This document shows positions 1-35,674 of a stretch of DNA of 35,674 nucleotides, one piece after another. Source of the stretch: an uncultured Bacteroidales bacterium (GTDB lineage: Bacteria > Bacteroidota > Bacteroidia > Bacteroidales > UBA932); assembly GCA_900319485.1 (NCBI GenBank), contig ONOQ01000032.1, forward strand, positions 1 through 35,674. The letters are read 5' to 3'. A program made the position numbers and the translations under genes. Under the pieces are notes generated by a model. That model had not been told where the DNA came from. It made no database searches and saw nothing but the letters and a program-made list of their open reading frames with translations. How positions within the stretch are numbered: the first letter of the stretch is position 1; each line of letters opens with the position of its first letter.

Positions 1-2473
1 TACATTCACATGAGTCATCGTACACACACGAAGACCAATACTCACCACGATTGCCTTCAAATTCAATCACCCCTTTTTTTTCTTCCATTCGTCCAGCAGG
101 AGGAAGGAAAATGCTGGAACCGTTGGGCCCCTTGACCTTGAGCCCCGCAGTCCCATTGTATGTCCCCCAAGTCAACTCACAATTGTCAATCAACTCCTGA
201 AAGTCTTTTACGGAAGGCATTCTCCAATTGCCCTTCCATCCAACAATGGCAGCATCATCCTCGGGGTCAAGTTCCTTTTTCCCATCCTCCTCATTATATG
301 AATTTATGGGGTAGTAGGAATTGTAGGGATCTTCATCGGGGTCTTCGCAATCCTCATCGTAATACTCTTGATCGGCAAAACAATATGAATCCAAGCCATA
401 CGATTCTTTAGGATCCGTTTCTCCCCAGGCAAAATAGTCGCCGTATTCTTCCGGGGAAGAGGCGCCGAGGTTGCATGTGGCCCATTTAAGGCCAGAAGGG
501 AGGCCCAGATCTACATACCCGTGACCGTCAACGGTTCCAGACGGAATAAAGTCATCTTTTGAAAAATCGGGGATATTATTTGTCTCTTTGTTCTTCTCTT
601 CTTCCTGCTCCTTGACATCACACCAGTCAGCCACAGTTACGTACGTGTCATCGTTGCCCCAGAATTCATCTTCATCCTCATCCTCCGTGCGAGGATCGTA
701 AAGCGTCTCGCCCAAACGGAAGGCAATGATATCCTCCCCGTCAACTTTGTCCTCATAGAATACGGTGGCTTCCTTGTCGGGTAAAATAGCCTTTCTGAGA
801 GCTTGCTTCGAGAGGCCGTCACAGAACAAAACAACAACCTCGTCTCCTTCCAGGTTTTCGGCAAATTCCGATACGGTTAAGCATTCTCCGTCCTTTTTAA
901 CGCGTACGTAGATTATAAAATCGTCTTCATATACGTCAGTTACGGGGCAATAATCGCCATCCGTAATCCTGCACATAATCTTCCTGTCCGGATACCTTTC
1001 TGCAAAGTCATCCAGGAGACGGTTCAGATCTCCGGGCTCAAATAGCCGGACATCGTGCTCAAAATCAAAGAAGGTGCATTCGTATTCATCATCATACCTA
1101 AGTATCGAACCATCCTTCTCAACCCCGAGATTAAGCATTTTCCAGACCATTCCAAGAAGGACCGGAGCAGTTTCATCGTATTCGCTCAATTCGTCAAGAA
1201 GGTCATCTACAGAAATAGCTTCGTCTTCATCCCAGCACACGTCCAGTATGAAGATGTCATTCCATAATCTGCCCCCCTTGACATAAAAATCGTTTCCATT
1301 AGGGAGTGTGCTGCTAACGAGGCTTTTGGGATTTTGTGAAACGATACTCTCCAAGTCTTTAACGATTTGCCCTACAGTAGCATTAATCGCATATTGAAAA
1401 ATATATTTCCTCGCCGGGCGGAGGGTTATGTCCGGAATGTCCTTTTCATCAAAGTCCGTGATGACCTCCACATCATCGTCATAGCCCGTATCCTCCAGCA
1501 GTTCCGGATTCCTGATGTATATCCTTTTAAGGGTCTCGCATTCGCTGAAAGCATCCTCTCCAATAGCTTTCACCGAGTCGGGGATAACGATGAATCCCAG
1601 AGAATCGCAACCGGAGAAAGCTTCGCTCCCTATCCGCGTTACCGTGTCAGGGATGTTGATACTGATAAGCCTTCTACAGTTTAAGAACGCTTCGGATTTG
1701 ATCTTTTTCAAAGGCCCGCTGATTCTGACGGTCTTAAGGTTTCTGCAGAAAGAGAACGCACCCTCTCCTATGACTTCCACACTCTCGGGAATCACGACGT
1801 GCTCGATGGAACGCTCTTCGGAGAATGCCTCATCCGCAATCTCTGTGACACCCTCCGGGAATACGCACTTGCCGTCTTCCACCTTAAATTCGTCATCCTC
1901 GTCATCCTCGTCATCCTCGTCATCCTCGTCATCCTCGTCGTCCTCGTCGTCCTCGTCGTCCTCGTCCTCATCCTCATCCTCATCCTCATCCTCATCCTCA
2001 TCGTCATCCCAGTCCTCATCCTCCTCGTCTTCATCATCATCATTATCTTGATTACCGCCAACTTCACCGAGCAACCGTTCCAGGTCATACTCATTTATCA
2101 GCAAGCCGCACACATATCTGGGATTTTTGAACAAGCCATTGCTCTCGCAGGTGAGGACAACAATCTGATCGTCAAAGGCGCCGTCGGGTTCAAAGAACCA
2201 GGCCATTACCGGACCGACATAGCCATCGGCCTCAATTACAAACGCTGATTTGAACCGGAAAGCCGTGCCATAATCGTTTGCAAGCGCTTTGTACAGTTCA
2301 TCTCCGCTCCAGATTTGAATGTCGTCGGCTTTCTTCTCAGCCTTTTCAATGGAAAAACCGGACTCACCGAACACGTATTCTGCCAATTTTCCCAATTCTG
2401 CCATCAGGGTTTTGTTGGACTTGATAGCCGCACCATTGAGGATATCCTCGAATAAAATGAGTTTTTGAGCCAT
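1..2473 (-). CDS. LRR_5 (BspA-like) protein with long Asp/Glu tract and FISUMP-like domain, C-terminus cut by window edge
   Basis: The frame opens with ATG at 2473 and stays open to base 2, giving about 824 residues in the window with no stop. The order is: an unknown N-terminal domain (about 1-135), an almost pure Asp/Glu tract (about 141-195), LRR_5 repeats (about 196-330, units like 'IPDSVKAIGEDAFSECETL'), a long acidic region of unknown fold, and from about residue 644 a segment 'DGHGYVDLGLPSGLKWATCN' followed by 'GDYFAWGET' and 'WRMPSVKDFQELI'. The last part matches the FISUMP/major paralogous domain common in Bacteroidota. No signal peptide is visible at 'MAQKLILFEDIL', although most BspA and FISUMP proteins are exported. 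It is the last visible gene of the operon starting at the promoter at 3939-3968. The coding call is strong; function is unknown. Confidence 0.85.
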   Translation of the reverse strand, partial: MAQKLILFEDILNGAAIKSNKTLMAELGKLAEYVFGESGFSIEKAEKKADDIQIWSGDELYKALANDYGTAFRFKSAFVIEADGYVGPVMAWFFEPDGAFDDQIVVLTCESNGLFKNPRYVCGLLINEYDLERLLGEVGGNQDNDDDEDEEDEDWDDDEDEDEDEDEDEDEDDEDDEDDEDDEDDEDDEDDEDDEFKVEDGKCVFPEGVTEIADEAFSEERSIEHVVIPESVEVIGEGAFSFCRNLKTVRISGPLKKIKSEAFLNCRRLISINIPDTVTRIGSEAFSGCDSLGFIVIPDSVKAIGEDAFSECETLKRIYIRNPELLEDTGYDDDVEVITDFDEKDIPDITLRPARKYIFQYAINATVGQIVKDLESIVSQNPKSLVSSTLPNGNDFYVKGGRLWNDIFILDVCWDEDEAISVDDLLDELSEYDETAPVLLGMVWKMLNLGVEKDGSILRYDDEYECTFFDFEHDVRLFEPGDLNRLLDDFAERYPDRKIMCRITDGDYCPVTDVYEDDFIIYVRVKKDGECLTVSEFAENLEGDEVVVLFCDGLSKQALRKAILPDKEATVFYEDKVDGEDIIAFRLGETLYDPRTEDEDEDEFWGNDDTYVTVADWCDVKEQEEEKNKETNNIPDFSKDDFIPSGTVDGHGYVDLGLPSGLKWATCNLGASSPEEYGDYFAWGETDPKESYGLDSYCFADQEYYDEDCEDPDEDPYNSYYPINSYNEEDGKKELDPEDDAAIVGWKGNWRMPSVKDFQELIDNCELTWGTYNGTAGLKVKGPNGSSIFLPPAGRMEEKKGVIEFEGNRGEYWSSCVYDDSCEC
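1887..2053 (-). repeat. Low-complexity tandem repeat encoding a poly-Asp/Glu tract
   Basis: On the minus strand the tract is made of 9-bp units (GAGGATGAC and GAGGACGAC types) followed by about six 6-bp GAGGAT units. All unit lengths are multiples of three, so copy-number change would alter tract length without breaking the frame. It encodes roughly 55 residues, nearly all Asp or Glu, between the N-terminal domain and the LRR_5 repeats. Confidence 0.9.
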
Positions 2474-2511
2474 ATATGAAGTTATTTAATAATTCTTTAA
2501 TCAGTCCATTC

Positions 2512-3267
2512 TCAGAGCATCGGTAATTTCTTAACCTCTTCCTCGCACGGGCATCCTTCGAAGGCATTCTTGGCAATAACCTTAAGGGGTTTATTCTTAA
2601 AAACCACATCTGTGAGAGATGTGCATCCTGCGAATGCGCGCTTCTCAATCAAAAGTCCGCCGCTACTTGAAATTACAACGCTTGCAAGGCTTTTACAGCC
2701 ACTGAATGCCTCCGATTCTATGAGCCTGACTTTCGAAGGGATATCTATGCTAGCAAGATTCGTACAACCCCCGAATGCGTGACTGCGAATCTCCAGGACG
2801 GAATCCGGGATGGTAACGCTGATGAGTTTTGAACAGTTCAAGAACGCTTCTTTCTTGATGTACATTGTCCCGGCGGGAATATCCGCATGGCCGTTCTCGT
2901 CGATGGGGTAAGGAAGGTCTTCTCCGGCTCCAGTTTTATCACGGTATTGAATGAACTCGTCAACTGTCATAAGGCGCTCAAGTGCCGCCAGGAAGCGTTC
3001 CTCTCCGTCATCATCGAAGGCGCCATTGTCCGTGTAGTAATCTTCCAGGTTCACCCTTTCGCCGTCCTTGGTAAAGGAGTTCATCTGCTGGATGTCGTCC
3101 TCGATGCCCTCTATGCCGTCAAAGAGCATCATCCCATCAAATAACACTTTGCCGGGCACAATCTCTTCCGGGAGTTTCTCCACTACCTCCACAGGGTTGC
3201 CACTGATGTTGGAGAAGAATATCTTGTCCTGGATAATTCCGTAAATCTTTTTCGTGAATTCTGACAT
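2512..3267 (-). CDS. LRR_5 (BspA-like) repeat protein, small
   Basis: The product has about 251 residues. The first 120 are an unrecognised acidic domain. The C-terminal half carries four LRR_5 units such as 'IPDSVLEIRSHAFGGCTNL' and 'IPSKVRLIESEAFSGCKSL', ending in a degenerate unit with 'NAFEGCPCEEEVKKL'. The frame also has an ATG at 3282, but that lies inside the preceding gene. Starting at 3267 ('MSEFTKKIYGII') leaves 4 bases after the upstream stop, the usual spacing in this array. There is no signal peptide or membrane segment, so it is probably cytoplasmic. It is co-transcribed with 3272-3916 and 1-2473. LRR_5 surfaces usually bind proteins; the partner is unknown. Confidence 0.85.
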   Translation of the reverse strand: MSEFTKKIYGIIQDKIFFSNISGNPVEVVEKLPEEIVPGKVLFDGMMLFDGIEGIEDDIQQMNSFTKDGERVNLEDYYTDNGAFDDDGEERFLAALERLMTVDEFIQYRDKTGAGEDLPYPIDENGHADIPAGTMYIKKEAFLNCSKLISVTIPDSVLEIRSHAFGGCTNLASIDIPSKVRLIESEAFSGCKSLASVVISSSGGLLIEKRAFAGCTSLTDVVFKNKPLKVIAKNAFEGCPCEEEVKKLPML

Positions 3268-3271
3268 AATG

Positions 3272-3916
3272 CTAATCGTCATTTTCCGGGAAGAAAAGGC
3301 TGTCGATGCATACGTAAAGGAGAAGCCCTAGGAAGATAATCCAGAGGATACTCTCCAATACGGGAGATGAGTGTTTCACCAGCGCGGCGATATTATAGTA
3401 AAGCCCGTAGGCGGTCAGAGGGATGCAAAGGAGGAAGGTGCCGCATTCAAGGACGCCCTTCCAATTCCTGGTCTTTTCCTTCCAGATCTCTATCCAGGAC
3501 GGGCGGCCTGATTCTTTATCGGCCTGTCCGCCCTGGGGCTCTTCCTCATACTCTCCGAAGACGGTGACCCAGCACCCCACCGCGTCGTCGTAATCGGCCT
3601 TAGTGAAGATGCCGCCATTGCTGTCAAAGGCAAGGTACAAGCCGTCGCCCGCCAGGTACACCCTTGTTTCCTTGCTGATATCCTCCAGCGAAGAAATCAC
3701 ATCCGTGACTGTCCAGATGCCTTCCAGAATCTCGTCAATCTCTTCCACTACGATCTGGAAGTCACCGTCTTCGTCTTTCCAGGTGCCTACGACGCCGAAG
3801 ATGCGGTCGTCATCCGTCCACGCGACGACGTTGAGGTCCCAATGCTTCTTCTCATACCTTTTCAGGTCCTTGAGAAGTTTGCCGGCTGTTGTTAACTGTA
3901 CATTATCCTTTTTCAT
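3272..3916 (-). CDS. Hypothetical protein with two C-terminal transmembrane helices
   Basis: The protein has 214 residues. Residues 1-135 look soluble and mixed alpha/beta ('DLNVVAWTDDDRIFGVVG', 'TRVYLAGDGLYLAFDSNG'). A charged linker follows, then two hydrophobic helices (about 158-180, 'TFLLCIPLTAYGLYYNIAAL', and about 186-207, 'ILWIIFLGLLLYVCIDSLFF'). It may be a membrane-anchored cytosolic domain. I do not recognise the family. It is the first gene of its operon, with the start codon 22 bases after the -10-like element of the promoter at 3939-3968, and it precedes two LRR_5 genes. It could tether or sense at the membrane, but that is only inference. Confidence 0.75.
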   Translation of the reverse strand: MKKDNVQLTTAGKLLKDLKRYEKKHWDLNVVAWTDDDRIFGVVGTWKDEDGDFQIVVEEIDEILEGIWTVTDVISSLEDISKETRVYLAGDGLYLAFDSNGGIFTKADYDDAVGCWVTVFGEYEEEPQGGQADKESGRPSWIEIWKEKTRNWKGVLECGTFLLCIPLTAYGLYYNIAALVKHSSPVLESILWIIFLGLLLYVCIDSLFFPENDD

Positions 3917-3938
3917 ACTTATGATTGCTGTTCATAAT

Positions 3939-3968
3939 ATAATACCGCGGAAAATGGATATCGTTACC
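3939..3968 (-). promoter_or_regulatory. Putative alternative-sigma promoter P1 (GGTAACGAT-N14-GTATTAT)
   Basis: On the minus strand GGTAACGAT (3960-3968) is followed by exactly 14 bases and GTATTAT (3939-3945), 22 bases before the ATG at 3916. Four other sites in the window share this layout. No TAnnTTTG vegetative box is present. The 'AAC' -35 core and about 17-base spacing fit ECF-type sigma promoters. Recognition by the sigma-like protein at 19128 is inferred. Confidence 0.75.
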
Positions 3969-4014
3969 TGGAAACTGCCATTATTGCAAGTTTCTTTTGG
4001 GCCATATCATTACA

Positions 4015-5910
4015 CTAGCTGTTATCAGTTGTCAATGGCTTAATGTCCCGGATGATGACTTTTTTAAGGGAATCACATCCGGAGAATGCATATTCGTCTA
4101 TATGGGCATTTGACGGAACGACCGCTTCCTGAAGGCCCTTGCAGCAGGAGAATGCAGATGAACAAATCGTCTCCATCGATGCAGGGAGGTGAATCCTCTT
4201 CAGGTTTCTGCAACCGCTGAATGCACCTTCCCATATCACCCTAACACCTTCCCCCAATGTGACCCCATTAAGAGACTTGCATCCTGAAAAGGACCTTTCG
4301 CCAATGAACTCAACAGTCCCGGGAACAATAATCTTTTTAATGTCATTCCTTCCCTTGAATTCTTCGTCCTTAATCTGGGTTACGTCTTCCTTGAAAGTGA
4401 GCACACCATTTTCATCAAGGGTATAGCGATCTGTCTCCTCAATGGTGGCGACGTCTTTCGGAAACGGTTCCTCCGTCTGTGCTTTTTTCGGCCTTCTTCT
4501 GGGAGCAGACAATATCTTGACGTCCTTTTCGAAAGAATAACTGCCTATATACTCCACAGATTTGGGCATGAAGACATATGTCAGGCCCTTGCAGTACGCA
4601 AAGGCATCATCCCCGATTCTTTTGATTCCGTCAGGCAGGACGATGCCTTCAAGGTTATTGTAGTCCGTCAGGGATACGCCCCTGCTGTTGAATGCCCCGT
4701 CCGCAATCACTGTCGTTCCTTCCCGCACTTCGATGTAAGAATGCTCCGGAAGGTCACCGTGATAGCCGTACAGGATATGACCAAAATAGAGAACGCCCCA
4801 TTTCCAGGAATTGTCCACCAGGACAGTTCTGTGCAGTGCGTGGAATCCGACCTGCTGGACGGAGGCCGGAATCGGCATATAACGGAGGTTCTCACACCAC
4901 TCGAAGGCGGAATTGCCTATCTTCTTCAAGTTGTTTCCCAGGTAAACGTCCCTGAGACGGTCACAGTTTTCGAATGCTGAATCCTTTATTTCCACAACCG
5001 AGTCGGGCAATACAAGGGACTTCATTTTCATCCCATGGAAAGCCTCCCTGTCAATGACGGTGACGGGGTAGGACTTGCCTTCGTATTCCACTTGTGACGG
5101 AACGATAACTTCGCCCTCAACCTTTTCCGCGGGGCGGATGGATGCCCAGGCCCTGTCTGTTTTGATGTTGTAGATGGTGCCAATATAGTTGACTCCGTCT
5201 TCACCCTTGATTTCACACTCTAGTATATTTCCGAATGCGTCTTCACTTATAGTAAGATCTTCCCTGTCGGGGAACTTGAAATTCTGGAGTTTGTCACATC
5301 TGGAAAAAGCACGTGACCTGATGGCCTCAACGGAGTTGGGAATCTTTATCGACTCGAGGGATATGCAACCGCTGAATGCACTCTCGGGGATAACACGGAG
5401 GCCTCTTGGAAGAACCACCTCCCTCAAACTGTCACACCCGCAGAAAACACCGACTCCGAGTCCTATTCCTTTCGGGAGGCTAACCTTTTCAAGGGCATCA
5501 CATCCCATAAATGCGTCATTATTGATTCGGGAAAGCGTCTTGGGAAGACGGAGCCCCGACAGGGAAGCGCAACTCCGGAACGACTCATTTCCGATAGAGA
5601 CAAGCCCTTCGGAGAAATGGATGCGCCTCAGGTTTTCGCAGTGGGAAAACGCATAACTTTCTATCGTTTTCACTGATGGAGGCAGCGTCAGCTCTTCAAG
5701 TTCCCTGAGCCCCATAAAGTTCTCCCTTCCGACTGACTCTATGCCGTCCTCTATCACCAGGTGGCGGAACGGGGCCTTTGATTTGAACGGTACCAGGCTG
5801 CCGTTACGAAGGCTTCCTGATATGGTCAGCACACCGTCGTCGGTTATCGTGTATGTCATCACCGACCCGTCCTTCCAGGTCTTGCGGCCTTTGCTGATTA
5901 TCTTAGCCAT
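4015..5910 (-). CDS. Large LRR_5 (BspA-like) repeat protein
   Basis: The product has 631 residues. It begins with a short beta domain ('GRKTWKDGSVMTYTITDDG', nearly identical to the start of 6809-8401). An LRR_5 block, a linker with 'YEGKSYPVTVIDREAF', a second LRR_5 block and a 'WKWGVLYFGHILYGYHGDLP' segment follow. A C-terminal module from about residue 480 opens with 'ETDRYTLDENGVLTFKEDVT' and ends 'VIIRDIKPLTTDNS'. That module is paralogous to the first 165 residues of the neighbour at 5921-6805. Repeats follow the Treponema pallidum/BspA type (F-x-G-C-x-x-L). No signal peptide, T9SS tail or sorting motif is seen. It is the last gene of the operon starting at 11484. Confidence 0.88.
   Translation of the reverse strand: MAKIISKGRKTWKDGSVMTYTITDDGVLTISGSLRNGSLVPFKSKAPFRHLVIEDGIESVGRENFMGLRELEELTLPPSVKTIESYAFSHCENLRRIHFSEGLVSIGNESFRSCASLSGLRLPKTLSRINNDAFMGCDALEKVSLPKGIGLGVGVFCGCDSLREVVLPRGLRVIPESAFSGCISLESIKIPNSVEAIRSRAFSRCDKLQNFKFPDREDLTISEDAFGNILECEIKGEDGVNYIGTIYNIKTDRAWASIRPAEKVEGEVIVPSQVEYEGKSYPVTVIDREAFHGMKMKSLVLPDSVVEIKDSAFENCDRLRDVYLGNNLKKIGNSAFEWCENLRYMPIPASVQQVGFHALHRTVLVDNSWKWGVLYFGHILYGYHGDLPEHSYIEVREGTTVIADGAFNSRGVSLTDYNNLEGIVLPDGIKRIGDDAFAYCKGLTYVFMPKSVEYIGSYSFEKDVKILSAPRRRPKKAQTEEPFPKDVATIEETDRYTLDENGVLTFKEDVTQIKDEEFKGRNDIKKIIVPGTVEFIGERSFSGCKSLNGVTLGEGVRVIWEGAFSGCRNLKRIHLPASMETICSSAFSCCKGLQEAVVPSNAHIDEYAFSGCDSLKKVIIRDIKPLTTDNS
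5834..5893 (-). repeat. 60-bp near-identical segment, copy A (copy B at 8325-8384)
   Basis: These bases match 8325-8384 at 59 of 60 positions; the single difference (5848 versus 8339) is synonymous. Both lie at the same place in the N-terminal coding part of two LRR_5 genes, while flanking sequence diverges strongly. This points to recent duplication or gene conversion limited to the N-terminal cap. Confidence 0.85.
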
Positions 5911-5920
5911 AAGGAATATA

Positions 5921-6805
5921 TTAATTTACGAGTGGAATCCATTCTATCGTTGATTCTTCAACCATTGACTTGAAAAAAGCCTCATCCGTAAGATATGTAT
6001 GAGTGTCAATTTGAATGGTCTTGGGGGACGCGCCCTTGGGCATATCCACAATTGCGAGACGCTGCTTGTCATACTCCAGGACCTGGCTTACCGGAGGCAT
6101 ATCCCTGAATCCATAGTCCTCGTAGTCCATATAAGGGCCGGAACCCTTGAAGGCTTCCCACAGGAGGTCCTTTACCACCTCGCGGGCATACTCCACAACC
6201 TCCTCTTCTGGCTTCACTCTGATGACAGCCCCATAGAACCGACTATAGACGCGGTGCCCTGATTGTTCGAGAAGGACGACTTTCTGTATTTCTGTCTTGT
6301 TGATACGTGGTTTGATTTCCCGGATGATAACTTTTTCCAAGGCATCGCAGTACTTGAACGGACTCCAGGAATAACCGCACAGGTACTTGCAAACCATTTC
6401 TGCGCCATCCGGCACCACTATCTGTTTTAGGCTCTTGCATGTTGAAAATGCCTCATCTTCAATTATTTTGAGCGTGGAAGGCAGGATGACTGTTCGCAGT
6501 TTAGTACACTTGTAAAACGCATTGGTCTCTATGCGGGTTATCCCTTCTGGGATGTCAATTGAAGAAAGGGATTCGCAGCCGGCAAAGGACCAGAACTTGA
6601 TGAATCTGACTCCTTGTGGTATATTGATTGATTTGAGGCGCTTGCAGCCATGGAATGCAGAGTGCCCGATGGATTGGACCGTACGGGGCAGAACGGCCTT
6701 TGTTATGGTAACGTTATCCTTGAACTCACTGTCAAAGATAGCAGTCACTCCCGGCTTCACAACCAGGACTCCACTTCCATCTATTGTGTATCTATCCGTT
6801 TCCAT
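5921..6805 (-). CDS. LRR_5 repeat protein with unique C-terminal domain
   Basis: The protein has 294 residues. The first 165 are an LRR_5 module beginning 'METDRYTIDGSGVLVVKPGV' with units such as 'IPEGITRIETNAFYKCTKL', closing with 'KVIIREIKPRINKTE'. It parallels the C-terminal module of the adjacent 631-residue protein. Residues 170-294 form a non-repeat domain ('VYSRFYGAVIRVKPEEEVVE', 'TIQIDTHTYLTDEAFF') that I do not recognise. Only 3 bases separate it from the upstream gene and 10 from the downstream one, so it is clearly operonic. No export signal is seen. It may be a split or shuffled version of the neighbour's final module. Confidence 0.87.
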   Translation of the reverse strand: METDRYTIDGSGVLVVKPGVTAIFDSEFKDNVTITKAVLPRTVQSIGHSAFHGCKRLKSINIPQGVRFIKFWSFAGCESLSSIDIPEGITRIETNAFYKCTKLRTVILPSTLKIIEDEAFSTCKSLKQIVVPDGAEMVCKYLCGYSWSPFKYCDALEKVIIREIKPRINKTEIQKVVLLEQSGHRVYSRFYGAVIRVKPEEEVVEYAREVVKDLLWEAFKGSGPYMDYEDYGFRDMPPVSQVLEYDKQRLAIVDMPKGASPKTIQIDTHTYLTDEAFFKSMVEESTIEWIPLVN

Positions 6806-6808
6806 AGG

Positions 6809-8401
6809 TTACTTCTCAATCAGTTTATAGTCTTTCCAGTACTTCGCCCCAGAGTAGGCTTCCATCGATCCCACGGGGATGTATATGACTGCAGATGGAG
6901 GAAATGAATGGTAATCTATTTCGATTGGTTTCTTCCATGGTGCAACAACTTCACATATGCTTGTATAACTGAAGGCATCAGATCCTATATCAACAAGCGA
7001 CTTGGGCAACTTGATATGCTTAAGGTCCCTGCATTCAGTAAATGCGCAGTAGCCGATGTGTTTCATAGTATTGGGAAAGATAACGGCTTCAATGTTACTG
7101 ACTTCGGTGAATGCCCTTTCAGCGATAACCGTTGTGCCTTCCCGGACTTCCAGCCATGAATGTGGTGGAATGTATCCGTTGTAACCGCAGAGAACATGGT
7201 CAAGATAAACAGCCCCTTTCCGGTCGTCCAGGACAGGGGTATACTCCAAGGCTCGGCAGCCAAGAGTCGTCAGGGTATCCGGGAAATGGAGTTCTTTGAG
7301 TCTCCCGCATTCGGAGAAGGCTTCCATGCCGATATGCTCAATCGACGGCCCGAGATCAACGGCTTCCAGTTCCTTGCATCCGTCGAATGCCTGTTCGCAA
7401 ATCTGCCGCAATGACTTTCCAAGTTTTGCCACCTTGAGTTCGACGCATTTCCTGAATGCATATTCCTCTATCTTCACAATAGAATCCGGCAGTTGGACTG
7501 ATTTCAATTCCTTAATCTCAGAAAAGGCCTGTGGTGCTATCTCGGTAACCTGGTATTCTTTCCCTTTGTACACAACCTTCTCTGGCACGACAACTTCTCC
7601 ATTGACCAAATTACCATTGGCCGGCGCTATGGATACCGTGTTTACATTGGTTTTAACATTGGAGATCCAGAAATTATATTGATTGCCATCCTCTCCGGTA
7701 ACGGTGTCTCCTTCGTCTGCGCCAAAAGCTTCAAATCCAAGCGAGATGTTTTTGTTGGGCAAAACAATATCCTTCATTTTATCGCTCTGACTAAAAGCGT
7801 ATTTTCCAATACGGTTAAGAGTTTTGGGAAAATTAATCTTCTCCAAGGCGTTGCACCATTTGAACGCCTCATCACTGATGTTCTCCAGTCCACTGGACAA
7901 AACCACCTCCGACAGGTTGTGGCAACCTGCGAAAGCCTTGTATTCAATTACCTTCACGCTACCTGGAATCTTCACTTTTTTGAGGGAATCGCAGCAAAAA
8001 AATGAAAATTGGCTAATTTTCTGAAGACTCTTCGGGAACATCACCTTCTCAAGACTTTTGCACTCGTAGAAAGCCTCCTTGCCAATGGTTTCAAGCCCTT
8101 CCGAAAAATGCACACATTTGAGGTTTGTGCATTTCTCGAAAGCTCTTATCCGGAGAATTTTCACAGAAGGAGGGAGAGTCAGTTCTTCGATTTCTTCCCA
8201 ATAGGAAAAATTTTTGCGGCCAATAAATTTGACTCCATCCTCAATCACCAGATGCCGGAACGGAGCTTTTGAACGGATGTCCACGTAGTCCTCCAACGGC
8301 AGCGTTCCGGAAATGGTTAACACCCCGTCGTCGGTTATTGTGTATGTCATCACCGACCCGTCCTTCCAGGTCTTGCGGCCTTTGCCAACTATCTTAGCCA
8401 T
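6809..8401 (-). CDS. Large LRR_5 (BspA-like) repeat protein
   Basis: The product has 530 residues. The order is N-terminal cap ('GRKTWKDGSVMTYTITDDG'), first LRR_5 block (about 50-235), linker with 'VVYKGKEYQVTEIAPQAF', second LRR_5 block, a segment 'GAVYLDHVLCGYNGYIPPHS', further repeats, and a typical BspA-like end ('VIYIPVGSMEAYSGAKYW'). The plan matches the 631-residue paralogue at 4015-5910 without its extra C-terminal module. No signal peptide is visible. It lies in the middle of the operon starting at promoter 11455-11484. LRR_5 proteins are usually adhesins when exported; these may instead be cytosolic binding scaffolds (inference). Confidence 0.88.
   Translation of the reverse strand: MAKIVGKGRKTWKDGSVMTYTITDDGVLTISGTLPLEDYVDIRSKAPFRHLVIEDGVKFIGRKNFSYWEEIEELTLPPSVKILRIRAFEKCTNLKCVHFSEGLETIGKEAFYECKSLEKVMFPKSLQKISQFSFFCCDSLKKVKIPGSVKVIEYKAFAGCHNLSEVVLSSGLENISDEAFKWCNALEKINFPKTLNRIGKYAFSQSDKMKDIVLPNKNISLGFEAFGADEGDTVTGEDGNQYNFWISNVKTNVNTVSIAPANGNLVNGEVVVPEKVVYKGKEYQVTEIAPQAFSEIKELKSVQLPDSIVKIEEYAFRKCVELKVAKLGKSLRQICEQAFDGCKELEAVDLGPSIEHIGMEAFSECGRLKELHFPDTLTTLGCRALEYTPVLDDRKGAVYLDHVLCGYNGYIPPHSWLEVREGTTVIAERAFTEVSNIEAVIFPNTMKHIGYCAFTECRDLKHIKLPKSLVDIGSDAFSYTSICEVVAPWKKPIEIDYHSFPPSAVIYIPVGSMEAYSGAKYWKDYKLIEK
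8325..8384 (-). repeat. 60-bp near-identical segment, copy B (copy A at 5834-5893)
   Basis: This is the second copy of the N-terminal coding segment shared by two LRR_5 genes. It differs from copy A by one synonymous base, and similarity falls off sharply on both sides. Confidence 0.85.
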
Positions 8402-8461
8402 AATTAACTATTAAAGCAATTCGTTAATACCTTGTCCGGGATTACAATCAAAGCCTGTCAT

Positions 8462-8839
8462 TTAGTCATCGTCATATCCCGTGTCTGTGTAGAAAAAGAT
8501 CTCTTTGGGATCTTGTTGGTCATATTCCAGCACATTATCAACTTCGTCACGATCCACGGGTAAGGACTCGCCACCGCAGTCGACACATAATTGCAACGAG
8601 GGGTCCTGTTGCTGCAACAATTTAAGAATCGTTTCAGCATTTAAACAACAATCCTTGTCAATGAAATCTTCATTGATGCAATCCAGCAGGACCGCCCCAT
8701 CCTTTAGTATTAAGGATTTGACATAGCAGTATGCACTGTTTCCGCTCTCCCAGGGCGCAAGATCTGTATATACTAACGCATTAGGGGTCTCATTGGCATA
8801 CTTGACGAATGATTTCAAAAAGTCACCGACTGTAATCAT
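8462..8839 (-). CDS. Hypothetical acidic protein, 125 residues
   Basis: It reads 'MITVGDFLKSFVKYANETPN' at the start and ends in an acidic tail 'YTDTGYDDD'. No domain is recognised. It contains five cysteines ('SAYCYVK', 'LLDCINEDF', 'DKDCCLN', 'LQLCVDCGG'), including a C-x2-C pair, but no clear zinc-binding arrangement. Its start overlaps the end of the metallopeptidase-like gene by 17 bases, which suggests translational coupling and perhaps a functional link to that enzyme. The 60-base gap to the next LRR_5 gene holds no promoter of either type. Confidence 0.7.
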   Translation of the reverse strand: MITVGDFLKSFVKYANETPNALVYTDLAPWESGNSAYCYVKSLILKDGAVLLDCINEDFIDKDCCLNAETILKLLQQQDPSLQLCVDCGGESLPVDRDEVDNVLEYDQQDPKEIFFYTDTGYDDD

Positions 8840-10166
8840 ATAGTCTTATCATTTTAGCTATCCATTCAGCTGGTTTTGGACCATCCGCCGGTTTGTCTTC
8901 ATATAGCAGGAAATGCACTTTCCCTTTGAAGGAAGCAGCGTACTGCGATAACAAGTCTTTGTCGGATTCAATATAAATCCTTGCACCTTTGGGATCTCTA
9001 CGATAAATCTTGGCATTACCCTTTATCCTACATCCCTTTCGCTCCAAGAATGTGATAACCACATCCATTGGAAGCAAATAAAGATAATCTTTTTGAAATT
9101 GTTTATTATTGCAAACTTCTTCCCAGATAGAAATATCAATACGGTCGATTGTACCGGCCGGACACGAAATCTTCGTTGCACTACGACTTGAACCGACCAC
9201 TTCTTTTATGAAATAGAAACGCTTAGGACGCAGTATCTTGAAAAGGATTGTTTCGCACGTGTACTCGTGAAAAGGATAACTAATGGGTGAGATCATTGAT
9301 TTATAATCTATCACATCATTCCCGGATTCATCAATGCATAGGCAAGACCGATGGAATAAGTCCACCCAGTCTACACAAAAGGTCTTCCTGTCTTCAAACA
9401 AGTGATAACCAAAACCGTAATGACAGATACCAAGAATCGACTTTTTCCTCTTTACGTGTGTTTTTGCCTCTATCAACAACTCGTATTCAGGATGTGTGCG
9501 GTCAAACATCTCCATAAAAAAGAGCATTCCAAACTCCGCGAGAGGCTCTTCTATCTCGGGGATATCAGGATGTGGGATATAATCCATTCCGCCTTCGTCT
9601 TCGTGCATATCGAAATAAGCATGCATCAGCTCGTGGACATATACGATTGCAGTTAGAGCAGTAGGATTTGGCTTTGTCTTGAGAGTTCCCCACATAAGAT
9701 AAATCGTCGGCCTCCCTTTTGGGGTACCATCTTTCTCCCGAACATATTTACCGAGGAGTTCAACGTTAAAAGTAAATACGGTTTTACCTGCCTTGATACA
9801 ACTGGCAATTATTTTTTTGAGAAGACTAATTTTCTCCAAGATTTCACCTAATTCCTCTTGATCTGCCCCGGCTTTCTTCATCTTTTCCAACTCATCCTCA
9901 AGGCGACTCAATTCTTTATTTAACTGGTCCAATGTCACTGTAACATCACGAGTTTCGCTTTCTTTCAGTACAACCTGCACCTTTTCATGAATATCTCCAG
10001 GGATAAATGGCGGATACCCTGTAAATGCATCTACTTCGCGGAGAAGCTTGTCCGTTTCGCCATCTAAGTCCGGCACGCTTGGACTTGCCTTTGTGTAAAT
10101 AAAGGAATCTTCTTTTCTTACAATATCACCTGCACTCCTGCGCTGTATGTCAGTCCAAATACTCAT
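8823..10166 (-). CDS. Putative HExxH zinc metallopeptidase with coiled coil
   Basis: The protein has 447 residues. Residues about 75-122 form a charged coiled coil ('LNKELSRLEDELEKMKKAG'). A catalytic zinc site is visible as 'VYVHELMHAYFD' (H178, E179, H182), followed about 25 residues later by 'EEPLAEFG', whose glutamates could give the third ligand as in gluzincins. The C-terminal 200 residues are an unknown domain ending 'AEWIAKMIRLYDYSR'. There is no signal peptide, so a cytosolic protease is likely. It lies between an LRR-like gene and a coupled 125-residue gene in the operon from 11484. The substrate is unknown. Family assignment rests on the HExxH motif and its context. Confidence 0.75.
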   Translation of the reverse strand: MSIWTDIQRRSAGDIVRKEDSFIYTKASPSVPDLDGETDKLLREVDAFTGYPPFIPGDIHEKVQVVLKESETRDVTVTLDQLNKELSRLEDELEKMKKAGADQEELGEILEKISLLKKIIASCIKAGKTVFTFNVELLGKYVREKDGTPKGRPTIYLMWGTLKTKPNPTALTAIVYVHELMHAYFDMHEDEGGMDYIPHPDIPEIEEPLAEFGMLFFMEMFDRTHPEYELLIEAKTHVKRKKSILGICHYGFGYHLFEDRKTFCVDWVDLFHRSCLCIDESGNDVIDYKSMISPISYPFHEYTCETILFKILRPKRFYFIKEVVGSSRSATKISCPAGTIDRIDISIWEEVCNNKQFQKDYLYLLPMDVVITFLERKGCRIKGNAKIYRRDPKGARIYIESDKDLLSQYAASFKGKVHFLLYEDKPADGPKPAEWIAKMIRLYDYSR

Positions 10167-10191
10167 AACATTATGCTTTATTTGTTAACTA

Positions 10192-10266
10192 TTATTTATC
10201 ATCGTCGAAATACCGGCAGATGCAGTCATCCATCAGGGTTTCCACACTCTCTCCGGGGAAAAGTAT
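10192..10266 (-). pseudogene. Orphan C-terminal fragment of a paralogue of the 11504-11986 gene
   Basis: On the minus strand one frame reads 'ILFPGESVETLMDDCICRYF' then 'DDDK' and stop (TAA at 10192-10194). This closely matches the tail of the protein at 11504-11986 ('DLYPGESVDTLVDKCIFRYF'). The fragment has no start codon and begins inside the stop codon of 10266-11429, in a different frame. It appears to be the remnant of a deleted paralogous gene, and it occupies most of the 99-base gap between the two flanking genes. Confidence 0.75.
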
Positions 10267-11429
10267 CACCAATTAAAATTCCCGGGATACTTGTACTTAT
10301 CTGTCCACTTTGCCACCTTGCCTTCAAGCTTCATTGGATCGGGATACTTTACGGGGTCTAAATGATACAACTTGAAACAGATTTTACGCAGAACCTGATA
10401 AGATATCTTCATACCTTGAGCCGTAAGCCAAGGTCTCTCTTTGAAGAAATCAACGGCATTCCAGAAATAATCCCAACACTGTTCAATAGTTGGCTGATCA
10501 TCTTCCTCAATAGCCTTCTCCAGTTTCTTGAGAACTGTCTTGTACTGTGCCTGAAACTCGTGCTGCTCCTTGATTACACGCTGCCTGAAGTCTTCCTTTT
10601 CCTCAGGGGTCAGCGGGGCGTCCGTGTAGATTTTCCCTCCAACCTTGGCGTGATTCTTTATCTCCGTATATGTTACCTGCCCTTCATTCCCTTGCCAGAT
10701 GAAGTTGCCGCCTACAATCTTTGGAGCACTGTCAATAGCATAAGAAGACAATTTATTATTGGAACAGTCAAAGTCACCGCCTACTTCCTTTGGCCCGAAT
10801 TGCAAGGACTTCAAGTCACAGTCGCGGCAGATGAACGAACCGGAGACCTTCCCGAACTCGTGCCTGAACGTTCCCCTTGGGGCGTCCTTCTTCGTAAGGG
10901 TGATATCGTCATTGACATTTACGGCAAGTCCGATCGTGCCAACCGTAATTGAGTAATCCTCCACGCCATGCTGCTTCATGAACTTGGCGATGGCTTCGGA
11001 TTCGGTGTCAATCATCTGTTCGATATCCTTCTTACTGAACAGGCTCTTCTGCATCTTGTTCAGAATATCGTCACTGACCTCGTCATACCTTTCACCAACA
11101 TCGTACCTGCCTGTCAGTTTCAAGGAGTCGGCATACTCGACGAAGAGTTCCATCAGGTAAGGGCCGTACTGTTCGAGATTCTTGGCATAGACGGCGTTAT
11201 ATTTTTTCGAACCGGGCGTGTAACTAGCAAGATGTCGATATGCATCGCCGGCTTTGCCAGGAGCGACATACTTGTCAATCTCGGCATTGAGAAGGGTTTG
11301 GATATGCTTGATCACATCATATTCCTTCCCGGGTGCCCATTTCTTGTCGAAGTAGGCCTTTATCTTTGCCATTGCAGCCTGAACACTTTCTTTTACAGCA
11401 TCGGACGTGTATTCCTTGTTCCTTCCCAT
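10266..11429 (-). CDS. Protein with phage-type leucine-rich-like repeats
   Basis: The product has 387 residues. The N-terminal half is helical and charged ('VQAAMAKIKAYFDKKWAPGK', 'DDILNKMQKSLFSKKDIEQM'). Residues about 190-265 hold short repeats 'LKSLQFGPKEVGGDFDCSNN' and 'APKIVGGNFIWQGN', the pattern of LRR-like repeats often seen in tailed-phage proteins. A helical C-terminal region follows ('QFKTVLKKLEKAIEE'-like). There is no signal peptide. It is the first gene of the longest operon (11429 down to 4015), with its ATG 25 bases after the -10-like box at 11455-11461. Function is unknown; a recognition role is inference. Confidence 0.8.
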   Translation of the reverse strand: MGRNKEYTSDAVKESVQAAMAKIKAYFDKKWAPGKEYDVIKHIQTLLNAEIDKYVAPGKAGDAYRHLASYTPGSKKYNAVYAKNLEQYGPYLMELFVEYADSLKLTGRYDVGERYDEVSDDILNKMQKSLFSKKDIEQMIDTESEAIAKFMKQHGVEDYSITVGTIGLAVNVNDDITLTKKDAPRGTFRHEFGKVSGSFICRDCDLKSLQFGPKEVGGDFDCSNNKLSSYAIDSAPKIVGGNFIWQGNEGQVTYTEIKNHAKVGGKIYTDAPLTPEEKEDFRQRVIKEQHEFQAQYKTVLKKLEKAIEEDDQPTIEQCWDYFWNAVDFFKERPWLTAQGMKISYQVLRKICFKLYHLDPVKYPDPMKLEGKVAKWTDKYKYPGNFNW

Positions 11430-11454
11430 ATCGGTTTTCGTTTTGTTTTTACCG

Positions 11455-11484
11455 ATAATACCGACCTTTCAGCTTATCGTTACC
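11455..11484 (-). promoter_or_regulatory. Putative alternative-sigma promoter P2 (GGTAACGAT-N14-GTATTAT)
   Basis: GGTAACGAT (11476-11484) and GTATTAT (11455-11461) on the minus strand are separated by exactly 14 bases; the ATG at 11429 follows 25 bases later. The site begins 19 bases after the preceding stop codon. It would drive a seven-gene-scale operon reaching 4015. Confidence 0.78.
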
Positions 11485-11503
11485 CGTCAGCCAAGAAAAA
11501 ATC

Positions 11504-11986
11504 TCAGTCTTTATCGCCAAAATACCGGAAGATGCATTTGTCCACCAGGGTATCAACGCTCTCCCCGGGATAAAGGTCCTCGTCAAGTTCACTGAATACT
11601 TCTACGACATGGCCGGAGAGGAAGTGCAGTTTGATCAGCCCGTCGCCGTCGTTTTCAGTGGTATAGTATTCCACAGAGTTGCCGTCGAAAAAGAACTCCT
11701 TATTCTTCGGGGTATCACAACCGATGAGGTCGACCGGATAATGCTTTGCCAAGATACCCGGATTCTTTTTTAAAGCGCCCTCACAATCTAAAAGGCTGTC
11801 GATGATTTCGCAGCCTTCATCCACATAGGCGTACACGGTGACATAGCTGCCGGATTTGAAAAGGAGATCCACAAGAGTCCCCTCTTCCTCGTCTTCATAG
11901 ATTGCGTAGGATTCTACCCTAAACCCGTCGAACGTAATCAGTTCGCCTTGCGGGGTTTCCCCGTAAATGTAATTGATGTTTTCCAT
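11504..11986 (-). CDS. Hypothetical acidic protein with internal duplication
   Basis: The protein has 160 residues and appears to hold two copies of one beta-rich unit. The first contains 'ITFDGFRVESYAIYED' and 'LLFKSGSYVTVYAYVDE'; the second has 'FFFDGNSVEYYTTEND' and 'LHFLSGHVVEVFSELDE'. No known family is recognised. It is the last gene of the operon that starts with the DUF2779-like nuclease, 15 bases after the LRR_5 gene. A fragment of a second copy persists at 10192-10266, so the family was once duplicated here. The high Asp/Glu content resembles nucleic-acid mimics or inhibitors, but this is speculative. Confidence 0.75.
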   Translation of the reverse strand: MENINYIYGETPQGELITFDGFRVESYAIYEDEEEGTLVDLLFKSGSYVTVYAYVDEGCEIIDSLLDCEGALKKNPGILAKHYPVDLIGCDTPKNKEFFFDGNSVEYYTTENDGDGLIKLHFLSGHVVEVFSELDEDLYPGESVDTLVDKCIFRYFGDKD

Positions 11987-12001
11987 TAGAAACTGAGTGC
12001 A

Positions 12002-13666
12002 TTATGCAATTGTCACTATCGCTCCAAAAGTGCCAAAGAAACTGTCTTTCCGGTACTCTTCTTCCGTCCCCGCCGACACGTGCAGAGTGATATTTTGTTT
12101 AAACATCCTATCAAAACCTCTGAACCAAGGGGCACGTAGAGTTTGCCACTCGAAGCCGCGATAATTCATGGGGCCACCAGACGGGAGATAGATGTCCCTT
12201 AAATACCCTTTACATTCCTGGAGAGCGCTATAATCCTTGATACTATCGGGTATTTCTATAGATTTAAGGTCTCGACAGGCGGCGAAAGCATTCTCTCCAA
12301 TGGTGGTCACACTGGGAGGAATCTTGATAGAAGTAATAGCACAGCCAAAAAATGCGTTTTTGCCAATGGTGGCCACACCGGAAGGAATCTCTATTGCCGT
12401 TAGGCCGCAAGCATAAAAAGCATTATCATCTATGTGCTCCACACTATTGGGAATCTTTGATGACCTGCACCCGCAAATCAGCGTCTTGCCATCCTTAGAA
12501 AGGAGGCAGTTGCCGTTTGAACAGAAATTCGGATTGCCTTCTTCCACTACGATGGATTCCAGGTTCCTACAAAAGCCGAATGCACATTCGCCTATACGGG
12601 TTACTGATTTCGGTATCCTGATTGATTTCAGATTCTTACATTCATAAAAAGCACGTTCTCCTATGCATTCTAGTGTGTTCGGCAATTCCACCTCAGAAAA
12701 CGAGTGATTCCTGAATTGCTTGTCTTTTATCTCAGGACACTCATATATAATGCACTTGTCATCACATAATTCATACCCGCAGGAACGCTTACCAACAATT
12801 TGTTTCAGCTCTTCATGAGAAACGATGAACTGTGACATAAACGCTTTAACTTCCTTCCGTGCCTCCCGATAAGTCGTGGGGTCCACTCTGCTAGTTGGCG
12901 TTCCATCAGGAAACTTAGCATTATAAACTATTTGGCCATTAGAATCAATTAAGTCATCCAGGGCCCGCAAATAAAAAAGGACCCCATCCTTTGAACGGCA
13001 GATTAAAAACTCATAGTCGTCATCGGCCTCTCCCTCGCTAAGATTAAGTAAACTTTCAAAAACTTCTTTTTCAAGCTTACTCCGTTTGCCATAAACAGTC
13101 AATTCAAAACAGATGTTTCTGTAAAAAAACATTGACTCACCGGTGTCATGCTGATATTGATTATCAAAGAAACACGGAATCAAAAGTTCTCCGTAATCTG
13201 AGACAAAGCCGTACTTCCCGTTCATTACACTTTTGATGATCCAGCCCCGAGTGAAATATGTCGAATTTGGCGTGACGTAATCAAGCACCCTTTCTTGAAT
13301 GATTATCTCCCCGTACTTTGACACAACTGCTGTGGAGGTAAAATACCCGGGATATTCATCCCTGTCGTGCCTAAATACTATCAGCAGGACCCATTTGTTC
13401 TGCTGCGCAATATAAGGATATCCTCCGCTGCTCTTAGTCTTTACATTATACATTTGGGCAATGGCGGCGGATCTGCAGTATTTCTGAACTTCCTCGTCCT
13501 CAATCTCATCAACGTTTCTCAAAAAGGTAACTATATCAGCTTTGACTGCGTTAACCCTTGCAACAACATCATTGATGACGGTTTCTTTATCCTCCCGTAA
13601 TCTAATCAGGGAGGAAAAATCCTTTTCAAATTTATTAATGTTCAAATGGTTAGAATGTATTCTCAT
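12002..13666 (-). CDS. WG-repeat-like and LRR_5 (BspA-like) protein
   Basis: The product has 554 residues. The N-terminal 280 residues contain a coiled start and a WG/KWG-like segment ('NGKYGFVSDYGELLIPCFFD'). From about residue 315 there are LRR_5 units ('IPKSVTRIGECAFGFCRNL', 'IPSGVATIGKNAFFGCAIT') with the BspA-type insert 'NPNFCSNGNCLLSKDGKTLI'. The tail 'NITLHVSAGTEEEYRKDSFF' is the usual end of such proteins. No export signal is seen. It lies 33 bases downstream of the PDDEXK_4-like nuclease gene and 15 bases upstream of an acidic protein gene, so an LRR protein is co-expressed with two nucleases. Function is unknown. Confidence 0.85.
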   Translation of the reverse strand: MRIHSNHLNINKFEKDFSSLIRLREDKETVINDVVARVNAVKADIVTFLRNVDEIEDEEVQKYCRSAAIAQMYNVKTKSSGGYPYIAQQNKWVLLIVFRHDRDEYPGYFTSTAVVSKYGEIIIQERVLDYVTPNSTYFTRGWIIKSVMNGKYGFVSDYGELLIPCFFDNQYQHDTGESMFFYRNICFELTVYGKRSKLEKEVFESLLNLSEGEADDDYEFLICRSKDGVLFYLRALDDLIDSNGQIVYNAKFPDGTPTSRVDPTTYREARKEVKAFMSQFIVSHEELKQIVGKRSCGYELCDDKCIIYECPEIKDKQFRNHSFSEVELPNTLECIGERAFYECKNLKSIRIPKSVTRIGECAFGFCRNLESIVVEEGNPNFCSNGNCLLSKDGKTLICGCRSSKIPNSVEHIDDNAFYACGLTAIEIPSGVATIGKNAFFGCAITSIKIPPSVTTIGENAFAACRDLKSIEIPDSIKDYSALQECKGYLRDIYLPSGGPMNYRGFEWQTLRAPWFRGFDRMFKQNITLHVSAGTEEEYRKDSFFGTFGAIVTIA

Positions 13667-13699
13667 GATAATTAAACAGAGTTAACGTTGAGCATATAT

Positions 13700-15010
13700 T
13701 TAGATAACATCTATCTGAAAAAGAGGTTCCGTTCCATTCACATACACCCGAAAAGCCCATACATTAGATTTAGGATCTTTGTCTCTTAACTGTGTGCTGA
13801 TGTAGTAATCCTGGCCAAGATAGTTGAATGAATAAGGCTTTTCACCCCTGGCCCTATTATATGTAACACCCTCGGGGTCGGTGGAAATAAAACTAGGCCC
13901 GATATGGGTGATTGCCGAGCCATCATCCTTCCGGAGTATTTTATTGAAAGGAGTGCCTTCATCAAGTTTGAACTTGATATACTTTTCTATTATCTGGTAA
14001 GGAGAATACTTTCCTTCACCGTTAACCGTGTAATAATGATTCCCCCTGGCTTTCTTAAGGCCTTCCTTAACTACAGAGAAATCTTTTGCTGCCTCAGCAT
14101 CACCATCATTCGTGGCCTGCTGAATCATAGCCTCTATCGTTGTTTCAAACAACTGCTTATTGCGGTTATAGAATCCAACCAGTAATTCTCTTTCTTCTGA
14201 AGTCATGGCAATTATTTCTTTATTGTTCTTGTTAAACGGGTTCCCTAGATTATGAAGATATGCTTCTATCAAGCTCTTCGCGTTCTCGTCTATATCGTGA
14301 CGCTTCAAAAAATTCTCAAACACATAATCGACCATATCCTGGTAGCTTACCAGAACATAGTCCGGACTGTCACAACGCTTGCAGTCAGGCGTTAGGAATA
14401 CAAAAAGCTGGTAATCAACGTCATCCTTCAATCTGTTCTCATGCTGTTTGCTGCAAGCGTAAAAATACCTTTTTGTCTGCGATAGGGTTTGATAATCCGA
14501 CGGGCATGCCGAGAGGTCCTTCGACTTGGATTTTGCTGCTCCTTCTGCACTATCAACTTTATTCTCTATGATGATTTCCAATGTCTTTTCCTGTTCGTTT
14601 CCCATGTTATCAAAAACAGAAACCACGCAACGGATGAAGACATCAAGCCTGTCGCGGTCGGGAATCTTGGAAAGTTTGTTTATGACGACCTCAGGAGCGA
14701 CAGATACTGTTTTGATGGAATAGGAACCGGTCAAAATGGCGTTTGCAAATGCCTTCATGTCGGATGTCTTGTTCCACCCATCAGACAGGATAGCTTTATC
14801 AGCCTTGTAAATCAAAAGATTCAGCAAATACCTTATGTGAGAATTCTGTGTGATCTTCTGATTGAAAAACCATACAAGGAACGCGCTATGGGATGGTTCA
14901 TAACGCTGAATATCCAGAATTTTCCAGATATTATCCCTCTCGAAGAAAGATTTTACGGCATCATTATCAGGATTAAGATTATATGCCGTAAGCATGTCTT
15001 TAATATCCAT
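13700..15010 (-). CDS. PD-(D/E)XK nuclease superfamily protein (PDDEXK_4-like)
   Basis: The protein has 436 residues. The N-terminal part ('NIWKILDIQRYEPSHSAFLV', then 'WFFNQK') fits the conserved 'N-x-F-x-I-L-G-I ... H-S-x-F-L-A-W-L' opening of PDDEXK_4 proteins. The likely active site is D123 ('RDRLDVFI') and E149-N-K151 ('EIIIENKVDSAEG'), followed by 'DYQTLSQTKRYFYAC'. It probably cuts DNA, but its target is unknown. The frame extends to 15088, yet that part overlaps the upstream gene; ATG at 15010 ('MDIKDMLTAYNLNPD') lies 17 bases after the upstream stop and is preferred. Proteins of this family are frequent in defence islands of Bacteria. Confidence 0.82.
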   Translation of the reverse strand: MDIKDMLTAYNLNPDNDAVKSFFERDNIWKILDIQRYEPSHSAFLVWFFNQKITQNSHIRYLLNLLIYKADKAILSDGWNKTSDMKAFANAILTGSYSIKTVSVAPEVVINKLSKIPDRDRLDVFIRCVVSVFDNMGNEQEKTLEIIIENKVDSAEGAAKSKSKDLSACPSDYQTLSQTKRYFYACSKQHENRLKDDVDYQLFVFLTPDCKRCDSPDYVLVSYQDMVDYVFENFLKRHDIDENAKSLIEAYLHNLGNPFNKNNKEIIAMTSEERELLVGFYNRNKQLFETTIEAMIQQATNDGDAEAAKDFSVVKEGLKKARGNHYYTVNGEGKYSPYQIIEKYIKFKLDEGTPFNKILRKDDGSAITHIGPSFISTDPEGVTYNRARGEKPYSFNYLGQDYYISTQLRDKDPKSNVWAFRVYVNGTEPLFQIDVI

Positions 15011-15027
15011 CTGTATGTGTTGTTTAA

Positions 15028-16947
15028 TTATATCTTTGCCCTTACCGCCCTCAAGATTTCGACCATCGCCCAAGTGTCCTGCTGGCAATAGGTGTGGAGT
15101 GCATCCTGGCGTTCGCTCTTAGTCTTCATTATACCAAACGTAGGCTCAGGAGAATCGTAGTTGAGGTAGGTGATGTAAGCCTGAACGCCATTGCCAACGT
15201 CCATTCCCTTGTATGTGAGCGCCGGCACAAGAACCGGGAGAGTTTTCTTGATGGAGTAACTGCCGGAAAGATCCGGGTGATAGTAGTTGATTCGCTTGGC
15301 CGTATTGACAAACGCGTCTTTATAGAATTCCTCTTTGGTCTTCAGCAGATCAATCAGGTCGGCGGACTTGTCGCGGATAGCAAGGAGTTTCTTTGCGTAT
15401 TTAGGATAAAGGACAGCTAACTCTTCGAGACGTCCCCTCTCAAAGGATGTATTCTGGGCAAGCATGGTGCCATGGAGCGTTCCGTCCTCATTAAACTCGA
15501 AATGGTCGATGATAGCCTTGGCAAGTTCCTTGCGCTCATCGTCATCAGAATTTTCATTGAGGAAGATATAGTTGTCCTTATACTTATCACAGACTCCGGG
15601 GTCTCTCTCAATATGGAGGGAGAACTCAAACACTGACTGCCGGTAAGGTGTCTCTCCACGGAAACGCGGCAGAGGGCAGGGGAAAGATTCAAAGTCGAAG
15701 TGATAGATGGGGTACTCAAGCTGATCAAACCAATACCGCATCTTCTCCTTGTCTACCCACTCTTCCCCGTTGTCATAACAATCCCGCTGGATTATATGAT
15801 TCTCATTCGTCAGCCATGGTACTCGAACATCATCGAATTTCCAGTACTTTTCATTAATAAGTTGATATTTATCTTTGATATCGCCCTCTTTAAACCCACG
15901 GAAGTTGATGTAGTTGTTAGCCCGGTTGGAGTTAGGGACACTGCGGAGTTTCTGGAAGCAGTGTTTCCAGAACACACATTCCGTGTTCTTACCCCAGGCG
16001 CAGAAGCACCCAACGGGGACCTTCTTACTCACATCGTGTGGAGTAGAAATATAGCTTTCAAGCGTGGCAATCTCGCGAAGGACTATCGACTGATATGCCT
16101 CAGTGACCTCATTCAGATCCAGGAAAGTGATAATCTCCTGGCCATCGTTCTCATTATATAGGCAATTGCCATCTGCATCGCGTGCATCATCATAGACGTA
16201 CTCACTGTTGAGGACAGCAAGATAGAAGTTTACCGGCCGGTTGTCACCGGAGTTACGCAACGCATGTTCAATTACAAATCTCTGGAAGGCAAGGTCATGA
16301 GGGTACTTCCCAACATCGGAAAAGCGGTCAAAAAGCGATTTCTTCTTTTCCTCGAAACTCTTTGCAGCACCATCACAGACCATACTGTCGGCAACGTTGA
16401 AGTGCCAGAAATTGCCATCTTTGACCAATAAGTCAAACTTGCTGCCGCCTCGCGTTCCATCCGAGAAGAAGAGCCCCGTATCTTTCCCGTTTTTGTCAAG
16501 CCGATGGCGATACTTGCTATTGGTCGTTGCCTTCACCTCGATGATGTTAATCTCATCATCGTTTTCGTTGTAGATATCCACGTAGCAACGGTAAGTATGT
16601 CCGTGGAGTCCGTACTCAAAGAGTTTCTGATTATGTACATCCCTGGAATCTGCGACAAAAGTGCCCTTGAAATACTTCCTGGCGACCTTTAATGCCTCGT
16701 CTTCAACCTTATTGTAATAGGGAAGAAGGGCCTCAAGTTCTGCGCTGGGAGAAGCGTCAAATACTTCTTCCTCTTCACCTGCAGAGCCTGAAGATTCGGC
16801 GCCGTCCCGCATTTCTTCAAGCATCTCAGCGCGACGTTCGCGTTCTGCGTCAATGTCGTCTTTCCCAGTAGGATTATGTTTCAAATCCATGGGAAAATAC
16901 ATAGGACAACGTGTCCAGTTGATGAATCTTGATTTTGAAACGAACAT
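15028..16947 (-). CDS. DUF2779-like dual nuclease: Fe-S PD-(D/E)XK plus RNase H-fold exonuclease domain
   Basis: The product has 639 residues. The N-terminus 'MFVSKSRFINWTRCPMYF' and the cluster C314, C316, C324, C330 ('GCFCAWGKNTECVFWKHC') with C14 resemble Cas4/AddB-type Fe-S nucleases. D124 ('CYVDIYNEN') and E137-V-K139 ('IIEVKATTN') fit the PD-(D/E)XK site. A C-terminal DUF2779-like domain has a DEDD pattern: D418/E420 ('YHFDFESFPCP'), 'LAQNTSFERGRLEEL', D530/D533 and D624 ('YCQQDTWAM'). It is the first gene of its operon, followed 17 bases later by a second nuclease. It likely processes DNA or RNA in the cytoplasm; biological role unknown. Confidence 0.85.
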   Translation of the reverse strand: MFVSKSRFINWTRCPMYFPMDLKHNPTGKDDIDAERERRAEMLEEMRDGAESSGSAGEEEEVFDASPSAELEALLPYYNKVEDEALKVARKYFKGTFVADSRDVHNQKLFEYGLHGHTYRCYVDIYNENDDEINIIEVKATTNSKYRHRLDKNGKDTGLFFSDGTRGGSKFDLLVKDGNFWHFNVADSMVCDGAAKSFEEKKKSLFDRFSDVGKYPHDLAFQRFVIEHALRNSGDNRPVNFYLAVLNSEYVYDDARDADGNCLYNENDGQEIITFLDLNEVTEAYQSIVLREIATLESYISTPHDVSKKVPVGCFCAWGKNTECVFWKHCFQKLRSVPNSNRANNYINFRGFKEGDIKDKYQLINEKYWKFDDVRVPWLTNENHIIQRDCYDNGEEWVDKEKMRYWFDQLEYPIYHFDFESFPCPLPRFRGETPYRQSVFEFSLHIERDPGVCDKYKDNYIFLNENSDDDERKELAKAIIDHFEFNEDGTLHGTMLAQNTSFERGRLEELAVLYPKYAKKLLAIRDKSADLIDLLKTKEEFYKDAFVNTAKRINYYHPDLSGSYSIKKTLPVLVPALTYKGMDVGNGVQAYITYLNYDSPEPTFGIMKTKSERQDALHTYCQQDTWAMVEILRAVRAKI

Positions 16948-16996
16948 GTGGCCTTAATTTAAGCGATAAATTTAACAATTTTTCCTTTCCCCTCCA

Positions 16997-17026
16997 ATAT
17001 TATGCATTTATTTTAATATCGTTACC
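16997..17026 (-). promoter_or_regulatory. Putative alternative-sigma promoter P3 (GGTAACGAT-N14-ATAATAT)
   Basis: GGTAACGAT (17018-17026) is followed by 14 bases and ATAATAT (16997-17003), which matches GTATTAT at 5 of 7 positions. The ATG at 16947 lies 49 bases further on, a longer leader than at the other four sites. The 130-base gap it sits in holds no other recognisable signal. Confidence 0.68.
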
Positions 17027-17077
17027 TGCTCAGATTGGGGACTTTAGGTGATTTTTGAAGGATAATAAACCGTTTTC

Positions 17078-17545
17078 TTACTCATCATCGAGTCCGGGAT
17101 ATTCAAAATGAAGAGTCATAATTGCATCCTCTGTTTCCACGGAAAACTTATAACCGACATAAAGAAGGAAAGCAGGAATACAAGACTTCAGGTCTTTATA
17201 TGTTGCCTTGTCAAAGGTGAGCTTCCTATAAGATGGATTGGTCATTGCAGCAACAATGTTGACACTCCTGTCATAATCATTGAAATAGAGACTGTACATC
17301 CTCTCCCTGTCTTTCTTCCACATAATCCACTTGTATGGGAACATCTTCCTGATGAACTTCGGGAGTTTGAACCAGAAAGTGATGGGCTTGCGGATGGCAA
17401 AGTGACCATAGCCGCCATAACCGCGGGCATTCACGATGACGCCCTTATACTGCTTACGGAATTCAGTATCGAGTGCTTCCTCGAAATAAACAGAGTGAGA
17501 ACTGGTGAAGCAGTCAAACATAATCCTATTTTCAGTATTTCTCAT
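17078..17545 (-). CDS. Hypothetical protein, 155 residues
   Basis: No domain is recognised. The protein is rich in aromatic and basic residues ('GYGGYGHFAIRKPITFWFKL', 'PYKWIMWKKDRERMYSLYF') and ends acidic ('FEYPGLDDE'). A moderately hydrophobic stretch (about 125-138, 'IPAFLLYVGYKFSV') is probably a buried beta hairpin rather than a membrane helix. It is third in a three-gene operon with two small paralogous proteins, starting 18 bases after the stop of 17564-17800. An alternative start lies at codon 9. Confidence 0.7.
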   Translation of the reverse strand: MRNTENRIMFDCFTSSHSVYFEEALDTEFRKQYKGVIVNARGYGGYGHFAIRKPITFWFKLPKFIRKMFPYKWIMWKKDRERMYSLYFNDYDRSVNIVAAMTNPSYRKLTFDKATYKDLKSCIPAFLLYVGYKFSVETEDAIMTLHFEYPGLDDE

Positions 17546-17563
17546 TGCAATATTTACTATCTG

Positions 17564-17800
17564 CTATAAGGAATTAATCAAATCTGACTTCGTGGGAAAC
17601 AGTTCATCTTTCCCATGCAAACCGGGCAGCGGTTTATCGCTGACGGAGAGAGTATACGACTCGTGCTCAATGACCGACTCGTAATTGGCGCTGCTGATAA
17701 ACTTCTTGTAGGATACCTTGGTAACTGTGGCGCAAACTGCAAGGTTCCCATGCATCAGCCATACATTGTCGCCGACAGCATATGTGATTGTCTTTTTCAT
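17564..17800 (-). CDS. Small beta-rich protein, paralogue of 17802-18008
   Basis: The product has 78 residues with 'YAVGDNVWLMHGNLAVCATV' near the start and 'ELFPTKSDLINSL' at the end. It aligns with the upstream neighbour, which has 'YDIKDNVWLVNENKAVRMFV' and 'KLFKTKEELLASL'. The opening resembles an SH3-like or KOW-type beta barrel, as in small nucleic-acid or peptide-binding proteins, but this is only a visual match. The stop of the neighbour and this ATG are one base apart, so they are translationally coupled. Confidence 0.75.
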   Translation of the reverse strand: MKKTITYAVGDNVWLMHGNLAVCATVTKVSYKKFISSANYESVIEHESYTLSVSDKPLPGLHGKDELFPTKSDLINSL

Positions 17801-17801
17801 A

Positions 17802-18008
17802 CTAAAGAGATGCCAAAAGTTCTTCCTTTGTTTTAAACAACTTATTCTCGGGGATTTCGCAGAGCGAATAATTCAAGTCGTATTTCACGTCATGGCTGTC
17901 GGGGTCCGTAAAGGTAACCACCAGGCCCGTGACGAACATTCTTACTGCTTTATTCTCATTGACAAGCCATACATTGTCTTTGATGTCGTATTTTGTTTTG
18001 GCTTCCAT
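17802..18008 (-). CDS. Small beta-rich protein, paralogue of 17564-17800
   Basis: The product has 68 residues starting 'MEAKTKYDIKDNVWLV'. The frame can be extended to a TTG at 18035, but that would start inside the -10-like box at 18035-18041. ATG at 18008 sits 26 bases after that box, matching the other operons, and is preferred. It shares the 'DNVWL' core and the C-terminal 'LF-x-TK' pattern with the following gene, so the two arose by tandem duplication. Function is unknown. Confidence 0.75.
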   Translation of the reverse strand: MEAKTKYDIKDNVWLVNENKAVRMFVTGLVVTFTDPDSHDVKYDLNYSLCEIPENKLFKTKEELLASL

Positions 18009-18034
18009 AATACATTTGTAGTTGCTTTCTGACA

Positions 18035-18064
18035 ATAATACGGAACGATTATCCTATCGTTACC
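18035..18064 (-). promoter_or_regulatory. Putative alternative-sigma promoter P4 (GGTAACGAT-N14-GTATTAT)
   Basis: GGTAACGAT (18056-18064) and GTATTAT (18035-18041) are 14 bases apart. The site starts 16 bases after the stop of the LRR_5 gene 18081-19028. The sequence between that stop and the box (TTTTTCTCGGG...) resembles the one before P2. It would drive the two small paralogues and the 155-residue gene. Confidence 0.77.
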
Positions 18065-18080
18065 CACTTCCCGAGAAAAA

Positions 18081-19028
18081 TCAGAATGGAAGTTCGTACG
18101 GATCTTTCGGGGCTGGCTCTAATTTGTCCGGAATCACTATCTCTTCCGGAACATAGATGCTTGAAACATCAGCGCCGAGATACTCCACGGTGCTTGGAAT
18201 CTTGACCCATTCTCTGCGCCCGCATTTGGCAAAGGCATGCGAACCGATGCTCTTCACAGAAGCCGGGATTGTAAGGTCTTCAAGGTTATGGCATCCACAG
18301 AAGGCATAGTGGCCGATAGATGTCACCGTGTCGGGAAGCGTGAAATTGCTTAAGATGGGGCACTTAAAGAAAGTGCCGTCGGCAATATGCTCCACAGAAC
18401 TGGGAATATTGATTGACCAGAGGTTTATGCAATGAGCAAAGGCCCCTTTGCCGATGTGGGAGATGCTTTCTGGCAGCGTTACCATCCTGAGAGCCGGGCA
18501 ATGAGAGAATGAATCGTCGCCGATCTCTGTCAAAAGTCCATTATCTGAGAAGGTTAGTCTTCTCAATGAGAGACAGCCATAGAAAGCCCTGCTGTTTATG
18601 CTCTTAACAGACAGCGGAATATGGATGGCCGCCAATTCCTCGCACCATTGGAATGCCGACCTGGCGATTGTTTCTACTTTGTCAGGAATTACGGAGAATT
18701 TGCATCCGAACACCAGTGTTTTTCCATCCTTCGTCATGCAGCAGTTCGATTCGGATTTGTATGCTGGATTATCCTCTGCAACTCGTATTGTTTCAATCCC
18801 TGGACACCCGAGAAATGCCCCAGGCTCGATAGTCGTGACGCCGGCTGAGATTTCTACAGAGGTGAGTCCCCAGCAGTCATAAAAAGCCTCATTGTGTATG
18901 CACTTGACCGATGATGGGAGAGAAACCTCCTTCAGTTTGTCGCAATTCGAGAACGATCTGCTTTGGAGCTCCGTTACCCCTTCCGGAATGACGCACTTGC
19001 CGTCAATAATTTCAAATTTTTGTTTCAT
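18081..19028 (-). CDS. LRR_5 (BspA-like) repeat protein
   Basis: The product has 315 residues and consists almost entirely of LRR_5 units from residue 10 onward ('LPSSVKCIHNEAFYDCWGL', 'IPSSVEHIADGTFFKCPIL', 'LPDTVTSIGHYAFCGCHNL'). A BspA-type insert 'NPAYKSESNCCMTKDGKTLV' lies near residue 90. It starts 'MKQKFEIIDGKCVIPEGVTE', with no signal peptide, and ends in a Pro-rich tail 'EPAPKDPYELPF'. It is a single-gene unit with its own copy of the shared promoter, directly divergent from the sigma-like gene at 19128. It is therefore the closest candidate partner or sensor for that factor, by position only. Confidence 0.87.
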   Translation of the reverse strand: MKQKFEIIDGKCVIPEGVTELQSRSFSNCDKLKEVSLPSSVKCIHNEAFYDCWGLTSVEISAGVTTIEPGAFLGCPGIETIRVAEDNPAYKSESNCCMTKDGKTLVFGCKFSVIPDKVETIARSAFQWCEELAAIHIPLSVKSINSRAFYGCLSLRRLTFSDNGLLTEIGDDSFSHCPALRMVTLPESISHIGKGAFAHCINLWSINIPSSVEHIADGTFFKCPILSNFTLPDTVTSIGHYAFCGCHNLEDLTIPASVKSIGSHAFAKCGRREWVKIPSTVEYLGADVSSIYVPEEIVIPDKLEPAPKDPYELPF

Positions 19029-19051
19029 TGTTTCCTCTGTTATTTCAACAA

Positions 19052-19081
19052 ATAGTACTGTTGTCTCAGTCCATCGTTACC
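19052..19081 (-). promoter_or_regulatory. Putative alternative-sigma promoter P5 (GGTAACGAT-N14-GTACTAT)
   Basis: GGTAACGAT (19073-19081) is followed by exactly 14 bases and GTACTAT (19052-19058), 23 bases before the ATG at 19028. It faces away from the sigma-like gene and shares a 99-base divergent region with that gene's vegetative promoter. Confidence 0.75.
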
Positions 19082-19101
19082 CATTTTCGAAGATAAATTC
19101 T

Positions 19102-19109
19102 TAAATTTG
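19102..19109 (+). promoter_or_regulatory. Vegetative Bacteroidota -7 box for the sigma/ART/NADAR operon
   Basis: TAAATTTG fits the TAnnTTTG consensus of the primary sigma factor in Bacteroidota and lies 18 bases before the ATG at 19128. No perfect -33 TTTG is present at the expected distance. The operon encoding the sigma-like protein thus seems to use housekeeping transcription, unlike the minus-strand operons. Confidence 0.55.
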
Positions 19110-19127
19110 TATCGATAACACAATACA

Positions 19128-20396
19128 ATGGATAACAAGCCGTTCACATATGAGCACTTCACCAAGGTCCTCACCGATGGTGATATACTCCTATTTTATA
19201 TAGATGAAGCTGTAGGTATATACTGCAGGCTCAAAGGAATCAGCGTCGGGCCCCGCCCCGTCAGTTACAGCGATTACAAACCGCCGTATTCCGATGCTTT
19301 CTCTGCAGCAAACTACGCTGTATATAAAGTAGCCACCAAGATCGACTCATACAAGCCCGAATTAGGCTCCTTCAAAAAGTATCTTGACACTGCTCTTGCA
19401 AATGCCCTAAAAGACATCATGGAGGAAGAAGGGAAGAGTGACTTTTTCGACCAGACATCCAAGAAGAAAAGCAAGGATGATGAACCTGAAAAACACAGCC
19501 GGGTGGATGTGGACCGTTACTGGGGCTCCGTTGGCGAAGATTCTGAACCGGATGATGAATCCAACCGTAGGCGAGAGAGGGTGCGACAGCACGTGGACGA
19601 TGCCTATGAAACGATGATTGCGTTCATCGATGATCTTCCCGATATGAAACGCGATGCGGTCTATGCTTCGGCATTCGGACAGTTACTCCGGCCCGATCTT
19701 CCGAATTACGGCCGGAACTATGCCAAGATTGTAGCGGCGGCCTATCACACCACAGCCGAGTACATCCGAAAGATTGCTGCTGAAGGAAAGGAAGCAGCAT
19801 TGGAGATGGCGAATCGCCGGGGATTCAATAAGCAGTCCATGGACAGTGTCCTTATCGGCTATATGCAGGCAAGTGCTACGAAAACATATGATGAGGTGCT
19901 GGAAGCGATCAATCACTTGGATGGATTCCAGCAGTTTATGCTTCTGAGGCATTTGGCCGAGAAGGTTGAACTCTCAGCTTTCATGGGCCAGATGGCAAAG
20001 CATGGCTACCAATTCAGGGATAAGGCAAAGAGTGCCTATTGGGACAATGACAGGTATTCTTGCGCAGTTTACTATGCCCTTTATGCAATTGCCATAAATG
20101 CTGACAATGTTGACGACATCGGCATTATGCGTTACTTGATGAAGAATGTTTTCATTCCGGAATCAAAAGTAACCGCGGACCTGTCCCTGAATGAATCACA
20201 GAAAAAGCAAATTGCAGAGTCTGTTTTTGAGCGTTCCCCAGAGGGCTTTGGCCACTTGATCCAGCCTCTTATTTTCAGAGAGGTTGAAGACGGCAACCTG
20301 CCTTTCCCCTTTGTTTCCATTGACCATGTCATGTTCTTTGATTGGATAGGGATTTGTCTGGATGAAAAGAAATATCCTGTTCTAACAGAAGTATAG
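19128..20396 (+). CDS. Sigma-70/ECF-like factor with long C-terminal extension
   Basis: The product has 422 residues. Residues 55-102 ('AVYKVATKIDSYKPELGSF', 'KKYLDTALANALKDIMEEE') match sigma region 2, where 'YDPxxGSFKxWL' and 'IARNxAIDYLR' are typical. A charged linker follows (105-157). Residues 158-225 ('MIAFIDDLPDMKRDAVYAS', 'YAKIVAAAYHTTAEYIRKIA') match region 4 with its helix-turn-helix. Residues about 245-422 form an extra helical domain with no family I recognise; it may sense a signal or hold the factor inactive. The gene is first in an operon with ART-like and NADAR genes and divergent from an LRR_5 operon. It is the obvious candidate reader of the five GGTAACGAT promoters (inference). 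No anti-sigma gene is seen. Confidence 0.78.
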   Translation: MDNKPFTYEHFTKVLTDGDILLFYIDEAVGIYCRLKGISVGPRPVSYSDYKPPYSDAFSAANYAVYKVATKIDSYKPELGSFKKYLDTALANALKDIMEEEGKSDFFDQTSKKKSKDDEPEKHSRVDVDRYWGSVGEDSEPDDESNRRRERVRQHVDDAYETMIAFIDDLPDMKRDAVYASAFGQLLRPDLPNYGRNYAKIVAAAYHTTAEYIRKIAAEGKEAALEMANRRGFNKQSMDSVLIGYMQASATKTYDEVLEAINHLDGFQQFMLLRHLAEKVELSAFMGQMAKHGYQFRDKAKSAYWDNDRYSCAVYYALYAIAINADNVDDIGIMRYLMKNVFIPESKVTADLSLNESQKKQIAESVFERSPEGFGHLIQPLIFREVEDGNLPFPFVSIDHVMFFDWIGICLDEKKYPVLTEV

Positions 20397-20411
20397 AATG
20401 TACCTCACGCT

Positions 20412-20948
20412 ATGGCTATAGCATACCACGGGACGGCTGCCCTTTTCAGCCAGTTTGATCCTTCCCATCTGCTGGAAGGAGACGGAAAGTTCAAGTTCGG
20501 CGTGGGCGCGTATCTGACATCGCGATATGAAACCGCGGCCCTGTATGCAGGCAAGACCGGCAGCAAGGTAAGGTATGTCTACACTGTGGAAATTCCGGAT
20601 ATGACGGACGATAACCATCTGGTTTCCAGACTTCCGGTGAATCCCGCCATCGTCAAAAGGGCAGAAGAGAAGCTGGGCGAAACCATACCTGCCGAAGCAT
20701 GCGAGTGCGGGAAATTCTTCCGTAAGTACATTGGCAATACGCTCATCGGGTTCGGGAAGACCATCAAGCAGCGCACCGGTTCCGCCTCTCTGGAGGCGGA
20801 GAATGCTGCTTCTAAGTTCCTCCCGACCATTGGCGTCGTCCTTCTGGTATGGCCCACGGCCCAGACCAAGCCGGAGGCCGGCAACAACTATGCGCTGATG
20901 GACTATTCCGCCTTCAAGATTCTCAAAGTAGACAAAATCGAGGAATAG
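20412..20948 (+). CDS. ADP-ribosyltransferase-fold protein
   Basis: The protein has 178 residues. It shows the ART-fold pattern 'AYHGTAALFSQFD' (H6), then 'KFKFGVGAYLTSRYETAALY' (Y34), then 'VRYVYTVEIP', and near the end 'NNYALMDYSAFKIL'. This resembles H-Y type ARTs such as those in polyvalent phage proteins. Such enzymes transfer ADP-ribose from NAD+ to protein or nucleic acid. The third catalytic residue is uncertain: an Asp (D164) or an upstream Glu. It lies 15 bases after the sigma-like gene and 2 bases before the NADAR gene, so expression is coupled. The pairing suggests a modifier with its reverser. No signal peptide is seen. Confidence 0.75.
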   Translation: MAIAYHGTAALFSQFDPSHLLEGDGKFKFGVGAYLTSRYETAALYAGKTGSKVRYVYTVEIPDMTDDNHLVSRLPVNPAIVKRAEEKLGETIPAEACECGKFFRKYIGNTLIGFGKTIKQRTGSASLEAENAASKFLPTIGVVLLVWPTAQTKPEAGNNYALMDYSAFKILKVDKIEE

Positions 20949-20950
20949 CC

Positions 20951-21556
20951 ATGCACATCCGCGAATTCATAGAGAAGAACTATCCGGAGTACTATTCAAT
21001 CGAGCAATATCCGGTCGACAAGACTGCGCCCTTCTGTAAGGTGGATGCTCCCTGGGGCATCTTCTCCAACTTTGGAAGGACACCGCTTGTGGTTAACGGC
21101 GTGAGCTTTGACTGCTCCGAAAAGCTCTTCCAGGTAATGAAATTCGCCGATGCAGAGTCCCGTAGGGCAGTTTATACCGCCAAGGGGCAGACGATGAAGA
21201 TGAAGGCCAAGCATCAGGAAAAGGTGGGCACCGTCCGTCCCGACTGGGGAGAAATCATCGTGGATGCCATGAAGTTCTGCCTGATGCAGAAGTATGTCCA
21301 GAGCGAGGCTTTCCGCAAGGAACTTGAGCGCAGCCGCGGCCTTTTCATTGTTGAAGATCAGACCTCCTTTCAAAAGAAGAATCCCGACACCTGGGGCGCA
21401 AAGCTTTCCGGTGACGAGAAGGAATACATCGGCCCCAACCTGATGGGGAGGCTTCTGATGGAGCTCAGGGATAATGGCAAATTGGACTATGTGCTGCCTT
21501 CGGATGCCACCGTATTCCAGGACCTTTCCATACTCCGCCTTTCTCGTGAATGTTAA
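20951..21556 (+). CDS. NADAR-domain protein (ADP-ribose glycohydrolase family)
   Basis: The product has 201 residues. The NADAR fold is seen as 'WGIFSNFGRTPLVVNG', 'SEKLFQVMKFADAESRRAVY', 'DAMKFCLMQKYVQSEAFRKE', 'FIVEDQTSF', 'DTWGAKLS' and 'IGPNLMGRLLMELRDNG'. NADAR proteins (YbiA relatives) cleave N-glycosidic ADP-ribose links, and some reverse guanine ADP-ribosylation made by DarT-type toxins. The frame extends back to 20849 inside the previous gene; ATG at 20951, two bases after that gene's stop, is the sensible start. As the partner of the ART-like gene it is a plausible antitoxin or eraser (inference). Confidence 0.85.
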   Translation: MHIREFIEKNYPEYYSIEQYPVDKTAPFCKVDAPWGIFSNFGRTPLVVNGVSFDCSEKLFQVMKFADAESRRAVYTAKGQTMKMKAKHQEKVGTVRPDWGEIIVDAMKFCLMQKYVQSEAFRKELERSRGLFIVEDQTSFQKKNPDTWGAKLSGDEKEYIGPNLMGRLLMELRDNGKLDYVLPSDATVFQDLSILRLSREC

Positions 21557-21587
21557 CTTTAATAACCTGTCCGAAGATAAGTGTCAG

Positions 21588-21618
21588 TTTGTCAATCCAA
21601 TGAAAATAATTATCTTTG
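21588..21618 (+). promoter_or_regulatory. Vegetative Bacteroidota promoter (TTTG-N19-TATCTTTG)
   Basis: TTTG at 21588-21591, 19 bases, then TATCTTTG at 21611-21618 is a perfect match to the primary-sigma promoter pattern of Bacteroidota. Transcription should start near 21624. It separates the AlbA_2 gene from the sigma/ART/NADAR operon. Confidence 0.8.
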
Positions 21619-21665
21619 TCATAGGGGCGGTTTAATGGATGAAACGCGGTCTATCGAATCATTAT

Positions 21666-23156
21666 ATGGACGAGAAAACAATTGTTGAGGCCCTAAAGAA
21701 AGGCGAACGGGTTACACTGGAATGTAAAAAGGCAAAGTCTGAGATTCCATCCTCAGTATGGGCCACTTATTCTTCCTTTGCCAATACGGAAGGCGGGCTC
21801 ATCCTTCTTGGGGTAAATGAAGACCCTGACGAACCTGACATCGCAAAGCGTTTCACCATCACCGGAGTCAATAATGTCGCCAAAATGAAGAAAGACTTCT
21901 GGGATACCGTCAATAATGCCAGCAAAATCAACGTGAACATTCTGAAGGACTCCGATGTAGATAGTTTTGAACTCGATGGGAAAACGGTTCTTGCCATTCA
22001 TATCCCCCGTGCAGATTATACGATGCGGCCGGTCTTCATCAATAATAATATGATGCGCGGCACGTATATGCGCAATCATGAAGGCGACTACCACTGCTCG
22101 GAAGATATCATCAGGATGATGCTGCGGGATGCCTTCCCGGATGGGAACGACCGTATGTTTCTTGAAAACTATACGATGGACGATATTGACATCCATACGC
22201 TGGAGGCATATCGCAACCATTTCAGCAGCCGTTATCCGGAACACGTGTTCAACAAGCTGGACCACAAGGAATTCCTCCGTCAGTTGGGCGGTTATATGTT
22301 GAATAGGGAGAACGGGAAGGAAGGTCTTACAATGGCGGGGCTCCTAATGTTTGGCAAGGGCTTACCGATACGGGAACGTTTTGACAATCTTCGGCTGGAC
22401 TACATCGACAAATCCCATCTTGTGGGCGATCAGCGCTATAGCGACAGACTCACATACGATGGGACGTGGGAGAACAACCTCTATAACTTTGCTACCTTCG
22501 TATTGCCACGTCTCACGAAAGAGCTACCTCGGCCGTTTAAAATGAACGGAACCGAGCGCGACGATGATACGCCGCAGCATAAGGCCGTACGTGAAGCACT
22601 TACAAATTCCATAATCCATGCAGATATGGTAATTGATGGTGTTCTGAAAGTGGAAAAATATGACGACCGCTTCGTCTTCACAAACCCGGGTCTGCTTAAG
22701 ATTCCAGTTGAACAGATTTACAGCGGTTACGAGACACGTGCCCGCAACCAACGCATCCAAAACATGTTCCGGATGATTGGTTTCGGAGAGAACTTAGGCT
22801 CCGGCTTCCCACTTATTTTAAGTGCCTGGAACGAGAAACATTGGCTGGAACCAGAGCTTGTTGAGCAGAAGGACCTTAAGCAGGTCAAACTTGTTCTTCA
22901 TTTCCGTTCCGAAAATGTCGTAAAGGATGTCGTAAAGGATGTCGTAAAGCAACTGACTGTCAGACAGCAGCTTATCCTTGAAATGATACGTCAGGATAAT
23001 ACTATTTCTGCACGTGCGATGTCGGAAAGCCTGTCGGGAAAGGAAAAAGTCACCGAAAGGACTGTCCAAAGAGATTTGGGCGTCTTGAAGAAACTGGGGA
23101 TTCTCTCTCGCATAGGCGGACGTTTCAACGGCGAATGGATTATCAACGAGCCGTAA
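21666..23156 (+). CDS. AlbA_2 (Schlafen-like) DNA-binding and HATPase domain regulator
   Basis: The product has 496 residues from this start. An AlbA_2/Schlafen-type N-terminal domain ('ERVTLECKKAKSEIPSSVWA', 'SSFANTEGGLILLGVNE') is followed by a HATPase_c_4 domain with 'HKAVREALTNSIIHADM' and 'GFGENLGSGFPLI'. A short repeated linker ('VVKDVVKDVVKQL') leads to a C-terminal winged helix ('SLSGKEKVTERTVQRDLGVL'). The family is widespread in Bacteroidota and is taken to be transcriptional regulators, with unknown ligands. ATG at 21639 is also possible; 21666 ('MDEKTIVEALKKGE') fits the family start and gives a leader of about 40 bases. It has its own vegetative promoter. Confidence 0.87.
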   Translation: MDEKTIVEALKKGERVTLECKKAKSEIPSSVWATYSSFANTEGGLILLGVNEDPDEPDIAKRFTITGVNNVAKMKKDFWDTVNNASKINVNILKDSDVDSFELDGKTVLAIHIPRADYTMRPVFINNNMMRGTYMRNHEGDYHCSEDIIRMMLRDAFPDGNDRMFLENYTMDDIDIHTLEAYRNHFSSRYPEHVFNKLDHKEFLRQLGGYMLNRENGKEGLTMAGLLMFGKGLPIRERFDNLRLDYIDKSHLVGDQRYSDRLTYDGTWENNLYNFATFVLPRLTKELPRPFKMNGTERDDDTPQHKAVREALTNSIIHADMVIDGVLKVEKYDDRFVFTNPGLLKIPVEQIYSGYETRARNQRIQNMFRMIGFGENLGSGFPLILSAWNEKHWLEPELVEQKDLKQVKLVLHFRSENVVKDVVKDVVKQLTVRQQLILEMIRQDNTISARAMSESLSGKEKVTERTVQRDLGVLKKLGILSRIGGRFNGEWIINEP

Positions 23157-23186
23157 TTAAATCTAATAGCGCTCTATATAAACCAA

Positions 23187-23216
23187 AAAGAGTCGCCGAT
23201 TTCTCAGCGACTCTTT
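23187..23216 (-). terminator. Intrinsic terminator of tRNA-Asp
   Basis: A perfect 10-bp stem (AAAGAGTCGC with GCGACTCTTT) closes a 10-base loop. On the minus strand the stem runs into TTTTT, immediately after the tRNA. It may also stop plus-strand transcripts from the AlbA_2 gene. Confidence 0.75.
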
Positions 23217-23219
23217 AAG

Positions 23220-23294
23220 CGGTGCGGACGAGGCTCGAACTCGCGACCCCCGGCGTGACAGGCCGGTATTCTAAACCGACTGAACTACCGCACC
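23220..23294 (-). tRNA. tRNA-Asp (anticodon GTC)
   Basis: On the minus strand the acceptor pair is GGTGCGG/CCGCACC with discriminator G. The anticodon arm is CCGGC-CTGTCAC-GCCGG (anticodon GTC), and the T arm is GCGAG-TTCGAGC-CTCGT. The D arm has one extra T compared with usual bacterial tRNA-Asp. CCA is not encoded. A perfect Bacteroidota promoter lies upstream and a terminator 4 bases downstream. Confidence 0.93.
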
Positions 23295-23364
23295 AAATTT
23301 TCAGTGAACTTCAGGCCGGTATTCTAAACCGACTGAACTACCGCACCAAATTTTCAGTGAACTT
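23259..23364 (-). repeat. Perfect 53-bp tandem duplication of tRNA-Asp 5' half and leader
   Basis: Bases 23259-23311 and 23312-23364 are identical. Each unit holds the tRNA 5' acceptor strand, the D arm, the 5' side of the anticodon arm and 17 bases of leader. The outer copy lies between the promoter and the intact tRNA, so the primary transcript would carry an extra tRNA 5' half. Confidence 0.93.
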
Positions 23365-23378
23365 CCCTTTCGGGATTG

Positions 23379-23409
23379 CAAAGGTAACACCTTTTTTTGA
23401 ATCTGCAAA
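23379..23409 (-). promoter_or_regulatory. Vegetative promoter of tRNA-Asp (TTTG-N19-TACCTTTG)
   Basis: On the minus strand TTTG (23406-23409), exactly 19 bases, then TACCTTTG (23379-23386) fits the Bacteroidota consensus. It is upstream of the duplicated leader and the tRNA. Confidence 0.8.
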
Positions 23410-23431
23410 CAATTAATTAAAAATTTTGCAA

Positions 23432-24760
23432 TTATTTTTCTGGGAGGCAGGAGATGATGTCGCGGAGAAGTCCGTTGAAATCAATCACCCTGTCTGGCTT
23501 GGGAGAGTAGCCAAGAATCACCACCACAAGGTCCTTGGAGGGGACGATGTAGATCTGCTGGCCGTCATGGCCGTTGCATGAGAACATGTCCTCAGGGACG
23601 TCGGGGCACACCTTGCAGCGGTTGAGCCAGAAGAATGCGCCGTACCTGCCTTCACTTGCCTGGGCAGGAGTGGCGGTATATTCCACCCAGCCTTCCGGGA
23701 GGATGCGCTTCTCTCCCACGCAGCCGTCGTCCAGAAACATCTGGCCAAAGCGGGCGTAGTCGCGTGCAGTAACATAGAGGTAGGAAGAACCTACCGGAGT
23801 GCCGCTCATGTCGGGCTCAAAGTGGGGGTTGGCAATTGCAAGGGGAGCGAAGAGGCGCTCACGCATATAATTAAGGAAGGCTTCGTCTGATTCAAACTTT
23901 CCGCGGAGGTAACGCATAACAATGTTGGTGCTGCCGCTTGAATAGTACCAGAAGGTGCCGGGTTCATGCTCCAGGGGCTTTGAGAGGGCGTATAGGCCCA
24001 TATCGGCCTCACGGTGAAGCATAAGGTTCACGTCTGAGCGGTTGCCGTAATCCTCGTTCCACTCAAGGCCGCTCTGCATTTGGAGAAGGTTGTTGAGGGT
24101 GATGGCCTTCCTGGCATCATTCTGCCACTGAGGGATATCCAGCGGGGCGTATATGTCCACAAGGCCGTCTCCTGCCATTATGCCCACAAGTGCGTTTGTG
24201 AAACTCTTTCCCATACTCCAACTGAGAAGTTGGGTGCTTGCGTCAATTCCTTTGTCGTAGCGCTCGGCAATGATCTTTCCGTTATGAAGCGCCACAAAGG
24301 CAAAGGGATGGCCGTTGTAGGAACGCTCATCTACAAGAGCCTTGGCAATAGGCTCCAGACGCGCGGTGAGGCTGTCATCGGCTTTCTCAAGATAATCCGG
24401 ATATGAGTCTGCGGGGAGGGGATAGGCCTGATTAAGGAATTCCTTCTTGCCTTTTCCCCTAAGGAGGGTAACGCCGTAGCCTTCCCTGTAGGCGGCTGTT
24501 GATTTGTACCAAAGGAAGCGGCTGGTGACGGTCTTTTTCTCCAGATTCACCTTGTTCCTGTTGAACTTTATGAAGGAGAAATGAAGGTCCAGTGGCTCTA
24601 CATCCTCTTGCGCGCGGCCGGATACAAACACTGCCGATGCAAGATTCTTTGCCGCATAGCCCGTGATGATGGGCATAAGGGTGTTGAGGTAGATACAGCC
24701 TCCAAGGACAGCCACGGCAAGGATACAGCCGGCAATGCCCAATACTTTCCGAGTTTTCAT
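23432..24760 (-). CDS. Serine beta-lactamase-like hydrolase, membrane-anchored
   Basis: The product has 442 residues and belongs to the beta-lactamase/6-aminohexanoate-dimer hydrolase-like family. Catalytic motifs are S182-M-G-K185 ('LLSWSMGKSFTNAL'), Y273-S-S ('TFWYYSSGSTNI') and H398-D-G ('SCNGHDGQQIYIV'). An N-terminal hydrophobic segment (about 7-34) includes 'VLGGC', which could be a lipobox or an uncleaved anchor; either way the enzyme faces the periplasm. The substrate cannot be told from sequence; esterases, peptidases and amidases all occur in this family. It lies downstream of the lipoprotein gene with no clear promoter of its own. Confidence 0.87.
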   Translation of the reverse strand: MKTRKVLGIAGCILAVAVLGGCIYLNTLMPIITGYAAKNLASAVFVSGRAQEDVEPLDLHFSFIKFNRNKVNLEKKTVTSRFLWYKSTAAYREGYGVTLLRGKGKKEFLNQAYPLPADSYPDYLEKADDSLTARLEPIAKALVDERSYNGHPFAFVALHNGKIIAERYDKGIDASTQLLSWSMGKSFTNALVGIMAGDGLVDIYAPLDIPQWQNDARKAITLNNLLQMQSGLEWNEDYGNRSDVNLMLHREADMGLYALSKPLEHEPGTFWYYSSGSTNIVMRYLRGKFESDEAFLNYMRERLFAPLAIANPHFEPDMSGTPVGSSYLYVTARDYARFGQMFLDDGCVGEKRILPEGWVEYTATPAQASEGRYGAFFWLNRCKVCPDVPEDMFSCNGHDGQQIYIVPSKDLVVVILGYSPKPDRVIDFNGLLRDIISCLPEK

Positions 24761-24780
24761 AAGTTTTAGTTTAAGTTAAT

Positions 24781-24804
24781 GCGCCAAGCCGAAAGGCCTG
24801 GCGC
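24781..24804 (-). terminator. GC-rich hairpin between lipoprotein and hydrolase genes
   Basis: The sequence forms a stem of six plus three base pairs with one mismatch and a 4-base loop, starting 24 bases after the stop of the lipoprotein gene. No T-run follows directly on the minus strand, so it may be an attenuator or an RNA-stability element rather than a full terminator. Confidence 0.4.
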
Positions 24805-24828
24805 TGAATCTTTTATTAGTTGAAGGAA

Positions 24829-25872
24829 CTAACTCTGGTGGGCGTTGTAACCGCGGTCGGCGGGTTCAATCCACACTTTATACACTCCATTCACATCACC
24901 TACCCAGAAACGGTACACAAAGCACTCGTAGTAATGAAGGTATTGGCTAAAATGGCCCATCCTTACTATAGATCCAGGATTGGAGAGGTTACAGCGGTAG
25001 TGGTTGCTGTCGGTATTGGTCTTTTTGCACATAAAGCCCCTGTTCCAGTCCGGCATGCCCATTTCCTTGATATTGGAATGGAGAGCCGGATTGGCATCCA
25101 GGATATTGTGTACGTAGCAAAGCGTCCAGTGGAGGGATGCTTGACTGAAATCGGAGTCCGTATTGGACGTCATCCAATGCTTTTCTCCGGGATTCAGCCT
25201 GAGAAGAATGCCGTCTTTGTTGGCCTGTGTGTATTCCTGAATGACCAGGAAATCACCATCTCCGCGTTCAAAGGAGTCTTTTCTTACCATATAAGCCCCC
25301 TCAGGCAGCGCAACACCCGGTTTCAGGGTGATTTTGGCGCCAAGGTAGAAATAATCCAGGGCATCGCAGAAATCTTTGTGGCTGAAGGTTTCGTCGTTCA
25401 TGGACATTGCTATGACCTCCTTGGGCATAAACACAATTGAGGAAAGGGGACGGACGCAGACGGGAACTTCAATTTCTGCAATCCTGCCGTCCTTCGCGTC
25501 CTTAACGGGCTGCAGCACGGCCTGACCCTTCTTTACGCCAAGAGTGTCCTGAAGGTTCCAGATTACGCTTTCTCCGTTGAGAATCACTTCTGCTTCAGAA
25601 GGGATAAGTAAATTGAACCACTCCTTAGCCTCATTATAATTCTCTGCTGCGATTGTTATTTTTCCGGGATCCGATTCATCCAGTTGGAGACCGCCGTATG
25701 TACCTTCTATGGCACCATTGTCACCCATATAGAGAACCTGGTTCAGAAGGAATTCAGTGTCGTCATAGGGATACTTGGGACCTGATTGATCAGAAGAACC
25801 TTTCTGGCAAGACGCCATGGCGATGCCGCAAACTAATACGGCCCAAAAGAAACGATGCATAACTCTAAGCAT
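24829..25872 (-). CDS. Putative exported lipoprotein of unknown function
   Basis: The product has about 347 residues. A signal peptide ends in a lipobox ('LVCGIAMASCQKG'), so the mature protein should be anchored by its cysteine. The body has beta-rich segments ('EAEVILNGESVIWNL', 'IAEIEVPVCVRPLSSIVFMP') and ends with 'CFVYRFWVGDVNGVYKVWIE'. This resembles DUF4595/DUF4906-like lipoproteins of Bacteroidota only in general style, and I do not assign a family. The frame runs to 25923, but ATG at 25872 (or 25860) puts the signal sequence at the start and leaves room for a promoter. Confidence 0.8.
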   Translation of the reverse strand: MLRVMHRFFWAVLVCGIAMASCQKGSSDQSGPKYPYDDTEFLLNQVLYMGDNGAIEGTYGGLQLDESDPGKITIAAENYNEAKEWFNLLIPSEAEVILNGESVIWNLQDTLGVKKGQAVLQPVKDAKDGRIAEIEVPVCVRPLSSIVFMPKEVIAMSMNDETFSHKDFCDALDYFYLGAKITLKPGVALPEGAYMVRKDSFERGDGDFLVIQEYTQANKDGILLRLNPGEKHWMTSNTDSDFSQASLHWTLCYVHNILDANPALHSNIKEMGMPDWNRGFMCKKTNTDSNHYRCNLSNPGSIVRMGHFSQYLHYYECFVYRFWVGDVNGVYKVWIEPADRGYNAHQS

Positions 25873-25892
25873 AATGTCTTGTTTATAAGGCA

Positions 25893-25900
25893 CAAAGATG
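25893..25900 (-). promoter_or_regulatory. Possible vegetative -7 box for the lipoprotein gene
   Basis: CATCTTTG on the minus strand differs by one base from TAnnTTTG and lies 20 bases before the ATG at 25872. A TTG sits about 20 bases upstream. The match is moderate; read-through from the ABC transporter operon is an alternative. Confidence 0.4.
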
Positions 25901-25930
25901 CACAAAAATAATTTTTTATGCAAGACCTAT

Positions 25931-27541
25931 TCAGTTGATTTTGACTATATTGTCCGCGTGACTGATGACTTTTTCACGGTGGGAGACAAAAATTACGGTC
26001 TTTCGGCCCTTGTACTTTGATTCAAGGCGCTCAATAAGGCGGGCTTCGGTTTCGGAGTCAAGGGCCGATGTTGACTCGTCCAGAAGGAGGATGCCGCCGG
26101 GCCGTAACAGCGCGCGCGCAATGGCTATTCTCTGGCACTGACCCTCGCTAAGGCCGCTCCCGTCTTCCCCGCAAGGGGTGTCAAGGCCTTCAGGAAGATC
26201 CAGGACAAACGGGGCCTGGGCATCTTCAAGGGCCGTTTTCAGGTCTTCCTCCGTGGCATCCGGGGCCGCAAGAAGAAGGTTTGAGCGGATGGTGCCGCTA
26301 AGGAGGGAATTACCCTGCGGGATGTACTGGAAATTGCCCCTCAGGGCTGCCGATGCCGGATGCCCGCCAATCATAACGGAACCGGAAGAAGGCCTCAGGA
26401 GCCCCAGGATAAGCCTTATGAGGGTACTCTTGCCTATTCCCGTGGGGCCTGCTATCACTGACAGTTTTCCGGCCGGGAAACTGCAGGAGAAATTGGACAG
26501 CACGGGCTCCGGAGTGCCCGGATATGTGTAAGTGACGCCGGAAACCTCAATTGAGGGGGCATCGGCCAAAACTATTGGCTCAGACGCCGGTTCCTGTTCC
26601 AACTCCAGCAGTTCCATCACGCGGTCTACGGAAGTGATGGCCTGGATGATGGCGGGGACCTGGCGCCCAAGTTCCGCCACGGGCCGCTGCACCTGACCCA
26701 CAAGTTGCATAAAGGCGGTCATCATACCGTATGAGATGGTGCCGTGCATTATGCCCACAACACCCCAGAGGAGCGTTGCGGCGTGGCCTGCCTGGAACCC
26801 GAAGAACATAAGCCCGCGGGCCACCGCATTGTAGTTGAGGCGTTTGCGGGTGATGTCCTCTACGTCTCCCTGCAGCCATCCCATCTTGTCCACAACCCTT
26901 TCCACGCTTGTGAGGGTGAGCATAAGCACCCTGTTCTGGAGGCTCTCCTGCATAAGCTGCTGGATTTCGCTCTCGCGTTTTCTGATGGCGGCCATAAGTT
27001 CCCTCAGTTTCCTGAAGAAGAGTTTTGAGCCGAACACCATAGCGAAGGTGAGTATGAGGATTACCCACAGCAGGTTTGGCGCCAGATACATAAGGTATGC
27101 GGACGCCGCCAGAAGTTGGACCAGGGTGAGTATGATGGAGGGAATCCGCGCAACTACAAGTTCCGACACCACCCTTGTATCCTCTTCCAGGCGGTTTACG
27201 GCATCTCCGGAGAGGAAACGCTCCCGGCCGTCCCAGCGGCTTTTCATCACGGTCTCAAAGATACTCCGGCGCATGATGTTCTGGGACTTCACCTGGGTGT
27301 AACTCTCCCACCAGTTGCTGAAAAGGATGGTGACAAGTTGAATTGCAAGGATTGCGAGGAATATGCCGATACCCGTCCTGAGAGGCATTGCGGAGTCTCC
27401 GGTGGCAATATCCACCAACCTCTTGCTGGAAGCCACGAAGGCAAGGGAAGCGGCTATTCTCACCACTCCCACCGCCACGGTTACAGCCACACGCCACCAC
27501 GCGGGGCGCGCCATACCTATCAGGGTGCGCAGGACCTTCAT
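25931..27541 (-). CDS. ABC exporter, fused permease and ATPase
   Basis: The product has 536 residues. About six transmembrane helices (up to residue 310) precede an ATPase with Walker A 'GPTGIGKST' (365-373), Q-loop 'QYIPQG', signature 'LSEGQ' (464-468), Walker B 'ILLLDES' (to 490) and H-loop 'VSHRE'. The signature is LSEGQ rather than LSGGQ. No C39 peptidase domain is present. It is the last gene of a four-gene cassette; its ATG overlaps the PqqD-like stop. By context it probably exports a peptide or related product matured by the preceding proteins (inference). Such half-transporters work as homodimers in the inner membrane. Confidence 0.9.
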   Translation of the reverse strand: MKVLRTLIGMARPAWWRVAVTVAVGVVRIAASLAFVASSKRLVDIATGDSAMPLRTGIGIFLAILAIQLVTILFSNWWESYTQVKSQNIMRRSIFETVMKSRWDGRERFLSGDAVNRLEEDTRVVSELVVARIPSIILTLVQLLAASAYLMYLAPNLLWVILILTFAMVFGSKLFFRKLRELMAAIRKRESEIQQLMQESLQNRVLMLTLTSVERVVDKMGWLQGDVEDITRKRLNYNAVARGLMFFGFQAGHAATLLWGVVGIMHGTISYGMMTAFMQLVGQVQRPVAELGRQVPAIIQAITSVDRVMELLELEQEPASEPIVLADAPSIEVSGVTYTYPGTPEPVLSNFSCSFPAGKLSVIAGPTGIGKSTLIRLILGLLRPSSGSVMIGGHPASAALRGNFQYIPQGNSLLSGTIRSNLLLAAPDATEEDLKTALEDAQAPFVLDLPEGLDTPCGEDGSGLSEGQCQRIAIARALLRPGGILLLDESTSALDSETEARLIERLESKYKGRKTVIFVSHREKVISHADNIVKIN

Positions 27542-27810
27542 TATGCCTCTACAACTCCTTCTTCAACCCATTTGCCTGCAAGGGCGGCAGCGTCCTGATA
27601 CGCGCGCTCCTTATCAACCTCATACTGGTCCATAAGGGCTGAGGTCATATCTTCAACGGTGAATTCCTTACCCTGGAACTGTTCCCAGAGGTATGCCGCC
27701 GATGCATTGAGGGAGAGCATCTTGTTGAAGTTCACCTGTGCAAGGCCTTCTCCAACCACCACGTACTCTCCGCAGATTTTCCTAAGAATGAATCCTTCCT
27801 TGATTTTCAT
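27541..27810 (-). CDS. PqqD-like protein (RiPP recognition element fold)
   Basis: The product has 89 residues matching PqqD-family proteins: 'GFILRKICGEYVVVGEG', 'NFNKMLSLNASAAYLWEQF' and 'ALMDQYEVDKERAYQDAA', a winged helix with three N-terminal strands. PqqD-type domains bind leader peptides and hand them to modifying enzymes. The gene overlaps both neighbours by a few bases, so it is tightly coupled to the peptidase and ABC exporter. No radical-SAM partner or precursor peptide is visible nearby. Confidence 0.85.
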   Translation of the reverse strand: MKIKEGFILRKICGEYVVVGEGLAQVNFNKMLSLNASAAYLWEQFQGKEFTVEDMTSALMDQYEVDKERAYQDAAALAGKWVEEGVVEA

Positions 27811-28226
27811 ATTATCCTTCTATAAATTGCCAAAATATATCTTCTGAAGGGCTTCAGGGCCCTCCAAATGCGTCCTTTGCCGGGTTTTACGGAGCGCTTC
27901 CCGCGGCCAATCTCAATTGCCGTTCCCATAACATCGGCCAGGGTGCATTCCTCCGTGCCCGCAAGATTTCCGTCTCCCATAAGGGTGACTTTGTCCCCGT
28001 CAAGGGCTATCACGCGGTGAAGGACATACCTTCCCGGGAGCCTCACCAGCACTATGTCTCCAACCTCCACTGCGTCCTTCTTTTCAAGCACCACGCTGTC
28101 ACGGCCGCCGCGGATGAAGGGGAGCATACTGCTTCCAAGCGGGGTGAAACGCACGGTGCGGCCTTCATTGAGAAGCGCCCCGGCCTCCTCCAGGATAAGG
28201 GTATTTGGAACTATCTTCTTATCCAT
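27807..28226 (-). CDS. S24/S26 family peptidase, signal-peptidase-like with Ser/His site
   Basis: The product has 139 residues. The catalytic serine is in 'LGSSMLPFI' (S33), and the second motif reads 'GRYVLHRVIALDGD', with His (H70) where bacterial SPase I has Lys. A Ser/His pair is typical of the SipW/ER-type branch. 'LMGDGNLAGTE' fits the conserved third motif. No N-terminal membrane helix is present, unlike usual SPase I, so it may act on a cytosolic or exporter-bound peptide. It overlaps both neighbours in the HprK-PqqD-ABC cassette. Confidence 0.82.
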   Translation of the reverse strand: MDKKIVPNTLILEEAGALLNEGRTVRFTPLGSSMLPFIRGGRDSVVLEKKDAVEVGDIVLVRLPGRYVLHRVIALDGDKVTLMGDGNLAGTEECTLADVMGTAIEIGRGKRSVKPGKGRIWRALKPFRRYILAIYRRII

Positions 28227-29112
28227 TCACCACTACGGTATTGTAGCAAAGATGGGCGGCTTCTTCATCTGGCAGGCACTCAAGGTGGTAGCAGGGGACT
28301 GCACCCGTCATTGCCTCAAGGGTGTTGTGCCAGTGATTGGCCAGTTCCGAGAAGGGCCTGAATGATGAGGCCGATGCCATCAGGGACGCATAGGCCTTCA
28401 CTCCGGTGAGACGCTCAATCTTGTTATAAGGGGCCTGGCTGAGGCGTACTACCGCGCCGGCGGGCACGCTGAGAGCCTTGTAGCAGGGCGTTTTTCCGCT
28501 CCAGGGGGAGCCGAAGACGCGGACCTCCCCATCCGGCATAAGCCTAAGAACGGGGTTGTCGTCGTTGAGAAGCCAGGTTCCGGGGATATGTTTAAGCCAA
28601 AGGCCGCTGTGGGTGCTTTTTCCGGTGCCGCTCTTCCCTAGGAAGAGGAAGCCCTTGCCACCGTTCACCACCACGGAAGAGTGCATTTCAAGCGCTCCCA
28701 TTTTGGCCGATGCGAAGGTGAAAAGAAGCATAAGGGCGTTGTTGAACGCAAAGGCGTCGTCCTTTCCGGGAAGGATGAGACGGGCTTTACTGAAATCCGG
28801 GCTCATAGTGAGTTCCATTGCCTCAGGGCGTCCCGGAAGGGGGCTGGTGCGGGAAGCGATGGAGCCGTCGGCATTCCTATAAAGGCATATCTCCGGGAAA
28901 AGCGGGCCGTCGTCAGTCTTGTATAGCAGACTTCCTGAAGGGGCCGGCAGGGGACCGTGGACAAGGTCCAGGGAGAAAAGAGGTTCCTCTTCCGGTCTAA
29001 GGCCGGAGACGAAGGGTTTCATATTAATGAGGCTGTCCGGGAAGAAAGTTTCTCCGCTGCCGCTCACCCTGAAGGGAAGATCTGCCACTCTGTATATCCT
29101 TGAGTTATCCAT
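28219..29112 (-). CDS. HprK-like (HPr kinase-related) protein
   Basis: The product has 297 residues. Its C-terminal half has the HPr kinase-type P-loop 'FLGKSGTGKST' (159-167), preceded by 'LEMHSSVVVNG' and followed by 'LLNDDNPVLR'. True HPr kinases regulate the PTS, but relatives beside PqqD and ABC genes occur in peptide-modification clusters, including lasso peptide kinases. The frame reaches 29184 but would overlap uvrA; ATG at 29112 ('MDNSRIYRVADLPFRV') fits the family start. It is first in a four-gene overlapping operon. Confidence 0.83.
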   Translation of the reverse strand: MDNSRIYRVADLPFRVSGSGETFFPDSLINMKPFVSGLRPEEEPLFSLDLVHGPLPAPSGSLLYKTDDGPLFPEICLYRNADGSIASRTSPLPGRPEAMELTMSPDFSKARLILPGKDDAFAFNNALMLLFTFASAKMGALEMHSSVVVNGGKGFLFLGKSGTGKSTHSGLWLKHIPGTWLLNDDNPVLRLMPDGEVRVFGSPWSGKTPCYKALSVPAGAVVRLSQAPYNKIERLTGVKAYASLMASASSFRPFSELANHWHNTLEAMTGAVPCYHLECLPDEEAAHLCYNTVVVNG

Positions 29113-29121
29113 AATCATCCA

Positions 29122-29152
29122 CAAAACTAACAATAATACCTCAAAACACAAA
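29122..29152 (-). promoter_or_regulatory. Vegetative promoter of the HprK-PqqD-ABC cassette (TTTG-N19-TAGTTTTG)
   Basis: On the minus strand TTTG (29149-29152), 19 bases, then TAGTTTTG (29122-29129) is a perfect consensus match. The start codon at 29112 lies only 9 bases beyond the box, so the mRNA would be nearly leaderless, or translation starts further in. Confidence 0.55.
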
Positions 29153-29163
29153 GAATAATTTAG

Positions 29164-29171
29164 TATCTTTG
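29164..29171 (+). promoter_or_regulatory. Vegetative -7 box of uvrA
   Basis: TATCTTTG fits TAnnTTTG and ends 6 bases before the TTG start at 29178. No TTTG is present 19 bases upstream. The divergent region to the HprK-like gene is only 65 bases, so both promoters overlap in space. Confidence 0.5.
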
Positions 29172-29177
29172 TAAACT

Positions 29178-32100
29178 TTGACAAAGGAAAGCAGCATAAT
29201 AATCAAGAACGCCCGTGAGAACAATCTCAAGGGAATTACCGTGGAAATACCCCGCGGTAAACTTGTGGTCATAACCGGCGTCTCCGGCAGCGGAAAGAGT
29301 TCCCTTGCCTTCGACACCCTCTTCGCCGAGGGCCAGCGCCGCTTTGCCGAAAGCCTTTCCTCCTACGCCCGCCAGTTCCTTGGCCGAATGTCAAAACCGG
29401 ACGTAGACATCATTGAGGGCATCCCTCCGGCAATAGCCATAGAGCAGAAGGTGAACATCAAGAATCCCCGCTCCACTGTTGCCACCACCACGGAGATATA
29501 CGATTTCCTGAGGCTCCTCTTCGCCCGTATCGGCCGCACATATTCTCCGGTCAGCGGCAATGAGGTGAAGGCCCATTCCGTGAAGGATGTGCTGGACTAC
29601 CTCTCCGACGGGCAAGAGCATGCCGTATACATCCTTTCGGAATCAAGATGGGACTCCAGAAAAGATAAAGTGGAATATCTTCTCTCCCTTAAGGAGGAAG
29701 GCTACAGCCGCCTTTTCAATGTAGAGGATGAAAGTATACTGAGCATTGAGGATATCCTTCAGATGGACGGGGAATATCCTAAAAACCTTCTCCTTCTCAT
29801 AGACAGGGTAAAGATTCATCCCCCCATTGATGCCGATACTTCAATGCGTCTGAACAGTTCGGTTCAATCGGCTTTCGATATGGGCGGAGGTGACGTTTAC
29901 CTATGGGAAAAGACCCAGGATACACAGGTGGTGGACCAGGTCCAGGGCAATTTTGGACGAGGTGCCATTTTAGGTGGTGGACCTGGTCCAGCCACTATGC
30001 CCCAGAGGTACCTGGAAGGCACACCCGGTGGACCAGGTCCAGGGGGTGAAATTACACCTGGTCCAAAAACTGGGTGGACCAGGTCCACTGATGGGGGACA
30101 CCTTGTCAGGTTCTGCGCCAGGTTTGAACTGGACGGGATAACGTTCAGGCGGCCGGACGAATACCTTTTCAGTTTCAACAGTCCGCTGGGGGCGTGCCCC
30201 GTGTGCGGCGGCCTTGGAAAGATTATCGGCATAAGCGAGGACCTTGTGGTGCCGGACAAGACAAAGAGCATCTACGACGGCGCAATTGCCTGCTGGAGGG
30301 GGGAGAAGATGAGTTGGTTCAAGGATCAACTCATAAAGAATGCCGAAAGACTAGGCATCTCCATATTTGAACCTTATTGCAAACTCACTGAGGAGCAGAA
30401 GCGCATAATCTGGACATATCGCGGGGACTATGAAGACCCCGACGCATACTGCGGCATAGACCAGTTCTTTGAATGGGTTGAGAGCAACCGCTACAAGATC
30501 CAGTACAAGTATATGCTAAGCCGATACAGCGGCCGCACCACCTGCACCGCCTGCGGCGGAAGCAGGCTCCGGAAGGAAGCCCTATACGTGAAGATAGCGG
30601 GAAAGACTATCCACGATCTGCTTTCAATGACCGTGGAGGAACTCCTGAAGTGGTTCGGCTCCGTTACCCTGACTGAAACGGAGCAGGCCATAGCCGGCAA
30701 GACCATAGAGGAGATCCGTTACCGCCTGCAGTGCATTGAGGACGTGGGCCTTGGGTACCTCACCCTAAGCCGCACCATGAATACGCTCTCCGGCGGCGAA
30801 AGCCAGAGGGTGAACCTTGTGACGGCCCTCGGAAGTTCCCTTGTGGGCTCAATGTACATCCTGGACGAGCCTTCTATCGGCCTTCATCCCCGCGATACCG
30901 ACAGGCTCATTGCGGTCCTTCGGCGCTTAAGGGACATAGGCAACACGGTTGTTGTCGTGGAGCACGACCCTGAAATCATCAAGGCGGCCGATTACCTCAT
31001 AGACCTTGGCCCCCGCGCCGGCGTCAATGGCGGCGAGGTTGTGTTTGAAGGGAAGATTCCCGATCAGGTCGGGAATGACGGCGTAAACGTCATGGCCGGC
31101 CCCGACCGGCCATCCCTTACCCTGCAGTACCTCTTCGGCCTCAGGGAGCAGTATAGGAGGGAAAAGAACCCCTGGAGGTACTCCATCACCATAAAAGGGG
31201 CTATGCAGAACAACCTCAAGGACATAGACGTGAGGATTCCCCTCAACGTGTTCACGGTAGTGAGCGGCGTTTCCGGAAGCGGAAAGAGTTCCCTGGTGGG
31301 GGACATCCTATACCCTGCAATGCACCGCCGCCTCAATGAGACCGGAGACGTCCCGGGCACATTCAAGGGCCTGGAAGGGGACCTCAGTCGCATAACGCGC
31401 GTGGAGTACGTGGACCAGAACCCCATCGGCAAGAGTTCCCGCTCAAACGCCGTCACTTACCTCAAGGTCTACGACGACATCCGTAAACTCCTTTCCCAGC
31501 AGCAGTACGCCCGCATAAACGGCTTCACGCCTTCATATTTCTCCTTCAACCAGGAGGGCGGCCGCTGCCCTGAATGCCAGGGAGACGGCTTTGTGAAGAT
31601 AGGGATGCAGTTTATGGCCGATGTTACTATGGTGTGCGAGTCCTGCGGCGGCAAGCGCTTCAAGCCTGAAATCCTGGAGGTGAACTACAAGGGCCTCAAC
31701 GTGAGCGACATACTGGACCTCAGCGTAGACGAGGCCATAGCCTTCTTCGGCGCCCAGAAGGAGCCCGAGGCCATCTCCATTGCCGCAAAACTCCAGCCCC
31801 TTGTGGACGTGGGCCTTGGATACATAAAACTGGGACAGCCTTCCAGTACGCTTTCAGGAGGTGAGAGCCAGCGCATTAAACTGGCGTATTTCCTCTCTAT
31901 AAGCGAAGGCTCCAGGGACAAGATACTCTTTATCTTCGACGAGCCCACAACCGGTCTTCATTTTCACGACGTCCAGAAACTCCTCCACTCCTTCGACGCC
32001 CTTCTCCAGAAGGGCCACACGGTGCTTGTCGTGGAGCACAACCTTGACGTGATAAGGGCGGCCGACTGGGTGATAGACCTTGGACCGGACGCCGGAGACA

Positions 32101-32180
32101 GGGGAGGGGAAGTGGTTTTCGAGGGCACTCCCGAAGACCTTAAGAAACAAGGAAAAACATTTACTGCCAAATACCTATGA
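29178..32180 (+). CDS. uvrA: Excinuclease ABC subunit A with two palindrome-bearing insertions
   Basis: UvrA is the DNA-damage-recognition ATPase of nucleotide excision repair. This copy has 1000 residues against about 940 in relatives. Both ATPase halves are intact: Walker A 'GVSGSGKSS' (34-42 and again in the second half), signatures 'TLSGGESQR' in each half, and zinc motifs 'CTACGG' and 'CPECQGDG ... CESCGG'. Two inserts stand out: about 249-306, rich in Gly/Pro, made from palindromic DNA repeats, and about 627-646 ('[20 protein letters not shown]') at the junction between the halves. An in-frame TAA at 29172-29174 forces the start to TTG 29178. The stop overlaps the next gene (ATGA). Confidence 0.95.
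29932..30087 (+). repeat. Cluster of TGGACCWGGTCCA palindromes inside uvrA
   Basis: Perfect 13-bp palindromes lie at 29932-29944, 29978-29990, 30029-30041 and 30075-30087, with a partial copy at 30056-30065. They are read in three different frames ('VDQVQ', 'GPGP', 'WTRST'), so the DNA sequence, not the peptide, is what is repeated. Confidence 0.93.
31056..31113 (+). repeat. Three consecutive inverted repeats inside uvrA
   Basis: ATTCCCGA/TCGGGAAT (31056-31063, 31069-31076), ATGACG/CGTCAT (31075-31080, 31088-31093) and ATGGCCGG/CCGGCCAT (31092-31099, 31106-31113) follow each other within 58 bases. They encode an extra segment absent from standard UvrA. Confidence 0.85.
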
Positions 32181-33016
32181 AAAAGATTGCAGCCATAACG
32201 ATGGTCCGTAACGACGACTTCTACCTCCGCAAGTGGGTCCAGTATTATTCCCGCGAACTTGGAGGAAAGGATCATCTTTACATCTACTACGACGGCGTGG
32301 ACCAGGAAATAGGTGACTTCTGCCGCGGAACCAACGCTTTCAAGGTCCCCAAAATAGGCAAGAAGGTTGTTGAGGCGGAAAAAGGCCGCCTGCAGTTCCT
32401 GTCCTGGAAGGCTGCGGAACTCCTTTCCGGCGGCTACGATCTTGTGATAGGCGTTGATGCCGATGAATTCATAGTTGTGGACCCCAAACTGGGGAAAACC
32501 CTTGTGGAGTACCTCAGCGGCCTTAAGGTGAAGGGCTCAGTATCGGCCCTCGGCCTTGACTTCGGCCAGAAAATAGGCGTGGAGGGAGACATCACTGATG
32601 AGATTCCTTTCCTCCAGCAGAGGCATTACGCCCAGATAGGGACGCGCTACACCAAGCCCTCCATTATGGCCGAACCCCTTACCTGGGGCAGCGGATTCCA
32701 CCGCATCAAGGGAAAGAACTTCCATATTGCAAAGGACCTTTACCTCTTCCATTTCGGCTACTTTGACCAGAAGCGGCTTGAAGACCGTTTCAATGACAAG
32801 GACCGCCTGAAACAGGGCTGGGGCAGGCATATGAAAAAGCGTTCCCGCGCCATCCGCCTTGTGACGGAACTCCCTGCCCGCAAGTTCGAGCCCTGGGTCC
32901 GTTTTGCCCGTATCTGCCAAACCCTTGTGCGTCCGCCCTATGCCTGGAACAAGCCCGCTATGTTCGGCCTAAGGATTATTGTGGCCATTCCTCCCCGCTT
33001 TGAGGACATTGTATGA
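32177..33016 (+). CDS. Family 2-type glycosyltransferase (Glyco_tranf_2_4-like)
   Basis: The product has 279 residues. It opens '[20 protein letters not shown]', and carries '[11 protein letters not shown]' and the DxD motif '[12 protein letters not shown]', as in GT-A fold enzymes of the Glyco_tranf_2_4 type. '[12 protein letters not shown]' and '[18 protein letters not shown]' lie in the acceptor part. No membrane segment is seen, so a cytosolic enzyme building surface glycan is likely. Its ATG overlaps the uvrA stop and its stop overlaps the next start (ATGA both times), so it is translated in an operon. Confidence 0.85.
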
Positions 33017-33765
33017 GTGAGAAGGTATATATGGTGTCCGTTGTAAGGGATTTTGAGATGTACGGAAACTGCATCCTGGATAATCCCTTATGCCGTTCCC
33101 TTAACATAGTGACCATTGACAACAGGGAGGAGAACCTTGGTATTCCGCTCCGGTATAACTGCATTCTGGACACTCTTGAGGAGGACGGCTGGATTGTGTT
33201 CTGCCATGAGGACTGGATGCCTGAATGTGACCTCCAATCCATCCTGAGTGGCCTGGATAAAGATTGTTTATACGGGCCCATAGGCGTTTTTGTTGAGGAG
33301 CGCCGTAACCGGGACTTCATTTTCATGCACGGGGAAGCGAAGAACTGCAGGAAGGACGGGAAGTCTTTAAAAACCATTTATGGCGTGGAAACCTGCGCCC
33401 GTGTAGACTGCTTTGACTGCCAGTGCCTCATTGTCCACTCATCCCTTGTGAAAAAATATGGGCTCAGGTTTGATGAGAAACTTCTCTTTGATATGTACGT
33501 GGAGGATTTCTGCGTGAATGCCTTTGAGAAGTACGGCGTCATCTCACGTACCATTAAGATAGAGTGCACCCACTTTTCAAGGGGCAGCATCAACGCCCGT
33601 TTTCATAGTTCCCTGGACTATGTGAGGGAGAAGTACAAAGGCGGCAAAAAACGCTATGCAACCATAGTTGGAAGGCATAATACTTTTGGGAGGAACATTG
33701 ATAAGCCGGTGAGCAAGTACCGGAACAATCTCCTTGGAAAGGTGTGGTACTGGCTTAACAAGTAA
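33013..33765 (+). CDS. Glycosyltransferase-like protein (GT-A fold, Glyco_tranf_2_5-like)
   Basis: The product has 250 residues. Features are '[20 protein letters not shown]', 'LNIVTIDNREENLGIPLRYN', a metal-binding-like 'IVFCHEDWMPECDL', 'LYGPIGVFVEE' and 'KLLFDMYVEDFCVNAFEK'. These follow the pattern of small nucleotide-sugar-dependent transferases of polysaccharide loci. The donor and acceptor are unknown. It overlaps the previous gene by 4 bases and is followed by another transferase gene after 7 bases. Confidence 0.78.
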   Translation: MSEKVYMVSVVRDFEMYGNCILDNPLCRSLNIVTIDNREENLGIPLRYNCILDTLEEDGWIVFCHEDWMPECDLQSILSGLDKDCLYGPIGVFVEERRNRDFIFMHGEAKNCRKDGKSLKTIYGVETCARVDCFDCQCLIVHSSLVKKYGLRFDEKLLFDMYVEDFCVNAFEKYGVISRTIKIECTHFSRGSINARFHSSLDYVREKYKGGKKRYATIVGRHNTFGRNIDKPVSKYRNNLLGKVWYWLNK

Positions 33766-33772
33766 GCGCATT

Positions 33773-34459
33773 ATGGGAAAGATACTCTGCTGCATATTCA
33801 ATTATAACGACAACGCTGAGGCGGAGGCCTGGGCCGATCGCCTGTCGCCCCATTTTGACACCCTTATCCTAGATAGCGGCAGTTCTCCCCGCTGCACCCA
33901 TCCTCTTTCCGTGCCGCTGGATAATCTCTATTATTCCGGCCTTATGAACGAGGCCTTCCGCCGTGGAAAGGAAGGCGGGTACGGCTGGGTGATGATAGTG
34001 ACAAGCGACCTCCAGATATCGGCCTCAAATACGGAGAAACTGGTGGCGGCGATGAAGGAAGTCTCCTGCGCCAAAAACGTGGGCCTTTATCAGCCCTCGA
34101 CGGCCTGGAAGGGGCGTTCCCTTCCGCAGAGCAGGTGCCATTTCACGGGGAGGATGCGGAGCACTTCCTTCCAGGAGGGATGGTTCCATATGATACGCAT
34201 AGACCTTATGGAAAAGGTGTGCCCCATTGATGTGACGCTTAACAGGCTTGGATGGGGAGTGGACCTTGCCCTCAGCCACTTTGCAAGGATAATGAACCTC
34301 CTTGTGCTGGTTGACGACCGTATAAGGGTGGTGCACCCCGGCGGAACCGGCTACAACAGGGAAGAGGCGCTCCGGCAGATGAGGGCCTGGCACGCCACCA
34401 TCCCCGGCTATACTTCTCCAAGGCATTTCAGGCCCAGGAAGGATAAGATTCTCTACTGA
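33773..34459 (+). CDS. Glycosyltransferase family 2-like protein
   Basis: The product has 228 residues. The start 'MGKILCCIFNYNDNAEAEAW' and 'FDTLILDSGSS' fit the nucleotide-binding half of GT-A enzymes, with 'MIVTSDLQISASN' at the DxD position and 'GWFHMIRIDLMEK' and 'LGWGVDLALSHFA' in the acceptor half. The frame begins at 33734 inside the previous gene; ATG at 33773, 7 bases after that stop, is preferred. Its last codons overlap the end of the convergent GT4 gene by 7 bases. Confidence 0.78.
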   Translation: MGKILCCIFNYNDNAEAEAWADRLSPHFDTLILDSGSSPRCTHPLSVPLDNLYYSGLMNEAFRRGKEGGYGWVMIVTSDLQISASNTEKLVAAMKEVSCAKNVGLYQPSTAWKGRSLPQSRCHFTGRMRSTSFQEGWFHMIRIDLMEKVCPIDVTLNRLGWGVDLALSHFARIMNLLVLVDDRIRVVHPGGTGYNREEALRQMRAWHATIPGYTSPRHFRPRKDKILY

Positions 34460-35674
34460 TATTTCCGGTAAACGGAGAGGAAATTCTCCACAAATGATTC
34501 CTCCGTGGTGCGCTCCAGGGCAATGTCCCGGCAGGCACCGCAGATGGCGGCATATTCTTCAGGGCTTGCATTGAAAAGCCCCAGGATGCCCTTTGCAAAG
34601 TCTTTGGAATCCCGCAGTTTTGCGCAGTAGCCGGTATTGTGGCCAAGTACCATATCAAGGGCGGTTCCAATTTCAAATGCAATGACGGGAGTGCCGCAGG
34701 AGAGGGCCTGGTTCACCATCGAGGGGCCGGCATCGTCAGTGGACGGGCACAGGAAGGCACTGGCGGCGCTGTACACCATGGGAAGGTCCTTAAACGGAAT
34801 GTAACCAAGGTTCCTGGTCTCAAAGGGAAGGCTTTCAAGGAGGGTCCCGGCGTGATGCCCGGCAACTAGAAGGAGCACTTCATCGGCCTTATCCCTTATG
34901 GAAGACTTGAAAACCTTCAGGGCGTTTATAAGGTAACTCATCCCCTTCCTTTCTTCGGTGAGTGAATTGGCTCCGAAGAACAGCACAAAACGCTTTGACG
35001 GGTCTATTCCCAGCTGTTTTCTGGCCTCCTCCTTTGGGATGGGATGGAAAAAGGCGTTGTCTACAAGGGGGTAAACAGTCTCCAGGCGGTCATAGCGCTT
35101 CAGGAGGGCGCCGCGGGCGTGAATCCTCTGCATGTGGGTGTTGCCGTACACTATGGGCTTCACTTTTTCAAGGATACGCTTCCTTTCAAGGATATTGGAG
35201 GCGGTGAAATCGTGGGCGCTGCCGTCCCTAAGGCCGGGGCAGAATCCGCATCCCTCGGCATATCTGGGGCAGTCTCCTATGAAGTGGCAGCCGCCCGCAA
35301 CGGGGTGGTTGTCGGGGCAGCGGAAGTGGATCTGGCAGTGGAGTTTGTCGTAGATTGCTTCAACGCTCCGGTAGGAAAGGAGCCTGTACCAGAACACTAT
35401 GAATACCACATCGTAGGGCTTTGTAATCCTCCTTGTAATGAGCCGTGGGTCCACCGGAGGGTTCTCCTCCCTTCCATAGTCAAAACTGTGCTCTCCCTTC
35501 TGGCCGATAAACCTCCCCAGGTAATGTGACCTCAGGGCCTGGAAATGCTCCCTGAGGGTCCTCCGGCGAGGTTCCGGCAGGACGTAGAGTATCTCCGGAT
35601 GACCGGGGACGGAGTCCTTTGTTAGGAAATCGGCCTCAATCCCGGCGTTTTTAAGGGCGCGGTAGAAGTTGTAC
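34453..35674 (-). CDS. GT4 family glycosyltransferase, N-terminus cut by window edge
   Basis: About 406 residues lie in the window. A GTG at 35454 is an internal codon: the frame stays open upstream ('NFYRALKNAGIEADFLTKDS') to base 35673. The C-terminal half is a typical GT-B donor domain: 'FVLFFGANSLTEERKGMSYL', 'LLLVAGHHAG', 'AASAFLCPSTDDAGPSMVNQ', 'ALSCGTPVIAFEIGTALDMV'. The middle has a Cys-rich segment 'CHFIGDCPRYAEGCGFCPGL', a known feature of some Bacteroidota GT4 enzymes. Retaining transfer of a sugar to a surface polysaccharide or glycolipid is likely. It is convergent with the three plus-strand transferase genes. Confidence 0.87.
   Translation of the reverse strand, partial: YNFYRALKNAGIEADFLTKDSVPGHPEILYVLPEPRRRTLREHFQALRSHYLGRFIGQKGEHSFDYGREENPPVDPRLITRRITKPYDVVFIVFWYRLLSYRSVEAIYDKLHCQIHFRCPDNHPVAGGCHFIGDCPRYAEGCGFCPGLRDGSAHDFTASNILERKRILEKVKPIVYGNTHMQRIHARGALLKRYDRLETVYPLVDNAFFHPIPKEEARKQLGIDPSKRFVLFFGANSLTEERKGMSYLINALKVFKSSIRDKADEVLLLVAGHHAGTLLESLPFETRNLGYIPFKDLPMVYSAASAFLCPSTDDAGPSMVNQALSCGTPVIAFEIGTALDMVLGHNTGYCAKLRDSKDFAKGILGLFNASPEEYAAICGACRDIALERTTEESFVENFLSVYRKYQ

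Follow-up and report, generated by a model that had tools for sequence, protein, structure and literature searches.

A single promoter motif of fixed geometry stands just upstream of each of five consecutive operons in the window (the whole stretch of 35,674 nt analysed here, from an uncultured Bacteroidales bacterium), and we think it likely that all five serve as promoters for a single dedicated alternative sigma factor, encoded beside them. The product of a neighbouring gene on the island is probably that sigma factor, of a kind not described before. Because the unusual promoter is found at all five gene groups and a candidate sigma gene is adjacent, the island appears to carry the means of its own activation.

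Five promoter sites and the operons that follow them

The pattern GGTAACGAT-N14-RTANTAT occurs on the minus strand in five copies without mismatch, exactly at the positions reported in an earlier note on this DNA. The -35 box would be GGTAACGAT, the -10 box GTATTAT.

19052..19081 (-), promoter 1: GGTAACGAT at 19073-19081, 14-nt spacer, GTACTAT at 19052-19058; upstream of the LRR_5 gene 18081-19028
18035..18064 (-), promoter 2: GGTAACGAT-N14-GTATTAT; upstream of the small genes starting at 18008
16997..17026 (-), promoter 3: GGTAACGAT-N14-ATAATAT; upstream of the DUF2779 gene starting at 16947
11455..11484 (-), promoter 4: GGTAACGAT-N14-GTATTAT; upstream of the operon starting at 11429
3939..3968 (-), promoter 5: GGTAACGAT-N14-GTATTAT; upstream of the operon running from 3916 to the contig end

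The regulon units are as follows.

18081..19028 (-), unit 1: LRR_5 protein
17078..18008 (-), unit 2: small proteins starting at 18008 and 17800, then a 155-aa protein
11504..16947 (-), unit 3: DUF2779 protein, PDDEXK_4 nuclease-like protein, LRR_5 protein, 160-aa protein
4015..11429 (-), unit 4: 387-aa protein, 447-aa protein with HELMH motif, 125-aa protein, three LRR_5 proteins
1..3916 (-), unit 5: 214-aa protein, then two LRR_5 proteins, the final one truncated at the contig end

The minus strand carries 17 genes from 19028 to the window start (16 complete, one cut by the contig end), in agreement with the local regulon of about 17 genes in five consecutive operons under one non-vegetative promoter that had been proposed; the promoter also recurs elsewhere, as described below. 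No signal peptide was seen by eye in the leucine-rich-repeat proteins of the regulon.

Measured from where GGTAACGAT ends, the start codons lie 43, 46, 70, 47 and 44 nt downstream, so that the previously given range of 43-47 holds and the value of 71 for the third site is one base too long. GGTAAC and GTATTAT are separated by 17 bp. All five sites fall 15-50 nt before a gene start, a zone making up about 3.7% of the minus strand from 2.4 to 19.1 kb. When up to three mismatches are allowed, the window contains 10 matches, against a mean of 0.97 and a maximum of 6 in 100 dinucleotide shuffles.

Confinement to one locus of the source genome

The source genome is a 2.5-Mb draft, 93.5% complete. 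The genome scan that the earlier note had suggested places the exact motif at this locus and near gene starts: all five exact matches are in the window, and the reversed control gives none. The statement that there is no other copy is thus true of exact copies. No match with one mismatch was found in the whole draft; the eight matches with two mismatches are all on other contigs, and with up to three mismatches the genome has 85 matches versus 57 for the reversed control.

The same promoter in other genomes

Nine further genomes of the family have loci with this promoter. It precedes the same gene families in G293 (6 sites), G793 (3), G134, G898 and G688 (2 each), G707 (one exact site and one with a mismatch), G984 and G990 (1 each). 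By our reading, the mismatched G707 site, at 1949, lies about 23 nt upstream of the gene corresponding to the one that promoter 5 heads. In G860, one exact and four one-mismatch sites precede other genes, including those for a MoxR-type ATPase and ClpP, and the expectation that targets would be limited to LRR-type loci was not borne out.

The geometry is conserved across these genomes. The spacer is 14 nt in 26 of 27 scored sites (13-15 allowed; the sites G793 2338 and G898 1007 (second box GTATAG) count only among the 22 sites of the geometry count, and the "negative" contigs of the spacer scan, having been picked for motif matches, do not constitute a control). Counted from the second box, the ATG follows at 21-29 nt in 19 of 22 sites and at 45-49 nt in the other three, all of DUF2779 genes. 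Within a genome, spacers are 33% identical over 30 pairs and upstream flanks 28%, almost as in random sequence. A motif that is no promoter but a repeat multiplied by duplication, or the end of a mobile element, is very improbable in our view: the LRR genes and some of their neighbours in the window are indeed duplicated, but spacers and flanks are dissimilar within a genome, and boxes, spacing and distance to the ATG are fixed across genomes.

The motif is absent from most genomes sampled. Single exact matches in G064, G253 and G068 (first genome scan) and in G989, G782, G700, G881, G910, G717 and G1006 (scan of 400 genomes) were treated as chance, because the reversed control gave similar single matches (seven in the first genome scan, and eight in seven genomes in the scan of 400). 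Of these ten matches, seven fall within open frames, and none has a comparable locus around it; a profile search found no sigma-like family member in the last seven of the genomes listed. The 18-letter motif pattern had no match in viral contigs. One of the relatives originates from buffalo rumen.

A divergent candidate sigma gene beside the regulon

An orphan gene, P0001, is transcribed divergently from the regulon and heads a putative operon.

19102..19109 (+), TAAATTTG, vegetative-type TAnnTTTG box, 18 nt before the P0001 start
19128..20396 (+), P0001, 422 aa, candidate sigma factor; predicted sigma2-like region at about 56-103, predicted sigma4-like region at about 150-232, C-terminal domain at 276-412
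20412..20948 (+), ADP-ribosyltransferase-like protein (ART-PolyVal), 15 nt after P0001; E=3.7e-6, below the curated cut-off
20951..21556 (+), NADAR-domain protein, directly after the ART-PolyVal gene; E=1e-16

The whole P0001 protein has no sigma match in Pfam or NCBIfam and no Pfam match of any kind, and profile searches with its first 241 residues and with its region-4 fragment gave no sigma match. The fragment 55-111, one of four chosen by hand, matches TIGR02937 (sigma70-ECF) with E=0.0024, under the cut-off. When P0001 was compared by hhalign with the sigma-like family found at other loci, residues 198-232 were aligned in one run and 80-103 in a second, with non-significant E values of 0.58 and 0.2. 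Shuffle tests detected no significant relation between the two (z 1.24, 0.76 and -0.04), and in a profile null 292 of 1759 scores equalled or exceeded the real one. The structure model of P0001 (pLDDT 35.6) is unusable. P0001 occupies the same slot as the sigma-like gene of G293 and shares its ART-NADAR neighbours. From this position and the weak partial matches, which fall short of significant homology, P0001 itself may be a sigma factor. Its relatives are few: the 299 family genomes yielded its own copy and a C-terminal match in G134, the 393 order genomes only its own copy, and the phages and viral contigs searched none.

A rare family of sigma-like proteins near the recurrent sites

Two-domain sigma-like genes, all of one rare family, are located near most of the recurrent loci: in G293, G134, G688, G860 and G898, the last as a truncated copy. 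The proposal that a sigma-like gene sits beside the regulon gains from this, the pairing of promoter and nearby sigma-like gene being found again in other genomes. TIGR02937 scores these proteins with E=1.5e-5 (G134), 0.032 (G688) and 0.36 (G293), all under the 42.9-bit cut-off. A weak structure model of one of them (pLDDT 51.2) was submitted to Foldseek, and ranks 1-17 were all transcription-complex or sigma/anti-sigma entries, with E values of 0.15-1.9; sequence searches of the PDB found no sigma factor. Of the earlier interpretation, the non-vegetative promoter shared by five operons, the local regulon and the sigma-like neighbour are supported; "ECF-type" is not established, since the whole of P0001 matches no sigma family and its counterparts score only under the cut-off.

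A profile built without G860 and G898 recovered both among 17 genomes, all of which bear the motif, so that this search is uninformative on motif-free genomes. Among 270 genomes of the genus the family was found in four, each of which the motif scan of 400 had picked out before; this agreement is not independent, as the profile was built from three of those four plus G134. The informative part is that no fifth genome with the family appeared among the 270. A 79-residue query against the 299 family genomes hit G293 and G134 only. The sigma alignment A1 retrieved only the two known loci from the GTDB genome collection, where distant copies would be missed because exact peptide patterns were used. 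No relative turned up in the plasmids searched with the G293 protein, nor in the viral contigs searched with the sigma alignment.

These distributions bear on the idea that a sigma factor encoded elsewhere in the genome serves these promoters while the neighbouring gene does something else. No sigma gene of either kind was detected in G707, G793 and G984, which have the promoters (in G984 the contig extends across the place where the gene would be expected, and lacks it), and in G990 and G898 the promoters are retained next to sigma-type genes that are broken. Such a situation would suit a distant sigma factor. We nevertheless regard this as quite unlikely: the exact sites of the source genome are confined to the window locus, most sampled genomes are without the motif, and in the samples searched the sigma family is found only in motif-bearing genomes. 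Profile searches detected no member of that family in the genome of P0001.

Relation to the vegetative promoter

Vegetative sigma-ABfr promoters carry TAnnTTTG at -7 and TTTG at -33 (PMC7366714). An exact TAnnTTTG precedes six of seven sigma-type genes, 18-21 nt from the ATG in five and 34 nt in G860, and the window contains 22 such boxes on both strands. It is found at none of the 26 regulon sites, and its reported absence from the five window sites is confirmed (0 of 5). The second-box consensus with two further bases, TATTATTG, is close to the vegetative box, differing from it by one base. Unlike in those promoters, of 22 sites 19 have A and 3 have G as the fifth base, never the vegetative T (the G860 site 7731 is left out of these column counts, and one of the three G sites, G134 15568, is shifted by one base owing to its spacer of 13), GGTAACGAT replaces TTTG, and the spacing is fixed.

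The vegetative sigma factor could read this degenerate -7 box if GGTAACGAT were the site of a class II activator, P0001, replacing the -33 box. The single base change, the full TAnnATTG in 6 of 22 sites (counted by hand) and the lack of significant sigma homology in P0001 would fit, but the fifth base, the weak sigma scores of the positional counterparts of P0001, and the form of GGTAACGAT, a single non-palindromic box at the -35 position with fixed spacing, lead us to consider an activator unlikely.

Proposed mechanism and known systems

For the preferred reading, a dedicated sigma factor, the candidate is the divergent protein 19128-20396. P0001 would be made from its ordinary vegetative-type TAnnTTTG promoter, in one operon with the ADP-ribosyltransferase-like and NADAR proteins, and its activity may be controlled by its C-terminal domain or by partners. 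When P0001 is active, RNA polymerase would transcribe the five operons, 17 genes, and little else as far as the draft genome shows, with transcription presumably starting from the five promoters. The output would be leucine-rich-repeat proteins, a DUF2779 protein, a PD-(D/E)XK nuclease-like protein and small proteins. If this is true, a sigma factor family of uncultured Bacteroidales has been missed by the profile libraries searched, and the promoter of a new sigma family has already been read off the DNA. It would also offer a handle on large, unexplained leucine-rich-repeat protein clusters, here apparently one co-regulated programme, and the promoter could serve as a direct reporter for identifying the inducing signal. 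Searches of an open-literature library on the motif, on LRR/BspA proteins with sigma factors and on sigma factors on islands returned nothing on this system.

ECF promoters commonly have AAC in the -35 box. The window promoter, whose -35 and -10 boxes keep a fixed distance and which adjoins a candidate sigma gene, resembles them, and like Bacteroidetes ECF sigma factors the candidate is encoded near its presumed targets, which have AAC in the -35 box, and has two predicted conserved domains. Unlike them, it has no Pfam or ECF profile match above cut-off and carries a C-terminal extension, and no SusC/D or stress genes and no anti-sigma factor were recognised (no anti-sigma match among the window proteins scanned, a set leaving out the two smallest genes, 17564-18008). 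The TcdR/BotR/UviA group comprises locus-specific sigma factors whose gene lies beside the genes served, a small local regulon; the candidate gene here likewise adjoins a small local regulon, in another phylum and with other target genes. Known ECF sigma factors of Bacteroidetes include EcfO, SigP and the 50 of B. thetaiotaomicron (PMC12596196), and the SigP motif reported in PMC4800418 differs from the window promoter.

DarT-NADAR pairs are described as toxin-antitoxin operons (PMC11125620). As in those, an ADP-ribosyltransferase gene adjoins a NADAR gene in the window; unlike them, the transferase has its match, under the cut-off, with ART-PolyVal and none with DarT, and a sigma-like gene precedes the pair. 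A speculative and rather improbable extension is an exchangeable sigma cassette, in which the slot heading the sigma-ART-NADAR operon would hold either of two kinds of sigma factor, their sequences too far apart for alignment and both reading the same promoter. ART and NADAR would then toggle the sigma factor or RNA polymerase by reversible ADP-ribosylation, giving a defence- or conflict-like intracellular LRR regulon.

Candidate promoters in the window and its genome

The pattern GGTAACGAT-N14-RTANTAT occurs five times in the window without mismatch, always on the minus strand and at the positions read by eye in the earlier note. As also claimed there, every group of minus-strand genes between 19028 and the contig end lies behind one of these sites; together the groups comprise 17 genes, of which one is truncated.

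3939-3968, minus strand: site, second box ending 22 nt before the start codon
11455-11484, minus strand: site, 25 nt before the start codon
16997-17026, minus strand: site, 49 nt before the start codon
18035-18064, minus strand: site, 26 nt before the start codon
19052-19081, minus strand: site, 23 nt before the start codon
19128-20396, plus strand: P0001, divergent 422-aa protein, candidate cognate sigma factor

The impression that no other copy exists extends to the draft genome (2.5 Mb, 93.5% complete, 91 contigs, of which the window is one entire contig): its five exact matches all lie inside the window, and nowhere else is the pattern approached within one mismatch. Eight places with two mismatches lie on other contigs, and relaxing the first and last bases added one place, on contig C28. 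With as many as three mismatches allowed, 10 matches lie in the window, versus a mean of 0.97 and a maximum of 6 in 100 dinucleotide shuffles, and 85 in the draft genome, versus 57 for the reversed control. Within an LRR_5 gene, a run of aspartate/glutamate codons with 9-base repeats is seen at 1868-2053.

Recurrence and site geometry

With a slightly looser second box, the motif was found in 6 of 299 family genomes (13 matches; reversed control, 7 single matches), and a shorter form in 16 of 400 genus genomes (26 matches; control, 8 matches in 7 genomes). The contigs behind every match of both scans were inspected. The motif precedes the window's gene families in eight other genomes (G293, G134, G793, G898, G688, G707, G984 and G990). 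The expected confinement to LRR-type loci does not extend to G860, with a site outside a leucine-rich-repeat locus. The single exact match of G860 precedes a MoxR-type ATPase gene, and four additional sites with spacing 14 and one first-box mismatch each are spread over about 8 kb; a ClpP gene starts 24 nt after one of these four.

When spacers of 13, 14 or 15 and one first-box mismatch were allowed, the spacer was 14 at 26 of 27 matches in ten loci, and 13 at one. The ATG lies 21–29 nt past the second box at 19 of 22 sites (window and eight genomes) and 45–49 nt past it at the remaining three, before DUF2779 genes. The first box is invariant over the 22 sites, a constancy that reflects the choice of sites by that box. 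Within one genome, identity is 33% for spacers (30 pairs) and 28% for upstream flanks, both near random. Since boxes, spacing and ATG distance are fixed while spacers and flanks are near random, the pattern looks like selection on a promoter, not recent copying.

A sigma-like protein family near the promoters

The genes divergent from the first promoter in G134, G688 and G898 belong to one protein family; G293 also has a member, with another gene between it and the first promoter. Matches to the sigma70-ECF profile TIGR02937 (E=1.5e-5 for G134, 0.032 for G688, 0.36 for G293) are all under the curated cut-off. For the G293 protein model (pLDDT 51.2), Foldseek ranks 1–17 (E 0.15–1.9) are transcription-complex or sigma/anti-sigma chains only, which we take to be the sigma subunits from entry titles and usual chain letters. 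The small chain of 3hug (RslA/-35-binding-domain complex) gave a TM of 0.70 on the target. Judged from sequence and model, the family resembles a sigma factor.

The members in G688, G293 and G134 alone were used to build a profile, which was then searched against 17 genomes that each have motif matches (the 16 of the genus scan and G134). It recovered two extra members, the truncated gene of G898 and one in G860, about 0.9 kb from the exact motif site. None was found in the seven genomes whose single motif match was judged chance (G989, G782, G700, G881, G910, G717 and G1006), nor in G000, G707, G793, G984 and G990. A four-member profile matched only G293, G688, G860 and G898 among 270 genus genomes, all previously found via the motif, and an N-terminal query only G293 and G134 among 299 family genomes. 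The G860 locus (L036, 1512-9513) combines the same promoter and sigma family with other targets, namely ClpP, and a MoxR-type ATPase whose gene precedes a VWA-like DUF2201 gene. The G293 cluster (L018) is interrupted at 14493-15662 by a transposase-like gene, named by eye.

P0001 as candidate sigma factor

P0001 occupies the divergent slot of the window and is followed by an ART-PolyVal-like and then a NADAR gene, as in G293. Profile searches found no member of the other sigma-like family in its genome, and P0001 has no significant similarity to that family. The whole protein matches no sigma profile. Of four fragments tested, one (residues 55-111) matches TIGR02937 at E=0.0024, and hhalign aligns only residues 80-103 and 198-232, where regions 2 and 4.2 would be; these two weak hints would fit a sigma factor. 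A broken P0001-type copy lies at the equivalent place in G990, and searches of 299 family and 393 order genomes yielded no further full-length relative. Residues 276-412 recur in a separate G134 protein (48% identity). P0001 is probably the cognate sigma factor of the promoters.

The G134 protein at C63:10658-11176 (L008), which bears the domain of P0001's end, and the window protein at 8826-10166, which bears a zinc-peptidase-like HELMH, open with a near-identical leader (MSIWTDI.RRS.G...RKED). The ART-PolyVal-like and NADAR genes adjoin at 20412-21556, as in G293 and, by eye, G984, and could form a toxin-antitoxin or regulatory ADP-ribosylation pair.

Proposed transcriptional circuit and alternatives

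An exact vegetative-type box, TAnnTTTG, precedes six of the seven sigma-type genes, 18–21 nt from the ATG in five and 34 nt in G860; none precedes the broken G990 copy. At the regulon sites it is absent (0 of 26), as had been noted for the window, where 22 such boxes occur, counting both strands. It thus appears that the housekeeping polymerase reads the sigma gene and that the private sigma factor directs transcription of the regulon. In G134 the TACCTTTG of the sigma gene overlaps the -35 box, and in the window 20 bp separate the -35 box from P0001's vegetative-type box, so that negative feedback on the sigma gene is possible. No anti-sigma protein was recognised among the window proteins scanned; candidates for the control of sigma activity are the C-terminal extension and the ART-NADAR pair.

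Possibly, an activator rather than a private sigma factor serves these promoters, since the consensus of the second box, extended by two bases to TATTATTG, differs from the vegetative box by one change; TAnnATTG is present in full at 6 of 22 sites by our own count. It also counts against a private sigma factor that promoters are present and neither kind of sigma gene was detected in G707, G793 and G984 (58, 83 and 73% complete), the sigma slot itself being empty in G984. The locus seems to decay or to be swapped, since beside kept promoters the slot is truncated in G898 (L031, 103-1119; the first part alone remains), internally deleted in G990 (L028, 845-1120) and empty in G984 (L026, 9737-9763).

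Alternative sigma factors encoded next to their targets are already known, ECF sigma factors of Bacteroides among them (PMC12596196, PMC7366714). In the open literature searched, the motif letters turned up in no relevant paper. As far as our searches go, the sigma-like family (without its own profile in the libraries used) and its promoter, a 17-gene regulon confined to one island, and one slot filled by two versions without significant alignment are new.

Elsewhere in the window, ABC transporter, small PqqD-like, signal-peptidase-like and HPr-kinase-like genes (named by eye) stand in a row at 25931-29184 that resembles peptide-modification clusters. A UvrA-like gene, also recognised by eye, with proline/glycine-rich repeat-like insertions lies at 29178-32180.
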